Source of the DNA: Halobacillus litoralis | GTDB lineage: Bacteria; Bacillota; Bacilli; Bacillales; Halobacillaceae | Direction of reading: 5' to 3' | Length of the DNA: 64,000 nucleotides | Assembly (NCBI RefSeq): GCF_020524085.2 | Contig: NZ_CP129016.1 | Span: 2,102,001 to 2,166,000, forward strand | In this document: piece by piece, positions 1-64,000 of the stretch | Layout of the letters: every line of letters begins with the position of its first letter | How positions within the stretch are numbered: position 1 is the first letter of the stretch | Notes under the pieces: model-generated | Databases searched by the model: none | Seen by the model: only the letters and a program-made list of their open reading frames with translations | Told to the model about the DNA's origin: nothing | Position numbers and translations under genes: made by a program

Positions 1-1
1 G

Positions 2-817
2 AAGCAGCAAAATTATCAACAAGAATCCAGAGGACCCGTTGCATCCATGAATCGAGTGGATTTCGATTGGCTGAACCATGCATTAAAGAAGCGCATGTAT
101 CCATCAGAACAAATATTGACTGGTCGCAACAAAAAATTGATTGTCCAACTGGCGACGTTGTATGACCTTTCAAACACGGAGTTGGAAAAAGCGGTCACCT
201 GGGCTATTGATGAAAACCATTATTTAGTGGAAGAAGAGTTGAAGGCGGCCTGTCATGATTTTATGAAAGAACAAAAAAATAACAGTCAGCGGGATTCAGC
301 TCTAGACCGCAGAGAGAAAATGAAAGTGGAAAACAAGTCAGCCAATGGTACGAAAGAGGACCAGTTTATACAAATGCTAGAGGAAATCTCTCCTAGGGAA
401 TTGCTTGAGGATGTATCCAATGGTAACCGTGCTTCTGAACAAGACCTAAAAATGATCCGTGACGTGATGACAGAACAAGGAATTGAACCAGGTGTTATGA
501 ATGTGCTTGTCCATTACGTATTATTAAAAACAGATATGAAATTGTCGAAACCTTATCTTGAGAAAATCGCCAGTCACTGGGCGAGGAAAAATGTAACGAC
601 CGTGAGACAGGCGATGAATCTGGCTAAGGCGGAGCATCAGAAATATCAGCAATGGGGGAAACAGAAGTCCCAAAAGCGTAAAAACCAAAAAGAAGAAGTC
701 ATCCCAGCCTGGTTTAAACAGCAGGACGTGCCCCAGCATGAGGAAAAGGAAGCGGTACAAGTTAATACGGATGACATAGCAGCAAGGATTAAGAAGCTGA
801 CGAACAAAGGTAATTAA
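2..817 (+). CDS. dnaB: Replication initiation/membrane attachment protein DnaB (C-terminal part)
   Basis: The reading frame is open from base 2, so the 5' part lies outside the window; about 271 residues of a protein that is about 470 residues in B. subtilis are visible. DnaB loads the replicative helicase together with DnaD and DnaI at oriC and during restart. The visible part holds the end of the first DnaB/DnaD-type domain and a second one around window residues 125-200 (EPGVMNVLVHYVL, then KIASHWARKNVTTV), followed by a charged Lys/Glu-rich tail. dnaI starts 15 bases downstream, the standard Bacillus dnaB-dnaI pair. Identity rests on the tail plus synteny; no odd feature is seen. Confidence 0.93.
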   Translation, partial: KQQNYQQESRGPVASMNRVDFDWLNHALKKRMYPSEQILTGRNKKLIVQLATLYDLSNTELEKAVTWAIDENHYLVEEELKAACHDFMKEQKNNSQRDSALDRREKMKVENKSANGTKEDQFIQMLEEISPRELLEDVSNGNRASEQDLKMIRDVMTEQGIEPGVMNVLVHYVLLKTDMKLSKPYLEKIASHWARKNVTTVRQAMNLAKAEHQKYQQWGKQKSQKRKNQKEEVIPAWFKQQDVPQHEEKEAVQVNTDDIAARIKKLTNKGN

Positions 818-831
818 AAGGGGGGATACCA

Positions 832-1764
832 ATGGAACCTATCCAACAATCTTTAAAAAAATGGATGCGTAACAATGAGCAGTTTCAAAAACGAATGAAC
901 CATATGAAATCGGAAGTTATGCAATCCTCAGAAGTGAAAAAGTTGATGCAGGAGCATGTAGAATTAACGGAAGAAGCCATTGAGAAACAGTTGATTAAAC
1001 TGTACGAATACCGGACTCAATCAAAAAATTGTGAGAAATGTCCAACACGGGAAGAATGTATCAACATCCTTCCAGGTTATGTTCCAAGAGTAGAAGTGGA
1101 AGGTTCTGATGTGAAGTTGATTTATGATAAATGTCGCCGTCAACGGAAACATGAACAACAGGAAGAGCAAAAGTCCTTAGTGAGAAGTCTCCATATGCCA
1201 CGTGAAATTCTTGAGGCTTCATTAGAACGGATGGATCTTCAAGACCCGGATAGGGGAGCTGCTGTGGAGCGAACCGTCCACTACATTGAAGGTCTTAATG
1301 ATGAATTGCCAAGTAAGGGACTTTACTTTCATGGACCATTTGGTGTGGGGAAAACTTATTTCATGGGAGCTATTGCCAATGAACTAAGCTCTAAAAATAT
1401 TCCTTCCATGGTCATCTACATGCCGGAATTTGTAAGAGAAATTAAAGCATCCATCAAAGACGATTCCATGAATGAGAAGATTGAGGCATTCAAAGAAATT
1501 CCTGTACTCATGCTCGATGATATCGGGGCGGAATCTCAATCTGCGTGGTTTAGAGATGAAGTCCTCGGAAGTATCCTGCACTACCGAATGATGGAAAGAC
1601 TTCCGGTTTTCTTCACATCTAACTACAATTTAAATGAGTTGGAGAAAGTTTTGATGACGAGTAACCGTGGAGATGTAGAACAAGTAAAAGCAAAAAGAAT
1701 TACAGAGAGAATCCGCCAACTGAGTGAAGGAGTCCACGTGAATGGGCGGAATAGGCGAGGATAA
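832..1764 (+). CDS. dnaI: Primosomal protein DnaI, helicase loader ATPase
   Basis: 310 residues, against 311 in B. subtilis. DnaI is the AAA+ loader that places the replicative helicase on DNA with DnaB and DnaD. The N-terminal domain has the zinc-site cysteines C67, C70 and C76 (CEKCPTREEC). The C-terminal domain has Walker A GPFGVGKT at residues 168-175 and Walker B MLDDIG near 227. The start ATG lies 9 bases after the ribosome binding site AAGGGGGG, and the gene follows dnaB by 15 bases, so the two are probably translated from one message. Full length and intact. Confidence 0.97.
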   Translation: MEPIQQSLKKWMRNNEQFQKRMNHMKSEVMQSSEVKKLMQEHVELTEEAIEKQLIKLYEYRTQSKNCEKCPTREECINILPGYVPRVEVEGSDVKLIYDKCRRQRKHEQQEEQKSLVRSLHMPREILEASLERMDLQDPDRGAAVERTVHYIEGLNDELPSKGLYFHGPFGVGKTYFMGAIANELSSKNIPSMVIYMPEFVREIKASIKDDSMNEKIEAFKEIPVLMLDDIGAESQSAWFRDEVLGSILHYRMMERLPVFFTSNYNLNELEKVLMTSNRGDVEQVKAKRITERIRQLSEGVHVNGRNRRG

Positions 1765-1943
1765 CGATTATAAAAAGGAAGTCAATAGCATGATTCCTCC
1801 CCTTGTCACATAAATATAACAGGGAATAGCCAACTTTATGTCATAGGTGCGTCATCTTTTAATGGTTGATTTCCAGAGGCTTGTCCTTGAGGTCGTCCAT
1901 TGAACATAGAAGTTGAATGAAGTCGGGACGAGGGGGAATTTTG

Positions 1944-2762
1944 GTGTTTTGCATTCATTTTTCTAATCGTACGGAAGCGATCCTATTCTATAATGCGATT
2001 GTCTCAGAACAAAAACTTTGGATTTTCAAGGAACACAAAGACGGGTTTGATGTGAAGTTGATGAATGCTTCATTGAATGGAGCGGCTTATGTGCAGGCGA
2101 TCCGCGCCTTTTTACAAGTTATTCGGAAAAGGAAAATGCTCGGATGGATGGAAGGGGTATTAAAATATCGGTACTACTACGAGGATCCACAAGAAGTTCA
2201 ACGAATGCTTGAAATTGGACAGGACTTTGAAGATAAACCACCCGCAGGACTCCACCTGCCACCGATTTACCACTACTTACGAGCTTTTATCCAGGACTAT
2301 TTGATTGCCAGAAGTTTTGTGGAGTTTGATGAACTCAGTGCTGCTTGTTTGCAGTCCGTCCATGACTCGCTGATTGAATATACCGGTAAAATCATTGACG
2401 AATATAAACAAGAAGAGTCTTATCAACTGATGGTGGATTCATGGCGTTATCGCGTCCATCATAAGGACACAGGCGTGCAACTGCTTCATTTGCTTGATGA
2501 TGGTCGCTTGACCTACTACCATGATGAAGGGAATCCGATCAGTGAATCCGAAACAAAACTGTACATGAAGCAATATCCCGATGAAAGCATTGCTCATCTG
2601 CCGATTGAATGGCCGGTCACCCCGGCTCTTGCCCATGCCCCTGATGAGCTGATTATCTATTCAGATGAAACGGATCATTCAAATTTAGAGTTATTGATGA
2701 ATATTTTTGAAGAAAAAGCTTCTTGGAGACCAAAATCACAATTTCCTTTTAAAATGGGTTGA
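1944..2762 (+). CDS. ytxC: YtxC-like sporulation-associated protein of unknown function
   Basis: About 272 residues, close to B. subtilis YtxC, which sits in the same place between dnaI and thrS. No catalytic motif is recognised; the family is conserved in endospore formers and has no firm role. An upstream in-frame ATG at 1917 would translate through the ribosome binding site GAGGGGG at 1930-1936, so I prefer GTG 1944 (TTG 1941 is also possible but is spaced too tightly). The stop codon overlaps the -35 of the thrS promoter. The identification rests mainly on synteny and size. Confidence 0.8.
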   Translation: MFCIHFSNRTEAILFYNAIVSEQKLWIFKEHKDGFDVKLMNASLNGAAYVQAIRAFLQVIRKRKMLGWMEGVLKYRYYYEDPQEVQRMLEIGQDFEDKPPAGLHLPPIYHYLRAFIQDYLIARSFVEFDELSAACLQSVHDSLIEYTGKIIDEYKQEESYQLMVDSWRYRVHHKDTGVQLLHLLDDGRLTYYHDEGNPISESETKLYMKQYPDESIAHLPIEWPVTPALAHAPDELIIYSDETDHSNLELLMNIFEEKASWRPKSQFPFKMG

Positions 2763-2787
2763 TTTCCTTTTCCTAAATGGATATAAT
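2759..2787 (+). promoter_or_regulatory. Sigma-A promoter of thrS
   Basis: TTGATT at 2759-2764, a 17-base spacer, and TATAAT at 2782-2787. It overlaps the ytxC stop codon and lies about 20 bases upstream of the T-box leader. Confidence 0.65.
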
Positions 2788-2804
2788 AACGTACATATCT
2801 AAAT

Positions 2805-3062
2805 AACGGCTTGGAAAAGGACACGAACATAAAGTGGCGCAAGACCAGAGAGAGGGGCCATCGGCTGGAAGCTCCTCGTTGACGGCTTTATTGTTTACCA
2901 CCTTGGAGCTCTGTCTGTGAACAAACGATTAGTAATGGACAGCGTCTGATCCGCGTTAAGGAGAATGAAGCCGCATTGTATAACTTTGCGGGAATTTGGG
3001 TGGAACCACGAGTGATAACGCTCGTCCCTTAGCATATAAGCTGAGGGACGGGCGTTTTTTAT
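2805..3062 (+). promoter_or_regulatory. T-box riboswitch leader of thrS
   Basis: The leader shows the GAGAG element and a GGCTGGAAG segment near 2850-2870, then the T-box core GGGTGGAACCACG at 2997-3009. It ends in a strong hairpin (CGTCCCTTAGC / GCTGAGGGACG) followed by six Ts at 3055-3060. In this class, uncharged tRNA pairs with the specifier and with the T-box and prevents termination, so thrS is expressed when tRNA-Thr is uncharged. I did not locate the Thr specifier codon with confidence. Confidence 0.93.
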
Positions 3063-3090
3063 ATTTATTTAAGATAAAGGAGTGTTAAAC

Positions 3091-5037
3091 ATGTCGAATG
3101 CGATTCAAATCAAATTTCCAGACGGTAACATGAAGGAGTTTGAGAGAGGGACGACAGGCGAAGAAATCGCACAATCGATCTCCCCTGGCTTAAAAAAGCA
3201 AGCCTTGGCGATCAAATTAGACGGCGAACCTTATGATTTAAGAAGGCCGATTGAAGAAGATGGTGCCATTGAAATCTTGACATATAAAAACCCTGAAGGT
3301 TTGGAAGTGGTGCGCCACTCCTCTGCTCACTTGATGGCACAGGCAATTAAACGTCTATATGGCAACGTGAAACTTGGTGTCGGTCCAGTGATCGAAAACG
3401 GATTTTATTATGATATAGACATGGAAGAATCTCTTACACCAGAGGATCTTCCGAAGATTGAGAAAGAAATGCAGCGCATCGTCGATGAGAATTTAGAAAT
3501 TGAACGCATCGAACTTTCCCGTGAAGAAGCGATTGAAAAGTATAAAGAGATCGGTGATGATTTGAAACTTGAGCTGATTGAAGCGATCCCTGAAGGAGAG
3601 CAAGTGACCATTTATCAGCAAGGAGAGTTCTTCGATCTTTGTCGTGGGATTCATGTTCCGCAGACAAGTAAAATCAAAGTCTTCAAGCTATTGAGCATTT
3701 CTGGTGCATACTGGCGTGGAGACAGTGATAATCAGATGCTGCAACGTATTTATGGTACAGCTTTTGAAAAGAAAGCTCATCTGGATGAGTACCTGCAAAT
3801 GCTTGAAGAAGCAAAAGAAAGAGATCATCGTAAATTAGGAAAAGAACTCGACATTTTCACAGTCAATCAAAAGGTTGGTCAAGGATTGCCGATGTGGCTT
3901 CCAAAAGGAGCGACAATCCGTCGTACAATCGAACGGTACATTGTAGATACAGAGGAACGTCTTGGATATGACCACGTGTACACACCTGTTCTTGGAAGTG
4001 TAGATTTGTATAAAACAAGTGGACACTGGGATCATTATCAAGATGACATGTTCCCGACAATGGAAATGGACAACGAAGATCTCGTCCTTCGTCCAATGAA
4101 CTGCCCACACCATATGATGATTTACAAAAATCAATTGCACAGCTACCGTAATCTTCCTGTGCGTATCGCTGAGCTCGGCATGATGCACCGTTACGAAATG
4201 TCCGGCGCACTAGCAGGATTGCAGCGTGTACGCGCGATGACATTGAATGACGCACACATCTTCGCTCGTCCGGATCAATTGAAGGATGAATTCAAACGTG
4301 TCGTTCGACTTGTTCAGGAAGTGTATCGTGATTTTGGTATCAATGATTACTACTTCCGTCTTTCCTACAGAGATCCAGAGGACAAAGAAAAGTATGTCGA
4401 CAATGACGCGATGTGGGATAAAGCCCAGGCGATGTTGAAAGAAACAATGGAAGATATGGAGCTTGAGTATGTGGAAGCTGAAGGGGAAGCGGCCTTCTAT
4501 GGTCCAAAACTCGATGTTCAAGTGAAGACAGCTCTTGGAAAAGATGAAACATTGTCTACTGTTCAGCTTGACTTCCATCTGCCGGAGCGCTTTGATCTGA
4601 CATACGTTGGAGAAGATGGAGAAGATCACCGCCCGGTTGTTATTCACCGTGGAGTCGTATCAACAATGGAACGCTTTGTTGCTTTCCTTATTGAAGAATA
4701 TAAAGGTGTATTCCCGACTTGGCTCGCTCCTGTCCAGGCGAAAATCATCCCTGTCTCCGCAGATGTGCATCTTGATTATGCGAAGAAACTTGAAGATGAG
4801 TTGCGTGAAGCTGGTGTGCGTGTGGAAGTTGATGAGCGTAATGAGAAAATCGGTTACAAGATCCGTGAAGCTCAAATGCAAAAAATTCCTTTCCAGCTTG
4901 TGGTTGGTGACAAAGAAATCGAAGACAATGCCGTCAACGTCCGTCGTTACGGAGAACAAGATTCCGCAACTAAACCGCTGGATACATTCAAACAGGAAAT
5001 CCGCAACGAAATTGACCAAAAACTTCTACGCAAGTAA
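3091..5037 (+). CDS. thrS: Threonyl-tRNA synthetase
   Basis: 648 residues; class II synthetase that charges tRNA-Thr and edits mischarged Ser. Domains in order: N-terminal TGS (about 1-60), editing domain with the H-x3-H motif in [10 protein letters not shown], catalytic core with motif 2 [12 protein letters not shown], and a C-terminal anticodon-binding domain ([20 protein letters not shown]). The ATG at 3091 follows AAAGGAGTG by 8 bases; an in-frame GTG at 3082 lies inside that ribosome binding site and is rejected. Expression is controlled by the T-box leader upstream, and the gene ends at a strong terminator. Confidence 0.98.
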
Positions 5038-5044
5038 AAGAATA

Positions 5045-5088
5045 AAACCCGAAAGCCTCTCAAAAGGCTTTCGGGTTTTTGTTTTTTA
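5045..5088 (+). terminator. Rho-independent terminator of thrS
   Basis: 13-bp stem AAACCCGAAAGCC / GGCTTTCGGGTTT, loop TCTCAAAA, then a T-rich tract. Confidence 0.93.
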
Positions 5089-5098
5089 TACCCATTTC

Positions 5099-5570
5099 GC
5101 TATATGGCAGGATTGTAGAAGGCTCAGTTTCGAGATGTTTATTGAGTGGTTGGGGCTACAGGAAATGACTCGCTTTCCGCGGGAGCGCCATTTCCCTCCG
5201 TCCCTTTACGAAGGAAGATTCTCGAAACCACTTCTGAAAAAATCAGCTTGTATGATCGAATAAAGAGGGTAATATTAATTCTATCCAGTGGGCATTCAGA
5301 AAGTAAAAGCTTGATACAAAGCGTTTTATACCTACTCAAGAGGGGAGAGTGGTAGACACTCCATCTCAGTATAGGGGTTCGTTTCTCCCTTACATGGAAT
5401 GGGGTGGTTGTGAAGCTGCGAGACTCCCGTGGGAGAAAGGAGATAGGCGAGATCCCACAGGAAAGCGAGTTGCTTCTCAGCCACCCCTAACGCTCAATCA
5501 GGCAACGAACCCCGGAAACATCTCGAAACTGAGTCTTCCACAATAGGGAGCTTTAGTGGAAGAAGGTGGA
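5099..5570 (+). repeat. Terminal-inverted-repeat element, copy A
   Basis: About 470 bases bounded by near-perfect inverted ends: GAAGGCTCAGTTTCGAGA on the left (5117-5134) and TCTCGAAACTGAGTCTTCC on the right (5521-5539). The outer left flank CTATATGGCAGGATTGT and the right flank CACAATAGGGAGCTTTA recur in the other copies. The left arm has the CTCGCTTTCCGCGGGAGCG module; the right arm has the GCAACGAACCCCGG module. No transposase-like frame is inside. It fills most of the gap between thrS and infC. Best described as a MITE-like or structured interspersed repeat. Confidence 0.85.
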
Positions 5571-5656
5571 TTGTGGGTGCTGGCTAAAAAAGGCTTGATT
5601 TTTGTGGGGGCATGCCTTATCCTAGTTAAAGTAGTCATGTCGGCGGAGTTTAGTTG

Positions 5657-5685
5657 TTGACATGCATCATAAGGCATGCTATTAT
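5657..5685 (+). promoter_or_regulatory. Sigma-A promoter of infC-rpmI-rplT
   Basis: Consensus TTGACA at 5657-5662, a 17-base spacer, and TATTAT at 5680-5685 (TATAAT also occurs three bases further on). It lies just upstream of the L20 leader. Confidence 0.85.
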
Positions 5686-5694
5686 AATTTAGGT

Positions 5695-5833
5695 AACTGA
5701 ATGAACGGATCTAGAGACAAGTAGGAGCACCCGCTTCTCACCTGATCGACGCATAGCGCAGTTGGCAGGTCACTTATTCCTTTGATTATTAGGAGTCGTG
5801 TGGGTGCAGTATGTGTACCGACACTTTTTTTAT
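5695..5833 (+). promoter_or_regulatory. Ribosomal protein L20 leader (autoregulatory attenuator)
   Basis: Leader of infC-rpmI-rplT. AGGAGCACCCGCTTCTCACC and GATCGACGC near 5722-5753, then GTCGTGTGGGTGC, match the L20 leader known from B. subtilis. It ends in a hairpin GTGTGGGT...ACCGACAC followed by seven Ts (5825-5831). In this family, excess L20 binds an rRNA-like fold in the leader and causes premature termination. Confidence 0.87.
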
Positions 5834-5903
5834 TTGCATCAGGAAATCTTGTCGATGACAGATCTCATATAAGTTTTCTAAAATTTGTTGGAGGTGGCTC
5901 GAT

Positions 5904-6422
5904 ATTAGCAAGGATAACATGAACGTTAATGAAAAAATCCGTGCCCGTGAAGTTCGTCTGATCGACGTGAATGGTGAGCAACTTGGAGTTAAATCACGTA
6001 ACGAAGCTCTTGATATTGCAGCAAATGCGAATCTTGACCTTGTTATGGTGGCACCAAATGCGAAGCCTCCGGTTTGCCGAGTGATGGACTACGGTAAATA
6101 TCGTTTCGAGCAGCAAAAGAAAGAGAAAGAAGCTCGTAAGAAACAAACGGTCATCAAAGTTAAAGAAGTTCGTCTCAGCCCTGGGATTGAAGACCACGAC
6201 TTTAACACAAAACTTCGTAATGCACGTAAGTTCTTGTCTAAAGGTGACAAAGTGAAAGCATCTGTCCGTTTCCGCGGTCGTGCAATCACACACAAAGAAC
6301 TTGGACAAAAAGTACTTGAACGCATGGCGGAAGAGTGCAAAGACATTGCCCAAGTTGAGACCAAGCCTAAAATGGAAGGTCGTAGTATGTTCTTAATGCT
6401 TGCTCCTCTTAACGAGAAGTAA
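5904..6422 (+). CDS. infC: Translation initiation factor IF-3 (ATT start)
   Basis: 172 residues when read from ATT 5904, exactly the length of the Geobacillus stearothermophilus protein, whose N-terminus MSKD is matched (ATT AGC AAG GAT). The ribosome binding site GGAGGTGG at 5890-5897 fits ATT 5904; the ATG at 5919 is 15 bases further on and too far from it. IF-3 binds the 30S subunit and checks the start codon, and its non-canonical start is a known autoregulatory device in infC genes. The N domain ([13 protein letters not shown]) and C domain ([15 protein letters not shown]) are both complete. First gene of the infC-rpmI-rplT operon. Confidence 0.95.
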
Positions 6423-6454
6423 GGAATTGTATCAAGTTAAAGGAGGAAATTCAC

Positions 6455-6652
6455 ATGCCAAAAATGAAAACCCATAAAGGTTCTCAAAAACGCTTCAAAA
6501 AGACTGGAACAGGTAAGGTGAAACGTTCTCACGCTTACACTAGCCACTTGTTCGCGAACAAATCTACAAAACAAAAGCGTAAGTTGCGTAAAGATGCACT
6601 AGTTTCTGCTGGAGACTACCGCCGCATCAAGCACATGCTTCCAAACGACTAA
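6455..6652 (+). CDS. rpmI: 50S ribosomal protein L35
   Basis: 65 residues, very basic; begins [18 protein letters not shown], the L35 signature, and ends [10 protein letters not shown]. The ribosome binding site AAAGGAGG lies 7 bases before the ATG. It lies between infC and rplT as in all Bacillus, so it shares the L20-controlled message. Full length. Confidence 0.98.
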
Positions 6653-6682
6653 TATACATTGATTTAAATAGGAGGGATTATC

Positions 6683-7039
6683 ATGCCACGAGTAAAAGGT
6701 GGAACAGTGACACGCCAACGTCGTAACCGTGTCCTTAAACTAGCAAAAGGTTATTATGGTTCAAAACATGCACTATTCAAAACTGCAAAACAACAAGTAA
6801 TGAAATCAGGTCAGTATGCTTACCGTGACCGTCGTCAGAAAAAGCGCGACTTCCGTAAGCTATGGATCGCTCGTATCAACGCTGCAGCGCGTTTGAACGA
6901 CATTTCTTACAGCCGTCTAATGCACGGTTTGAAGCTTGCAGGTGTTGAAGTTAACCGTAAGATGCTAGCTGATCTTGCTGTAAACGATGAGCAAGGTTTC
7001 GCAAGCCTAGCAGAGCAAGCTAAATCTGCTCTTAAGTAA
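6683..7039 (+). CDS. rplT: 50S ribosomal protein L20
   Basis: 118 residues, basic, with the standard L20 sequence ([34 protein letters not shown]). L20 is an early assembly protein of the large subunit and, in this operon, the likely repressor acting at the upstream leader. The ribosome binding site AGGAGGG precedes the ATG. The gene is followed by a strong terminator that ends the operon. Confidence 0.98.
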
Positions 7040-7054
7040 TAAAATGACAATGAT

Positions 7055-7096
7055 AAAGAGCCATTTCCGATCGGTAGGAAATGGCTCTTTTTTATA
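7055..7096 (+). terminator. Rho-independent terminator after rplT
   Basis: Stem AAGAGCCATTTCC / GGAAATGGCTCTT with loop GATCGGTA, then six Ts. Confidence 0.92.
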
Positions 7097-7190
7097 CTCG
7101 TAAACTTAGTCATTTACATAGTACATTATTTTTGGGGTTCATTTTCGAGACGTTTGTTTTTGCAAATGGTCTAGATGGGGAGGAATTTTT

Positions 7191-7472
7191 ATGGATATTG
7201 TTATCCTTGTTGGTATATATGGAATGGTCATCAATCTGGTCCTTTTCATTATGATGGGCGTGGATAAACGTCGTTCTAAAAGAGGATCTTGGCGTATTGA
7301 AGAAAAGAAATTATGGGGAATAGCTTTAGCAGGAGGAGCCCTTGGGGGATGGATTGGAATGAGTGTATTCAGGCATAAAACGAAACATACCTCTTTCAAA
7401 TTCGGTTTCCCAATCCTAAGCCTCTTCTATATCGCTGGAGCAGCCTACCTAGTGTACCGGTTCTATCTCTAG
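7191..7472 (+). CDS. ysdA: DUF1294 membrane protein YsdA
   Basis: 93 residues with three hydrophobic segments (about 4-22, 44-60 and 73-91) separated by a basic loop containing DKRRSKRGSWRI, the DUF1294 hallmark. B. subtilis ysdA is in the same place behind rplT. The function is unknown. The ribosome binding site GGGGAGG precedes ATG 7191. The gene ends in TAG followed in frame by a second TAG seven codons later, so amber works as a stop in this genome. Confidence 0.85.
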   Translation: MDIVILVGIYGMVINLVLFIMMGVDKRRSKRGSWRIEEKKLWGIALAGGALGGWIGMSVFRHKTKHTSFKFGFPILSLFYIAGAAYLVYRFYL

Positions 7473-7510
7473 CTGCTCTGTCATATTATGTAGACAGGGA
7501 GGGGGATGAG

Positions 7511-8083
7511 ATGGGCGAAACAACAAGTACCATTTTTGCATGGTTAGAACATCAAGAAGCCTGGGCACCGCTCTTATTTATCGCTATTCATTTATTACGG
7601 CCTTTTTTGTTTTTACCTGTTATGCTCGTTTGTATCACGGGTGGCGTTTTGTTTGGTCCGATTGCGGGAAGTGCCTATTCGGTGGTGGGTACAATGCTCT
7701 CTAGTTTATTGTTTTATCGCACCATCAGGCTCGTTCCTTCTGGCTTTAAGAAATTGAGATCCTTAAGAGAAAAATGGTTGAAAAAGAACTCTCATTTGAC
7801 GGTGAAACAGGTCGCAGTCTTAAGACTTGTACCTTTTATTCATTTTCATTTACTTTCCTACTGTTTATTGGAAATCAGTGCAGACTTTAAAGAATATGCG
7901 AAGTCCTCATTGTTTGCAAACTTACCCTTGGCCGTCGTTTATACGTCTGTCGGACAATGGATCTCCTTGTTTTCCATTCCAATGATGATTCTCTTTTCGG
8001 GAGCTTTGATTGGTTTATGCTTCTTGATACGCAAAAAATATGAAGTTTTTTTATGGAGGGACTTTTTCCAGACGAGTCCATAA
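7511..8083 (+). CDS. TVP38/TMEM64 (VTT-domain) membrane protein, YtxB-like
   Basis: 190 residues with about five membrane segments. It has the VTT/SNARE-associated core: a re-entrant glycine-rich segment VCITGGVLFGPIAGSAYSVVGT (about 39-60) and an RLVPFIHFHLLSY segment. Relatives are DedA/TVP38 membrane proteins proposed to act in lipid or ion handling. B. subtilis has a relative, YtxB, close to infC, so this may be its counterpart, but I could not confirm orthology. The ribosome binding site GGGAGGGGG precedes ATG 7511. Ends at a hairpin shared with the convergent ysdB. Confidence 0.75.
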   Translation: MGETTSTIFAWLEHQEAWAPLLFIAIHLLRPFLFLPVMLVCITGGVLFGPIAGSAYSVVGTMLSSLLFYRTIRLVPSGFKKLRSLREKWLKKNSHLTVKQVAVLRLVPFIHFHLLSYCLLEISADFKEYAKSSLFANLPLAVVYTSVGQWISLFSIPMMILFSGALIGLCFLIRKKYEVFLWRDFFQTSP

Positions 8084-8089
8084 AGGCAA

Positions 8090-8119
8090 GCCTCACTCAA
8101 AGGAGTGAGGCTTTTTTTC
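8090..8119. terminator. Terminator between TVP38-family gene and ysdB
   Basis: Perfect stem GCCTCACTC / GAGTGAGGC, loop AAAG, then seven Ts on the plus strand. It overlaps the last codons of the convergent ysdB. Confidence 0.85.
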
Positions 8120-8527
8120 ATCGTGATTTTTTAATGGCTGAATAATTAAACGATTCATCGGGTATTTCCACTCGATGGATGCATAAGGATAGCGGATCAA
8201 TATTTCTTTTTCCATAAAGTAAAGGTCTTCTCTGTCCAGACCCTGCAACTTTTCAGGGTTGTGTACACTCAAACTAATGTTAATGACTTCAAACGAATCC
8301 TCTGTGGTACCTAAGTATTTCTCTCCTTCAAAGACATGTCCCTTTAGAGTCATCAAAAAGTTTTCTTTTGTATTCTCCTTGTTATCATGGAAATAAAATT
8401 GTTTTTTGTCTCTAGCAAGCTCCAATTTTCTCCTTGGATTGACAATGAATTTATAGGCGGTATAAATAATGAAGGCTATGGCAATCAGTAAGAGCAAACG
8501 GAATAATAAGATGATCATTTCTTTCAT
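8093..8527 (-). CDS. ysdB: YsdB-like membrane protein, probable sigma-W regulon member
   Basis: 144 residues: one N-terminal membrane segment (about 4-26), then a soluble part with NPRRKLELARDKKQFYFHD and FEGEKYLGTT. I recognise it as the B. subtilis YsdB type from its position next to ysdA and ysdC and from these segments. The function is unknown; in B. subtilis the gene belongs to the extracytoplasmic sigma-W regulon. Upstream there is a good sigma-W type promoter (separate entry), which supports the call. The gene is transcribed against its neighbours. Confidence 0.75.
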   Translation of the reverse strand: MKEMIILLFRLLLLIAIAFIIYTAYKFIVNPRRKLELARDKKQFYFHDNKENTKENFLMTLKGHVFEGEKYLGTTEDSFEVINISLSVHNPEKLQGLDREDLYFMEKEILIRYPYASIEWKYPMNRLIIQPLKNHDEKKPHSFE

Positions 8528-8555
8528 CTCCCTGTAAACTGTTCTTTTGCTTCCA

Positions 8556-8582
8556 TACGTATGAACGTATCCTTTTGTTTCA
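8556..8582 (-). promoter_or_regulatory. Sigma-W-type promoter of ysdB
   Basis: On the minus strand: TGAAAC at 8582-8577, a 17-base spacer, CGTA at 8559-8556, about 30 bases before the ysdB ATG. TGAAAC-N16/17-CGTA is the sigma-W consensus. Confidence 0.65.
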
Positions 8583-8667
8583 AAAAATGATACATTTAAT
8601 TAGAAAATTTTTTAATAAGGCCTCACAGGTACTGATGCTTATTAGTAAAGCATATGGGGGATTATGT

Positions 8668-8772
8668 AAGATTTGATTTTGAAATGTTTCGGGGTTCCTT
8701 GCTGAGTGGAGCTCTTAGTTTCACACCATCGCATCAAAACGGAGTCTTCTAAAATTAGCTTATTTAAAATGA
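8668..8772 (+). repeat. Degenerate copy (B) of the terminal-inverted-repeat element
   Basis: About 100 bases between ysdB and the dUTPase gene. The left part GAAATGTTTCGGGGTTCCTT resembles the GGGGTTCGTTGCC arm of other copies, and the right part GGAGTCTTCTAAAATTAGCTTA resembles their right end. The interior is reduced to about 50 bases. The rest of the 8528-8815 gap shows only the ysdB promoter. Confidence 0.55.
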
Positions 8773-8815
8773 TTATAGAAGGCTTGTTAAAGGTAATATG
8801 AAGGAGTGTCAGGGT

Positions 8816-9298
8816 ATGAATTGGGAAAGATTGTATGAAATGCAGCGGAAACTAGATCAATATATAGAAGAGCAGCACGAGATAAAAGAAGGGCAGAAGA
8901 TTGAGGAGAAAGTATTAGCTCTGCTTGTTGAGTTGGGTGAGCTTGCAAACGAAACAAGATGCTTCAAGTTCTGGAGTACAAAAGGCCCCAGTGAAAAAAG
9001 TGTGATATTAGAGGAGTATGTGGATGGAGTTCACTTCCTTCTTTCTTTAGGTTTGGATCTTGGGTATCGTCATTCATCCACTTCACTAGTGGAGTCTGAT
9101 TCCCAAACAGCAGCATTTCTTTCTGTCTATTCTTCTATAGAGGATTTAAGGTTGAAACAGAATGAAAGCTCCTATGTAAAAGCTTTTTATGATTATTTAG
9201 TTCTCGGTCTTGCACTAGGGATTACCGAGAAAGAATTGATTGAAGCGTACGAAAGGAAGAACGCCATCAACTTCGAGCGTCAAGATGAAGGTTATTGA
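8816..9298 (+). CDS. Dimeric dUTPase (MazG-like all-alpha fold)
   Basis: 160 residues. It has the paired metal-binding motifs of the dimeric dUTPase family: EEKVLALLVELGELANETRCFKFWS (about 25-49) and ILEEYVDGVHFLLSLGLDLG (about 63-82). The family hydrolyses dUTP to dUMP, keeping uracil out of DNA and feeding dTMP synthesis. Chosen start ATG 8816, 6 bases after AAGGAGTGTC; the in-frame ATG-like extension to 8798 runs through that site. It is single and lies upstream of ysdC, as in several non-subtilis Bacillaceae. Confidence 0.82.
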   Translation: MNWERLYEMQRKLDQYIEEQHEIKEGQKIEEKVLALLVELGELANETRCFKFWSTKGPSEKSVILEEYVDGVHFLLSLGLDLGYRHSSTSLVESDSQTAAFLSVYSSIEDLRLKQNESSYVKAFYDYLVLGLALGITEKELIEAYERKNAINFERQDEGY

Positions 9299-9381
9299 TT
9301 TTTGGGAAGACTGTATTTTTGTGAAATCGCTTCAAAAGGTTTATAATATCCATTGGATAGGAAAAGGAGGAATTGTTACAT

Positions 9382-10467
9382 ATGGTTAAAAAAGACGAAA
9401 CATTACAAATGTTAAAAGATTTGACGGACGCTAAAGGCGTTCCTGGAAATGAGCGGGAAGCTCGTGATGTGATGAAGCAGTACATCGCTCCTTATGCAGA
9501 TGAAGTGTTTACAGATAATTTAGGCAGTTTGATCGCGAAAAAGATCGGAAATAAAAAAGGCCCAAGTGTTATGGTTGCAGGTCACTTGGATGAGGTAGGC
9601 TTCATGGTTACCCGTATTGATGACCACGGCTATATTTATTTCCAAACGGTTGGCGGTTGGTGGAGCCAGGTCATGCTCGCCCAGCGCGTGACGATCATGA
9701 CACGTAATGGAGATTTGACCGGGGTGATTGGTTCTAAACCACCACACATTCTGCCTCCGGAGCAACGTAAAAAAGCCGTGGATATTAAAGATATGTTTAT
9801 TGATATCGGTGCTTCAAGCAAAGAAGAAGCGATGGAGTTTGGTGTGAAACATGGAGATTCAGTCGTTCCATATTTTGAATTCACACAAATGAAAAATGAG
9901 AAGATGCTTCTTGCGAAAGCATGGGATAACCGTATTGGATGTGCGATTGCCATTGAAGTATTGAAGCAGTTGAAAGGTGAAAAACACCCGAATATCGTTT
10001 ATGGTGTTGGAACCGTCCAGGAAGAAGTAGGTCTTCGTGGTGCTCGTACTTCTGCCAATGTGATTAATCCGGATATCGCTTTTGGTGTTGATGTTGGAAT
10101 CGCTGGAGATACACCTGGTGTGTCTGATAAAGATGCTTCAAGTAAGATGGGCGAAGGTCCACAAATCATTCTCTATGATGCGTCCATGATTTCACATAAA
10201 GGCCTTCGTGATTTCGTAACAGACACCGCGGATGCCAATGAGATTCCGTACCAATTCGATTCTCTTGCAGGGGGCGGAACGGACTCTGGTGCGATTCACT
10301 TAAGCCATGATGGTGTTCCTGCGCTATCCATTACGATTGCAACACGCTACATTCACTCTCATGCAGCGATGCTTCATCGTGATGACTTTGAAAATGCGGT
10401 ACGTTTGATTGTTGAGGTCATTAAAGGACTTGATGCAGATAAAGTCCAGGAAATAACATTTAACTAA
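9382..10467 (+). CDS. ysdC: M42-family metallo-aminopeptidase YsdC
   Basis: 361 residues; cytoplasmic co-catalytic zinc aminopeptidase of the tetrahedral M42 family (glutamyl aminopeptidase/endoglucanase-M type). Visible metal and catalytic motifs: [11 protein letters not shown] (His and the following Asp), [20 protein letters not shown] (catalytic Glu pair), [12 protein letters not shown] and the late metal His in [14 protein letters not shown] 9382 is chosen because AAAGGAGG at 9364-9370 is ideally spaced; TTG 9373 is too close to it. Synteny with B. subtilis ysdC (ysdA-ysdB-ysdC-sspI) supports the name. Confidence 0.93.
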
Positions 10468-10480
10468 TGACGTATGATAT

Positions 10481-10514
10481 AAAAAGCCAACCTTTTTCAG
10501 GTTGGCTTTTTCTT
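10481..10514. terminator. Bidirectional terminator between ysdC and sspI
   Basis: AAAAAGCCAACC / GGTTGGCTTTTT stem with a TTTTTCA loop, A-tract on one side and T-tract on the other, serving both convergent genes. Confidence 0.9.
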
Positions 10515-10726
10515 ATTGATTTTGCTTCAATCCCTGCTCTAACGTATCAAGGATTTCTTGTCTTTCTTGTTCATCGGATTCTTTCCATAACATTTCAAAA
10601 GACACCAAGGCCAGGAAGCATTTTTTCTTCGCCTTTTTGAAGGGCATCATCGATGGTTGCTTCCAACTGTTCCGCGTTATGTCCGCTGACGTTAGAAAGA
10701 ATCGCAGCTCTTAAGTTCAAGTTCAT
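10513..10726 (-). pseudogene. sspI: Small acid-soluble spore protein SspI, frameshifted in this sequence
   Basis: On the minus strand, ATG 10726 opens [20 protein letters not shown] and reaches [11 protein letters not shown], then meets TGA. The missing C-terminus (EMLWKESDEQERQEILDTLE and so on to TAA) follows in another frame. The span is 214 bases, two short of the 216 needed for the 71-residue B. subtilis SspI. The break lies at a run of four T (plus-strand AAAA at 10592-10595), where six would restore VFFE. A homopolymer contraction in the sequence, or a true lesion, are both possible. SspI is a minor DNA-associated protein of the spore core. Position next to ysdC matches B. subtilis. 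Confidence 0.85.
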
Positions 10727-10841
10727 CGGTCATTCAACCTCCTTTTCTGCATAACTTCGCGAATATTCTTCTTTAGTTTGACCAACCATGGTCCTGCTAT
10801 GTATGATGAATGAGAAATAAACACGCAAATGAGGGACTATT

Positions 10842-11576
10842 ATGTTGACTTCCTTACAAAATACAAAAGTGAAGGAATGGAAAAAACTACATAAACGCAA
10901 ATATAGAAATCAAACAGGAAACTTTATTGTAGAAGGCTTTCATCTCGTAGAAGAAGTGCTGAAGAGCGATTGGGAGATCGTTGAAATGATTGTCCGTGAA
11001 GGAACAGACTTTTCAATCCCTGGAGATATTCCTGCGGTAATGGTCAATGATGCTGTGTTTCAGGCAATTGCAGAAACTGAAACACCCCAAGGGATTGCAG
11101 CAATCGTCAAACAGAAGGAAGCATCTGTAGATCAAGCTGCATTAACCTTAATGCTTGACTCCGTGCAGGATCCCGGGAATGTAGGTACACTAATTCGGAC
11201 AGCGGATGCAGCAGGATTCGACCAGGTGATTTTAGGTTCCGGTACTGTGGATGTTTACAATGATAAAGTCATCCGGGCGACGCAAGGATCTATCTTTCAC
11301 ATTCCCGTCATCACGGGCGAGCTAGAAGACTTTGTAGAACCGTTGAAAAAAGAAGGGGTGCAGATTTGGGCATCTGCTCTGAAAGATGCTGCCCCTTTTC
11401 AACAACTGCAAGCTCCTTCTAAAGCTGCACTCATTGTAGGGAATGAAGGTCAAGGGATCCAGGAGAACCTTTTGGACCAAGCCGATCAACGGGTCTATAT
11501 CCCGATTTATGGACAGGCCGAGTCCTTGAATGTAGGAATCGCAGGGGCTGTTCTTATGTATCATTTAAAGGGATGA
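10842..11576 (+). CDS. ysgA: TrmH-family (SpoU) rRNA 2'-O-methyltransferase YsgA
   Basis: 244 residues. The N-terminal substrate-binding domain begins LQNTKVKEWKKLHKRKYR and has FIVEGFHLVEEVL. The C-terminal SPOUT knot has the three motifs: DSVQDPGNVGTLIRTADAAGF, LIVGNEGQGI and IPIYGQAESLNVGIAGAVLMY. Such enzymes transfer a methyl from SAM to a ribose 2'-OH of rRNA; the exact site is not deducible here. B. subtilis ysgA is in the same position just before pheST. The start ATG follows a weak site (GAGGGAC). Confidence 0.9.
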   Translation: MLTSLQNTKVKEWKKLHKRKYRNQTGNFIVEGFHLVEEVLKSDWEIVEMIVREGTDFSIPGDIPAVMVNDAVFQAIAETETPQGIAAIVKQKEASVDQAALTLMLDSVQDPGNVGTLIRTADAAGFDQVILGSGTVDVYNDKVIRATQGSIFHIPVITGELEDFVEPLKKEGVQIWASALKDAAPFQQLQAPSKAALIVGNEGQGIQENLLDQADQRVYIPIYGQAESLNVGIAGAVLMYHLKG

Positions 11577-11578
11577 GG

Positions 11579-11607
11579 TTGCATCCTTAGTCTTCTTTGA
11601 CTATAAT
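11579..11607 (+). promoter_or_regulatory. Sigma-A promoter of pheST
   Basis: TTGCAT at 11579-11584, 17-base spacer, TATAAT at 11602-11607, just upstream of the T-box leader. Confidence 0.65.
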
Positions 11608-11639
11608 ATATTCAGTTGATAAAAATTAAACAATGAAAA

Positions 11640-11873
11640 GCAAAGAAAGAGCAAAGTAGATGATGTAAATCGTTATAGGGAGGAAGCACCTTGGACTGGA
11701 AGTGCTTCTAACGTGGCATGCATCGAAATTTCACTCTGGAGCTGGCCGCTGGCCCGGATTATATCCGTTATTTTCATCAAAGTGGGCACATGTAATGTGT
11801 CAACAAGGGTGGTACCGCGAAACGACCATACAAGTCTCGTCCCTTTTCAGGGAGGAGGCTTTTTTTTATTTTC
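11640..11873 (+). promoter_or_regulatory. T-box riboswitch leader of pheST
   Basis: T-box core AAGGGTGGTACCGCG at 11806-11820 after an extended stem I region that includes CTGGAAGTGC. A terminator hairpin (GTCTCGTCCC / GGGAGGAGGC) with eight Ts follows at 11841-11870. The setting predicts a Phe specifier (TTC occurs near 11730), but I did not fold it. Reads uncharged tRNA-Phe. Confidence 0.92.
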
Positions 11874-11950
11874 CAGCCGTTTTTTAACAGTAAAAAGTTC
11901 TGAAGCATCAAGGGAAAATGAGTCGAAACGATTTTAAAGGAGGAAAAAGC

Positions 11951-12985
11951 ATGAAGGAACGTTTAGAAGAGCTGCAACAGGAAGCCTTGGCCAAAGTCGA
12001 TCAAGCGGATTCTGTTCAAGGCTTGAAGGATGTAAGAGTCGAGTACTTAGGGAAAAAGGGTCCTATTACGGAAGTTCTGAGAGGAATGGGCAAATTGTCC
12101 AAAGAAGAGCGTCCGGTCATCGGTCAATTGGCTAATGATGTTCGTGAAAGTATTGCTCAAGCCATTGAGACAAAGCAAACAGCACTTGAGGATGCGGAAT
12201 TAGAGAAACAATTGGAAGAAGAAAGCATTGATGTCACACTCCCTGCCCGTCCTGTGAAAGTCGGCGGTCCGCACTTATTGACGAGCATCGTAGAAGAAAT
12301 CGAAGACCTCTTCATCGGTATGGGGTTTGAAATCAAAGAGGGTCCTGAAGTGGAGACGGACTATTATAACTTTGAAGCGCTGAATTTGCCGAAAGGCCAC
12401 CCGGCTAGAGATATGCAGGATTCTTTTTATGTTACGGAAGAACTCTTGATGCGTACCCATACGTCTCCTGTTCAAGCACGAACAATGGGAGCTAAAGATG
12501 GCAGTGAACCCGTCAAAATGATCTGCCCTGGTAAGGTGTACCGTCGTGACACAGATGATGCTACGCACTCTCACCAATTCACACAAATTGAGGGACTGTT
12601 AGTTGATAAGAACGTCCGAATGAGTGATTTGAAGGGGGTTCTGAATGCATTCGCGAAGCAAATGTTCGGAGCGGATCGTGAAATCCGTCTGCGTCCAAGC
12701 TTCTTCCCATTCACAGAGCCATCTGTAGAAATGGATATCTCCTGCAAAGTTTGTGGAGGAAAAGGCTGTTCAGTATGTAAAGGTACCGGCTGGATCGAAA
12801 TTCTCGGTGGAGGAATGGTTCACCCGAACGTGCTTGAAATGGCGGGCTATGATCCGAAAGAATATTCCGGATTCGCATTCGGTATGGGACCAGAGCGGAT
12901 TGCGATGTTGAAATATGGAGTAGATGATATCCGTCACTTCTACACCAATGATATTCGATTCTTAGAACAGTACCATAAGGCTTAA
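11951..12985 (+). CDS. pheS: Phenylalanyl-tRNA synthetase alpha subunit
   Basis: 344 residues, identical in length to B. subtilis PheS. The N-terminal part is a coiled-coil arm that contacts tRNA-Phe. The class II catalytic core follows with [11 protein letters not shown] (motif 2 region), [22 protein letters not shown] and the motif 3 segment [16 protein letters not shown]. Works as an alpha2-beta2 tetramer with PheT, encoded 15 bases downstream. ATG 11951 follows AAAGGAGG by 7 bases; the in-frame ATG 11918 would read through that site. Confidence 0.98.
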
Positions 12986-13000
12986 AGGAGGAATGAAACC

Positions 13001-15427
13001 ATGCTTGTATCATTGAATTGGTTGCAAGAATATATTGATGTCAGTCGTTACTCGCCAGAAGAGCTGGCAGAAATCATTACGAAGACTGGAATTGAAGTGG
13101 AAAGTGTTGAACCTGTAGCAAAAGAGGTCACAGGCGTTGTTGTTGGGTATGTCCGTTCCTGTGAACAGCACCCGAACGCCGATAAATTGAACCTTTGCCA
13201 AGTGGACGTAGGAGCAGAAACGCTTCAGATCGTTTGTGGGGCACCGAATGTCGCTGAAGGTCAAAAAGTGGCTGTAGCTACACCAGGAGCGGTACTCCCA
13301 GGGAACTTCAAAATTAAGAAGACGAAACTCCGCGGAGAAGAATCCAATGGAATGATTTGTTCGCTTCAGGAGCTTGGAGTCGATGAAAAAGACGTCCCGA
13401 AAGAATACGCTGATGGTATTTTCGTATTTCCAGAAGACGTAGAAGTCGGAGCAAATGCCGTTTCCTTGTTGAACCTTGATGATTTAATCATCGAGCTTGG
13501 TTTGACACCAAACCGTTCGGATGCTCTAAGCATGGCTGGCGTAGCCTATGAAGTGGCAGCGGCGATCGATGGCACGTATGAATTGGCTGATGAAAATGTC
13601 CAAATGTCTGATGAAAAAGCAACAGATCATGTCTCTGTAGTCGTGGAAGACTCTGAAGCGAACCCTTATTATGGAGCTTTCATTATTAAAGACATCCAAG
13701 TCGGCCCTTCTCCACTGTGGATGCGCAACCGCCTGACTGCCGCAGGCATCCGTCCAATTAACAATGTCGTGGACATTACAAACTACGTACTTATGGAGTA
13801 TGGACAGCCGCTACATGCTTTCGATTACGATCGCTTTGGCTCGAATACCATCGTCACACGTCATGCGAAAGATGGAGAAAAGATAACCACACTTGATGAC
13901 CAGGAACGGACGCTGAAAAGCAATCACCTCGTTATTACAAACGGGGAAAAAGCTCACGCCATTGCTGGTGTCATGGGTGGAGCGGAGTCTGAAGTTCAAG
14001 ATGATACGAAAAATATTATTTTAGAAGCCGCATATTTCCACCCGTCTGTGGTACGTGAAGCTTCTAAAGGTCATGGACTCCGCAGTGAATCCAGTACACG
14101 ATTTGAAAAAGGTGTTGATCCGAATCGTGTAGAACGTGCGGGCTTGAGAGCCTGCGAACTTCTTGCAAAATACGCAGGAGGAACGGTATTGGATGGTGTC
14201 GTGTCCCATGACGAACTGGACCGCACTGAAAAGCAAGTCACTGTAAACACAAGCACCATCAATGATCGACTAGGAACAGAAATATCCGATGAGGATATCG
14301 CTGACATTTTCCGTCGTCTTCAGTTCAATTATGATCAGAATGGGGATGAGTTCCAGGTATCTGTTCCAACGCGCCGTGGGGACATTACGATCTTTGAAGA
14401 TATGCTGGAAGAAGTGGCGAGGATTTATGGCTATGATAATCTTCCGTACACACTTCCACAAGGTGCGTCTCAAGCAGGAGGCCTTACACTTGAGCAACTG
14501 CTGAAACGTAAAGTGAAAGCATACTTTGAAGGTGCGGGACTTCATGAGACCATCACTTATTCCCTTACTCATAAGGATAAAGCTCAAATGCTTGTCAGTC
14601 CTGAAGTGAAAGAAAAATCCGTGAGCCCTGTCGCTTTAGCTATGCCTATGAGTGAAGATCATGGAACGCTTCGGTTGAGCATGGTTCCTGAGTTGTTAGA
14701 GTCCTTATCCTATAACGTGGCACGTAAACAAGAAAACCTTGCTTTCTATGAAGTTGGTACCGTGTTTATCAGTGAAGAGGAAAACGTAACGAAACAGCCG
14801 CAGGAAATGTTGCGTGCATCAGGCGCATTGACAGGGGAATGGCTCTCCCATCCATGGCAGCAGGAGAAAAAATCGGTGGACTTTTTCGTTGCTAAAGGTA
14901 TATTGGAAGGATTAAGTGAACAGCTGGATCTTCCTTTCACTTATGAAAAATCGAAGTTGGATCATATGCACCCAGGACGTACGGCGACCGTGTCGATCAA
15001 TGGAGAAGTGATCGGATTTGTGGGGCAGGTTCATCCGAAGCTTCAAAAACAGCTTGGATTGAAAGAAACCTATGTCTTTGATGTGAATTTGGAAGCTCTC
15101 ATTGAGGAATATCAGAAAGAAGAGAAGTTCCAGACCATCCCACGCCACCCATCTGTTTCTCGTGACATTGCACTCGTCGTAGATGAAAATGTCACTGCAG
15201 GATCAATTGAGGAGACGATTGCAGAGGCTGGAACCCCATTAGTGAAGGATGTTCAAGTATTCGACCTATATCAAGGTGAACATTTAGATGAAGGGAAGAA
15301 GTCTCTCGCTTTCCGTCTGCTTTACCTGGATCCCCTTCGTACGTTGAAGGATCAAGAAGTAGAAGAGGCACACAACGCTATCCTGGAAGCGGTGAAAAAT
15401 CAGCATCAGGCTGAGCTTCGGGGATAA
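13001..15427 (+). CDS. pheT: Phenylalanyl-tRNA synthetase beta subunit
   Basis: 808 residues (804 in B. subtilis). Domains in order: N-terminal tRNA-binding OB fold (about 40-150, with HPNADKLNLCQVD), B3/B4 editing domain that clears Tyr-tRNA-Phe (about 210-400, RSESSTRFEKGVDP), B5 domain, catalytic-like core, and C-terminal ferredoxin-fold anticodon domain (PRHPSVSRDIALVV; YLDPLRTLKDQEV). The ribosome binding site AAAGGAGG is 8 bases before the ATG. Co-transcribed with pheS from the T-box leader and followed by a terminator. Confidence 0.98.
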   Translation: MLVSLNWLQEYIDVSRYSPEELAEIITKTGIEVESVEPVAKEVTGVVVGYVRSCEQHPNADKLNLCQVDVGAETLQIVCGAPNVAEGQKVAVATPGAVLPGNFKIKKTKLRGEESNGMICSLQELGVDEKDVPKEYADGIFVFPEDVEVGANAVSLLNLDDLIIELGLTPNRSDALSMAGVAYEVAAAIDGTYELADENVQMSDEKATDHVSVVVEDSEANPYYGAFIIKDIQVGPSPLWMRNRLTAAGIRPINNVVDITNYVLMEYGQPLHAFDYDRFGSNTIVTRHAKDGEKITTLDDQERTLKSNHLVITNGEKAHAIAGVMGGAESEVQDDTKNIILEAAYFHPSVVREASKGHGLRSESSTRFEKGVDPNRVERAGLRACELLAKYAGGTVLDGVVSHDELDRTEKQVTVNTSTINDRLGTEISDEDIADIFRRLQFNYDQNGDEFQVSVPTRRGDITIFEDMLEEVARIYGYDNLPYTLPQGASQAGGLTLEQLLKRKVKAYFEGAGLHETITYSLTHKDKAQMLVSPEVKEKSVSPVALAMPMSEDHGTLRLSMVPELLESLSYNVARKQENLAFYEVGTVFISEEENVTKQPQEMLRASGALTGEWLSHPWQQEKKSVDFFVAKGILEGLSEQLDLPFTYEKSKLDHMHPGRTATVSINGEVIGFVGQVHPKLQKQLGLKETYVFDVNLEALIEEYQKEEKFQTIPRHPSVSRDIALVVDENVTAGSIEETIAEAGTPLVKDVQVFDLYQGEHLDEGKKSLAFRLLYLDPLRTLKDQEVEEAHNAILEAVKNQHQAELRG

Positions 15428-15441
15428 ACCATAGAATAAAC

Positions 15442-15480
15442 TAAAAAGCTCAGAGTTTCCTTAACTCTGAGCTTTTTGTA
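15442..15480. terminator. Bidirectional terminator between pheT and rnhC
   Basis: Perfect stem AAAAAGCTCAGAGTT / AACTCTGAGCTTTTT with loop TCCTT; A- and T-flanked, so usable from both sides. Confidence 0.93.
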
Positions 15481-15494
15481 TAAGCAACTACTGA

Positions 15495-16436
15495 TTATTT
15501 AACAAATTTCTTCGCTTTTTCCGTGGTTGCAAAGTGGACTTTGGCTATTTCCTCAAGCTTCTCTTCACCGTAAGCTTCAATGATAGCTGCAGCAGCACGA
15601 TCGACTTTTCCGGAGGCGCCTTTTGGTACCGGAAGACCTGTATCGAATTCCATCTGGTTCATCGCTTTTACAAAAGCAGATCGTGCAATGATGGAAGCTG
15701 TTGCAACAGCAATCGAATAACTTTCCGCTTTTGTCATAAAGTAAACATGTTCTTGGAGCTGCTGATTTTCACTTCTTAAATGCTTCTCGTACACATGTGG
15801 TTCTGAGAATTGGTCTATTAAAATTCCATCCGGTTTGACAGGTGCAATTTTCTCGAGAAGACGGTTCAAGGCTTGATGATGGAGGAGCGTTTTCATCTTC
15901 CCCTGACTCCAGCCTTTTCTCTGCCACTGGTTGTATTTTTTATTCGGCAGCCGCAGCAGACTGTAAGGGATATTCATGGCCACAATATCTTTCGCCAGAT
16001 CTGTGATTTGAGCATCCGATAGGTTTTTTGAATCTTTGACACCGATCGCTTTCAATTGTGGAATCTGTTCTTTCGTTACAAAAGCGGCTGCTACAGTTAT
16101 GGGTCCAAAGTAGTCCCCGGTCCCCGCTTCATCAGATCCAATATGAGAGCTTACGAAAAGCTCCTGATCAGGATGGTAAGCGTGGCGTTTATTCTTGCTC
16201 TTGCTATTGCTCTGACCTCCCGAGGTCGGGGATGAAACGGTTCCCCATTTCTCAGCTTCTTCTTCTGGTTTTTGACCTTGGAAAAGCACCTTGCCTGATT
16301 TGTAGGCTGTAATCGTACAGTTCGCTGTTTTAGCGGCAAACAACGCCGTCGGAGGACAGTTTTTTTGACTTGAGGCGTAATGCTTCTTCATCTTCTCTAG
16401 TGTAGAGGCAGGTAATTTTAATACAACTTGGGGCAT
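15495..16436 (-). CDS. rnhC: Ribonuclease HIII
   Basis: 313 residues, the same as B. subtilis RnhC. Cuts the RNA strand of RNA-DNA hybrids. The N-terminal TBP-like substrate-binding domain (about 1-80) is followed by the RNase H type 2 domain with the opening catalytic motif GSDEAGTGDYFGPI (Asp-Glu), the third acidic residue in ILIDQF and KAESYSIAVATASIIAR. ATG 16436 gives the standard N-terminus MPQVVLKLP; the frame extends upstream to 16538 without a plausible start. Transcribed opposite to pheT and zapA, as in B. subtilis. Confidence 0.96.
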   Translation of the reverse strand: MPQVVLKLPASTLEKMKKHYASSQKNCPPTALFAAKTANCTITAYKSGKVLFQGQKPEEEAEKWGTVSSPTSGGQSNSKSKNKRHAYHPDQELFVSSHIGSDEAGTGDYFGPITVAAAFVTKEQIPQLKAIGVKDSKNLSDAQITDLAKDIVAMNIPYSLLRLPNKKYNQWQRKGWSQGKMKTLLHHQALNRLLEKIAPVKPDGILIDQFSEPHVYEKHLRSENQQLQEHVYFMTKAESYSIAVATASIIARSAFVKAMNQMEFDTGLPVPKGASGKVDRAAAAIIEAYGEEKLEEIAKVHFATTEKAKKFVK

Positions 16437-16583
16437 AATGGATTCCTTTCTGTCTAAAATGATAGGATTAGTATAGCAAAGTGAATGGGAAAAGAGAACA
16501 TTTGCGAAAAACATCCATATTGGTTTCCTATTTGTCAAGCTTCGTGTTAATATAAAGTTTAGGATTGAGAGAAACTAGGGGGT

Positions 16584-16868
16584 ATGAATGTGTCGCAGTC
16601 AGACCAAGAGAAAAAAAGAATTACAGTGGAGATCAACAAACGATCTTACACTATAGTTGGTCATGAAGAGCCCCATCATATCCGTATGGTATCCAGTCTA
16701 GTGGATCAAAAGATGCGAGAGATCCATGAAGCAAACCCAAGCCTGGATACGGCAAAGCTCGCCGTTTTGACCGCTGTGAATACGATGAATGAATATATGA
16801 AATTAAAGGAAGAATGTACAGAACTTATGAACTATATTGAAAAGAAAGAGAAAGAGGACAGAGGGTAA
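16584..16868 (+). CDS. zapA: Cell division protein ZapA
   Basis: 94 residues. ZapA bundles FtsZ filaments and stabilises the Z ring. The N-terminal part (KKRITVEINKRSYTIVGHEEPHHIRMVSSLVD) and the C-terminal coiled coil ending in KEKEDRG match B. subtilis ZapA/YshA, about 9 residues longer at the N-terminus. GTG 16588 is not in frame; ATG 16584 follows CTAGGGGG closely. The stop is one base before cvpA, as in the zapA-yshB pair of Bacillus. Confidence 0.93.
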   Translation: MNVSQSDQEKKRITVEINKRSYTIVGHEEPHHIRMVSSLVDQKMREIHEANPSLDTAKLAVLTAVNTMNEYMKLKEECTELMNYIEKKEKEDRG

Positions 16869-16869
16869 A

Positions 16870-17412
16870 ATGATTGATTTATTGTTGTTGTTTATTTTGT
16901 TTATTGGTGTAATAACGGGTTTGAAAAGAGGTTTCATTCTACAGCTTTTCCATCTCATTGGATTTGTTGTGGCCTTTGTACTCGCTGTTATCTACTATGA
17001 TGACCTTGCGCCGAAATTGACGTTATGGGTACCTTATCCAGAACTACCTCAGGATTCTTCATGGGCGATCTTCTTAGGAAATCTGCCATTGGAACAAGCC
17101 TTTTATAACGCTGTTGCTTTTGCCATTATCTTTTTTGGAGCCAAAATCATCTTACATATTATTGCGTCCATGTTGGACTTTGTTTCAGAATTGCCGATTC
17201 TGCACTCGTTGAATACGTTGTTAGGTGGAATTTTAGGCTTTATTGAAAACTATGTCATCTTATTCGTGGTGCTGTACATAGCGGCACTTGTACCTCTAGC
17301 TGGGGTGCAAAGTGCTTTGGACGGATCGATTCTTGCACAGCTGATCATCGAACACACACCAGTCTTTTCAGAACAATTGAAGACGCTGTGGATTGAACAT
17401 GTAGCTGGCTGA
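16870..17412 (+). CDS. yshB: CvpA-family membrane protein (YshB)
   Basis: 180 residues with four membrane segments. The opening MIDLLLLFILFIGVITG followed by KRGFILQLFHLIGFVVAF is the CvpA/colicin V production fold. The precise role is unknown. ATG 16870 lies one base after the zapA stop with AGAGGGT as ribosome binding site, so the pair is probably translationally coupled. An in-frame ATG at 16837 lies inside zapA and is rejected. B. subtilis yshB has the same place and size. Confidence 0.9.
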   Translation: MIDLLLLFILFIGVITGLKRGFILQLFHLIGFVVAFVLAVIYYDDLAPKLTLWVPYPELPQDSSWAIFLGNLPLEQAFYNAVAFAIIFFGAKIILHIIASMLDFVSELPILHSLNTLLGGILGFIENYVILFVVLYIAALVPLAGVQSALDGSILAQLIIEHTPVFSEQLKTLWIEHVAG

Positions 17413-17439
17413 GTGGAATGTTAGGATGAAAGTACAGGT

Positions 17440-17476
17440 AGAGCCGCTATGATTATGATCATGGCGGCTCTTTTTC
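17440..17476 (+). terminator. Terminator after zapA-cvpA
   Basis: AGAGCCGC / GGCGGCTCT stem around TATGATTATGATCAT, itself partly self-complementary, then five Ts. Confidence 0.8.
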
Positions 17477-17516
17477 ATCTTAAAAACAGAATAAAACATG
17501 AAGGAGTCGATAAAAC

Positions 17517-19238
17517 ATGGCTATCGATAAAAAGCAAGTCATTAAACTGTTGGAGAAAATCGCCGTTTACTTAGAGCTGAAAGGGGAGAACCCTTTTAAA
17601 ATTTCCGCTTATCGTAAGGCTGCCCAAGCTTTAGAGCGTGACGACAGATCATTAAGTGAGATCGATGATTTCACCAAAATGAAAGGAATCGGAAAAGGTA
17701 CAGCAACGGTCATCGATGAATACTTAGAAAACGAAGAATCAGATACGTTAAAACAATTACAAGCAGAAGTTCCGGCTGGTCTTGTCCCATTACTTGATCT
17801 TCCAGGTCTTGGCGGAAAGAAATTGGCCAAACTTTATCAACAATTAGGTGTGACCGATGCTGAGACATTAAAAGAAGCTTTGGAGGCTGGCAAAGTGGAG
17901 GCACTGGACGGTTTCGGGAAAAAGTCTGCTGAAAAGATGTTGAAGGCGATTGAAGAAGCAGGCGCACGTCCTGAGCGTTTACCGATTGCTGTTATGCTTC
18001 CTTTAGCTGAGAAAATTGAGCGGTATCTGGAACAGGGGAAGACATTCACACGGTTTTCAAGAGCGGGTAGTTTAAGAAGAATGCGCGAAACGATCAAAGA
18101 CTTAGATTTCATCATTGCTTCTGAACATGCTGTAGAAACTCGAGATGAGCTATTGGCGTATCCAGATATAAAAGAGGTTATTGCCTCTGGGGAGACGAAA
18201 GTTTCTGTGGTTGTTAATGAGGGCTATGATATAGGCATTGATTTCCGTATTGTTGCACCAGAAGAGTTTGCTACGACCTTACACCATTTCACAGGGTCCA
18301 AAGACCATAATGTCGCTATGAGACAGCTAGCAAAAGAGAACGATGAAAAAATCAGTGAATATGGGATTGAAAAAACGGAAACCGGAGAAGTCCAAACGTT
18401 TGAAACGGAAGAAGAATTTTTCCAACACTTTGGTCTTCATTTCATTCCACCTGAAGTCAGAGAAAACTATGGGGAAGTAGAGAAATTCAAAGAACCTATC
18501 GAGCTCGTGGAATTAGAGGATATCCACGGGGATCTTCATATGCACTCGACTTGGAGCGATGGGGCCCAGTCTATTAAAGAAATGGCGGAGAAAGCAAAAG
18601 CGAAAGGGTATGAGTACATCGCCATTACCGATCACTCCAAATATTTGCGTGTAGCAAACGGTTTGAATGAAGAGCGCCTGCGTTTGCAAAGAAAAGAAAT
18701 TGAAAAGGTGAATGCGGAAATGGAGGATTTCCATATCTTTGCAGGCATTGAAATGGACATTCTTCCAGATGGATCACTGGATTTTGATGATGAGTTCCTG
18801 AAAGAGATGGACTTTGTCATCGCATCCATCCACTCAAGCTTTCAGCAATCCCAGGATCAAATTATGGAGAGGTTGACCAATGCCCTAGAAAATCCTCATG
18901 TCCATATGATTGCTCATCCCACCGGCCGCTTAATCGGACGGCGTGATGGATATGATGTGGATCTTGAAGCATTGATTGAAGGGGCGAAGCGAACAGGGAC
19001 CATCCTTGAACTCAACGCGAACCCTAACCGATTGGATTTGAGTTGGGAATGGTTGATGAGAGCTCAGGAAGAGGGCGTAAATATTGCTGTTAATACGGAT
19101 GCGCATAGTTATCCAATGTTGGAGCATATGAAAATAGGAGTTGGATCAGCCAGAAAAGGATGGCTGAGAAAAGATACAGTCATCAACACGTGGACGAAAC
19201 AACAGTTGATGGATAAGTTCAAGATCCATAAGGAGTAA
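17517..19238 (+). CDS. polX: DNA polymerase X family protein with PHP domain
   Basis: 573 residues (570 in B. subtilis YshC/PolX). Gap-filling repair polymerase. Domains: 8-kDa helix-hairpin-helix region (about 1-130, KGIGKGTATVIDEYL, LDGFGKKSAEKML), Pol-beta nucleotidyltransferase core with GSLRRMRETIKDLDFII (first catalytic aspartates) and IDFR, then C-terminal PHP metallohydrolase (about 340-573) with HGDLHMHSTWSDG, IAITDHS, AGIEMDI and AHPTGR. The PHP part supplies 3'-5' exonuclease activity in this family. It sits immediately before mutS2, the usual polX-mutS2 repair pair. Confidence 0.97.
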   Translation: MAIDKKQVIKLLEKIAVYLELKGENPFKISAYRKAAQALERDDRSLSEIDDFTKMKGIGKGTATVIDEYLENEESDTLKQLQAEVPAGLVPLLDLPGLGGKKLAKLYQQLGVTDAETLKEALEAGKVEALDGFGKKSAEKMLKAIEEAGARPERLPIAVMLPLAEKIERYLEQGKTFTRFSRAGSLRRMRETIKDLDFIIASEHAVETRDELLAYPDIKEVIASGETKVSVVVNEGYDIGIDFRIVAPEEFATTLHHFTGSKDHNVAMRQLAKENDEKISEYGIEKTETGEVQTFETEEEFFQHFGLHFIPPEVRENYGEVEKFKEPIELVELEDIHGDLHMHSTWSDGAQSIKEMAEKAKAKGYEYIAITDHSKYLRVANGLNEERLRLQRKEIEKVNAEMEDFHIFAGIEMDILPDGSLDFDDEFLKEMDFVIASIHSSFQQSQDQIMERLTNALENPHVHMIAHPTGRLIGRRDGYDVDLEALIEGAKRTGTILELNANPNRLDLSWEWLMRAQEEGVNIAVNTDAHSYPMLEHMKIGVGSARKGWLRKDTVINTWTKQQLMDKFKIHKE

Positions 19239-19256
19239 TAAAGGAGACGGTTACAC

Positions 19257-21603
19257 ATGAATCAACGCATCCTTCATGTACTAGAATTTAAAAAAAATCA
19301 TAGAACAATTGAACGAGCAAGCAGCCTCTTCCTTAGGGAAAGAAAAAACGGCGGCTTTGAAACCATCTTCTGACTTGGAAGAGGTTCGCCATTTGCAAAT
19401 GGAAACAGATGAAGCCGGGCAAGTGCTGCGCTTGAAAGGCCATGTCCCACTTGGCGGCATTTTCGATATTAAGCCAAGCTTGAAGCGGACCACAATAGGG
19501 GGGACGCTGAGCGCATTAGAATGCCTGGATGTCGCTAGTACCATTTATGGTGGAAGACAACTGAAGCGTTTCATTGAAGATATGGAAGAACCCGAAATGC
19601 CGATTTTAAGAGACATGGTTTCTAAAATCGCTCCATTGAGGGAATTGGAGAGTGAAATCAGAAACTGTATCGATGATCATGGAGGAGTCATGGATGGGGC
19701 TTCTGAGAAATTGAGATCCATCCGTTCGAAAATCCGTACCTATGAGAGTCGGGTAAGGGACAAAATGGAGTCTTTTACAAAATCTAAATCCAAAATGCTT
19801 TCCGATGCAATTGTCACTATAAGAAATGAACGTTACGTTCTTCCAGTTAAACAAGAATACCGGGGATCTATAGGCGGGATTGTTCATGATCAATCATCTT
19901 CTGGGGCGACATTGTTCATAGAACCCCAAACGGTTGTTGATTTGAATAACCAACTGCAGGAAGCCCGAGTCCAAGAAAAAAATGAAATTGAAAAAATCTT
20001 GAAAGAACTTTCCGATGCGATTGCTGAGAACCATGAACCATTATATGAAAACGTGAATGTCTTAGGGCATATGGACTTTATGTTTGCCAGAGCGAAGTTG
20101 GGTAAGCAGATGAGAGCCGCTATGCCTAAGATGAATGACGAAGGCCGCATTGATATGAAGCAAGCGAGACACCCGCTAATACCTGAAGATGAAGTCGTGC
20201 CGAATGACATCGAAATAGGCACGGAATACACATCCATTGTTATTACTGGTCCGAACACAGGGGGAAAAACAGTTACTCTTAAACTCGTAGGGTTGTGCAC
20301 TTTGATGGCACAGTCCGGATTACAGGTCCCTGCATTGGATGGATGTGAGATGGCTGTATTTAAGGAAGTTTATGCTGACATTGGCGATGAACAGTCCATT
20401 GAACAAAGTTTATCTACTTTTTCTTCCCATATGACCAATATCGTAGACATTTTGGATAAAGTAGATGATCAGTCTTTAGTTTTGTTTGATGAACTTGGTG
20501 CTGGAACGGATCCGCAGGAAGGGGCAGCTCTTGCGATGTCCATACTGGATGAAGTCGTCAACCGGAAAGCGCGTGTTATCGCAACCACTCACTATCCTGA
20601 ATTAAAAGCTTATGGCTACAATCGTCCCGATGTTATCAATGCTTCAGTCGAATTTGATATTCAAACGCTTAAACCGACCTACCGCTTGTTGATAGGCGTT
20701 CTAGGACGAAGTAATGCGTTTGAGATTTCCAGGCGCTTAGGTTTAAGAGAATCTGTGATTGAATCCGCAAAGGGTCATATTGGAGTAGATTCTCAAAGTG
20801 TTGAAAATATGATTGCTTCATTAGAGGAGTCGAAGCGGGGAGCAGAGCAGGATTATGAAGAAGCAGAACGATTGCTTGCAGAAGCGGAAGAGCTACGGAA
20901 TGAATTGAAACAAAAATGGGACCAATTCGAAGATCAGCGTGAAAAGTTATATGAGAAGGCTGAACAAAAAGCAGAAAAAGCCATTCGACAGGCGAGAGAA
21001 GAAGCGGAAACAATCGTTGGCGAAATCCGGAACATGAAATCACAGGCACAAATGAAAGAGCATGAATGGATTGAAGCTCGCAAGATGTTTGATGAAGCAC
21101 AGCCTGAACTGGCGAAGAAAAAAACGAAAGCATCTCCAGCACCTAAGAAAGAGTCGAAAGAATTGAACCCTGGAGATGAAGTGAAACTACTGACCCTCAA
21201 CCAGCAAGGAACCATTGTGGAACAAACAGGGAAGAATGAATACCAAGTGCAGGTTGGGGTAATGAAAGTGAAAGCCAAACGCAAAGAAATTGAATTCGTT
21301 AAGGCCAAGCAACCATATAAGGAAAAGCCCATGGCGACAGTCAAAGGTAAGGACTTCCATGTGAAAACAGAACTCGATTTACGTGGCGAACGATATGAAG
21401 ATGCGTTGAACCGTTTAGAGAAATATGTTGATGACGCTCTCTTAGCAGGCTACCCACGAGTATCTATCATTCACGGAAAGGGAACAGGCGCACTTCGGAC
21501 AGCCGTTCAAAACTTTGCAAAAAACCACCGCAGCATCTCCAGTCAACGGGCAGGAGGCATGAATGAGGGTGGAAGTGGAGTGACCGTACTTGAGTTTCGA
21601 TAA
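19257..21603 (+). CDS. mutS2: Endonuclease/recombination suppressor MutS2, with a frameshift at codon 14 and a Pro-to-Leu change
   Basis: Reads [13 protein letters not shown] from ATG 19257, then needs a shift at a run of eight A (19290-19297; seven would keep frame) to continue [17 protein letters not shown] and on to residue about 781. MutS2 binds branched DNA and stalled ribosomes. The core, Walker A GPNTGGKT, signature [16 protein letters not shown], a long coiled coil, a KOW-like segment and the C-terminal Smr nuclease domain ([21 protein letters not shown]) are all intact. The near-invariant GVPGRSNAF segment reads GVLGRSNAF because of CTA at 20701. TTG 19309 could act as a start but would lose 17 conserved residues. 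Confidence 0.92.
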
Positions 21604-21626
21604 TTCGTTAAAAAGGGAGCGGAGGA

Positions 21627-22034
21627 ATGAGTAATTTTTGGGAATACACGTTAGTGGAAACCGCCGCTCGTTACAGTGTGGTTGTGCTGTGTTTAGTTCT
21701 TTTTATGGCGATTTTTGAAATCGTCACTTCTTATAATAACTGGGAAGAGATCAAAAAGGGCAACATTGCTGTAGCGATGGCTACCGGGGGAAAACTATTT
21801 GGAATTGCAAACATCTTTCGTTTTTCGATTGAACATAATGACTCACTCACCCAGACAATGGGATGGGGTTTGTATGGATTTGCTCTTCTCCTTTGCGGGT
21901 ATTTCATTTTCGAATTTTTGACCCCATCTTTTAAGATTGATGAGGAAATTACAAATGATAACCGTGCTGTAGGATTTATTTCCTTAGTCATTTCTATCGG
22001 GCTTTCGTATGTAATTGGAGCGAATATCATTTAA
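21627..22034 (+). CDS. yshE: DUF350 membrane protein YshE
   Basis: 135 residues with four membrane segments in two DUF350-type repeats (LVLFMAIFEIVTSYNNWEEIKKGNIAVAMATGGKLFGIA; then FEFLTPSFKIDEEITNDNRAVGFISLVISIGLSY). The function is unknown. B. subtilis yshE also follows mutS2. The ribosome binding site GGGAGCGGAGG is 5 bases before the ATG. Probably in one message with mutS2 and the small gene that follows. Confidence 0.85.
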   Translation: MSNFWEYTLVETAARYSVVVLCLVLFMAIFEIVTSYNNWEEIKKGNIAVAMATGGKLFGIANIFRFSIEHNDSLTQTMGWGLYGFALLLCGYFIFEFLTPSFKIDEEITNDNRAVGFISLVISIGLSYVIGANII

Positions 22035-22045
22035 GGAGAGAGACA

Positions 22046-22123
22046 GTGGAAACCTTAGCCAAAATTTTAATGGTCGTTGCCGCGGTATTTCTCATCGTAG
22101 GCATCCTGTTTTTTATCATATAA
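22046..22123 (+). CDS. Possible 25-residue single-pass membrane peptide
   Basis: GTG 22046 follows AAGGAGAG (22033-22040) by 5 bases, 11 bases after the yshE stop. It encodes METLAKILMVVAAVFLIVG followed by six more residues, so it is almost entirely one hydrophobic segment. I do not recognise a family. Spacing, ribosome binding site and an immediate downstream terminator make it a credible small gene; a chance reading frame of this length is the alternative. Confidence 0.55.
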   Translation: METLAKILMVVAAVFLIVGILFFII

Positions 22124-22141
22124 GTATAGGATTCATCATCA

Positions 22142-22177
22142 AACAAGAAGCTCGATAATAATCGGGCTTTTTGTTTT
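22142..22177 (+). terminator. Terminator after mutS2-yshE
   Basis: AACAAGAAGCTCGAT / ATCGGGCTTTTTGTT imperfect stem with a short AATA loop, then TTTTT. Confidence 0.8.
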
Positions 22178-22204
22178 TTATGTTAATGTAGTAATAGTTA
22201 TTAA

Positions 22205-22410
22205 AGTATATGGCAGGTTTCTTAAAGACTCAGTTTCGAGACTTTCCGGGGTTCGTTGCCCGAGTTGAGGGCTAGTCGTGTCTACCAGGGCGATTCCGCA
22301 TTTGAACACTTTCCTGTGGGGGAGTGGCGAGCTATTCCCCGCAGCTCCCTTCCACTCAACAAAAGTCTCGAAACTGAGTCTTACAATCGGGAGCTTATGT
22401 GCAAGAATGG
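22205..22410 (+). repeat. Terminal-inverted-repeat element, copy C
   Basis: About 205 bases. Inverted ends AAGACTCAGTTTCGAGACTTT (written here as AAGACTCAGTTTCGAGAC plus TTT, 22217-22237) and the matching right end near 22361-22381. Outer left flank TATATGGCAGG, right flank CAATCGGGAGCTTA. The left arm carries GGGGTTCGTTGCCCGAG; the right arm carries GAGCTATTCCCCGCAG and CACTCAACAAAAG. Same orientation as copy A. It occupies most of the 22124-22516 gap. Confidence 0.85.
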
Positions 22411-22452
22411 GGTTGGTTTTTAGGGTAATATTTTCAATTTTTTAAATAATAA

Positions 22453-22481
22453 TTCAAATATGAGCCTTTAGTCGTTATAAT
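22453..22481 (+). promoter_or_regulatory. Sigma-A promoter of lcfA
   Basis: TTCAAA at 22453-22458, 17-base spacer, TATAAT at 22476-22481. No FadR-type palindrome is visible next to it. Confidence 0.55.
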
Positions 22482-22516
22482 AGGAGAGAAGACAATTATT
22501 AGGGAGGTCTGTCAAA

Positions 22517-24220
22517 ATGAGTGATTTTCAACGTCCATGGCACAAGTTGTACCCACCAGAAGTCCCTGTCACCATTGATTACAAAGAGCAACCACTCCAT
22601 GATTACCTTAAAGAAAGTGCTGAAGTTTACGGAGAAAAGAAAGCGCTTTATTTTATGGGCAAGGAGTTGGAATATAAAGAAATTTATGAACAGGCCCAAG
22701 CATTAGCAAGCTATTTACAGGACCTTGGGTTAGAAAAAGGCGATCGTGTTTCCATTATGTTGCCGAACTGTCCTCAATCCGTCATCTCCTATTATGGAGT
22801 CCTTATGGCTGGAGGAATCGTTGTGCAGACGAACCCGCTTTATATGGAAAGGGAATTGGAGTATCAAATGAAAGATTCTGGAGCTAAGATGATCATTTGT
22901 CTTGATATCCTTTATCCGAAGGCTGCCAATATCAAACCTGATACCCCTCTTGAACACATCATCGTGACAGGTATTAAAGATTACCTTCCTTTCCCAAAAA
23001 ACAAAATCTATCCTTTTATCCAAAAACGCCAGTATCAAGTGCTCGTTAAACCGGAACAATCAACGGATACCCATCTGTGGACCCATATCTTGAAAAGCGC
23101 AAGTGGAAATGTTGAAGAAGTAGAGATTGATCCTAAAGAGGATCTTGCTTTATTACAATACACCGGGGGAACGACCGGATTTCCAAAAGGTGTGATGCTT
23201 ACTCACTACAATCTGATTGTGAATACGCAGATGTCGAAAAAATGGTTGTACAAATGCAAAGATGGTGAAGAAACCGTTCTCGCTATTTTACCGTTCTTCC
23301 ATGTATATGGAATGACTTCGGTTATGAACCTGTCTGTTATGATGGGGAACAAAATGATTCTCATGCCGAAGTTTGAACCCGAAGATGTTTTGAAAGTAAT
23401 CGAAAAACAAAAACCGACATTATTCCCTGGAGCACCTACCATTTATATTGCATTATTGAACCACCCGAACTTGAAGAAATATGACCTTTCTTCTATTGAA
23501 GCGTGTATTAGCGGTTCGGCGCCATTGCCGGTCGAAGTACAAGAACGTTTCGAGGCAGTGACAGGTGGACGGCTTGTTGAAGGGTATGGGTTGACCGAAA
23601 CCTCTCCAGTTACCCATTCCAACCTTGTGTGGGGACAGCGTATGAGTGGAAGTATCGGTGTACCATGGCCGGATACCGACGCGAAGATCTATAAGATGGA
23701 TGCTGATGAAGAGGCTGAGAACGGAGAAATCGGAGAAATCGTGGTGAAAGGTCCTCAAGTGATGAGGGGTTACTGGAACAGACCAGAAGAAACCGCCCAA
23801 GTTCTCAGTGAAGATGGCTGGTTCCGAACAGGAGATATGGGGTATATGGACGATGCGGGTTACTTCTATATCGTCGATCGAAAAAAAGATATGATTATTG
23901 CAGGTGGGTATAACATCTATCCTCGAGAGGTGGAGGAAGTCCTTTATGAGCATTCGGAGATTCAAGAAGCTGTCGTTGTAGGAGTTCCAGATCCTTATCG
24001 GGGAGAAACCGTAAAAGCCTTCATCGTTAAAAAACAGGGAAGCGAAATTACAGAAGATGAACTGAATGAATATTGTCGTAAAAATATTGCTTCTTATAAA
24101 GTCCCAAGGTTGTATGAATTCAGAGATGAGCTACCAAAAACAGCAGTCGGTAAAATCTTAAGGAGGACTTTAATCGATGAAGAAAAACGTAAGTATGAGG
24201 AATCTGAGAGTATTCAATAA
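22517..24220 (+). CDS. lcfA: Long-chain fatty-acid-CoA ligase
   Basis: 567 residues. Activates fatty acids to acyl-CoA through an acyl-adenylate. The AMP-binding P-loop YTGGTTGFPKGVMLTH lies at about 216-231, the second motif GYGLTETSP near 356, the DxxxRTGD-like WFRTGDMGYMD near 435, and the C-terminal lysine segment PKTAVGKILRR near 548. The ribosome binding site GGGAGG is 9 bases before the ATG. First gene of the lcfA-fadR-fadB-etfB-etfA cluster for beta-oxidation, as in B. subtilis. Confidence 0.95.
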   Translation: MSDFQRPWHKLYPPEVPVTIDYKEQPLHDYLKESAEVYGEKKALYFMGKELEYKEIYEQAQALASYLQDLGLEKGDRVSIMLPNCPQSVISYYGVLMAGGIVVQTNPLYMERELEYQMKDSGAKMIICLDILYPKAANIKPDTPLEHIIVTGIKDYLPFPKNKIYPFIQKRQYQVLVKPEQSTDTHLWTHILKSASGNVEEVEIDPKEDLALLQYTGGTTGFPKGVMLTHYNLIVNTQMSKKWLYKCKDGEETVLAILPFFHVYGMTSVMNLSVMMGNKMILMPKFEPEDVLKVIEKQKPTLFPGAPTIYIALLNHPNLKKYDLSSIEACISGSAPLPVEVQERFEAVTGGRLVEGYGLTETSPVTHSNLVWGQRMSGSIGVPWPDTDAKIYKMDADEEAENGEIGEIVVKGPQVMRGYWNRPEETAQVLSEDGWFRTGDMGYMDDAGYFYIVDRKKDMIIAGGYNIYPREVEEVLYEHSEIQEAVVVGVPDPYRGETVKAFIVKKQGSEITEDELNEYCRKNIASYKVPRLYEFRDELPKTAVGKILRRTLIDEEKRKYEESESIQ

Positions 24221-24235
24221 ACTCAAAAAAGAAAG

Positions 24236-24264
24236 TTGACAGAATATTTCTTTGCTTGTAGAAT
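24236..24264 (+). promoter_or_regulatory. Sigma-A promoter of fadR-fadB-etfBA
   Basis: TTGACA at 24236-24241, 17-base spacer, TAGAAT at 24259-24264. The FadR operator begins 6 bases downstream, overlapping the expected start of transcription. Confidence 0.85.
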
Positions 24265-24270
24265 AATAGA

Positions 24271-24288
24271 TGAATGATGATTCATTCA
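24271..24288 (+). promoter_or_regulatory. FadR operator
   Basis: TGAATGATGATTCATTCA matches the B. subtilis FadR box (TGAATGA-N4-TCATTCA) at every fixed position. It lies at about +1 of the promoter, where bound FadR would block transcription of fadR-fadB-etfBA until long-chain acyl-CoA releases it. Confidence 0.93.
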
Positions 24289-24321
24289 TTTTTCAGTTCG
24301 CAATAGCAAGGAGATATACCA

Positions 24322-24912
24322 TTGAAGAAAAATAAACCGAAATTCAAACAAATCATTGATGCAGCTGTCGAAGTCATTGCTGAAAATGGCTACCACTCTT
24401 CACAAGTTTCCAAGATAGCAAAAAAAGCAGGAGTGGCAGATGGAACCATCTATCTTTATTTCAAAAACAAGGAAGATATCCTTGTATCATTGTTTCAAGA
24501 AAAAATGGGGCAATTCATAGAAAAAATTGAGCAGGAAACAACCTCTAAGCAGTCAGCGGAACAAAAACTTTTGACTTTAATTCAAACACATTTTGAACAG
24601 CTGGCTGCCGATCACCACCTGGCGATTGTGACACAGTTAGAATTGCGCCAATCCAATAAAGAGTTGAGGCAAAAAATCAACCATGTATTGAAGCGCTATT
24701 TGAATGTCATTGATCAAATTGTTGAAGAAGGTGTCGAGGAGGAGTTGTTCCGTAGTGGCCTGGATCGCCGTCTTGTACGTCAAATGATTTTTGGGACGAT
24801 GGATGAGACGGTGACCAACTGGGTTATGAAAGAGCAACGGTATAACATAGAAGAACAGGCCAAAGAAGTCCATAGCTTAATTGTGAATGGATTAGCCCGT
24901 CATGATAAGTGA
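24322..24912 (+). CDS. fadR: TetR-family fatty-acid degradation repressor FadR (YsiA)
   Basis: 196 residues from TTG 24322, which follows AAGGAGAT by 8 bases. N-terminal helix-turn-helix (about 20-50, GYHSSQVSKIAKKAGVADGTIYLYFKNKEDIL) and an all-helical ligand domain that binds acyl-CoA in this family. Represses beta-oxidation genes. The perfect operator upstream and fadB downstream give autoregulation and confirm the name. Confidence 0.94.
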   Translation: MKKNKPKFKQIIDAAVEVIAENGYHSSQVSKIAKKAGVADGTIYLYFKNKEDILVSLFQEKMGQFIEKIEQETTSKQSAEQKLLTLIQTHFEQLAADHHLAIVTQLELRQSNKELRQKINHVLKRYLNVIDQIVEEGVEEELFRSGLDRRLVRQMIFGTMDETVTNWVMKEQRYNIEEQAKEVHSLIVNGLARHDK

Positions 24913-24928
24913 GAAAGGTGATGATGTT

Positions 24929-25702
24929 TTGTCGACTTTAACTTCACAGGTAAAAGGGAATGTAGCAGAAATCACGATTCAGAGCCCTCCTGCAAACGCA
25001 CTGTCCAGCTCCATCCTTCAGGATCTTTCCAAGGAACTGGATCAGATTGAAAGCAATCCTTCCGTAAAAGCCATCCTTCTTAAAGGGGAAGGACGCTTCT
25101 TCTCTGCAGGAGCAGACATCAAAGAATTTACTTCTCTCCAAGGAGCGGATGATTATAAGGGGTTGGCAGCCAAGGGGCAGCAATTGTTTAGCAGAATTGA
25201 AAATTTCCACATCCCCGTGATTGCTGCTATTCATGGAGCAGCACTAGGGGGAGGTCTCGAGCTAGCCATGTCCTGCCACATCCGCTATGTAGCAGATGAT
25301 GCAAAGTTAGGGTTGCCTGAATTGAATCTTGGAATTATCCCTGGCTTTGCAGGGACGCAAAGGTTGCCAAGGTACGTCGGCACAGCCAAAGCTTATGAAA
25401 TGATATTGACAGGTGTGCCGATTAGTGGCGAAGAAGCTGCCCGATTAGGTCTAGCTAATCAAAGTTTTTCAAGTGAGGAACTTTTTGAGAAAGCAGAGCA
25501 ACTGGCTCAAACGATTTCACAGAAAAGCGGGCCGACCATTCATCACATCATGAAGTTGATTCCGTTCGCCCATACTCCTCAGTTTGAAGCAGGGAACCAT
25601 GCGGAAGCGGACGCCTTCGGAGAGGTGTTTGGGAATGAAGATGCTAAAGAAGGCATCCAAGCATTCATTGAAAAAAGAAAACCAGCATTCAAAAACCAAT
25701 AG
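24929..25702 (+). CDS. fadB: Enoyl-CoA hydratase FadB (YsiB)
   Basis: 257 residues from TTG 24929. Crotonase fold enzyme that hydrates trans-2-enoyl-CoA in beta-oxidation. Oxyanion-hole and catalytic segments are present: FSAGADIKEFTSL (about 58-70), AAIHGAALGGGLELAMSCH (about 99-117) and GLPELNLGIIPGFAGTQRL with the catalytic Glu (about 129-147). The TTG lies 8 bases after AAAGGTG; an in-frame ATG 24902 overlaps the end of fadR and is less likely. Ends in a true TAG stop, evidence that amber terminates here. Confidence 0.93.
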   Translation: MSTLTSQVKGNVAEITIQSPPANALSSSILQDLSKELDQIESNPSVKAILLKGEGRFFSAGADIKEFTSLQGADDYKGLAAKGQQLFSRIENFHIPVIAAIHGAALGGGLELAMSCHIRYVADDAKLGLPELNLGIIPGFAGTQRLPRYVGTAKAYEMILTGVPISGEEAARLGLANQSFSSEELFEKAEQLAQTISQKSGPTIHHIMKLIPFAHTPQFEAGNHAEADAFGEVFGNEDAKEGIQAFIEKRKPAFKNQ

Positions 25703-25720
25703 TCCAGGAGGTATATAAAC

Positions 25721-26494
25721 ATGAATATTTACGTTTTGTTGAAAAGAACGTTCGACACAGAGGAAAAAATCTCTGTAAGTAATGGAGTGATTGCTGACGA
25801 TGGGGCAGAGTACATCATCAACCCATACGATGAATATGCGGTGGAAGAAGCGATTAATCTGCGTGACGAGCACGGCGGTGAAGTTACAGTCGTGACCATT
25901 GGAGAAGAGGAAGCAGAGAAACAGCTGCGGACAGCTCTGGCTATGGGCGCGGATAAAGCGGTTCTTATTAACACGGAAGATGATCTTGAAGAAGGTGACC
26001 AGTTTACAACGGTTAAAATTCTTGAAGCATTCTTTGAAGATAAAGAAGTCGACATTATTCTTGGAGGTAATGTAGCCATTGATGAAGCAAGTGGTCAAGT
26101 AGGTCCTCGTCTTGCCGAACGTCTGGATATGCCATGTGTAACGACAATCACGGATATTAAAATTGACGGCACGACAGTAAACATTGAGCGGGACGTCGAA
26201 GGGGATGTCGAAAAGGTAGAAACGACACTTCCTGTGTTGGTTACATGTCAGCAAGGCTTGAATGAGCCGAGATATCCGTCTTTGCTAGGAATTATGAAGG
26301 CGAAGAAGAAGCCGCTTGATGAGCTTGAAATCGATGATCTCGATCTGGATGAAGATGACGTAGAACCAAAAACAAAAACAACTGAAATTTACCTTCCACC
26401 TGAAAAAGAAGCAGGTAAAGTCCTCGAAGGAGAAGTCGATGACCAAGTAAAAGAACTTGTATCATTATTAAAAACAGAAGCGAAAGTACTGTAA
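25721..26494 (+). CDS. etfB: Electron transfer flavoprotein beta subunit, with an unusual Leu at 189
   Basis: 257 residues, matching B. subtilis EtfB. With EtfA it carries electrons from acyl-CoA dehydrogenases to the menaquinone pool and binds AMP. The N-terminus MNIYVLLKRTFDTEEKIS and the signature region EGDVEKVETTLPVLVTCQQGLNEPRYPS are normal. The following segment reads SLLGIMKAKKKP where the family has SLPGIMKAKKKP; the codon is CTA in the context CTAGG (26285-26289). The ribosome binding site AGGAGG precedes the ATG. Co-transcribed with fadB and etfA. Confidence 0.95.
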   Translation: MNIYVLLKRTFDTEEKISVSNGVIADDGAEYIINPYDEYAVEEAINLRDEHGGEVTVVTIGEEEAEKQLRTALAMGADKAVLINTEDDLEEGDQFTTVKILEAFFEDKEVDIILGGNVAIDEASGQVGPRLAERLDMPCVTTITDIKIDGTTVNIERDVEGDVEKVETTLPVLVTCQQGLNEPRYPSLLGIMKAKKKPLDELEIDDLDLDEDDVEPKTKTTEIYLPPEKEAGKVLEGEVDDQVKELVSLLKTEAKVL

Positions 26495-26519
26495 ATAGAC
26501 AAGGGAAAGGAGAATCTTT

Positions 26520-27500
26520 ATGAGTAAAAAAGTGTTGGTGATCGGGGAAGCTAGAGAAGGATCTCTTCGTAATGTTACATTTGAAGCCATTGCAGCAGCT
26601 AATATCGTCAGTGATGGGGGAGAAGTTGTTGGTGTCCTTTGTGGAGATGGCGATTTAAATGAAATGGGCTAGGAGATGGTTTACTATGGAGCTTCCAAAG
26701 TAATCACTGTTTCAAACCCAGAATTGAAAACGTATACATCTGATGGTTATGGTCAAGCGGTATATCAAGTGATCCAGGATGAATCACCAGAAGGAATTAT
26801 CATGGGTCACACAGCGATTGGTAAAGATTTGACTCCTAAACTGGCCAGTAAGCTAGAATCCGGACTTATCTCAGACGCTACTGAAGTTGTGGCTGAGGGT
26901 GGAGATGTTGTTTTCACACGTCCGATCTACTCCGGAAAAGCTTTTGAAAAGAAAGTGGTTACTGAGGGATTGGTATTTGCTACTATTCGCCCAAATAACA
27001 TTCCACCACTTACAAGAGATGAATCTTTAACAGGAAGCGTATCCGGAAAAGATGTGGAGATTTCAAATATCCGTACGATTATAAAGGATGTGCTTCGCAA
27101 GTCTTCGGATGGTGTCGATCTTTCGGAAGCAAAAGTGATCGTCGCCGGTGGTCGTGGCGTGAAGAGCGCGGAAGGTTTTGAACCACTTGAGAAACTTGCC
27201 GAAGTTCTTGGTGGTACAGTTGGCGCATCACGTGGAGCTTGTGATGCTGGATACTGTGACTACTCTTTGCAAATTGGTCAGACAGGTAAGGTTGTAACGC
27301 CAGACTTGTACATTGCATGTGGTATTTCTGGAGCTATTCAACACTTAGCTGGAATGTCGAACTCTAAAGTCATTGTGGCAATTAACAAGGATCCGGAAGC
27401 GAACATTTTCAATGTTGCTGATTACGGAATTGTCGGTGATTTGTTTGATGTTGTTCCTAAATTAATTGAAGAAATTAAAGAAATGAAAGTAAACGCCTAA
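26520..27500 (+). CDS. etfA: Electron transfer flavoprotein alpha subunit, interrupted by in-frame TAG at codon 51
   Basis: 326 codons from ATG 26520 (ribosome binding site AAAGGAG) in one frame, but codon 51 is TAG (26670-26672) in EMG*EMVYYGA. The rest is a complete EtfA: GHTAIGKDLTPKLASKL, FTRPIYSGKAFEKK, and the C-terminal FAD domain GGRGVKSAEGFEPLEKLA, GASRGACDAGY, QIGQTGKVVTPDLYIACG. Loss of EtfA would stop beta-oxidation electron flow. The likely original codon is CAG (Gln), giving CCAGG. There is a reinitiation-like ATG 26676 but no ribosome binding site suited to it. See findings. Confidence 0.93.
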
Positions 27501-27502
27501 CC

Positions 27503-27541
27503 ATAAAGCCGAAGCCAAATATTTGGCTTCGGCTTTATTAC
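27503..27541 (+). terminator. Terminator after etfA
   Basis: Long perfect stem ATAAAGCCGAAGCCAAA / TTTGGCTTCGGCTTTAT with a TAT loop. Confidence 0.9.
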
Positions 27542-27633
27542 ATGTTTAAATAAGGTATAAACAAATTGTTAGTCACTAAAAATAGATAGTGATATACTCT
27601 TAACAGACTATTAGGTCGAGGAGGAATTATAGA

Positions 27634-27948
27634 ATGTCAATTGTAAAAGCAACTGATCAAAACTTTACAGAAGAAACAAGTCAGGGTCTTGTCCTAGCTG
27701 ACTTCTGGGCACCATGGTGTGGACCTTGTAAGATGATTGCACCCGTATTAGAAGAATTGGATGCGGAAATGAGCGATCAAGTGAAAATCGTCAAGCTTGA
27801 TGTTGACGAAAACCAAGAAACAGCAGGAAAATTCGGTGTCATGAGTATCCCGACACTGCTTCTATTTAAAGATGGTCAAGTGGTTGATCAGGTTATCGGC
27901 TTCCAACCGAAAGAAGCCCTGGCTGAACTGATTCAAAAACATTCTTAA
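27634..27948 (+). CDS. trxA: Thioredoxin
   Basis: 104 residues, same as B. subtilis TrxA. Redox-active WCGPC at about 28-32 within [21 protein letters not shown], and the cis-Pro segment [11 protein letters not shown]. General cytoplasmic disulfide reductase driven by thioredoxin reductase. The ribosome binding site GAGGAGG is 10 bases before the ATG. Lies between etfA and uvrC as in B. subtilis. Confidence 0.97.
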
Positions 27949-27962
27949 TGAATGAACTTACT

Positions 27963-27998
27963 AGGAAAGCCGCGTTGCCAAGCAGCGCGGCTTTCCTC
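27963..27998 (+). terminator. Hairpin after trxA
   Basis: AGGAAAGCCGCG / CGCGGCTTTCCT stem with loop TTGCCAAGCAG; only a weak pyrimidine tail follows. Confidence 0.75.
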
Positions 27999-28163
27999 AT
28001 CTTCACAGGGTGTTCTCAGGTTCAAGATCTTAAGCAGCTTTTTGCGTGATATGAATGACTCGAGACGTTGCTTAAGTTGGTCCCGACGCATTGAACCTGC
28101 ATACTTGTTCCATAGTTGTGGTATTTTTCAATATATATTCTACAAGTCATGGAGTGAACTTAT

Positions 28164-29963
28164 ATGAACTCAACAATTAAAGAAAAACTGGCTGTACTCC
28201 CGGACCAGCCTGGCTGTTATTTAATGAAGGATAAAAATGATACAGTCATTTATGTAGGAAAGTCTAAAGTGTTGAAAAACCGAGTCCGCTCCTATTTTAC
28301 CGGGGCACATGATGGTAAAACGCAAAGACTTGTCCGTGAAATCGTCAACTTTGAATATATCGTGACTACTTCAGAGATTGAAGCTTTAATATTGGAAATG
28401 AATTTAATAAAAAAATACGATCCAAAATACAACGTATTATTAAAAGACGATAAAACGTACCCTTATTTGAAGGTAACAGCAGAGAGACATCCCCGGCTGA
28501 TTGTCACAAGAAACGTGAAGAAAGATAAAGGGAAGTATTTCGGCCCCTATCCAAACGTCATTGCTGCAAGGGAAACGAAGAAGCTTCTGGATCGATTGTA
28601 CCCGTTAAGAAAATGTAATACCATGCCCGACCGTGTTTGTCTTTATTACCACATGCATCAGTGTCTCGGGCCATGCGAGTATAAGGTCTCTAAAAAAACG
28701 AATGAAGAAATTGTTCAAAATATAACGTCCTTTCTAAATGGCGGCCATACGGAAATAAAGAAAGATTTGAAAAAGCGAATGCTTGAAGCATCAGAAGAGC
28801 TTGATTTTGAACGTGCGAAAGAGTTGAGAGATCAAATTGAACACATCGAGTCTGTCATGGAACAGCAGAAGATGACGATGAATGATCAAGTAGATAGAGA
28901 CATATTCGGTTATTCCTATGACAAAGGATGGATGTGCGTACAGGTCTTTTTCGTCCGTCAGGGCAAACTCATCGAACGTGATGTTACGCTGTTTCCATTT
29001 TTTGATGATCCAGAAGAAACGTTCATCAGCTATATCGGCCGCTTTTACTTGCATCAAAACCACCCATATCCTAAACAGGTCCTCGTCCCGGTGGCGACGG
29101 ATGTCGATGTGTTGGAGGGAGCATTAGATACGAAAGTTCACATTCCCATGCGTGGTCGGAAAAAAGAATTGGTTGAGCTTGCAATGAAGAACGCAAAAAT
29201 TTCGTTAGAAGAAAAATTTGCTTTAATCGAACGAGATGAAGAGCGAACCATAAAAGCTGTGGAAGCACTTGGCAATCATCTCCATATTGAAACACCTCAT
29301 CGAATTGAAGCTTTTGATAACTCAAATATACAAGGAGCAGATCCTGTCTCTGCGATGGTTGTTTTCATTGATGGAAAACCTCAGAAGAAAGAGTACAGGA
29401 AATACAAGATTAGGGATGTAGAGGGTCCAGATGATTATGAAACCATGAGAGAAGTGATTCGAAGAAGGTACAAGCGGGTGTTAAAAGAAGACCTGCCTCT
29501 GCCTGATTTAATTGTCGTCGATGGTGGGAAAGGTCAAATGACAGCCGCACTTGATGTCCTGGAGAATGAACTAGGTGTTGATGTTCCTTTATGTGGCTTA
29601 GCTAAAGATGATAAACACAAAACCAGTGAATTATTATACGGAGATCCCCCAACTCCTATCGACCTTGATCGTCAGTCGCAAGAATTTTATCTAGTCCAGA
29701 GGATTCAAGATGAAGTACACAGATTCGCTATTTCCTTTCACCGTCAGCTTCGTGGCAAGGGTGCCATCCAATCTGAACTGGATCGTATTCCAGGAGTTGG
29801 ACAGAAACGTAGACGGTTATTGTTGAGGCACTTCAAGTCTGTAACGGAAATTAAGAATGCAGACATTGAAGATATTACAAAGTTAGGTGTTCCTGAACCT
29901 GTAGCTAATACCATTCTTATCCATCTCAACCAGGATAACGTAGAAGAACCAGCTGAAGAATAA
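28164..29963 (+). CDS. uvrC: Excinuclease ABC subunit C
   Basis: 599 residues (598 in B. subtilis). Makes both incisions of nucleotide excision repair with UvrB. N-terminal GIY-YIG nuclease (about 1-90, [19 protein letters not shown]), UVR motif ([17 protein letters not shown], about 212-228), UvrC RNase H-like domain with [17 protein letters not shown] and [10 protein letters not shown], and C-terminal helix-hairpin-helix pair ([18 protein letters not shown]). ATG 28164 follows GGAGTG. B. subtilis has lysC after uvrC; here yslB follows directly. Confidence 0.97.
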
Positions 29964-29986
29964 CAGCTGGTTCTTTCCTTTCTTCA
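29948..29986. terminator. Terminator between uvrC and yslB
   Basis: AACCAGCTG / CAGCTGGTT stem overlapping the uvrC stop, followed by TTCTTTCCTTTCTT. Confidence 0.7.
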
Positions 29987-29987
29987 T

Positions 29988-30422
29988 TTATCCTTTTAGT
30001 GCTTTGATCTCAACAAAGTTTTCTTTGTGGTTTTTCTCTTCAAAACATTCATATGTATGATCACTAATTTGGGAGATGATTTCAGCCATGAACCCACACT
30101 CCATGCGGAAATCGACTTCGAACATCTTCTGGTTCAGCCGCTTCTCTATCATATGGCCACTCAATTGAAAAATCATTTCTTTTCTTTTTTCTTTGGTTAA
30201 GACAAGTTCTCCCCAGCCCATGTATTGGAAAAACTCATAGAGGTCGTCCAGGGTGCTGATCTCTGTCTGTCTAGCCATGTTTTTCCCCATATAATAAAGG
30301 AGGTAGGGGGCATCTTTCCCTAAAAAATCGGGGAGGGTGTAATAACGCATCAGATCAAAGCCTGCGCCTGTCCCTACAAGCGATGAAATGTTGCCGGTTG
30401 TTAGCTTCGTAGATTCTTTCAA
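29988..30422 (-). CDS. yslB: YslB-like protein (DUF2507)
   Basis: 144 residues (148 in B. subtilis). Soluble protein with a V4R-like alpha/beta fold in this family; typical segments are LPDFLGKDAPYLLYYMGKNMAR and RMECGFMAEIISQI. The function is unknown. Ribosome binding site GAAAGGACTGAG on the minus strand. In B. subtilis yslB lies beside sdhC on the same chromosome arm, so position supports the call. Confidence 0.82.
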   Translation of the reverse strand: MKESTKLTTGNISSLVGTGAGFDLMRYYTLPDFLGKDAPYLLYYMGKNMARQTEISTLDDLYEFFQYMGWGELVLTKEKRKEMIFQLSGHMIEKRLNQKMFEVDFRMECGFMAEIISQISDHTYECFEEKNHKENFVEIKALKG

Positions 30423-30542
30423 AACGCTCAGTCCTTTCTCTCCTTATTATCACTCGAAACGAGATTCGGTGCAATAAAAATTGTCCCTTTTCATCGAAAG
30501 GAAATAAATGTGTATTTTTGAGCAAATTATGAACGTGCTTTC

Positions 30543-30571
30543 TTGACGCTCATACGGGATAGAAGTACAAT
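30543..30571 (+). promoter_or_regulatory. Sigma-A promoter of sdhCAB
   Basis: TTGACG at 30543-30548, 17-base spacer, TACAAT at 30566-30571, giving an untranslated leader of about 135 bases. Confidence 0.7.
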
Positions 30572-30640
30572 AAACATGTCACAAATTGTACATTGGTCAG
30601 ACAAGTTAGAAGGGAAGAGGGGCTTTTCCCATTATTTTTA

Positions 30641-30664
30641 ACGCTTAATTAAAGCGCTTAACTG
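30641..30664 (+). promoter_or_regulatory. Possible cre-like/imperfect palindrome in the sdh leader
   Basis: ACGCTTAATTAAAGCGCTTA is an imperfect dyad containing AAAGCGCTTA, which resembles part of a CcpA cre site. It lies about 70 bases downstream of the -10. Weak: it could equally be an RNA hairpin in the leader. Confidence 0.3.
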
Positions 30665-30713
30665 TCTGAAAAATGTCCACATTCAAACTGTTATCATCTT
30701 GAGGGGGGTAAAT

Positions 30714-31334
30714 ATGGCGGGAACACGCGGATACGTTAATCGAAGACTGCATTCACTTTTGGGAGTCGTCCCAATCGGGATCTTTTTGATCCAACACTTG
30801 ACTGTGAACTATTTTGCAACACGTGGACCAGAAGCATTTAACGCTGCAGCTCATTTTATGGAGAGCTTGCCATATCGTTATGTACTGGAGACTTTAATTA
30901 TCTTTTTACCACTGTTGTTTCACTCTATTTACGGGGTGTATATAGCATTCACAGCAAAAAGTAATTTATCCAACTTCGGTTATTTTAGGAACTGGATGTT
31001 CATCTTCCAACGAATCACTGGAATCATCACACTCATATTCATCGCATGGCATGTATGGGAAACGAGAATTGCTATTGGTTTCGGTTGGGCAGAATTGAAC
31101 TATTCGTTGATGGAAGGCATTCTTACTGAACCGTTCTTCTTTTGGTTCTACATAGTAGGGGTCATTTCAACGACTTTCCACTTTTCTAATGGTCTTTGGT
31201 CGTTCTTTGTCAGCTGGGGAATCACCGTATCACCTCGCTCACAGAAGATTATGACCTATGCAAGCATCATCATTTTCCTTGCGATTTCTTATGTTGGTGT
31301 TCGAACACTGATTCAATTCGCATATGGCATATAA
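30714..31334 (+). CDS. sdhC: Succinate dehydrogenase cytochrome b558 subunit
   Basis: 206 residues (202 in B. subtilis), five membrane segments that carry two hemes b and the quinone site. Conserved haem-region histidines are visible in HSLLGVVPIGIFLIQHL, PLLFHSIYG, LIFIAWHVWE and STTFHFSNGLW. Anchors SdhA and SdhB to the membrane. ATG 30714 follows GAGGGGGG; the upstream in-frame TTG 30699 would read through it. First gene of sdhCAB. Confidence 0.96.
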   Translation: MAGTRGYVNRRLHSLLGVVPIGIFLIQHLTVNYFATRGPEAFNAAAHFMESLPYRYVLETLIIFLPLLFHSIYGVYIAFTAKSNLSNFGYFRNWMFIFQRITGIITLIFIAWHVWETRIAIGFGWAELNYSLMEGILTEPFFFWFYIVGVISTTFHFSNGLWSFFVSWGITVSPRSQKIMTYASIIIFLAISYVGVRTLIQFAYGI

Positions 31335-31396
31335 ACAATGAAAATTTTAATCAAGAAGCGGTAGATTTTTAGTATTCAAGGGAGTGAGCTTCAATC

Positions 31397-33148
31397 ATGA
31401 CAAACCGTAATATTGTTGTTGTCGGTGGTGGTTTAGCCGGCCTAATGGCAACAATTAAAGCAGCAGAACAAGGGGTTCACGTGGACTTGCTTTCCATTGT
31501 TCCTGTTAAGCGTTCTCACTCTGTATGTGCCCAAGGTGGAATAAATGGGGCAGTTAATACGAAAGGGGAAGGCGATTCCCCATGGGAACACTTTGACGAT
31601 ACAGTTTATGGGGGCGATTTCTTAGCGAACCAGCCTCCAGTAAAAGCAATGTGTGATGCAGCACCGGGAATTATTCACTTGCTTGATCGTATGGGCGTTA
31701 TGTTCAACCGTACTCCGGAGGGACTGCTTGATTTCCGTCGCTTCGGTGGAACACAACACCACCGTACAGCATTCGCCGGAGCAACGACTGGACAACAACT
31801 TCTTTACGCTCTGGATGAGCAAGTGCGTCGTCACGAAGTAAATGGTCTAGTAACAAAATATGAAAACTGGGAATTCCTATCCGCCATTGTCGACGACAAT
31901 GGCGTAGGCCGAGGCATTATTGGTCAGAACCTTAGTGACCACGAAATTAAAGCCTTCCCAGCAGATGCTGTTATCATGGCAACAGGCGGACCTGGAATCA
32001 TTTTCGGTAAATCAACAAACTCAGTCATCAACACGGGGTCTGCAGCAGGTTCCCTTTATCAGCAGGGTGTAAATTACGCAAATGGTGAATTTATACAAAT
32101 TCACCCTACAGCGATTCATGGGGATGACAAACTACGTCTCATGAGTGAATCCGCTCGTGGTGAAGGTGGACGCGTATGGACATATAAAGATGGAGAACCT
32201 TGGTATTTCTTGGAAGAAAAATACCCGGCCTATGGAAACCTCGTTCCACGTGATATTGCGACACGGGAAATCTTTGATGTGTGTGTCAATCAAAAGCTTG
32301 GGATCAATGGTGAAAACATGGTTTATCTTGACCTTTCCCATAAAGATCCGAAAGAATTGGACGTTAAGCTTGGCGGAATCATTGAAATCTATGAAAAATT
32401 CGTAGGGGATGATCCGCGTAAAGTACCGATGAAGATTTTCCCTGCGGTTCACTATTCTATGGGTGGAATGTGGGTTGATTATGACCAAATGACCAATATC
32501 CCAGGAATTTTCGCTGCCGGAGAATGTGATTATACTCAACACGGCGGGAACAGACTTGGGGCCAACTCACTTCTTTCTTCCATTTTTGGTGGAATGGTAG
32601 CTGGACCGAATGCTGTTAAATATACTGATGGATTAGAAACACTGGCGGATGATATGACATCCAAGCTGTTCGAAGAGAAAGTAAAAGAAGAACAGGATAA
32701 ATTCGAGGAAATTATGAAGATGGATGGCGATGAAAATGCATACCAAATTCATAAAGAGCTTGGAGAATGGATGACTGATAACGTAACAGTTGTTCGGGAA
32801 AACGAAAAGCTTCTTAAAACAGATGAAAAAATCGTGGAATTGATGGATCGTTACAAACGAATTAACATCAATGACACTTCTCGCTGGAGCAACTAGGGAG
32901 CGATGTTCACGCGTCAGCTTTGGAACATGCTTCAATTGGCTCGTGTTATTACTCAAGGTGCTTACAATCGTAATGAAAGCCGTGGCGCACACTATAAGCC
33001 TGAGTTCCCTGAACGTAATGACGAAGAGTGGCTGAAGACAACGGTTGCCAGCTTTGATAAGGAAAACAATAAGCCGGTATTCCGTTATGACGAAGTCGAT
33101 ACATCCTTAATCGAGCCTCGTAAACGTGATTACTCGAAAAGTAAATAA
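31397..33148 (+). CDS. sdhA: Succinate dehydrogenase flavoprotein subunit, interrupted by in-frame TAG at codon 500
   Basis: 583 codons in one frame (586 residues in B. subtilis), but codon 500 is TAG (32894-32896) in SRWSN*GAMFTRQL, where the family has Gln (SNQG). Everything else is intact: FAD motif GGGLAGLMA, the histidyl-FAD region around SHSVCAQGGINGA, active-site HHRTAFAGATTG and GGNRLGANSLL, and the C-terminus RGAHYKPEFPERNDEEW. Truncation there would remove 83 residues that contact SdhB. CAG to TAG in the context CCAGGG is the simplest origin; see findings. Confidence 0.95.
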
Positions 33149-33162
33149 AGGAGGTAACGATC

Positions 33163-33927
33163 ATGAGCGAAAATAAAACGATCACGATGATCATTACTCG
33201 TCAGGACCACCCTGATGAATCATCTTATGAAGAGAAATTCGAGATTCCGTATCGTGAAAATATGAACGTCATCTCTGCGCTTATGGAAATTCGTCGTAAC
33301 CCTGTCAATGCAGATGGTGAACCGACGACTCCTGTTTATTGGGATATGGGTTGTCTTGAAGAAGTGTGTGGCGCTTGTTCCATGGTAATCAACGGGACAC
33401 CTCGTCAATCTTGTACAGCACTTGTCGATCAACTCGAACAGCCAATTCGTTTGGCTCCTATGACGACATTCCCGGTCAACCGTGACCTGGCTGTTGACCG
33501 TAGCCGGATGTTCGATTCATTGAAGAAAGTAAAAGCCTGGATTCCAATTGATGGAACATATGATCTTGGCCCAGGACCTAAGATGCCGGAAAGTAAACGT
33601 CAGTGGGCATATGAGCTATCCAAATGTATGACATGTGGGGTATGCCTGGAAGCTTGCCCGAACGTCAACAGTAAGTCGGACTTCATCGGACCTGCTCCAT
33701 TGTCTCAAGTTCGTCTATTCAACTCTCATCCTACAGGGGAAATGAATAAGAGCGAACGCTTGCAGACCATTATGGATGAAGAAGGACTTATGGGTTGCGG
33801 GAACGCGCAAAACTGTGTACAAGCGTGTCCAAAAGGAATTCCATTAACGACTTCCATTGCTGCACTTAACCGTGACACAGCTATTGAATCTTTCAAAAGC
33901 TTCTTCGGAAGTGACCAACGCGTCTAA
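33163..33927 (+). CDS. sdhB: Succinate dehydrogenase iron-sulfur subunit
   Basis: 254 residues. The three cluster motifs are visible: [2Fe-2S] CLEEVCGACSMVI with the distant Cys in RQSC, [4Fe-4S] CMTCGVCLEACP, and [3Fe-4S] CGNAQNC with VQACPKG. Passes electrons from SdhA to the haems of SdhC in the TCA cycle and respiratory chain. The ribosome binding site AAAGGAGG is 7 bases before the ATG, 15 bases after the sdhA stop. Confidence 0.98.
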   Translation: MSENKTITMIITRQDHPDESSYEEKFEIPYRENMNVISALMEIRRNPVNADGEPTTPVYWDMGCLEEVCGACSMVINGTPRQSCTALVDQLEQPIRLAPMTTFPVNRDLAVDRSRMFDSLKKVKAWIPIDGTYDLGPGPKMPESKRQWAYELSKCMTCGVCLEACPNVNSKSDFIGPAPLSQVRLFNSHPTGEMNKSERLQTIMDEEGLMGCGNAQNCVQACPKGIPLTTSIAALNRDTAIESFKSFFGSDQRV

Positions 33928-33936
33928 TCTACTACT

Positions 33937-33976
33937 AAAGAAGCCTCCATTCTATATGGAGGCTTCTTTTTTTGTC
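33937..33976 (+). terminator. Terminator of sdhCAB
   Basis: AAAGAAGCCTCCAT / ATGGAGGCTTCTTT stem around TCTAT, then a T-run. Confidence 0.93.
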
Positions 33977-33994
33977 ATAAACCTATCTCTTCCA

Positions 33995-34258
33995 CAAACG
34001 CTCCCGATTGTGGAAGACTCAGTTTCGATACTTTTGTTGAGTGGATGGGGCTGCAGGGAATAGCTCGCTTTCCGCAGGAGCGCGGTGAGCCTCCTCGGAC
34101 TGCGTCCTGCGGGAAGTGCGTGGTAGATGAGACCCCGCAGAGCATTAGCTCGAGGAGGCTCTTCACTCGCCCGCGGAAAGCGAACCTTTTCCCGGAGCCC
34201 CTAAACTCCAATAAAAGTCTCGAAATCAAGTCTTACACAATCCTGCCATATAGCTGAA
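33995..34258 (-). repeat. Terminal-inverted-repeat element, copy D (inverted)
   Basis: About 260 bases between sdhB and comP. Its left flank AACGCTCCCGATTGTG and right flank CACAATCCTGCCATATAG are the reverse of copies A and C, so it is inverted. Terminal repeats GAAGACTCAGTTTCGATAC and GTCTCGAAATCAAGTCTT; both arms carry the CTCGCTTTCCGC...GCGGAAAGCGA module, with an inner GAGCCTCCTCG / CGAGGAGGCTC repeat, so the whole can fold into one long hairpin. Confidence 0.88.
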
Positions 34259-34261
34259 TAA

Positions 34262-34293
34262 CCATAGTCTTTTGACTGGGCAAAAGACTATGG
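34262..34293. promoter_or_regulatory. Perfect 13-bp inverted repeat in front of comPA
   Basis: CCATAGTCTTTTG / CAAAAGACTATGG with loop ACTGGG, ending one base before the -35 of the comP promoter. No T-run follows, so it is not a normal terminator; an operator or a leader-side structure of an upstream transcript is possible. CCATAGT occurs a third time at 34311. Confidence 0.6.
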
Positions 34294-34294
34294 G

Positions 34295-34322
34295 TTGTAG
34301 GCTGTAAGTTCCATAGTATAAT
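34295..34322 (+). promoter_or_regulatory. Promoter of comPA
   Basis: TTGTAG at 34295-34300, 16-base spacer, TATAAT at 34317-34322, about 35 bases before the comP ATG. Confidence 0.5.
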
Positions 34323-34357
34323 AGACATGGTTGAATAATGTACGAAGGTGGATTTAT

Positions 34358-36682
34358 ATGCTTAATTTCAAATGGTCACAGTGGCTGGTCCTATCCTTTT
34401 TCGTCCTATCTGCTTGTTATATGATCGTATTATCTGTCACACAGCCCTACCTTGGAATCGATGTGAAAGAAAGACAAGGAGAGTGGGTGGTGACCTCTGT
34501 CCATAATGGAAGTTGGGGAGACCGTCACAATGTTCCTCTAGGAGGCGAAGTCAATTCAATAAATGATGCCCCCCCAGAGGATCATCGTTCTATTTCTATG
34601 TTCAATGAATTGGAGGGGGCCCATTCATTTTCAATACAACATAATGGACAAGAAATTGTCTACAATGATATAGAAAATTCAAGTCCGATTCATTGGTTAT
34701 TGTATATTGTTCTGCCTGCTCTTTTCTTTTTAGTTATTCTTGGAATATCCTATCTGGTCCATAAGCGGGTCCCGAAAAGGTATTCAGCGGAACAGTTAAT
34801 TCTGTTTTTCATGGCGATTGCTACTGGATATTTAAGTAATGGTGGGGCAGTAAGGGATGACTTTTATGGCTTGTTTTTAAATACAGGGTTATTTTTGTTT
34901 GCGCCTGTGATTTTAATTCACTTCTTATTTAATTATTTCCAGGAACTGAATTTGTATTGGTTTTCTAAAAGAATCGTTCACCTGTTATACGTTACTGTAG
35001 GGGTTGTATCGTTACTTGAAGGATACTTTCTTATCAGTGAATCTTACCCAGCTTTTTTTGAACCGGTTCATGGCGGCTTGCTTTTGGTTTTGTATATTAT
35101 TTCTTTCTATATCATTTACCGGGGACTGTTCATCCACAAAGATACAGCGGTCGGACCTATTTTCAAATATATGTCTATAGGAGTGACGGTTGCGTTCTTT
35201 CCTTACATTTTTCTTTATTTGATTCCAGCTTTGGCTTTTGGTGTGAAGGTGATTTCACTTGAGGTTGGAGCTATGTTTCTTATCGCTTTACCCATTACTT
35301 TCATGTATTTGGTAACGAGGGAAAGATTGATTGATATTGATTTTGTCATAACACGTGTGCGGTATTACATGATTCTGTCTGTGATCCCGAGTTTAGCTCT
35401 GATGTTTACAATTGGCTGGATTGTTGAGGAAGATTTATACGTTGTTAGTTACATTCAAATGTTTTTGTTGTTGCAATCTTCTTTAGTTATATTTTTATCC
35501 GTTAAAGAAGTATTGGATTTCAAACTACAGCGTTATTTGTTTTCCGCTCGTTACGGTTATCAGGAGAGCATGCACCGGATGGCTCAGGATATGAAGGACC
35601 AGTCCAACGCGGTGGACTTGATGAAGGTCATGCGTGATGAAGTGAAAAATGTACTGAATGTTCGAGATATATACATTTATTCCAAGCATAATAAACGAAA
35701 TGTGTATTGTGTGTATGACCAGATTCCTGAGGACATCATCGACCATTTTGATGATCATCTGAATAGCCACCATTATGATATTGGGTCCGTGATTGAAACC
35801 GAGAAAGGGTTTGGAGTTATTGTAGGCTACTCGTTAGAAAAGCTGACCATGATGTGGTGTGAAGGGAAAAAAGATTACACTAACCTGAACCGTGATGAGA
35901 AGACCTATTTGCAGACCATCTCTCATAATGCAAATATCGCCATTCAAAACATGAACACGATTGAAGATTTATTAAAAGAACTTCGTAAGTTGCGAAGCGA
36001 CCAAACACAAAAATATCCAACCTGGCTTTCAAGGTTATTGTTCACGATTGCTGAAAATCAAAGAAAACAGCTTTCCATTGATTTGCATGACACCGTGTTG
36101 CAGGAGCAGTTGTATCTTTATAGAAAGATGGATGATTTGATCAGACAAAGAAATGATTTAACTCCAAGTTTGCACGCAGAGTTGATGGTTTATAAAGAAT
36201 CCCTCCTTGACAGTATTCACTTGATTCGCGAGACGTGTAATGAGCTGCGCCCGGCATTCATTGAGGAGATGGGACTTGTGCAATCATTAAAAAATTTGAT
36301 TCATCAATATCAGCTCCGTTCGAACTTTACGGTTTATTTTACGAATGAACGTTTTGATGCAGAATTAGATCAAGAGCGGATCTTAGCTATCTTCAGGGTC
36401 GTTCAAGAGCTATTGACAAATGCCATGAAGCACTCTGATGCCAAAATTGTCAAACTGTCATTATCCAGCCAGGAAAATCACGTCATGCTCTTGTATTCCG
36501 ATAATGGAAAAGGCATGGACTATTCTGTTCAACGTGATTTGTTCTCACATATTGGATTATCGGGTATTGAGCAACGGGTCAATGGTTTAAATGGACACTT
36601 GGAAATTGAAACCGCACCAGGCGAAGGCTTTAAGACGATCATTACGTTTCCGATTGAAATAAAAAGGGAGGTCCAAGTATGA
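34358..36682 (+). CDS. comP: ComP-like membrane sensor histidine kinase
   Basis: 774 residues (769 in B. subtilis ComP). The order of parts matches ComP: one membrane segment, an extracellular PDZ-like stretch (about 30-110, SWGDRHNVPLGGEVNSIN), about seven further membrane segments up to about residue 385, a GAF-like region, the HisKA_3 dimerisation helix with phospho-His 577 in IDLHDTVLQEQ, RETCNELRPAFIEEMGL, and a C-terminal HATPase_c with ELLTNAMKHS and DNGKGMDYS. ATG 34358 follows GAAGGTGG. Its stop overlaps the comA start by four bases. No comQ or comX is present next to it. Confidence 0.85.
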   Translation: MLNFKWSQWLVLSFFVLSACYMIVLSVTQPYLGIDVKERQGEWVVTSVHNGSWGDRHNVPLGGEVNSINDAPPEDHRSISMFNELEGAHSFSIQHNGQEIVYNDIENSSPIHWLLYIVLPALFFLVILGISYLVHKRVPKRYSAEQLILFFMAIATGYLSNGGAVRDDFYGLFLNTGLFLFAPVILIHFLFNYFQELNLYWFSKRIVHLLYVTVGVVSLLEGYFLISESYPAFFEPVHGGLLLVLYIISFYIIYRGLFIHKDTAVGPIFKYMSIGVTVAFFPYIFLYLIPALAFGVKVISLEVGAMFLIALPITFMYLVTRERLIDIDFVITRVRYYMILSVIPSLALMFTIGWIVEEDLYVVSYIQMFLLLQSSLVIFLSVKEVLDFKLQRYLFSARYGYQESMHRMAQDMKDQSNAVDLMKVMRDEVKNVLNVRDIYIYSKHNKRNVYCVYDQIPEDIIDHFDDHLNSHHYDIGSVIETEKGFGVIVGYSLEKLTMMWCEGKKDYTNLNRDEKTYLQTISHNANIAIQNMNTIEDLLKELRKLRSDQTQKYPTWLSRLLFTIAENQRKQLSIDLHDTVLQEQLYLYRKMDDLIRQRNDLTPSLHAELMVYKESLLDSIHLIRETCNELRPAFIEEMGLVQSLKNLIHQYQLRSNFTVYFTNERFDAELDQERILAIFRVVQELLTNAMKHSDAKIVKLSLSSQENHVMLLYSDNGKGMDYSVQRDLFSHIGLSGIEQRVNGLNGHLEIETAPGEGFKTIITFPIEIKREVQV

Positions 36683-37329
36683 TGAATGTGTTAATTGTAG
36701 ATGATCATCCTGCGGTAGGGGCAGGTACGAAATCAATGCTCGAGCAAGAAGGGGATATGCAAGTGGATGTCACTCATGAAAATGACAGTGTAGAACCCCT
36801 CTTAAGAGAAAAAAACTACGATATCGTTTTGTTAGATTTATATATGCCCGGAATGAACGGAATTGAATTGGCAAAGAAAATACGGAAGTCCTATCCTGAT
36901 CTAAAGCTCCTTATTTATACAGGGTTTGACTTAAACACCCACTTCAATATGTTAGTGGAAGCGGACATTAATGGTTTTGTCAGCAAAACAGCGACTAGTG
37001 ACCAACTGGTAACGGCTATTCGTTGTGCGTGCAGAGACGAGGTTGTCATTCCTTTGCATTTATTTAAACAATTGAGAAGGTCAGAAGCGAGTGTTAGCGC
37101 ATCTTCTGAAACAGAAAAAGGTAATGGTTTTTCTTTGAATGAAAAAGAACAATCCATCTTACAGGAGGTGGCGTCGGGTTTTACGAATAGAGAAATTGCC
37201 CAAACCCTTCACATGTCGCAGCGAAGTGTGGAATACACATTGACCGGCATTTTTAATAAACTGAATGTTAGATCTCGTACAGAGGCGCTCTTCAAAGCCC
37301 AAGAACTCGGGCTTGTGTCTAAATCATGA
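36679..37329 (+). CDS. comA: ComA-like NarL/LuxR-family response regulator
   Basis: 216 residues. Receiver domain (MNVLIVDDHPAVGAGTKSMLEQEG; phospho-Asp in IVLLDLYMPGMNG, about residue 56; KTATSD lysine) and a C-terminal LuxR-type helix-turn-helix whose core GFTNREIAQTLHMSQRSVEY is very close to that of B. subtilis ComA (GFTNQEIADALHLSKRSIEY). Overlaps comP by ATGA, so the pair is translationally coupled. B. subtilis ComA drives competence and surfactin genes; target genes here are unknown. Confidence 0.85.
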   Translation: MMNVLIVDDHPAVGAGTKSMLEQEGDMQVDVTHENDSVEPLLREKNYDIVLLDLYMPGMNGIELAKKIRKSYPDLKLLIYTGFDLNTHFNMLVEADINGFVSKTATSDQLVTAIRCACRDEVVIPLHLFKQLRRSEASVSASSETEKGNGFSLNEKEQSILQEVASGFTNREIAQTLHMSQRSVEYTLTGIFNKLNVRSRTEALFKAQELGLVSKS

Positions 37330-37338
37330 AACCGTAGC

Positions 37339-37366
37339 ACAGGGCGACCTTCCTGTTCATACGATA
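37339..37366 (+). promoter_or_regulatory. Sigma-K-type promoter of gerE
   Basis: AC at 37339-37340, 17-base spacer, CATACGATA at 37358-37366, matching the sigma-K pattern AC-N16/17-CATANNNTA, about 57 bases before gerE. gerE is sigma-K dependent in B. subtilis. Confidence 0.55.
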
Positions 37367-37423
37367 CAGAGACTAAATAATTCCCCTCATATAAGCTCAG
37401 GGACAACAAGGAGGGGTACGCTT

Positions 37424-37648
37424 GTGAAGGAGGACGGCTATCGGCCAACACAAATTCTTACCAAGCGGGAGCGAGAAGTTTTCGAGCTTCTAGTACAGGA
37501 TAAGACGACACGTGAGATCGCAAAAGAGCTCTTTATTTCAGAGAAAACTGTGCGGAATCACATCTCGAACGCAATGCAAAAGCTAGGGGTGAAAGGACGT
37601 TCTCAGGCAGTGGTAGAACTGCTGCGAATGGGAGAACTGGAATTGTGA
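37424..37648 (+). CDS. gerE: Spore coat gene transcription factor GerE
   Basis: 74 residues, exactly the B. subtilis length. From LTKREREVFELLVQDKTT to the end ELLRMGELEL it is almost identical to B. subtilis GerE. A stand-alone LuxR-type helix-turn-helix regulator of late mother-cell coat genes. GTG 37424 is chosen: AAGGAGGGG lies 8 bases before it and it yields the standard length; the frame extends upstream into comA without a ribosome binding site. Confidence 0.97.
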   Translation: MKEDGYRPTQILTKREREVFELLVQDKTTREIAKELFISEKTVRNHISNAMQKLGVKGRSQAVVELLRMGELEL

Positions 37649-37691
37649 TCTCCATAGAACAGCAAACCATTGCTTTTGAGATGGAGGGGGT

Positions 37692-37742
37692 CCTTTCAGG
37701 TAAGGTCGCGTTTAACGCAGCCATACCTGAAAGGGTTTTTCT
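37692..37742 (+). terminator. Terminator after gerE
   Basis: CCTTTCAGGTA / TACCTGAAAGG stem with an inner GCGTTTAACGC hairpin, then five Ts. Confidence 0.85.
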
Positions 37743-37826
37743 TATAATGAGAAGTTAGACCTTGAATTTTTCTGCTCAAACCATGAGAATGGGATTTATA
37801 AAGTATTTTCGTTAGGAGTGCTGAAT

Positions 37827-38288
37827 GTGACCAAATCACAACAGACGTCCATGATGGCTGATGTAGAAAAAGAGTTGAGATACATAGCCGGGATTATTAA
37901 ACAAAGAGGACGAGTTATCTTAAATCATTATCCAATTACAGCTCCACAATTCGTTGCTCTCCAGTGGCTTTTAGAAAAAGGAGACATGACAATCGGAGAG
38001 CTCTCAAACTATATCCACCTTGCTTGCAGCACAACGACAGACCTTGTAGATCGTATGGAAAAGAACGAGCTTGTAGAGAGAGTCCGCGATCCTAAAGACC
38101 GTCGTGTTGTTCGTATTCATGTCTTGGAAAAGGGAGAGAAGATCATCCATGAGGTGATTGAGAAACGACAGAATTATCTTGAAGAAGTCTTGAAGGGCGT
38201 ACCTGATGAGGATGTAAAAACACTCAACCGCTTACTCCACGTTCTTCATGAAAACATGAAAGAGACAGATAAGGAATCAGACAACTAA
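37827..38288 (+). CDS. ysmB: MarR-family transcriptional regulator YsmB
   Basis: 153 residues from GTG 37827, 8 bases after TAGGAG. Winged helix-turn-helix (about 55-105): GDMTIGELSNYIHLACSTTTDLVDRMEKNELVERVRDPKDRRVVRIHV. Sits between gerE and racE, as in B. subtilis, 21 bases before racE, so the two are likely co-transcribed. The ligand and targets are unknown. Confidence 0.87.
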   Translation: MTKSQQTSMMADVEKELRYIAGIIKQRGRVILNHYPITAPQFVALQWLLEKGDMTIGELSNYIHLACSTTTDLVDRMEKNELVERVRDPKDRRVVRIHVLEKGEKIIHEVIEKRQNYLEEVLKGVPDEDVKTLNRLLHVLHENMKETDKESDN

Positions 38289-38309
38289 GATAAAAAAGAG
38301 GGATGCGAA

Positions 38310-39131
38310 TTGAAACAACCGATAGGAGTCATAGATTCAGGCGTGGGCGGTTTAACGGTGGCAAGAGAATTGATGCGCCAATTACCTAAAGAGACTTTTC
38401 TCTATCTAGGGGACACAAAAAGGTGTCCATATGGTCCCCGTTCTGAAGAAGAAGTTCGGGCATTCACTTGGCAAATGGTTAATTTTTTACTAGAGAAAAA
38501 TATCAAGATGTTGGTGATTGCCTGTAATACAGCCACGGCCTATACGCTAACCGAACTTCAGGAAACGCTCGATATTCCTGTGATTGGTGTTATTGAACCT
38601 GGCGCCCGTGCAGCGATTAAATTCAGTCGTAATAAACGTATTGGTGTAATCGGTACGGAAGGAACAATTGAAAGCAAAGCGTATCCAAATGCACTTGTTG
38701 CCATTGACCAAAACATCCGAGTCAATGGCCTTGCATGCCCTCCTTTTGTACCGATGGTAGAAGACGGAATTCTATCCGGTCCGAAAGCAGAAGGAATCGT
38801 TTCCAATACTCTACAACCTCTGAAAGAGATGAATCATATTGACACCCTTATTCTAGGTTGCACCCATTATCCGTTGATTAAGGACCTCGTGCAAAAAGAG
38901 ATGGGAAATCATATACAAGTGATTAGTTCTGGTGAAGAAACAGCAAGGGAAGCAAGTTTAATCCTTGCTTATCATAAGTTGTTAGTGAAAGATAATTCTT
39001 CACCTGTTCATGAATTTTATACGACGGGAGATCTCGAAAAGTTCCGCTTGGTTGCAAATAGCTGGTTTGACGAACCCGTACAAATTCTTAAATCCGTACA
39101 GATTGAACATGTTCCGAGCTCTGCTTATTAA
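38310..39131 (+). CDS. racE: Glutamate racemase
   Basis: 273 residues from TTG 38310 (AGAGGGA upstream). Makes D-glutamate for peptidoglycan. The two catalytic cysteine segments are present: VIACNTATAYTL and LILGCTHYPLI, plus the N-terminal IDSGVGGLTVARELM and the substrate motif CPYGPRSEEE. Position after ysmB matches racE (murI) of B. subtilis. Confidence 0.97.
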   Translation: MKQPIGVIDSGVGGLTVARELMRQLPKETFLYLGDTKRCPYGPRSEEEVRAFTWQMVNFLLEKNIKMLVIACNTATAYTLTELQETLDIPVIGVIEPGARAAIKFSRNKRIGVIGTEGTIESKAYPNALVAIDQNIRVNGLACPPFVPMVEDGILSGPKAEGIVSNTLQPLKEMNHIDTLILGCTHYPLIKDLVQKEMGNHIQVISSGEETAREASLILAYHKLLVKDNSSPVHEFYTTGDLEKFRLVANSWFDEPVQILKSVQIEHVPSSAY

Positions 39132-39148
39132 AGCAGAGCTTTTTTTAT
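39117..39148 (+). terminator. Terminator of racE
   Basis: AGCTCTGCTT / AAGCAGAGCT stem, with the racE stop codon in the loop, then seven Ts. Confidence 0.9.
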
Positions 39149-39268
39149 TTGAAAGACCTGTGGAACTCTTTTCAATCACTGTCTCATTTTCATTCATAAA
39201 ATCTTCTGGTCTAATCCTCCAAGGGGCTCGTATATATGGTAGTACAATCTATCTCAGGAGGGAAAACT

Positions 39269-40372
39269 ATGAAGAAATACGGCTACAAACCCTTCATGCT
39301 CGCAGTTCTATTGCTGTTGAGTACAGGGTTACTTTCAGGCTGCCTTTTTGAAGGAGAGCAATCATTAGAGAAAATGGATACACCTGAAGAGGCGGTTACA
39401 ACAACGCCAGATCCGAGTAGTGATGAACCTCAACCTGAAGGAGAAGGTGAAAATACAGAAGGGGAAGAAGGAGAAGGAACAGAAGATGCGCCTTCTTCAG
39501 CGACGGTCGCTCGTGAGGTGTATTTATTGGACGCGAACGGCATGGTTGCCCCGCAGACCTTAGAGTTGCCGGCATCAGAAGAGGTAGCCACACAGGCCCT
39601 TGAGTATATGGTGAAAGATGGACCTGTAACCAACTTGCTGCCAAATGGTTTTGAAGCGGTTCTTCCTGCTGGAACAGAAATTCTTGGAGTGAACGCCAAA
39701 GAGGATGGAACGCTTATTGTAGATGTATCGGAAGACTTTAAAAATTATGCGGCTGAAGATGAAGAGAAGATTTTACAAGCCATGACTTATACATTGACTC
39801 AGTTTGAAAATGTAAAACGAATTAAGCTTTGGATCAACGGTCATGAGCAGCAAGTAATGCCTGTCGACGGGACTCCAATTTCTAAAGGGGTCTCCCGTGC
39901 TGACGGGATCAACCACAGTGTCGGGAACAACACAGATATTATGAACAGTGAGGCGGTCACGGTTTATTTTCCGGCCCAAAATGGGGAACAAGTCTACCAA
40001 GTTCCAGTGACTACTCGTGTAGCTAAAGGAAGTGACGAATATACCGCTATGGTACAGGCGTTATTAGAAGGACCTGAACTTGGAAGTGCACTGATGAACC
40101 CATTCAATGAAGGAGCAGAGTTGGTCAATTCCAAGCTTGAAAATGGTGTCCTGACGGTTTCCTTTAATGAAAACATACTGACGAGTGTGGACGAGCAACC
40201 ATCTTTATCTGATGCTGCGTTAGCAAGTCTTGTCATGAGCCTTACCGATCAAGCGGATATAGAATCAGTCGAAGTCCATGTAGATGGAACCGAACAAGTA
40301 TTCAATGAAGCAGGAGAGCCATTGGCTGAGCCTGTTACAAGACAGGATATCAATGGAGCAGAAGCCATGTAA
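39269..40372 (+). CDS. gerM: Sporulation/germination lipoprotein GerM
   Basis: 367 residues. Lipoprotein signal: KKYGYKPFMLAVLLLLSTGLLSGC in outline (basic start, hydrophobic core, lipobox LSGC at about 26-29). An acidic Glu/Pro linker (about 45-85) is followed by two GerM domains (about 90-215 and 225-355), each with the VYLLDANG- or VYFPAQNG-type strand and the LxxGP turn. Needed for engulfment in B. subtilis, where it is under sigma-E. ATG 39269 follows AGGAGGG by 7 bases. Between racE and rph as in B. subtilis. Confidence 0.95.
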   Translation: MKKYGYKPFMLAVLLLLSTGLLSGCLFEGEQSLEKMDTPEEAVTTTPDPSSDEPQPEGEGENTEGEEGEGTEDAPSSATVAREVYLLDANGMVAPQTLELPASEEVATQALEYMVKDGPVTNLLPNGFEAVLPAGTEILGVNAKEDGTLIVDVSEDFKNYAAEDEEKILQAMTYTLTQFENVKRIKLWINGHEQQVMPVDGTPISKGVSRADGINHSVGNNTDIMNSEAVTVYFPAQNGEQVYQVPVTTRVAKGSDEYTAMVQALLEGPELGSALMNPFNEGAELVNSKLENGVLTVSFNENILTSVDEQPSLSDAALASLVMSLTDQADIESVEVHVDGTEQVFNEAGEPLAEPVTRQDINGAEAM

Positions 40373-40394
40373 TCACAAAATATTATCATGCATG

Positions 40395-40431
40395 AAGCGC
40401 TTCAAAAGTGAAAAGCTTTTGAGGCGCTTTT
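40395..40431 (+). terminator. Terminator after gerM
   Basis: AAGCGCTTCAAAAG / CTTTTGAGGCGCTT stem, loop TGAAAAG, short T-run. Confidence 0.85.
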
Positions 40432-40516
40432 CCATTTGAGCTTTAACTACCTCACACATGTAATTTGTGTTAAGATGGGCAAGGATAATGGTGTAGGCAA
40501 AAGGAGGTCGTTACTG

Positions 40517-41275
40517 ATGAGAAATGATCATCGGGAAGTCAACGAACTAAGAAAAGTAACAATCGAAACGGATTATGTAAAGCATCCAGAAGGGTCCGTG
40601 CTGATCAGCTTTGGAGATACGAAAGTAATTTGTAATGCCAGCGTAGAGGATCGTGTACCTCCTTTTTTACGTGGACAAGGAAAAGGTTGGATTACAGCTG
40701 AATATGCAATGCTGCCTCGTGCAACGGAACAAAGAAATATCCGTGAGTCGTCAAAAGGGAAAGTTTCTGGGCGCACGATGGAAATTCAACGTTTGATCGG
40801 ACGTTCCCTAAGGGCCGTTGTCGATTTAGATAAAATCGGCGAGCGCACGATCTGGGTCGATTGTGATGTCATCCAGGCTGACGGAGGAACACGTACAGCT
40901 TCCATTACTGGAGCATTTGTCGCCGTCGTTATTGCTTTAGGCAAACTAGTGAACAAAAAAACCATTAAAGAGCTGCCGATTACAGATTTCTTGACTGCTA
41001 TTTCTGTAGGTGTAATGCCTGGCGGGGATGAAGTTCTGGACCTTTGCTATGAAGAAGACAGCAAGGCACAGGTGGATATGAACGTCATCATGACTGGAAA
41101 AGGTGAATTTGTTGAATTGCAAGGTACTGGAGAAGAAGCAACATTTTCTATGCAGCAGCTGCAAAAGATGTTGTCCCTCGCTGAGGAAGGTGTTACAGAT
41201 CTAATCAAACTCCAAGGAGAAGCCATTGGAGAATGGTCAGACGTCATTCGTACAAAAGCGGAGGCGACAAAGTAA
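40517..41275 (+). CDS. rph: Ribonuclease PH
   Basis: 252 residues. Phosphorolytic 3'-5' exoribonuclease that trims tRNA 3' ends. Typical segments: [41 protein letters not shown] (N-terminal part), [24 protein letters not shown] and [22 protein letters not shown] 40517 follows AAAGGAGG by 9 bases; the frame runs upstream to 40436 without a site. rdgB begins one base after its stop. Confidence 0.96.
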
Positions 41276-41276
41276 A

Positions 41277-41870
41277 ATGAAGGAACTGATAGTGGCGACG
41301 AAGAACCCAGGTAAAGTGGATGAGTTCCGCCAGATGTTTTCCAAATACAATATTTCTGTGAAATCCTTGTTAGATATTGACCGTTCCATTGACATAGAAG
41401 AAACAGGGGCGACATTTGAAGAAAATGCAGCCATTAAAGCAGAAGCTATGGCCGAGCATTTCGGAGTGCCTGTCGTGGCTGACGATTCAGGTTTGGAAGT
41501 CGATGCCTTAAACGGGGAACCAGGTGTTTATTCCGCCCGCTATGCAGGAATAGAGAAAGATGACGGGAAAAATACACAAAAACTCTTAAATGAGCTCCAT
41601 GATGTACCTGAAGAAAAACGTACAGCTAGGTTTGTTTGTGCCGTAGCGGTGGCAAGACCTGGAGAGAATACTTTTGTTAAAAGAGGAACGTGTGAGGGCA
41701 CGATCGCCAACGAACCTCAAGGTACAAATGGTTTCGGTTATGATCCTGTATTCATACCGGCGGGGTCTTCCCGTACGATGGCTGAACACTCCTCTGAAGA
41801 GAAGAACGCAATCAGTCACCGTCATCACGCCATACAAAAAATTGAAGAGTGGTTGAAAACTCAAAGCTAA
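41277..41870 (+). CDS. rdgB: XTP/dITP pyrophosphatase (HAM1 family), YsnA
   Basis: 197 residues. Hydrolyses dITP, dXTP and ITP, keeping deaminated purines out of nucleic acids. Opens LIVATKNPGKVDEFRQMF and has VADDSGLEVDALNGEPGVYSARYAG with the catalytic Asp, and FGYDPVFIPAGSSRTMAE. ATG 41277 is one base after the rph stop with GGAGGCGAC as ribosome binding site, so coupled to rph. Matches B. subtilis ysnA. Confidence 0.95.
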   Translation: MKELIVATKNPGKVDEFRQMFSKYNISVKSLLDIDRSIDIEETGATFEENAAIKAEAMAEHFGVPVVADDSGLEVDALNGEPGVYSARYAGIEKDDGKNTQKLLNELHDVPEEKRTARFVCAVAVARPGENTFVKRGTCEGTIANEPQGTNGFGYDPVFIPAGSSRTMAEHSSEEKNAISHRHHAIQKIEEWLKTQS

Positions 41871-41884
41871 TCGAGGTGAGTCGT

Positions 41885-42409
41885 ATGCCGAAAGTTCTAA
41901 TTGTGAGTGATACACACGGTTTAAAAAATGAAGTGATCGATATTAAGGAAAGACACCAGGATGTCGATGCTATGATTCATTGTGGGGATTCTGAACTTGC
42001 TTATGATTCCAAAGAACTTGAAGGCTTCTCTTATGCAAAAGGGAACTGTGATTTCGAACCAGAAATGGAAGAAGAACAAACCCTGCAAGTAGGAGAAGTG
42101 ATGTTTTTGGTGGTTCATGGACATTTGCATCAAATCAAATCAACGTTGATGCCCCTCTCTTACCGTGCAGAAGAAGTTGGTGCACAAGTTGCCTGCTTCG
42201 GCCATTCCCATATAGCAGGAGCAGAAAAAGTTGGCGACACTCTATTCATTAACCCAGGAAGTGCAAGGCTCCCGAGAGATCGTGAAGAGCCGACGTATGC
42301 AATTTTGGAGTGGGAAGATTTAAGTGAAGTCCACTTGCAATTTTATCATGTGAATGGCGACGCTATGCCTGACTTATACATGACAACAGCACTTGCAGCG
42401 AAGAATTAA
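41885..42409 (+). CDS. ysnB: YfcE/MJ0936-family metallophosphoesterase YsnB
   Basis: 174 residues. Calcineurin-like phosphoesterase with all metal motifs: VSDTHG (about 6-11), MIHCGDSEL, AKGNCDFE, FLVVHGHLH and CFGHSHIAGAE. The natural substrate is unknown. ATG 41885 follows GAGGTGAG; the reading frame extends back into rdgB without a site. End of the rph-rdgB-ysnB unit. Confidence 0.92.
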   Translation: MPKVLIVSDTHGLKNEVIDIKERHQDVDAMIHCGDSELAYDSKELEGFSYAKGNCDFEPEMEEEQTLQVGEVMFLVVHGHLHQIKSTLMPLSYRAEEVGAQVACFGHSHIAGAEKVGDTLFINPGSARLPRDREEPTYAILEWEDLSEVHLQFYHVNGDAMPDLYMTTALAAKN

Positions 42410-42520
42410 ATTCTTTGCTGCAACCTGTTGACATTTTTCCGTATCCTTAATATAATAGTTCTTGTCCGCTTCACAAGACAGCAACAAAACTTGTTTTCTT
42501 ATAAGCTAACTTTTAACTAC

Positions 42521-42594
42521 GCGGGTGTAGTTTAATGGTAAAACCTCAGCCTTCCAAGCTGATGACGAGGGTTCGATTCCCTTCACCCGCTCCA
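42521..42594 (+). tRNA. tRNA-Gly (anticodon TCC)
   Basis: Acceptor stem GCGGGTG / CACCCGC, D arm TAGTTTAATGGTAAAA, anticodon loop CTTCCAA with anticodon TCC, T arm GAGGGTTCGATTCCCTTC, encoded TCCA 3' end. Confidence 0.97.
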
Positions 42595-42621
42595 TTACAT
42601 ATCTTAAACTTTAATAAGTAT

Positions 42622-42695
42622 GTCCCAGTAGCTCAGCTGGATAGAGCAACAGCCTTCTAAGCTGTGGGTCGGGAGTTCGAATCTCTCCTGGGACG
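42622..42695 (+). tRNA. tRNA-Arg (anticodon TCT)
   Basis: Acceptor stem GTCCCAG / CTGGGAC, D arm TAGCTCAGCTGGATAGAGCA, anticodon loop CTTCTAA with anticodon TCT, T arm CGGGAGTTCGAATCTCTC, discriminator G. The 3' CCA is not encoded. Confidence 0.97.
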
Positions 42696-42702
42696 CTAAA
42701 AG

Positions 42703-42743
42703 AAAAAACTGTTTCTTTTGCTAAAGCAAAGGAAACAGTTTTT
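42703..42743 (+). terminator. Terminator after the tRNA pair
   Basis: AAAAACTGTTTCTTTTGC / GCAAAGGAAACAGTTTTT stem with loop TAAA, then a T-run. Confidence 0.93.
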
Positions 42744-42792
42744 TTGTGCTCTACAAGCATCTGCATTCAAGAGGGAATGGTACCATTCCCTT

Positions 42793-42978
42793 TCAAAGCA
42801 TTAAAACGGACATAGCGATGATAAACGGTTTTTGACACAGTCTTCTGAACTTATTAAGCATTGCGTCCAGTTCCTGAGATTTGATAAGTGCATTGGTATA
42901 ATTTTGATCGATGAGATAGGCTTGGTACATTTCTCTTCTCTTAACTTCAATTTTATTTCTTAATCCTTCACAATCCAT
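42793..42978 (-). CDS. Spo0E-family aspartyl-phosphate phosphatase-like protein
   Basis: 61 residues. The family pattern is visible: IEVKRREMYQAYLI near 9-22 and the active-site signature SQELDAMLNKF at about 34-44, where Spo0E proteins have SQELD. Members dephosphorylate Spo0A-P and delay sporulation. The C-terminal tail (CQKPFIIAMSVLML) is unusually hydrophobic. Ribosome binding site AAAGGGGA on the minus strand. Which member this is cannot be decided. Confidence 0.82.
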   Translation of the reverse strand: MDCEGLRNKIEVKRREMYQAYLIDQNYTNALIKSQELDAMLNKFRRLCQKPFIIAMSVLML

Positions 42979-43270
42979 ACAGTATCCCCTTTTTAAATTA
43001 TTTTACCTTATATAGTTGACGAAGAGTGAAATTTTGAAACCGTTTAGAAAAAATGTCACAATTTAAAGATTATTTTCTGTTTAGGACGCATTAGAAGGAA
43101 GGGGATCGCGAGCAAATTCTTTATGCAGTACATCACTATCTTAATTCATTTTAATGATAGTAAAAAGAAGTATAAAAGTATTCATATAAACCTATGAAAC
43201 TCATAAGTGTAATCCTGAGTTCATGAGAGGGATTGACTTGCGAAAATATCAAGGTTGCAGGAGTAAGAAT

Positions 43271-43378
43271 ATGAAGGAACTTTCTGAAGAACATGGCATC
43301 AATTATACGTGGGAGGATTGGAATAAGAAGTTCTTGCTTTGTGTAAATCCGTTAATGAGTTATAGGGATCGGTTTTAG
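43271..43378 (+). CDS. Possible 35-residue protein of unknown function
   Basis: ATG 43271 lies 7 bases after GGAG (GCAGGAGTAAGAAT). It encodes MKELSEEHGINYTWEDW, then a segment ending in PLMSYRDRF and TAG. A hairpin-like GAGCGCCC...GGACGCTTC element with Ts follows directly at 43390-43416. No family recognised. The 42979-43270 gap in front shows no other feature. Confidence 0.4.
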   Translation: MKELSEEHGINYTWEDWNKKFLLCVNPLMSYRDRF

Positions 43379-43389
43379 GCAATAAAAGG

Positions 43390-43417
43390 AGCGCCCTTAT
43401 TTAGGACGCTTCTTTTT
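43390..43417. terminator. Possible terminator between the small gene and the DCC-family gene
   Basis: Imperfect stem GGAGCGCCC / GGACGCTTC around TTATTTA, followed by TTTTT. Confidence 0.5.
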
Positions 43418-43430
43418 GGTGGCAAGGAGT

Positions 43431-43826
43431 TTATAAAAAGCGCTTTTTGACTTCTGGTGAAGGCATTTGACAGGCTTCCTTTTTACCGAACCATTTGTAA
43501 CGATTTTTAGACAAGAGGTTGTACGACCAATCCCTTATCCGCTTAGGAATAATAACCATAGCAAAACCGATTTTCCAAATCCCTTTCAAATTTCTACATA
43601 CTCTCAACGCAGCCGAGGAGTGAAGGTAAGCCTTGGAACCTTCAATGAGGACTAGGCTGTCTACTTCTTTTGGAACTTCATATTTCCGCATGAACGATTC
43701 TCCAACTTCACTTTGTTGAGAAGCGAATTTGAAACGTCCTTCTGGATCTCTCTTAATAATGAACTGCACACTTTGATTGCAAAAATTACATTCTCCGTCA
43801 AACAGGATGATCCGTTCCATCTTCAA
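43431..43826 (-). CDS. DCC-family thiol-disulfide oxidoreductase (DUF393, YuxK-like)
   Basis: 131 residues. The redox motif FDGECNFCNQSVQFII (DxxCxxC, about 8-23) near the N-terminus and the late GFAMVIIPKRIRDWSYNLLSKNRYKWFG are typical of the DCC family. Predicted soluble thioredoxin-like protein with no assigned substrate. Start ATG follows GAGGTGATTGAAG on the minus strand. Absent from this place in B. subtilis, so part of the accessory patch around 42.8-44.6 kb. Confidence 0.85.
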   Translation of the reverse strand: MKMERIILFDGECNFCNQSVQFIIKRDPEGRFKFASQQSEVGESFMRKYEVPKEVDSLVLIEGSKAYLHSSAALRVCRNLKGIWKIGFAMVIIPKRIRDWSYNLLSKNRYKWFGKKEACQMPSPEVKKRFL

Positions 43827-43940
43827 TCACCTCTACAAACATTTTACCATGTTTAACGCCATACGTTGTTAAAAGGTTTGCTTGTGGTGGGGCACATGTC
43901 ACGTATTCTTCATACGCTATGGTGTAGAGGAGTGATACGT

Positions 43941-44105
43941 TTGATAGCCTTCGCTTATATCCTGATTGGTATGTTTTTTTGTTTTCAACAAGAAGAACCT
44001 GTAAACCAGAGCAGAGAAGAGAAGTCCATATACATGTTCGTATTATTAGGTTGGATCATTCTTTGGCCGCTATTCTTAATCCGTTTGTTATTTAAAGGTA
44101 AATAA
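43941..44105 (+). CDS. Small two-pass membrane protein
   Basis: 54 residues from TTG 43941, 9 bases after TAGAGGAG. Two hydrophobic segments (IAFAYILIGMFFCF and IYMFVLLGWIILWPLFLI) separated by a charged loop QQEEPVNQSREEKS. No family recognised. The frame is open upstream to 43866, but no better ribosome binding site is found there. Confidence 0.55.
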   Translation: MIAFAYILIGMFFCFQQEEPVNQSREEKSIYMFVLLGWIILWPLFLIRLLFKGK

Positions 44106-44199
44106 AGGATAGAGAAGATGGTTTTAACTCACATACTTGTCCCTTCTCAAGCACACAATAGGATTGGCTATTAGCCAAGCGATTTGAGGAGTGATCAGG

Positions 44200-44364
44200 A
44201 TGGAGAAGAAGAATGTTCAGTGGTTGCCGATTGTCGCTTCTATCGGAATCGGTGCTGCCACCTACAGCATGATGACTGGTCAGGCAGGGCAGTTGCAAAA
44301 CGTTATCCCGAGCATTGCTAAAATGTCCGGGCAACGTCAGAGCAACTCAACCTCTAATCAATAA
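44200..44364 (+). CDS. Small hypothetical protein, YrzQ/DUF3918-like in style
   Basis: 54 residues from ATG 44200 (GAGGAGTG upstream). N-terminal hydrophobic segment WLPIVASIGIGAATYSMM, then a polar Gln/Ser-rich tail. Short proteins of this build occur in many Bacillaceae; no function is known. Ends just before a strong hairpin. Confidence 0.6.
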   Translation: MEKKNVQWLPIVASIGIGAATYSMMTGQAGQLQNVIPSIAKMSGQRQSNSTSNQ

Positions 44365-44366
44365 AA

Positions 44367-44399
44367 AGAAAGGGTGTGCTTTCCAGCACACCCTTTCTA
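44367..44399. terminator. Bidirectional hairpin between the small protein gene and sda
   Basis: AGAAAGGGTGTGCT / AGCACACCCTTTCT with loop TTCC; A-rich on the left, so it can end the leftward sda transcript as well. Confidence 0.8.
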
Positions 44400-44447
44400 A
44401 ATTCCTCTATAAAAACGTTCTCATTAGGGAGAGCGTTCGATGTCGAT

Positions 44448-44594
44448 TCATGTAAGTTGGAGATTTCCTTCAGGCAATTCCATAGATCGTTTATCAATTT
44501 CTTTCGTCAATAAGTGGACGAATTCATCATCTAATTGAAGTTTCACGGATTCTATGTACGTTTCCAGCAATGTTTGATCATCTAGCAATGACAA
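44448..44594 (-). CDS. sda: Sporulation histidine kinase inhibitor Sda
   Basis: 48 residues from TTG 44594 on the minus strand, after AAGGAGATG. The sequence LDDQTLLETYIESVKLQLDD then EFVHLLTKEIDKRSM matches the Sda helical hairpin (B. subtilis LSDELLIESYFKATE...EFIELIENEIKRRSL). Sda blocks KinA autophosphorylation and couples DNA replication status to sporulation. A perfect DnaA box lies about 40 bases upstream, fitting the DnaA control known for sda. Too short for routine gene calling, so easily missed. Confidence 0.85.
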   Translation of the reverse strand: MSLLDDQTLLETYIESVKLQLDDEFVHLLTKEIDKRSMELPEGNLQLT

Positions 44595-44947
44595 AACGAT
44601 ACATCTCCTTAAAATTTAATAATTCGGTGAAATTTTATTCACATTCACTTATTTTAGCAAAAAAAACAAAATCATCATGAGCATAAAGTCCTGTTTTGTG
44701 CTAATATCAAACATTTTCAGATAACATAGGAGGATAAGGTTTTCGATTGATTGAAGGAATTGTCGCTCCTTGTCTTTACTTAACGGATCATGATGTACAG
44801 AAAACGGATTCCAGACCGAGAAGTGTATTCTTTGTGTTTATTGTGAATATACTTTAGTATATCCTAATAAGCTGAATGAATAGAGGTTTGAAAAACAAAC
44901 GATAAGGATAAAATGAGGGAAGTATAAACTCTAGGGAAGGGTGTCTT
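44595..44947. other. Intergenic region between sda and ysoA (353 bases)
   Basis: Holds the sda ribosome binding site and its DnaA box near the left end, and TTTATTGTGAATATAC at 44837-44852, whose reverse strand contains ATATTCACA, one mismatch from a DnaA box. The ribosome binding site of ysoA (GGGAAGGGTG) is at the right end. Nothing else recognised. Confidence 0.5.
44635..44643 (+). promoter_or_regulatory. DnaA box upstream of sda
   Basis: TTATTCACA matches TTATNCACA exactly and lies in the sda promoter region. Confidence 0.65.
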
Positions 44948-45928
44948 ATGGAAAATAAAAACGGGAACTTAGTGATGTTCCCAAAATGGAAAACCACTCT
45001 GCAACGAGTAGGACTGGAAGCATTAAAGGAAAAAAGGTATAAAGATGCTTCAGAAGCTTTGGAGCCACTAGTAGAGTATGGCGTTGCAAATGCGGATGTC
45101 ATCACGGGACTTCTGATGAGTTGGATCGAACTTGGTCTGTTCGATGAAGCGGAAGAATTATGTCAAAAGCAAATGAAGGAAGATTACGAACAGTACTATC
45201 ATTATTTACATATCTATATCACCATCTTATTCCAAAGTAATCAGTATGAAGAAATCATAAATCTTTTGGAAGAAGTGTTTGAATCAGAGGACATCCCTCA
45301 TCAAAGTCGTACTCAACTCTGGCAGATGTTTGAGGTAAGCCGGAAACTTCTGGAGGATCGTCATAAAGAAGAAGGTACGAAATATTTTGATGAATTTAAA
45401 CAGGCCTTGGATTCCGATGATATACATAAGCAATGGCAAGCGATAGACCAATTAAAAAAACAATCACCTGACCCTTTTGCGGTGGACTTCCAACGTGTAT
45501 TAGTGAACGAAAAGGTCCACCCGATAATAAAATCGTCCATCTTAGAATGGTTTCGGGACACAGGTTGGAGTGAAGAGTTGACAATTAAGAAATTTGGGCA
45601 GGCATCCACCGTTGTCCCCTCGGAATTAACACAGCTTCATTCTGATTACATCATTAAACAGATTCAGATGAGACTTGGGCAAATTGAACAAAACAACCCG
45701 ACGATGTACGAGATGATTAATCGCCTTTTATATCATTATTGCTATGTGCGTTATCCAATATTTCCTAATGAAAAGGAAGTCCCGATTCTTGTCGAAGCCC
45801 TTAAACAATTAGGGCATGATTATTTACAGCTTCCAATGCCTGAGAATGATGAATGGGAACAAGTGGAGAAATACAAATCTGAAATCGAACTATGTGAACA
45901 GCATTATGTATTGATCGTAGGGGAATAA
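44948..45928 (+). CDS. ysoA: Tetratricopeptide-repeat protein YsoA
   Basis: 326 residues, helical, with TPR-like repeats in the first half (ALKEKRYKDASEALEPLVEYGVANADVITGLLMSWIELGLFDEAEELCQKQ; then QSNQYEEIINLLEEVFES). Probably a cytoplasmic scaffold; no role known. B. subtilis ysoA is also just upstream of tig. ATG 44948 follows GGGAAGGGTG. Confidence 0.82.
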   Translation: MENKNGNLVMFPKWKTTLQRVGLEALKEKRYKDASEALEPLVEYGVANADVITGLLMSWIELGLFDEAEELCQKQMKEDYEQYYHYLHIYITILFQSNQYEEIINLLEEVFESEDIPHQSRTQLWQMFEVSRKLLEDRHKEEGTKYFDEFKQALDSDDIHKQWQAIDQLKKQSPDPFAVDFQRVLVNEKVHPIIKSSILEWFRDTGWSEELTIKKFGQASTVVPSELTQLHSDYIIKQIQMRLGQIEQNNPTMYEMINRLLYHYCYVRYPIFPNEKEVPILVEALKQLGHDYLQLPMPENDEWEQVEKYKSEIELCEQHYVLIVGE

Positions 45929-45944
45929 ATGAACAGCTCACGGC

Positions 45945-45972
45945 TTGAAAGGCTGTAGGATTATGTTATAAT
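45945..45972 (+). promoter_or_regulatory. Sigma-A promoter of tig
   Basis: TTGAAA at 45945-45950, 16-base spacer, TATAAT at 45967-45972, about 100 bases before the tig ATG. Confidence 0.65.
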
Positions 45973-46074
45973 GTAGTGGTTGCAAACGAGATTCGTATGT
46001 AAAAAGAGTCATAGAATCATCAGATCATCGTCTTCGGACGAAAATGAATGAATAGATGTTGGAGGGAATTTTTT

Positions 46075-47361
46075 ATGTCAGCAAAATGGGAAAAGCAAGA
46101 AGGCAATCAGGGGACTTTGACAGTAGAAGTACCTGCAAGTGAGTTCGACAAAGCACTTGACCAAGCCTTCAAAAAAGTAGTTCAACAGGTACAAGTACCT
46201 GGTTTCCGTAAAGGTAAAGTACCTCGTAAACTTTTCGAACAGCGCTTCGGAGTGGAGTCACTTTATCAGGATGCCCTTGATATTGTACTTCCACAAGCTT
46301 ATACAGAAGCTGTTGAAGAGACAGGAATCGAACCTGTTGATCGTCCAGAAGTAGACGTGAAACAAATCGAAAAAGGTCAAGACCTTGTATTCACAGCTGA
46401 AGTTACTGTGAAGCCAGAAGTTAAGCTTGGCGACTACAAAGGCCTTGTTGTAGAAGAGCAGGATACTGAAGTATCAGATGAAGATGTTGAAAACGAACTG
46501 AAGCAGATGCAAGAGCGTCAAGCTGAGCTAGTTGTTAAAGAAGATGCAGCTGTTGAAAATGGCGACACAGTCGTTATGGATTTCGAAGGTTTCGTTGATG
46601 GCGAAGCATTCGAAGGTGGACAGGCAGACAACTACTCCCTTGAAGTTGGTTCTGGCTCCTTCATCCCAGGTTTTGAAGAACAGCTGGTTGGTAAAAAAGC
46701 AGGAGAAGAAACTGACGTTGAAGTGACTTTCCCTGAAGAATACCATGCGGAAGATCTAGCTGGTAAATCGGCTACTTTCAAAGTGAAAATTCATGAAGTA
46801 AAAGGAAAAGAACTTCCTGAGCTTGATGATGAGTTCGCGAAAGATGTCGACGAAGAGGTTGAGTCTCTTGAAGAACTGAAGACAAAAACTCGTGAGCGTC
46901 TAGAAGAGCAGAAGAAAACAGATGCTGAAAACAGCAAGCGTGACACGCTTGTAACGCAAGCTTCCGAAAATGCAGAAGTTGAAATTCCTGACGCTATGGT
47001 GGACACAGAGCTTGACCGTATGGTTCAAGAATTCGAACAACGTCTACAAATGCAAGGGATGACTAAAGACATGTACTTCCAATTCACTGGTCAAGATGAA
47101 GATGCCCTTCGTGAGCAAATGAAAGAAGATGCAGCGAAGCGTGTGAAGACGAACTTGACTCTTGAAGCGATTGCAGAGGCAGAAAATGTTGAAGCTTCTG
47201 AAGAAGATGTGAATGCTGAACTTGAGAACATGGCTTCCATGTATCAAACAGACGTTGCTCAACTGACGCAAATGCTTGGCGGGAACACTGACATGATCAA
47301 AGAAGATCTTAAAGTCCGCAAAGCCATTGACGTTCTAGTTGCAAATTCTAAAGCTGAATAA
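46075..47361 (+). CDS. tig: Trigger factor
   Basis: 428 residues (424 in B. subtilis). Ribosome-bound chaperone and prolyl isomerase. Ribosome-binding N-terminal domain with the signature [19 protein letters not shown] (about 39-57), central FKBP domain (about 160-245, [20 protein letters not shown]), and helical C-terminal chaperone arms. ATG 46075 follows GGAGGG by 8 bases; the in-frame start at 46048 is rejected for that reason. Very acidic overall. Confidence 0.97.
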
Positions 47362-47367
47362 TAAACT

Positions 47368-47403
47368 AAGAAGACAAGGTGCATGATCGTACCTTGTCTT
47401 CTC
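47368..47403 (+). terminator. Terminator after tig
   Basis: AAGAAGACAAGGT / ACCTTGTCTTCT stem with loop GCATGATCGT. Confidence 0.8.
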
Positions 47404-47695
47404 ATATATTTCTATATTATAGAGTATAGAGGTAGAGATTAATGGGGAAGATAGTTGATACTTCTCCAACAGTTTACATACAATAGTACTGGTGCTCCAT
47501 CGTTTGACTTATCTGCCGTTGAATTACATAATGAGGATGGTGCAGGAAAAGTTGCGCACACCTCTGAAAAGGTATTGCTTTTTTGTTTGAAGTTAATCTG
47601 ATATGATGGGCAAAAGAAGTGAAGTGGAAACGTAAACGTCGTATCATGAAACTTCAGTCGCAACGATTGCGTCATTATAATAAGGGGTGAAACGA
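47404..47695. other. tig-clpX intergenic region with a protein-like reading frame
   Basis: TTG 47455 to TGA 47601 (48 residues) reads FTYNSTGAPSFDLSAVELHN and continues NEDGAGKVAHTSEK, which looks protein-like but has no ribosome binding site and no known family. Possibly a gene remnant. The clpX ribosome binding site AAGGGGTG is at 47683-47690. A TATGAT near 47602 may be the clpX -10; no clear -35. Confidence 0.3.
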
Positions 47696-48973
47696 ATGTT
47701 TAAATTTAACGATGAAAAAGGACAGTTGAAATGTTCTTTCTGCGGTAAAAGTCAGGAACAAGTCCGTAAACTCGTAGCAGGACCTGGCGTATATATATGT
47801 GATGAATGTATTGAACTTTGTACGGAAATCGTTGAAGAAGAGCTGGGTAATGAAGAAGAAGTGGAATTCAAAGAGGTACCGAAACCTCAAGAAATCCGCG
47901 AAATCCTCAGTGATTATGTTATTGGTCAGGATCAAGCTAAAAAGAACCTGTCCGTAGCGGTATATAACCACTACAAACGTATCAATGCAGGTGTTAAAAA
48001 TGATGATGTAGAACTTGCGAAAAGTAACATCCTCATGCTTGGACCTACAGGTAGCGGTAAAACTCTACTTGCTCAAACATTGGCCCGTATTCTAAATGTG
48101 CCATTTGCAATTGCTGATGCTACTTCCTTAACAGAAGCCGGTTACGTTGGCGAAGACGTTGAAAACATTCTGTTGAAGTTGATTCAAGCAGCAGACTATG
48201 ATGTGGAAAAAGCAGAAAAAGGAATCATTTATATCGATGAAATCGATAAAGTGGCTCGTAAATCAGAGAACCCTTCCATTACAAGAGATGTGTCTGGTGA
48301 AGGAGTGCAGCAAGCGCTTCTGAAAATCCTTGAAGGTACTCAGGCGAGTGTGCCTCCACAAGGTGGACGTAAACATCCTCATCAAGAGTTCATCCAAATC
48401 GATACAACCAATGTATTGTTTATCGTTGGGGGAGCCTTTGATGGAATCGACCAGATCATTAAGCGTCGTCTAGGACGTAAAGTGATCGGCTTCGGTTCTG
48501 AACAAGCAGCTGATGAAGCTGAGAAGAAAGAATTGCTTACAAAAGTGCTGCCAGAAGACTTGTTAAGCTATGGCTTGATTCCAGAATTCATCGGTCGTCT
48601 TCCAGTCATCGGCAGCCTCGAGCAGCTTGATGAAGATGCGCTTGTAGAAATCCTAACAAAACCGAAGAATGCGCTTGTGAAGCAGTATCAAAAACTATTC
48701 CAAATTGACCATGTTGAGTTGGAAATGGAAGAAGATGCGCTTCGGGAAATCGCACGCTTAGCTATAGAACGTAAGACAGGGGCTCGTGGATTGCGCTCGA
48801 TCATTGAAGGAATCATGCTGGATGTCATGTATGAACTTCCTTCCCGTGATGACATTGAGAAATGTATCATTACGAAAGAGACAGTCACTGCTAAAAATGG
48901 ACGTCCTAAGCTGGTTTTGACTGACGGCACTGTTGAAGATGATAACAAACAATCTCCTAAAGAGAGTGCGTAA
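47696..48973 (+). CDS. clpX: ATP-dependent Clp protease ATP-binding subunit ClpX
   Basis: 425 residues (420 in B. subtilis). AAA+ unfoldase that feeds ClpP. N-terminal zinc-binding domain with C-x2-C pairs ([10 protein letters not shown] and [10 protein letters not shown]), Walker A GPTGSGKT near 118-125, Walker [11 protein letters not shown], ClpP-docking IGF loop in [10 protein letters not shown], and sensor 2 [13 protein letters not shown] 47696 follows AAGGGGTG. In B. subtilis lonB follows; here lonA is next. Confidence 0.98.
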
Positions 48974-48992
48974 ACCTTAAGGAATAAATCCA

Positions 48993-49036
48993 AGAAGCCG
49001 TGCTACGAACATGATGTAGCACGGCTTCTGTTTTAT
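48993..49036 (+). terminator. Terminator after clpX
   Basis: AGAAGCCGTGCTAC / GTAGCACGGCTTCT stem with loop GAACATGAT, then TGTTTTAT. Confidence 0.88.
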
Positions 49037-49229
49037 AAAATTGACAAATGGCTACATAAGCATGAAAGGCTGGTTTCTGTTCATAATAAAGTATTAGAGG
49101 AGTGAGCCCCTTGACAGTAGATGGTTAGGGGATTTCGGTGATGGCATCATTTGGTGCCGTTTCGTTTACTTTCCAAGTACATTTATATATGATAAAAATA
49201 CGTAGTTGCAATAATCGGAGGTGCAAGAA

Positions 49230-51560
49230 ATGGCGGATAAACATAGAAAAAAGATACCTCTACTTCCTCTCAGAGGGTTGCTTGTGTACCCTTCAATGGT
49301 CCTCCACTTGGATGTGGGGCGTGAAAAGTCGGTACAAGCACTGGAGCAATCCATGATGGATGATAATGAAATTTTTCTCGTGTCACAAAAAGAAGTGAAT
49401 ATTGATGAACCTTCAAACGATGACCTTTATGAGATTGGAACGGTTGCAAGAGTTAAACAAATGGTTAAATTGCCGAACGGCACCAATCGAGTCCTTGTAG
49501 AAGGTTTATATAGAGCTCATGTTGAAGAATTAGTCGATGATGAGGACTTTTATCACGCGAACATCTCAAAAATTGAGGATGAGCATGTAGGAGAAAATGA
49601 GGAAGAAGCTCTCATGCGCACGCTTTTGGATCAATTCGAAAAGTTCGTCAAAGTTTCTAAAAAAGTAAGTCAGGAAACCTTTAATACCGTGTCCGACATC
49701 GATGAACCAAGCCATATGGCAGACATGATCGCTTCCCATTTGCCTGTGAAGCTAAAAGAAAAGCAGTCGATTCTGGAAACAGCGAATGTAAAAGAGCGGC
49801 TTCAAAAGCTTGTCGACATGATTGGGAATGAACGTGAAGTTCTGCAAATTGAACAAAAGATTGGAAAAAGGGTAAAAAAATCAATGGAAAAAACGCAAAA
49901 AGAATATTATTTGCGTGAACAGATGAAAGCGATCCAAAATGAACTTGGGGATAAAGATGGAAAATCAGGTGAGGTGGCTCAGCTTAAAGAAAAAATAGAG
50001 CAGGCCAATATGCCTGAACGAGTGGAAGAAATCGCTTATAAAGAGCTTGGAAGATATGAAAAAGTTCCACAAAGCTCAGCGGAAAGTTCCGTCATCCGTA
50101 ATTACATTGAATGGCTCGTAGCCTTGCCATGGTCGAATGAGACGGAAGATAATCTGGATGTGAACCGTGCTGAGAAGATCTTAGACGAAGACCATTATGG
50201 TTTGGAGAAGGTCAAGGAGCGCGTTCTTGAATATTTAGCGGTTCAAAGACTGACTCAAACGATCAAGGGGCCTATATTGTGTCTGGCTGGACCTCCAGGA
50301 GTGGGAAAAACATCCCTTGCTAAGTCTATCGCTCGTTCCATTAATCGAAAATTTGTAAGAATCTCTTTGGGTGGTATTCGAGATGAAGCTGAAATCCGTG
50401 GCCATCGCAGAACTTATATTGGGGCTATGCCCGGACGTATTATTCAGGGAATGAAACGTGCAGAGACCGTGAACCCTGTATTTTTACTTGATGAAATTGA
50501 TAAAATGGCAAGTGATTTCAGAGGAGATCCCTCTTCAGCTATGTTGGAAGTCCTTGACCCGGAACAAAACGGTACGTTCAGTGATCACTTCATTGAAGAG
50601 AACTACGATCTATCAAAGGTCATGTTTGTCGCTACAGCCAATAATATTTCAAACATACCGGGGCCATTGCGTGACAGAATGGAGATTATCACCATTGCTG
50701 GATATACGGAAGTTGAGAAAGTTCATATTGCTAAAGAGCATCTGCTTCCTAAGCAAGTCAAGGAAAATGGCTTGAAGAAAGGCCAGCTTCAATTACGTGA
50801 TGATGCGCTCTTGAAATTGATCCGACGGTACACTAGAGAAGCGGGTGTACGGGGGTTGGAACGTGAATTAGCAAGCCTATGCAGAAAAGCTGCCAAGATC
50901 ATCGTTTCTGGTGAAAAACAACGGGTGGTTGTGACGGAAAAACAACTGGAAGACCTTCTTGGCCGCCCGAAATTCCGTTATGGACGTGCTGAACTGGAAG
51001 ATCAGATTGGGGCAGCTACAGGCCTTGCTTATACGACAGCAGGTGGAGATACATTATCAATTGAAGTTTCAATTTACCCTGTAAAAGGAAACCTCACATT
51101 AACAGGGAAATTAGGAGATGTGATGAAGGAATCTGCACAAGCGGCTTTCAGCTATATTCGTTCTAGAGCGAATGAACTGAACATCGACCCTGAGTTTGTG
51201 GAAAAGAACGATATCCATATTCACGTACCTGAAGGCGCAACACCAAAAGATGGCCCTTCTGCCGGCATCACGATGGCGACAGCCCTTGTATCGGCACTGA
51301 CAGGCCGCCCTGTTCGTAAAGAAGTGGGCATGACTGGTGAAATTACTCTTCGAGGACGCGTTTTGCCTATCGGCGGTTTGAAAGAAAAATCCTTGAGTGC
51401 CCACCGTGCAGGATTAACAAAAATCATCATTCCAGATCAAAACGAAAAGGATTTGGAAGATATTCCTGACAGCATCAAGGAAGGTTTGACTTTTGTTCCT
51501 GTGAAGCATTTGGATGAAGTTTTAGAACAAGCATTAACGGAGGCAGTACATGAAAGTTAA
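49230..51560 (+). CDS. lonA: ATP-dependent protease Lon (LonA)
   Basis: 776 residues (774 in B. subtilis). Cytoplasmic AAA+ protease for damaged and regulatory proteins. N-terminal substrate domain ([25 protein letters not shown]), Walker [10 protein letters not shown] (about 355-363), Walker [11 protein letters not shown], and C-terminal serine-lysine protease domain with [15 protein letters not shown] (Ser about 677) and [14 protein letters not shown] (Lys). ATG 49230 follows GGAGG by 8 bases; GTG 49221 is part of that site. engB overlaps its end by 11 bases. Confidence 0.98.
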
Positions 51561-52137
51561 CTCGGCTGACATCGTCATCAGTGCGGCGAGCAAAAAGCAG
51601 TACCCAAAAACACCGATTCCTGAAATTGCACTGGCAGGAAGATCGAATGTTGGTAAATCTTCATTTATTAATCGGATGATCCAACGTAAAAATTTAGCAA
51701 GAACTTCATCAAAACCTGGGAAAACGCAAACATTAAATTTCTACATCATTAATGATAAATTCCACTTCGTCGATGTGCCTGGTTACGGGTATGCGAAAGT
51801 TTCTAAAAAGGAACGAGCGAAGTGGGGAGCGATGATGGAAGAATATTTTGCAGAGCGTGATCAGTTAAAAGCGACAGCTTTAATTATCGACATCCGTCAT
51901 AAACCAACAGAAGATGATCAATTGATGTATGATTATTTGAAGCACTTTGATCTCCCTGTTATGGTGATCGCTACAAAGCTTGACAAAATCAAAAAGGGTC
52001 AACGAAAGAAACAACTGAAGATGATTTTTGATGTCTTGGAAATGGAAGAGGAAGATGCATTGATTCCCTTCTCATCCGAAACCGGTGAAGGTAAGGATGT
52101 GGCATGGAGAACCATGCTTTCCCATTTGAATTTATAA
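51550..52137 (+). CDS. engB: Ribosome biogenesis GTPase EngB (YsxC)
   Basis: 195 residues, as in B. subtilis YsxC. GTPase needed for 50S assembly. G1 GRSNVGKSS (about 31-39), G2 Thr in [14 protein letters not shown]3 [11 protein letters not shown]4 TKLDKI and G5 FSSETGEG. Start ATG 51550 overlaps the last four codons of lonA, with GGAGGCAGT inside lonA as ribosome binding site; this lonA-ysxC overlap is conserved in Bacillus. Confidence 0.97.
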
Positions 52138-52143
52138 TGACAG

Positions 52144-52178
52144 AACCACTTCTCTACACAGGGAAGTGGTTTTTTTAG
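52144..52178 (+). terminator. Terminator after engB
   Basis: AACCACTTC / GAAGTGGTT stem with loop TCTACACAGG, then a run of Ts. Confidence 0.9.
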
Positions 52179-52395
52179 TGTGTATGTATATTCATGCAAA
52201 TTTATATTATATTAGAGCAAATTCATGCATTTATACGAAAAGTCTGGCATTTTGCAGGTCATGTCTATTAACAGCAGTATTTAGTAGATTTTGGACTATG
52301 TTTAATTTTGGGAATTGTTAGATAACTAGATATAATTTAAAGTGTCGCTATTATTACAGAGAAATGACAAATTGATGAAGGGGAGAATTTTGGTT

Positions 52396-53229
52396 ATGAA
52401 AAAATATTTACTAATGATCACCCTAAGCATCTTCATGATTTTCACACTGGCTGCATGCGGTGGAAGTGAGGATGAAGGAGAAACTTCAGGGGATACAAAC
52501 GAAAATGATTCTAGTAGTGAATCATCAGAAGAAACAGCATATGACCTTGTTGAGGATGGAAAGTTCACGTTTGCTGCTTCTGGTGAATTCCGACCATTCA
52601 GTATGACAGATGCAAGCGGGGAAATGACAGGTTTTGATATTGATGTGGCAAATGCCATTGCTGAGGAATTGGGCTTGGAACCAAACCCGCAAAAGCAGAA
52701 GTTCGCAAGTATCGTAGAAGGTGTGAAGACAGGCCGTTTTGACGCGGCAGTAGCAAGTCACACCATTACGGAAGAAAGACAAAAGGAAGTGGATTTCTCT
52801 ACTCCTTACTATTATTCTGGAGCGCAAATTTTCACGCGTCCTGACAGTGATGTGGAAACATTAGAAGATTTAGAAGGAATGGAAATCGCCATTTCTAAAG
52901 GTTCTACTTATAGCACGTATGCGGAAGAAGTAACAGAGAATATCAAAACATATGACAGTGATGTTGTAGCATTACAATCGCTAGCAAAAGGTCGTCATGA
53001 TGCTGTAATCACAGATTTCTTGACCGGGAAGGAAGCTTCAGGAGAAGGTCTTGAAATTGAAGCGAAAGAAATGATTGAGCGTAGTGAACAGGCGGTTGCT
53101 GTTGCAAAAGAAAACGAAGCCTTACTTGAAGAAATCAATGCAGCTCTAGAAACACTTCGTGAAGATGGAACACTTGCTGAAATCAGTAAAGAATACTTTG
53201 GTGAAGACATTACGACTCTGCCGGAGTAA
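52396..53229 (+). CDS. Polar amino-acid ABC transporter, substrate-binding lipoprotein
   Basis: 277 residues. Lipoprotein signal MKKYLLMITLSIFMIFTL then lipobox LAAC (Cys about 21), an acidic Ser/Glu linker (about 25-50), and a family 3 periplasmic-binding fold with FDIDVANAIAEELGL, FDAAVASHTITEERQKEVDFS and the ligand-clamp GSTYSTYAEE. Probably binds a polar or sulfur amino acid; the substrate is not deducible. ATG 52396 follows GGGGAGA. Heads a three-gene transporter that B. subtilis lacks between ysxC and hemA. Confidence 0.9.
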   Translation: MKKYLLMITLSIFMIFTLAACGGSEDEGETSGDTNENDSSSESSEETAYDLVEDGKFTFAASGEFRPFSMTDASGEMTGFDIDVANAIAEELGLEPNPQKQKFASIVEGVKTGRFDAAVASHTITEERQKEVDFSTPYYYSGAQIFTRPDSDVETLEDLEGMEIAISKGSTYSTYAEEVTENIKTYDSDVVALQSLAKGRHDAVITDFLTGKEASGEGLEIEAKEMIERSEQAVAVAKENEALLEEINAALETLREDGTLAEISKEYFGEDITTLPE

Positions 53230-53256
53230 ACGCTCGTTTTTCAGTTGAAGACCGAA

Positions 53257-53294
53257 GTCAAAAAGAGTGCGCAATGAGCGTACTCTTTTTGACA
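53257..53294 (+). terminator. Intercistronic hairpin between binding protein and permease
   Basis: GTCAAAAAGAGTGCGC / GCGTACTCTTTTTGAC stem with loop AATGA, near perfect. Inside an operon it probably attenuates read-through or protects the upstream message, so that binding protein is made in excess. Confidence 0.8.
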
Positions 53295-53315
53295 TTATAG
53301 AGGAGTTGAAGTCAA

Positions 53316-53981
53316 TTGTATTTGTATTCTGCAAACTTTTGGACAGCACTTATAGATAGTCGAGGCATGTTTTTTGAAGCCGCTCAAATGACCTTGGCCC
53401 TTACTGCGGTCTCTATTTTAATTGCGATCGTCATCGGGTTAATGTTTGCTTTTATGAAGATATCCAAAATTAAGCCGTTGGAATGGATCGCGAATGTGTA
53501 CATTTATGTGGTAAGGGGAACCCCTCTCATTGTTCAAATCTTCGTGTTCTATTATGGACTGACAGAAGTGTGGATGATTAGTGGGTTCTGGTCTGTAGCC
53601 CTTGGACTTGCCTTCCACAATGGCGCCTATATTGCAGAGATTTTCCGTGGATCCATTCAATCCATTGGTAAAGGTCAGACAGAAGCTGGTCGTTCACTTG
53701 GAATGAGCGGTACCTTGACGATGCGTCGGATCATCCTGCCGCAGGCTTTTAGACGTGCATTGCCTCCGCTTGGCAATCAGTTTATTATTGGTTTGAAGGA
53801 TTCATCATTGGCAGCATTCATTGGTGTATCCGAAATATTTGCTGTAGCCACCACTCAAGGGGCCAATACATTCGACTATATGACCTGGTTGCTCGTAAGT
53901 GCCGTATGGTATTTGATTCTCGTATTCCTTCTGACACTCGTTGTCAGTGCAATTGAGAAGAAAATGGCTGCGAGTGACTAA
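53316..53981 (+). CDS. Polar amino-acid ABC transporter, permease
   Basis: 221 residues from TTG 53316 (GAGGAGTTG upstream). HisM/GlnP-type permease with about five membrane segments and the EAA loop EAGRSLGMSGTLTMRRIILPQ (about 128-148), the contact to the ATPase. Second gene of the transporter. Starts 22 bases after the intercistronic hairpin. Confidence 0.9.
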   Translation: MYLYSANFWTALIDSRGMFFEAAQMTLALTAVSILIAIVIGLMFAFMKISKIKPLEWIANVYIYVVRGTPLIVQIFVFYYGLTEVWMISGFWSVALGLAFHNGAYIAEIFRGSIQSIGKGQTEAGRSLGMSGTLTMRRIILPQAFRRALPPLGNQFIIGLKDSSLAAFIGVSEIFAVATTQGANTFDYMTWLLVSAVWYLILVFLLTLVVSAIEKKMAASD

Positions 53982-53998
53982 CAGAGGAGGAAAGACAA

Positions 53999-54733
53999 TT
54001 GTCAGAGCAAATGATTCGAGTAAATAAATTGAATAAATCGTTTGGGGATCTGCATGTACTCAAGGACATTGATTTTCACGTGGAAGAAAGTGAAGTGGTT
54101 GTACTCATCGGGGCCAGCGGGTCCGGAAAAAGTACCATGCTGCGCTGTTTGAACTTTTTAGAAATGAAGAACAGTGGGGAGCTCTTTATTAAAGGCGAAC
54201 AAATTGATCCTAAAAAAGATAATTTGAACAAAGTAAGACAACAAGTGGGGATGGTATTCCAACACTTTAACCTGTTCCCTCATATGACGGTATTAGGCAA
54301 CGTTATTGAAGCGCCTACCCAAGTCAAAGGAATCTCTAAAAGTCAGGCGAAAAAAGAAGGCTAGGAGCTTTTAGATAAAGTTGGACTTGGTGATAAGGCC
54401 AATGATTACCCATCAAGACTATCAGGTGGTCAGAAACAACGAGTTGCGATCGCCAGGGCTCTTGCAATGAAACCAGAAATCATGCTGTTTGATGAGCCTA
54501 CATCAGCACTCGACCCTGAACTGGTCGGAGAAGTTCTTGCTACTATGAAAGACCTTGCGAAAGAAGGAATGACAATGGTCGTGGTCACCCACGAAATGGG
54601 ATTCGCAAGAGAAGTTGCCGACCGCGTTGTTTATATGCATGATGGAAAAATCGTAGAGTCAGGAACTCCGAAAGATTTGTTCGAAAATCCACAAGAAGAA
54701 AGAACCCAAGCGTTTCTAAGCTCCATTTTATAA
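53999..54733 (+). CDS. Polar amino-acid ABC transporter ATPase, interrupted by in-frame TAG at codon 122
   Basis: 244 codons in one frame from TTG 53999 (GAGGAGG upstream). Walker A GASGSGKS (about 38-45), Q-loop VFQHFNLFP, signature [15 protein letters not shown], Walker [15 protein letters not shown] and the switch His in VVTHEMGF are all present. Codon 122 is TAG (54362-54364), in [13 protein letters not shown], between the Q-loop and the signature. A truncated product would be inactive. GGCTAGGAG suggests GGCCAGGAG (Gln) as the original; see findings. Confidence 0.92.
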
Positions 54734-54783
54734 GACGAAAAACAAACCCCAGAGCCTGTCTCTGGGGTTTGTTTTTCGTCTTA
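54732..54783 (+). terminator. Terminator of the amino-acid transporter operon
   Basis: 23-bp stem beginning AAGACGAAAAACAAACCCC, with loop CCTGT and the exact reverse complement on the right; unusually long. Confidence 0.93.
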
Positions 54784-54808
54784 TTCCTTTAAAGGTAGTT
54801 GTTAAAGC

Positions 54809-55238
54809 ATTGTGGAAGACTCAGTTTTCAAGATGTTCTGGTTCGTTGCCCGGTTTTAGCGTCAGGGGTGGGTGAAAAATGAACCCCTCCTCGGCGACAG
54901 AATGACTTTCACTATTCTGATGTTAAGCATAACGCGCTCTATAACAAGCTTTCCACATGCAGAATAGCTTCCCTGGGAGTTGATTCCCCTTCCAATTACC
55001 ATGTGGATCAAAGCAGCTTATTCTAGAAGGGATTTCGAGACACTTCAATGGCAAAAGGGAGGAGGGGAATGGCGAGACTCCTGCGGGAAAAAAAGTGCAG
55101 GGTGAGACCCCACAGGACGCAGTCCGAGGAGGCTCACCGCGCTCCCGCGGAAAGCGAGCTATTCCCCGCAGCCCCCATCCACTCAACAAAAGTCTCGGAA
55201 CTGAGTCTTGTAAAATGTGGAGTTTTAACACAAGAATG
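54809..55238 (+). repeat. Terminal-inverted-repeat element, copy E
   Basis: About 430 bases. Left end ATTGTGGAAGACTCAGTTTT, right end CAACAAAAGTCTCGGAACTG with AGTCTTG after it and the flank GTGGAGTTTTAACACAAGAATGG, which matches copy C's right flank. The left arm is the GGTTCGTTGCCCGG module; the right arm is the GGCTCACCGCGCTCCCGCGG module with CCCCGCAGCCCCC. An inner palindrome GGTGAGACCCC...GGCTCACC is visible. The middle 54900-55030 stretch is not shared with other copies. Confidence 0.85.
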
Positions 55239-55239
55239 G

Positions 55240-55722
55240 TTATTTCTTTTTTAATAGGTAAAATCCAAAAGCGATCAGGGCAAGTGGCCAGAAACGTTCG
55301 ATCAATTGAAAAACGCCCTGAATCCATTGGAACCAAGTGGGACTGGTAGGGGCGAACGTGGCAAACAAACCGATGCCAAGAAATAGAAGTGCAGGAATCA
55401 ACCCATTCTTCGTTTTTCTATAATGCAATAGAAAAGCTACGCCCACAATTATCAGATACATTCCCCAGTGATCGCGCCAGAAAGGGACATGATCAACGGC
55501 AATGAAATGCAAGCCGAACCCAGCCAAAATCACACCAGTGAACAAGGATGAATGATCTTTTGTCCAATAGCTATGTAATAGAAAGGCCATTCCTATGAAT
55601 ATTACTAAAGTGGGCCATGAGTAAAACAGGGTCAGTTCGGGAATATTGAGGTGACGAAGGAAATAGTAAACGCCCACCCCGATAAATAACAGTCCGATCA
55701 GTGAATTTTGCTTATTCAGCAT
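55240..55722 (-). CDS. Multi-pass membrane protein with LiaI/DUF5668-like segments
   Basis: 160 residues from ATG 55722 (AAAGGATGTG upstream on the minus strand). Six or so hydrophobic segments in three helical pairs, with recurring phrases LIGLLFIGVGVYYFL, LFTGVILAGFGLHFI and LIPALLFLGIGLFATF, typical of LiaI/LiaF-type transmembrane regions and DUF5668. No role can be assigned. The frame reaches 55857 upstream but without a ribosome binding site. Confidence 0.65.
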   Translation of the reverse strand: MLNKQNSLIGLLFIGVGVYYFLRHLNIPELTLFYSWPTLVIFIGMAFLLHSYWTKDHSSLFTGVILAGFGLHFIAVDHVPFWRDHWGMYLIIVGVAFLLHYRKTKNGLIPALLFLGIGLFATFAPTSPTWFQWIQGVFQLIERFWPLALIAFGFYLLKKK

Positions 55723-55970
55723 GAACACATCCTTTTCTATCGTACAAAAATGTCGCATCCTTGCGATTATGCGAAGGTTTTGGTATATTACAATCGGATT
55801 ATAATTTAAAGTTCTTCTAAACAAATCGTTATTATTTTCTATATTATCTAATTTCATCCTATCATAAGGGATTCAAAATCTGTTCATATTTCTAACGGAA
55901 ATTCGTCCGGATTTTGTGCTATACTAGTGGATATGTGATAAGTCTTGAACGTTTAATGGGGGTAGATGAA

Positions 55971-57308
55971 ATGCACATTTTAGCTATCGGTCTTAATTAC
56001 AGAACAGCCCCTGTGGAAATTCGCGAGAAGCTCACATTTTCCGAGGATAAGCTCACAGAAGCCATGCAGCGCCTCAACACTCAAAAAAGTGTTTTGGAAA
56101 ATGTGATTATTTCTACATGCAACCGAACGGAAATTTATGCGGTTGTGGATCAAATCCACACAGGCCGTTATTATATTAAGCAGTTTCTATCCGACTGGTT
56201 TGACATCGACAAAGAAGAGTTCTCTCCTTTTCTTTCCATTTATGAAACTGATGGTGCGATTGAGCACCTGCTGCGTGTCACGGCAGGTCTTGACTCCATG
56301 GTCCTTGGAGAAACTCAAATCCTCGGTCAAATGAAGCAGTCTTTCCTTCAGGCACAGGAAGCAGGGACAACAGGTACCATCTTCAATCAGTTGTTCCGTC
56401 AAGCGGTCACCATGGCGAAAAAGGGCCATAAAGAAACGGAAATCGGTGAGAATGCTGTATCTGTAAGCTATGCGGCGGTAGAGCTTGCTAAAAAGATTTT
56501 TGGTGATCTTGTCCACAAGCATATTGTCATCCTGGGTGCAGGGAAAATGGGGGAATTAGCTGCCAAGAACCTTCATGGTTCTGGTGTGCGAAAAGTTTCG
56601 GTGGTCAACCGCACGTTAGCAAAAGCTCAAAACGTAGCGGATCAATTCAACGGACATCCGCACACGATGGACGAGCTTGAGGGTGTGCTGGAGAATGCTG
56701 ATATCGTCATCAGCTCAACAGGTGCAACAGATTATGTCATTACGAAGGAAAAGATGGAACCTATTCATAAGAAACGAAAAGGGAAGCCTCTCTTCTTTGT
56801 AGACATCGCTGTTCCACGAGATTTAGACCCGGCAATGGAAGCGCTGGAAAGTGTATTCTTGTATGATATTGATGACCTGCAAGGGATCGTGGATGCGAAT
56901 CTCGCACTTCGAAAACAAGCGGCAGCAGAAATTGAAATCATGATTGAAGCGGAAATCGTAGAGTTTAAGCAGTGGTTACAAACGATAGGCGTTGTTCCTG
57001 TGATTTCAGCTCTTCGATCAAAAGCTTTGAATATCCAGGCAGAAACGATGAAGAGTATTGAAAGAAAAATGCCGGAGCTTACCGATCGTGAACGAAAAGT
57101 ATTGAGTAAACACACGAAAAGTATTATCAATCAAATGTTGAAAGAACCGATCTCTCAAGCGAAAGAAATGGCAGCTCAGCCAGATTCAGAGGAAACCCTG
57201 CGTTTATTCACTCAGATTTTTGGTATAGAAGAGCAGGTGAAAAAAGAGGCGGAAGAACAAGAAAAAAAAGAACAGCGCGAAGGTGAAGAACGATACAGAG
57301 GCCAGTGA
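55971..57308 (+). CDS. hemA: Glutamyl-tRNA reductase
   Basis: 445 residues. First committed step of C5 haem synthesis: glutamyl-tRNA to glutamate-1-semialdehyde with NADPH. Active-site cysteine in [11 protein letters not shown] (about 46-56), [20 protein letters not shown] fold [13 protein letters not shown], and the C-terminal dimerisation helix. ATG 55971 gives the standard N-terminus [14 protein letters not shown]; an in-frame upstream start at 55914 is longer than any known HemA. First gene of hemAXCDBL. Confidence 0.97.
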
Positions 57309-57357
57309 TTCCATCTCCATCATCAGCCCTGTAGCCCATTCATAAGGTGGAAGTGAA

Positions 57358-58176
57358 ATGCTTGAATTTAAATGGGTTTACGAACTTATCCTTTTTCTAT
57401 ATGGATTGAGTATCATTGGATACTTCATCGACTTTGTACAAAATAACCGGAAGGCGAATATTTCTGCCTTCTGGTTACTTAGTATGGTTTGGGTTTTGCA
57501 AACCTTCTTTCTGCTTTCGCAGGTTTTTGTAAAAGAAGATTTTCCGATCATGACCGTTTACGATGGGTTATATTTTTATTCGTGGATTCTAGTGACGTTC
57601 TCGCTCATCATTAACAGACTCTTCAAAGTGGATTTTCTCGTATTTTTCACCAATGTGGTTGGTTTTTTAATCATGATCATTCACATCTCCACGCGGGCTC
57701 AAAATGTCTTGGAAAACAGGGGAGTGGCTCTCGTCAATGAGCTGCTTGTCATCCATGTCAGTCTAGCGATTATATCTTATGGTTTCTTCACGTTATCTTT
57801 TATCTTTTCTGTTATGTATTTGTTGCAGTACCGTCTGTTGAAGAAAAAGAAATGGGATGCAAAATTATTCCGTCTTGGTGATTTAACTAAGCTGGATCAC
57901 TTCTCTTATGTGTCCATCATATTAGGTGTTCCTCTGTTGTTGATCGCCATCATATTGGGGGTCGTTTGGGGATATGTCTCTACAGCTGTTTTCTACTGGT
58001 ATGATTCTAAGACACTTGGGTCGTTACTGGTATTAGTCGTCTACATTGTTTATTTGACGCTGAGAGTCATCAAAGGTTATCAGGGACGGACGATCGCCAT
58101 TTTTAACGCAGCAGCATTTCTATTTCTATTGATCAACTTCTTCTTATTTGGTTCACTATCTAACTTTCATTTTTAG
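57358..58176 (+). CDS. hemX: HemX, CcsA-family membrane protein
   Basis: 272 residues with eight hydrophobic segments and the CcsA/cytochrome-assembly-type core (VNELLVIHVSLAIISYGFFTLSFIFSVMYLLQ). In B. subtilis HemX lowers the amount of HemA protein, so it is a negative regulator of haem synthesis. The ribosome binding site AAGGTGG is 8 bases before the ATG. Ends in TAG. Confidence 0.94.
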   Translation: MLEFKWVYELILFLYGLSIIGYFIDFVQNNRKANISAFWLLSMVWVLQTFFLLSQVFVKEDFPIMTVYDGLYFYSWILVTFSLIINRLFKVDFLVFFTNVVGFLIMIIHISTRAQNVLENRGVALVNELLVIHVSLAIISYGFFTLSFIFSVMYLLQYRLLKKKKWDAKLFRLGDLTKLDHFSYVSIILGVPLLLIAIILGVVWGYVSTAVFYWYDSKTLGSLLVLVVYIVYLTLRVIKGYQGRTIAIFNAAAFLFLLINFFLFGSLSNFHF

Positions 58177-58194
58177 TTTCGAGGAGGAAATGTT

Positions 58195-59124
58195 TTGAGA
58201 AAAATCGTTATCGGATCCCGCAAAAGTAATTTAGCGATCACACAAACAGAATGGGTGATCGAACAGTTGAAACAGATCGATCCATCCTATGAGTTTGAAA
58301 TCAAACGAATTTCGACGAAAGGTGATCAAATCCTTGACGTCACCCTTTCGAAGGTTGGAGGCAAAGGGCTTTTCATTAAAGAGATCGAGCAGGCCATGTA
58401 CGATGGAGAAATTGATATGGCTGTGCATAGTATGAAGGATATGCCTGCAGTTGTTGCAGAAGGGTTGATGGTGGCGGCTGTTCCGATTCGTGAAGACCAC
58501 CGTGATGCTTTTGTTTCTAATGGAAACGTGGCTCTTAAAGATCTTCCCGCTGGAGCAATCGTTGGAACAAGCAGTTTGAGACGAGGATCTCAAATTAAGG
58601 CTGTCCGCCCGGACGTAGAGATTAAATGGATTCGTGGAAACATTGATACACGTCTCCGCAAGTGTAAAGAAGAGGACTACGATGCCATTGTCCTTGCAGC
58701 TGCAGGATTAAAACGCATGGGCTGGGATGATGATGTCGTAACCGAATATCTAGAGCCTGATGTATGTGTTCCGGCTGTTGGGCAGGGAGCGCTTGCGATT
58801 CAATGTCGTGAGAACGATTCTGAATTACGCGATTTCCTTAAAAAATTGAATCATGAATACACTGAAACCACGGTTGCAGCTGAGCGTAAATTCCTCCATG
58901 ATTTGAATGGTGGATGTCAAGTTCCAATCGGTGGCTATGCCTACCGTAAAGGAGAGGAAATCGTTTTGACAGCGCTTGTCGGAACTCCTGATGGAAAGAC
59001 CATCTTGCATGAAACGGTTTCAGGTAAAGATCCAATTGAAGTTGGAAAAGAAGCAGCAGATCGTTTGAAAGCTCAAGGGGCACAGGAAATTGTGGATCGT
59101 GCGAAAGAGGAGTATGACCAATAA
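58195..59124 (+). CDS. hemC: Hydroxymethylbilane synthase (porphobilinogen deaminase)
   Basis: 309 residues from TTG 58195, after GAGGAGG. Joins four porphobilinogens. N-terminal [16 protein letters not shown], catalytic Asp region [11 protein letters not shown], and the dipyrromethane cofactor cysteine in [12 protein letters not shown] (about 241). The stop overlaps the hemD start by one base. Confidence 0.97.
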
Positions 59125-59888
59125 TGCAGCCACTGCAAGGGAAGAGAATTCTCGTTACTAGAGGACAGTCCCAAGCACGCTCATTTATTGAAAGAATAGA
59201 AGCAGAAGGTGGAGTGGTCTATCATACTCCCCTTCTCTCCTTCCAATTGAATGATTCTGAATCTCATCAAGAGGTTTTGACACGACTTCACGACTATTCA
59301 TGGGTGTTTATCACAAGCGCGAATGGTGTGAAGTTTTTTTTCGATCTACTAAAAAAGTACAAAGTCGAGATTCCGCATCACCTTAAATTTGCCATCATTG
59401 GGTCAAAAACCGAGAAACATTTAAACGAACTTGGATTTCAGGCCGATTTCATCCCCTCAAAATATCATGCGTCTTCGATGGGGGAAGAGTTTTTAGCAAG
59501 AGAACCTCTGCCTGGTCACATTTTGTACATAAGAGGAAATCGTTCAAGAGACGCTCTGCCCCGCATGTTTGAGGACAAGGGTGTATTTTTCCATTCCATG
59601 ACCGTATATGATACGCTACTAGTGGAAGATAAAAAGCCTGAACTCCATGCGTGGATTCAGGAACGAAAAATTGATGCACTGACCTTTACAAGTCCGTCGA
59701 CTGTCCGTGCATTTGTGTCTATGGTCAGGAATAAAGGGGCGGAGATTCCTTGTTTCTGTATTGGTCCGACGACAGCCAAAGAAGCAGATAAATGTGGGTT
59801 TACCAACGTTCATGTCCCGGAGCAGTTCACCATCACCCACATGCTAAAAGAAATGACTTACTATTTTTCTAACGAAGGGAAAAGATAA
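59124..59888 (+). CDS. hemD: Uroporphyrinogen-III synthase
   Basis: 254 residues. Closes and inverts ring D of hydroxymethylbilane. As usual the family is weakly conserved; recognisable parts are [21 protein letters not shown] at the N-terminus, [14 protein letters not shown], and [15 protein letters not shown]. Overlaps hemC (TAATG) and ends two bases before hemB, so it is a tightly packed operon gene. Confidence 0.94.
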
Positions 59889-59890
59889 AT

Positions 59891-60868
59891 ATGAATGATT
59901 TGCAGTTCAAACGCCACCGTCGCTTGCGCCGAACGGATTCTATGAGAGCGCTTGTGAGAGAGACTCACCTTCGGACGGAAGATTTAATCTATCCGATTTT
60001 TGTTGTAGAAGGAGAAGACATCAAAAATCCAGTTGCTTCTATGCCGGGAGTTCATCAAGTCTCCCTCGACCACTTGAACGAGGAAATGGACGAGCTGGTA
60101 AAGTTAGAGATTAAATCCGTCATCGTCTTTGGTGTTCCTGCGGAAAAAGATGAGGTAGGAAGTCAAGCCTATAACGATGAGGGGATTGTTCAACGTGCCA
60201 TTCGTCAAATCAAAGAAGACTTTCCTTCCTTAACCGTGATTGCAGATACTTGCCTATGTCAATATACTGATCACGGTCATTGTGGAATTGTCCGTGATGG
60301 GGATATTGCTAATGATGAGTCCTTGACTTACATTACAAAAACGGCGATTACTCAAGCGGAAGCAGGTGCCGATATTATCGCCCCATCCAACATGATGGAT
60401 GGTTTTGTTGCCGCTATTCGTCAGGGCCTTGATGAAGCTGGCTTCAGCCACATCCCTGTCATGTCTTACGCTGTTAAATATGCTTCTTCTTTTTATGGCC
60501 CGTTCCGTGATGCGGCTCACAGTTCCCCTCAATTTGGTGACCGTCGTGCTTACCAGATGGATCCAGCGAACCGCCTGGAAGCTTTAAGAGAGGCAGCATC
60601 GGATGTAGAGGAAGGCGCTGATTTCTTAATTGTTAAACCAGCTCTTTCTTATCTTGACATCATGCGTGAAGTGAAAGATCGTTTTAACTTGCCACTGGTC
60701 GCCTACAATGTCAGTGGGGAGTATTCCATGATCAAAGCAGCTGCCCAAAATGGCTGGGTCAACGAAGAAGAGATTGTCCTTGAAAAACTGACCTCCATGA
60801 AACGAGCAGGAGCGGACCTCATTATTACTTATTTCGCTAAAGATGCAGCTCGTTGGTTAAATCAATAA
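59891..60868 (+). CDS. hemB: Delta-aminolevulinic acid dehydratase (porphobilinogen synthase)
   Basis: 325 residues. Condenses two 5-aminolevulinate molecules. The zinc-site cysteines are in [15 protein letters not shown] (about 117-131), and the Schiff-base lysines are in [18 protein letters not shown] and [13 protein letters not shown]. Standard length. Start ATG 59891 is two bases after hemD, with GAAGGGA as site. Confidence 0.97.
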
Positions 60869-60893
60869 CGCGGACAGAAAGGGTGTCGTATAA

Positions 60894-62183
60894 ATGAAAA
60901 CATTTGATCGTTCAAAACAAGCCTATACGAAAGCGGTAGAATTAATGCCGGGTGGAGTGAATTCCCCTGTACGCGCATTTAAATCTGTCCAGATGGACCC
61001 AATTTTTATGGAAAAAGGCGCAGGTTCTAAACTTTATGACCTCGATGGCAACGAATATATCGATTATGTATTAAGCTTTGGCCCCTTGATTTTAGGCCAT
61101 GCCGATGAAAAGGTAACAGAAGCGTTAACCAAAGCGACAGCGAATGGGACGAGCTTCGGTGCTCCTACAGAAATGGAAAACAAATTGGCTTCCCTTGTGA
61201 GAGAACGCGTGCCTTCTATTGAAATGCTGCGGATGGTGAATTCAGGAACTGAAGCAACGATGAGCGCCCTTCGTGTTGCTCGTGGGTACACAGGTCGCGA
61301 TAAAATTTTGAAGTTTGAAGGAAATTACCATGGCCATGGAGACTCCTTGCTGATCAAAGCGGGCTCTGGTGTAGCGACTCTTGGCCTGCCTGACTCTCCT
61401 GGTGTACCGGAATCTATTGCACAAAATACAATTACGGTCCCATATAATGATATAGAAAGCGTTCGATATGTCTTTGAAGAGTTTGGAGACGATCTAGCAG
61501 CTGTCATTATTGAGCCTGTCTCCGGAAATATGGGTGTCGTCCCACCAAACGAAGGTTTCCTGCAAGAGTTAAGAACAATGACGGAAGACAATGGAACGGT
61601 TCTGATCTTTGATGAAGTTATGACTGGCTTCCGTGTTGGATACCACAGTGCTCAAGGACACTTTGATGTGACACCTGACATGACATGCCTTGGAAAAGTG
61701 ATTGGAGGCGGTCTTCCTGTAGGAGCCTATGGTGGAAAGCGGGAAATTATGGAGCGGGTCGCTCCTGTCGGTGACATCTACCAAGCAGGTACGCTTTCTG
61801 GAAACCCGCTCGCAATGACGGCAGGTTTTGAAACGATCTCTGCTATGACGGAAGAAGCGTATGCTTCCATCAATAAAAAAGTAGACCGTTTAATTGAAGG
61901 TTACCAGCAAGCCGCTGAAAAACACAACATTCCACTGACAGTGAACCGGGCTGGTTCCATGGTCGGTTTCTTCTTTACAAACGAACCTGTGACGAATTTT
62001 GAAACAGCCAACCAATCGGATTTGGACATGTTCACGAGTTATTTCCAAGGAATGATTGAAGAAGGGGTATATCTGCCGCCTTCCCAATTTGAAGGGTTGT
62101 TCTTGTCTGTCAAACATACGGATGAGGATATCGAGAAAACCATTCAAGCAGCGGAGAAAGTCTTTTCACAAATTAAATCTTAA
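60894..62183 (+). CDS. hemL: Glutamate-1-semialdehyde 2,1-aminomutase
   Basis: 429 residues. PLP enzyme that makes 5-aminolevulinate. Opens with [20 protein letters not shown], has the substrate-gating region [21 protein letters not shown], and PLP lysine in [19 protein letters not shown] (about 267). Last of the haem genes; the order hemA-X-C-D-B-L equals B. subtilis. Confidence 0.97.
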
Positions 62184-62189
62184 TGTTAT

Positions 62190-62218
62190 AAGCGCATGGG
62201 GGTCCTCCATGCGCTTTC
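62190..62218 (+). terminator. Terminator after hemL
   Basis: AAGCGCATGG / TCCATGCGCTTT stem with loop GGGTCC, short T-rich tail. Confidence 0.6.
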
Positions 62219-62223
62219 GTTAT

Positions 62224-62251
62224 GTATATTACTCTAACTCTCGCATAAGGT
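62224..62251 (+). promoter_or_regulatory. Sigma-E-type promoter of spoVID
   Basis: GTATATT at 62224-62230, 13-base spacer, CATAAGGT at 62244-62251, resembling the sigma-E pattern ATATT-N13/14-CATACANT. spoVID is sigma-E dependent in B. subtilis. Confidence 0.45.
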
Positions 62252-62296
62252 GATAATAGAGAAAAGTGTTTATTACCTTAGGGAGGGGACCGAACT

Positions 62297-63286
62297 TTGC
62301 AAAACAAACAAAATGTATTTTCCTTTTATTTAGATGAATCCATATGGTTCAAGGAAGGACAGGGCGTTCGCGAGTTAATCGGTATATCATTAGAACCTGA
62401 AATTACTATTGAAGAGCTTGGAGATGAGGTCCGGTTGAAAGGGACCGTCGATCTTGCGGGTGAATACATTCCGACTGGAAGCCAGGATGCGCAGGATGAA
62501 AGTCCTCTTGCATCCTCTGTTCGAACCATGGACGTAGTCGAACCATTAGAAGAAGGCATTCATACATTCAACCACTCATTTCCAGTGGAAATTACGGTAC
62601 CTTTAGAAAGGGTATCGAATTTAGAAGATGTGCTCATCGACATTGAAAGTTTTGATTACGAACTTCCCGCCAATCGTCAACTCAGGCTTCATGCCCATGT
62701 GAATATCAATGGACTGGAAGAAAGGCAACAAGAAGCATCGAATAAACCGAATTTTGATGAATCAGCGACTGTGGGTCCCGTCAATTTTCAAGAACAGAGT
62801 CAAAAAGAATCGCCTGTTCTGCCAGAGCGGGAAGCCCCTATTTTTCGGATTGATGAAAAAGATGAAAGTGAGCATACAGAAGAAGACGATGGACGATGGT
62901 TTTATAAGAAATCACAAAGCTTCCCAGAGTTCTTTGGTCATGCTCAGGAAAATACCCAATTAACTCCGGAAGAGCCATCCTATGATAGTGGGGATTGGGG
63001 AGAAGTCAGTATCGAAGAGTCCAGCAGTGAAGAATCAAGCAGCGAAGAGTCTGATCAAGAAAGTGCTCAAGCACCTGGAGGCATGGATGGGATCAAACAA
63101 ATTTTCAAACACTTGTTCCCGAACAGAGAAGACACGTACACACAGATGAAAATGTATATTGCCCAGGAAGAAGAAACGTTATCTTCGATTGCGGAAAAGT
63201 ATGACGTATCGGTAAAACAATTAGAACGAGTTAATGATTATAAAGACGACGTTTCTCCTGGGCAGATTGTGTATATTCCGAACTAA
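62297..63286 (+). CDS. spoVID: Stage VI sporulation protein SpoVID, short form
   Basis: 329 residues from TTG 62297, against 575 in B. subtilis. The N-terminal domain (about 1-140) starts FSFYLDESIWFKEGQGVREL and ISLEPEITIEELGDEVRL as in SpoVID, which drives coat encasement. The C-terminal LysM (about 283-329, AQEEETLSSIAEKYDVSVKQL, IVYIPN) binds cell wall or lipid II. The middle is short and acidic with a Ser/Glu repeat ESSSEESSSEES (about 240-255). The family differs widely in linker length. B. subtilis ysxE, normally next, is absent. Confidence 0.9.
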   Translation: MQNKQNVFSFYLDESIWFKEGQGVRELIGISLEPEITIEELGDEVRLKGTVDLAGEYIPTGSQDAQDESPLASSVRTMDVVEPLEEGIHTFNHSFPVEITVPLERVSNLEDVLIDIESFDYELPANRQLRLHAHVNINGLEERQQEASNKPNFDESATVGPVNFQEQSQKESPVLPEREAPIFRIDEKDESEHTEEDDGRWFYKKSQSFPEFFGHAQENTQLTPEEPSYDSGDWGEVSIEESSSEESSSEESDQESAQAPGGMDGIKQIFKHLFPNREDTYTQMKMYIAQEEETLSSIAEKYDVSVKQLERVNDYKDDVSPGQIVYIPN

Positions 63287-63471
63287 ATCCATTTATATTT
63301 GAAAGCGAGATACAAACCGAGGACCAATCCGAGAAGGAAGATGTCGAAAGTAGTCGGGAAGATGATGGTTCGCAGGGCTTGGAAAATCACGATGGGCAGC
63401 AAAGATTTTTCAATGACAAACAGCCACGTTCTGCACCATGGAGGCAGACGATAACGATACAAACGACTCAT
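63283..63471 (-). CDS. Small membrane protein convergent with spoVID
   Basis: 62 residues from ATG 63471 (AAAGAGGTG on the minus strand). Basic N-terminus MSRLYRYRLPPWCRTW, then two hydrophobic segments and a short basic end AFKYKWI. The stop codon (TAG) overlaps the spoVID stop. No family recognised. Confidence 0.6.
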   Translation of the reverse strand: MSRLYRYRLPPWCRTWLFVIEKSLLPIVIFQALRTIIFPTTFDIFLLGLVLGLYLAFKYKWI

Positions 63472-63495
63472 AAAGAGCACCTCTTTTCATTGGAG

Positions 63496-63540
63496 GATAA
63501 AGGCTCCTGGGCAATCGGCTCAGGGGTTTTCGCCTTTTTC
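63496..63540. terminator. Possible terminator upstream of the valS leader
   Basis: AAAGGC...GCCTTTTTC outer stem with an inner CTCCTGGGC / GGCTCAGGGG imperfect pairing; it lies upstream of the minus-strand gene, so its owner is unclear. Confidence 0.35.
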
Positions 63541-63550
63541 TTTGACGTAG

Positions 63551-63580
63551 TTGACTAAATGCCTCTTTTTTATATACAAT
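63551..63580 (+). promoter_or_regulatory. Sigma-A promoter of valS
   Basis: TTGACT at 63551-63556, 18-base spacer, TACAAT at 63575-63580, just upstream of the T-box leader. Confidence 0.6.
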
Positions 63581-63599
63581 ATGTAGTATAGTCTTTATA

Positions 63600-63853
63600 C
63601 GTGAAATGCTTAGATAGGGAAGAGTACATGAACAATTCCTTCAGAGAGGAAAACGATTGGTGAGAGTTTTCCAGGAACCCTGTTAATGGAAGGTCGCCCT
63701 TGATGCAGCTTCTTTGAACAATGAGTAGGAGAAGCCGGTTAGAAGCCGTTATTTTTATTTGAGTGTACAGGAATGACTTCCTGTAAATTAAAGGTGGTAC
63801 CACGGAAATGAACCCTTTCGTCCTTTTTTAGGATGAAAGGGTTTTTTATTTTT
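63600..63853 (+). promoter_or_regulatory. T-box riboswitch leader of valS
   Basis: T-box core AAAGGTGGTACCACGG at 63790-63805, terminator stem AACCCTTTCGTCC / GGATGAAAGGGTT with a T-run at 63842-63852, and an upstream GGTCGCCC segment near 63692 that contains the Val codon GTC as a candidate specifier. Reads uncharged tRNA-Val. Confidence 0.92.
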
Positions 63854-63881
63854 ATAAAGAGAATAAAAGGAGGAAGATCAC

Positions 63882-64000
63882 ATGGATCAACAAGATCTTT
63901 CAATGCCTACAAAGTATGATCCGGCCGCTGTTGAAAAGGACCGGTATCAGTACTGGGTAGATGGTAAATTTTTTGAAGCTACAGGAGATAAAAACAAGGA
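63882..64000 (+). CDS. valS: Valyl-tRNA synthetase (N-terminal part)
   Basis: The first 39 codons are visible: [20 protein letters not shown] followed by [19 protein letters not shown], the usual Bacillus ValS opening (PTKYDP... Y.YW..GKFF). The gene runs off the window before any catalytic motif. Ribosome binding site AAAGGAGGAAG, 6 bases before the ATG. Controlled by the T-box leader. spoVID-ysxE-valS is the B. subtilis order, minus ysxE here. Confidence 0.93.

Follow-up and report, generated by a model that had tools for sequence, protein, structure and literature searches.

Five genes in the window, a 64,000-nt stretch of the Halobacillus litoralis genome, carry a CTAGG pentamer that changes a residue or interrupts the frame relative to homologous genes (Table 1). 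A sequence-only reading of this DNA had reported the five pentamers, all of which are present, and had explained each as an altered CCAGG. Further changes specific to this genome (own-specific) lie in CCWGG sites of other genes in the window, including two in a 783-aa ORF for which NCBIfam gives no match at E <= 1e-30, and at a second position in sdhA. In a first look at 20 kb, four relatives agreed on 13 CCWGG sites, of which 8 were kept here; the changed ones read CTAGG twice and CCAAG, CCGGG and CATGG once each.

Table 1. Altered CCWGG sites in coding regions of the window (positions count from the first letter of the window)
Gene	Site	Strand	Change	Remarks
dnaI-like gene	codon 1363..1365	+	Leu to Met in CCTGG	own-specific (G000:C1:2103363)
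aminopeptidase gene	codon 9850..9852	+	Pro to His in CCTGG	own-specific (G000:C1:2111850)
mutS2 (19309-21603, TIGR01069)	20701..20705	+	CTAGG; Leu, relatives Pro	on polarised own-specific CCWGG list
etfB (25721-26494)	26285..26289	+	CTAGG; Leu, relatives Pro	codon outside the codon set used for the counts
etfA	26669..26673	+	CTAGG; in-frame TAG at 26670	residue 51/326 of intact relative
sdhA	32117..32121	+	CATGG, relatives CCTGG; C>A type	His vs Pro in 54/54 loci
sdhA	32893..32897	+	CTAGG; in-frame TAG at 32894	residue 500/583 of intact relative
783-aa ORF	codon 34811..34813	+	Leu to Met in CCTGG	own-specific (G000:C1:2136811)
783-aa ORF	codon 35069..35071	+	Pro to His in CCTGG	own-specific (G000:C1:2137069)
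lon	codon 51081..51083	+	Gly to Val, outer position of CCTGG	own-specific (G000:C1:2153081)
GlnQ-like ABC ATPase gene	54361..54365	+	CTAGG; in-frame TAG at 54362	residue 122/244 of intact relative

Homologues were compared over 80 fetched loci, the denominators being the loci alignable at each site. Proline occupies the mutS2 site in 73/73 aligned loci and the etfB site in 80/80. At the sdhA stop glutamine is found in 51 of 53 aligned loci, including all 22 from Halobacillus, and at the ABC ATPase stop all four close relatives have CAG. The etfA site has glutamine in 17/23 Halobacillus loci and in 21/80 overall, with a stop codon in none of the 80 loci compared. Shared TAG or Leu codons in close relatives had been named as evidence against the sequence-only reading; the relatives examined have sense codons. 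Restoring CCAGG yields the Gln and Pro codons of relatives, as proposed, while the motif itself is not present in all of them: it occurs in 3/3 aligned relatives at 20701 and 4/4 at 32893, in two of four at both 26285 and 54361, and in one of four at 26669. The first C of the restored motif is therefore taken partly from this genome itself. CTAGG is not over-represented in the window (26 occurrences, 59.5 expected from shuffling); raw counts alone would thus hide the effect, and the signal needs comparison with relatives.

Premature stops created by a single base were counted against a relative over 640 kb, within conserved coding sequence. Codons not in an ungapped alignment, within five codons of gene ends or with local amino-acid identity below 85% were excluded, and 2,174 multi-base codon differences were left outside the single-base counts. 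Twenty-five stops were listed, of which five with two differences were excluded (three of these include a CCWGG position), leaving 20; one more CCWGG stop, at 2260747, lies outside the codon set. CCWGG contains 13 of the 20 single-base stops and 554 of the 55,051 stop opportunities (1.0%; p = 8e-22), a share about 65 times background, and CCAGG is the pentamer with the most such stops; the other seven lie outside CCWGG. In the mirror comparison, with relative G012 as the test genome, none of nine stops falls in CCWGG (13/20 vs 0/9, Fisher p = 0.0012). The link to CCWGG that had been drawn from five sites thus stands.

Amino-acid changes give the same result when polarised, that is, when nonsynonymous single-base changes are judged with at least three relatives: 14 own-specific against one G012-specific change in CCWGG, and 228 against 227 elsewhere (Fisher p = 0.0009). 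CCWGG sites common to at least three relatives are altered at 24/74 here and at 11/61 when G012 is put to the same test; for seven other pentamers the altered share of conserved sites in this genome is 7-12%. CCSGG, altered at 4/14 conserved sites, comes near CCWGG in this test, although on small numbers, and none of its 109 stop-prone positions bears a stop. The view that only a fraction of sites is affected is supported; CCAGG does stand unchanged at 488, 29790 and 50295, as had been noted. Unpolarised missense counts show a modest CCWGG excess (41 vs 23), and in a pentamer scan of all missense differences CCAGG ranks third by p-value (54 vs 24), after CAGGA and CGTAG. A comparison of the whole DNA with one relative, in which inner-position C>T and C>A changes on both strands numbered 75 against 44 in the mirror, was dropped. 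In it synonymous divergence swamps the signal, and the nonsynonymous and polarised counts were therefore used instead.

UbaLAI and MvaI recognise CCWGG. One C5-methylase over the PF00145 cut-off is encoded in the genome, about 450 kb from the window, and its gene is convergent with an adjoining restriction-enzyme ORF. The N-terminal part of this ORF matches UbaLAI (5e-14) and its C-terminal part R.MvaI (2e-9) and PF15515 (2.2e-46). The arrangement is that of a UbaLAI/MvaI-type system, an MvaI_BcnI nuclease domain with a UbaLAI-like N-domain beside a cytosine methylase. The CCWGG specificity of the enzyme is putative, drawn from its likeness to these two homologues (PDB 5o63, 2oa9). Compared with E. 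coli Dcm and its Vsr, the methylase is likewise a PF00145 C5-cytosine methylase with CCWGG presumed as its site, but it stands in a restriction-modification (R-M) pair and is matched in its catalytic part only. In phmmer it matches 3lx6 and 3me5, which we take to be Dcm, at query residues 6-204, and the match does not extend over the Dcm recognition domain as it should in a Dcm orthologue. The search for a Dcm-like methylase and a Vsr endonuclease suggested by the sequence-only reading thus yields a methylase of the family, matched outside that domain, and no Vsr match in the genome. The methylation which that reading deduced is supported indirectly, through the methylase adjoining a UbaLAI/MvaI-like enzyme; from these homologues and the location of the errors, the sequenced DNA was presumably methylated at CCWGG. 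Another genome (G003/G015) was rejected as a short-read CCWGG control, as its C5-methylase has only 38% identity over residues 5-211.

A C5-methylase in a genome lacking a Vsr match could mean that the genes were mutated by genuine 5-methylcytosine deamination at CCWGG, left uncorrected for want of Vsr, and all five sites first noted are indeed C>T at the inner C. Deamination should give inner C>T only, on both strands alike. The 14 polarised CCWGG events comprise CTAGG (5), CATGG (5), CAAGG (2) and changes of the outer C (2), so that inner C>A, which deamination cannot yield, is with seven events at least as common as inner C>T with five. CTTGG arises at 0/62 opportunities, which alone is not significant (5/93 vs 0/62, Fisher p = 0.16). 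The motif-specific C-to-T signature described earlier is consequently too narrow; the impression arose because TAG stops reveal only the change of CCAGG to CTAGG, an ascertainment effect. Frame-breaking indels also occur at coding CCWGG, six found by script (five gains, one loss) and one further gain by eye, and the insertions seen are of an added C; one noncoding CCWGG indel was also listed, with the motif present in this genome and absent from the relative. Coding runs of at least five bases are longer in this genome 23 times and shorter six times in the classes 'both ORFs' and 'broken only in own', and longer twice and shorter four times in the class 'broken only in G012'. Homopolymer indel errors expected of a nanopore assembly are thus present, and the differences, indels included, are not confined to one chemical change, as expected of nanopore base-calling errors.

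Changes in CCWGG also fall at positions where a true mutation would kill the cell or is hardly to be expected. A single gene, glyS, exceeds the cut-off for glycyl-tRNA ligase beta. We take it to be essential here; it has one internal TAA in CCWGG that none of six relatives shares, and no dimeric GlyRS is found over the cut-off in this genome. Among 16S copies, the 790-loop pattern is intact in two and altered in two, and it is intact in seven copies each of G014 and G016; it matched no 16S in the four closest relatives, which provide no control. One further row with three mismatches in each of this genome and G016 was treated as chance, and the two altered 790-loop bases vary among distant bacteria, going by degenerate primers. 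Across 16S and 23S, 14 of 34 readable conserved CCWGG site-copies differ from the references at places where another copy in the same genome matches them. A 16S copy in two overlapping fetched stretches was used once, and a 23S copy masked except for 54 bases was left out. One of the 14 is a matter of G-run length in CCTGGGG and two alter W alone, a class absent from genes. Differences between rRNA copies outside CCWGG (six homopolymer and 23 other) include some that look natural or like edge effects and some that are unexplained. A stop in the sole glyS and alteration of single rRNA copies are evidence against real mutation, and deamination is, with the transversions and insertions, largely refuted and highly improbable as the cause. 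Of the two origins offered by the sequence-only reading, base-calling error is thus strongly favoured and deamination fails.

We are accordingly very confident that the five CTAGG sites are consensus sequencing errors at probably methylated CCWGG and not mutations. The C5-methylase of the R-M pair would convert the inner C of CCWGG to 5-methylcytosine, and the methylated motif would shift the nanopore signal so that a base-caller untrained on it misreads. For the inner C the usual call would be T in CCAGG and A in CCTGG, with the outer C sometimes miscalled or a C inserted. Without short-read or methylation-aware polishing some miscalls would persist in the consensus, where they show up as early stops, amino-acid replacements and frameshifts; the assembly is most likely nanopore-only and without short-read polishing. 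The error type is already described: in a K. pneumoniae genome, Wick et al. 2019 (PMC6591954) placed in Dcm motifs (CCAGG/CCTGG) about 70% of the errors that the default nanopore base-callers of the time left in the consensus, and homopolymer length errors formed the next class. The errors in native DNA there are likewise concentrated in these motifs, but the methylase is Dcm of Enterobacteriaceae, in place of the Bacillaceae R-M methylase presumed here. The available excerpts of the literature on this error class contain no base-by-base spectrum of CTAGG, CATGG and C insertion.

Just as improbable as deamination is that CCWGG is truly hypermutable in the cell, with the R-M system generating C insertions as well as C>T and C>A changes, the population being mosaic even in essential genes and rRNA copies, and the consensus recording real variants at read majority. 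Real restriction scars, left by the cell's own CCWGG enzyme through cutting of under-methylated sites and error-prone end joining, or a selective removal of CCWGG, are slightly more improbable. A UbaLAI/MvaI-like enzyme gene is present and conserved CCWGG is altered more often here than with G012 as test genome. A cut would fall within CC/WGG, however, and fill-in should add W, whereas coding insertions add C; W is changed in 0/14 polarised coding events, and stops in glyS and sdhA would be neither tolerated nor selected. Still less credible is a decaying lineage in which the genes have truly become pseudogenes and the motif is coincidental: several metabolic genes are interrupted and some homopolymer frameshifts could be real, but the motif's share of stops, a comparison genome without any CCWGG stop, and the hits in a sole essential gene and in rRNA copies speak against this. 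Least probable of all is reassignment or suppression of TAG, since although TAG stands at a Gln codon of the relative in 8 of the 20 single-base stops, the motif also yields TGA and TAA, at codons for Gly, Glu and Trp, and is shared by the missense, insertion and rRNA changes.

The CTAGG/CCWGG pattern is almost certainly not a real biological feature of the genome. Genes that look broken here, among them sdhA, etfA, glyS, folD, recJ and malate dehydrogenase, are probably whole, and studies of pseudogenes, gene loss or rRNA diversity on this genome would be misled. It would further seem that the specificity of a methylase can be read from an assembly alone, through errors tied to a motif in conserved genes and in rRNA copies; here they point to a UbaLAI-type system.

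The window, positions 2,102,001-2,166,000, lies on the 3.90-Mb main contig of a 3.95-Mb Halobacillus genome in two contigs. The sequence-only reading had noted CTAGG in place of an expected CCAGG in five of its genes, and CTAGG is indeed present where it was reported in mutS2, etfB, etfA, sdhA and the gene for a GlnQ-like ABC ATPase. No stop was seen at the etfA site among 80 relatives' loci, at the sdhA site among 53, or at the ABC ATPase gene site in four relative genomes. At the two leucine sites, in mutS2 and etfB, the relatives' residue is proline in 73/73 and 80/80 loci, and in a second sdhA event histidine replaces a proline found in 54/54. Elsewhere in the window is a short intergenic element. 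Its pieces have matches at many sites, both in this genome and in others from Halobacillus, and from these matches the element looks like a member of a dispersed repeat family.

The observation is correct, and the effect is larger than was claimed. A 640-kb stretch (G000:C1:2000001-2640000, on the main contig of the genome holding the window) was compared with a relative at 89% identity, using 137,098 codons with conserved surroundings. Twenty stops in this set arise from one base change; 13 are inside CCWGG, the motif first proposed, which holds 1.0% of single-base stop opportunities (p = 8e-22), and seven are outside. The mirror comparison yields nine such stops for the relative, none in CCWGG. 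Among own-specific nonsynonymous changes, polarised by at least three agreeing relatives, 14 fall in CCWGG and 228 outside it, versus 1 and 227 with the relative as test genome. Conserved CCSGG sites are changed in 4/14, and stop-prone CCSGG positions in 0/109.

The description of the changes as C-to-T proved too narrow, because a search for TAG reveals only CCAGG to CTAGG. With events oriented so that the altered base is C before typing, CTAGG accounts for five of the 14 polarised CCWGG events, CATGG for five, CAAGG for two and the outer C for two, with none at the W position. CTTGG occurs in none of 62 possible cases, an absence not significant alone (p = 0.16). A wider set of 27, which also takes in two-difference codons and stops lying beyond the polarised region and is biased towards stop-making changes, contains CTAGG 10, CATGG 8, CAAGG 2 and outer C 7. 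An added C or CC ahead of AGG causes frameshifts in several genes, including lepA and gpr, and a DNA polymerase IV gene lacks one C. Separately, locus L003, from Halobacillus litoralis SL-4, holds CTAGG and CCTAG ten times each across 20.8 kb; in the sister loci L001, L002 and L004 the counts are two and three.

The gene for the beta subunit of glycyl-tRNA synthetase, an essential enzyme, contains a stop of the CCWGG class; it is open in 6/6 relatives searched, and no other beta gene or dimeric glycyl-tRNA synthetase in the genome exceeds family cut-offs. The 16S rRNA 790 loop contains CCTGG, and two of four copies deviate, while 14 copies from two relatives are concordant (no 16S match was obtained in the four closest relatives). 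The two altered bases differ among distant bacteria, and the telling point is therefore the disagreement between copies within one genome. Across 16S and 23S, 14 of 34 readable conserved CCWGG site-copies deviate from references that another copy in the genome matches, with CCWGG and its neighbours making up 31/1,510 and 42/2,859 columns, respectively; two of these 14 events alter only W, and a third is a G-run length. Outside CCWGG, six differences concern homopolymers and 23 are of other kinds; some of the differences look natural, some sit at edges and some are unexplained. One 16S copy (L187, G000:C1 near 800,900) has non-CCWGG differences, e.g. before a CACCAGTGG stretch, for which the motif offers no explanation. 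It would be very odd for real mutation to choose CCWGG in individual rRNA copies. Deamination, one of the two causes first offered, was rejected, since CATGG, CAAGG and outer-C changes occur besides CTAGG and single rRNA copies are affected.

A Dcm-like C5-methylase and Vsr had been suggested as things to look for. One C5-methylase exceeds the Pfam cut-off in the genome; it lies on the window's contig, about 450 kb further downstream. Its likeness to Dcm is confined to the catalytic part, and Vsr was not found in the genome search. The neighbouring restriction enzyme ORF has 405 residues, its first part matching UbaLAI and its second R.MvaI, and its closest named relatives are from Alkalicoccus (74% identity) and Oceanobacillus (69%). 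UbaLAI and MvaI recognise CCWGG. Because the C5-methylase adjoins this enzyme, the predicted methylation of CCWGG is well supported.

Coordinates of the restriction-modification pair and the intergenic element
Feature	Location	Orientation	Content
Restriction-modification pair	locus L081:1486-4097	convergent	C5-methylase and two-domain UbaLAI/MvaI-like restriction enzyme
Short intergenic element	window 22183-22408		

The 640-kb stretch also shows homopolymer-run frameshifts besides the CCWGG changes. Coding indels here are for the most part extra bases, with this genome longer in 39 cases and shorter in 14 within ORFs of the relative, and longer homopolymers are in excess. Base-callers without training on 5mC in CCWGG misread the motif. 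When then-current default nanopore models were benchmarked on K. pneumoniae, CCAGG/CCTGG held about 70% of the consensus errors, homopolymer lengths being the next error class (PMC6591954), and a 2025 study again links methylation-induced base-calling to strain-specific typing errors (PMC12016153). The pattern here, including the surplus of longer homopolymers, fits nanopore base-calling error, and we infer that the platform was nanopore. Base-calling error, the other cause first offered, is on this sequence evidence the explanation of the CCWGG changes.
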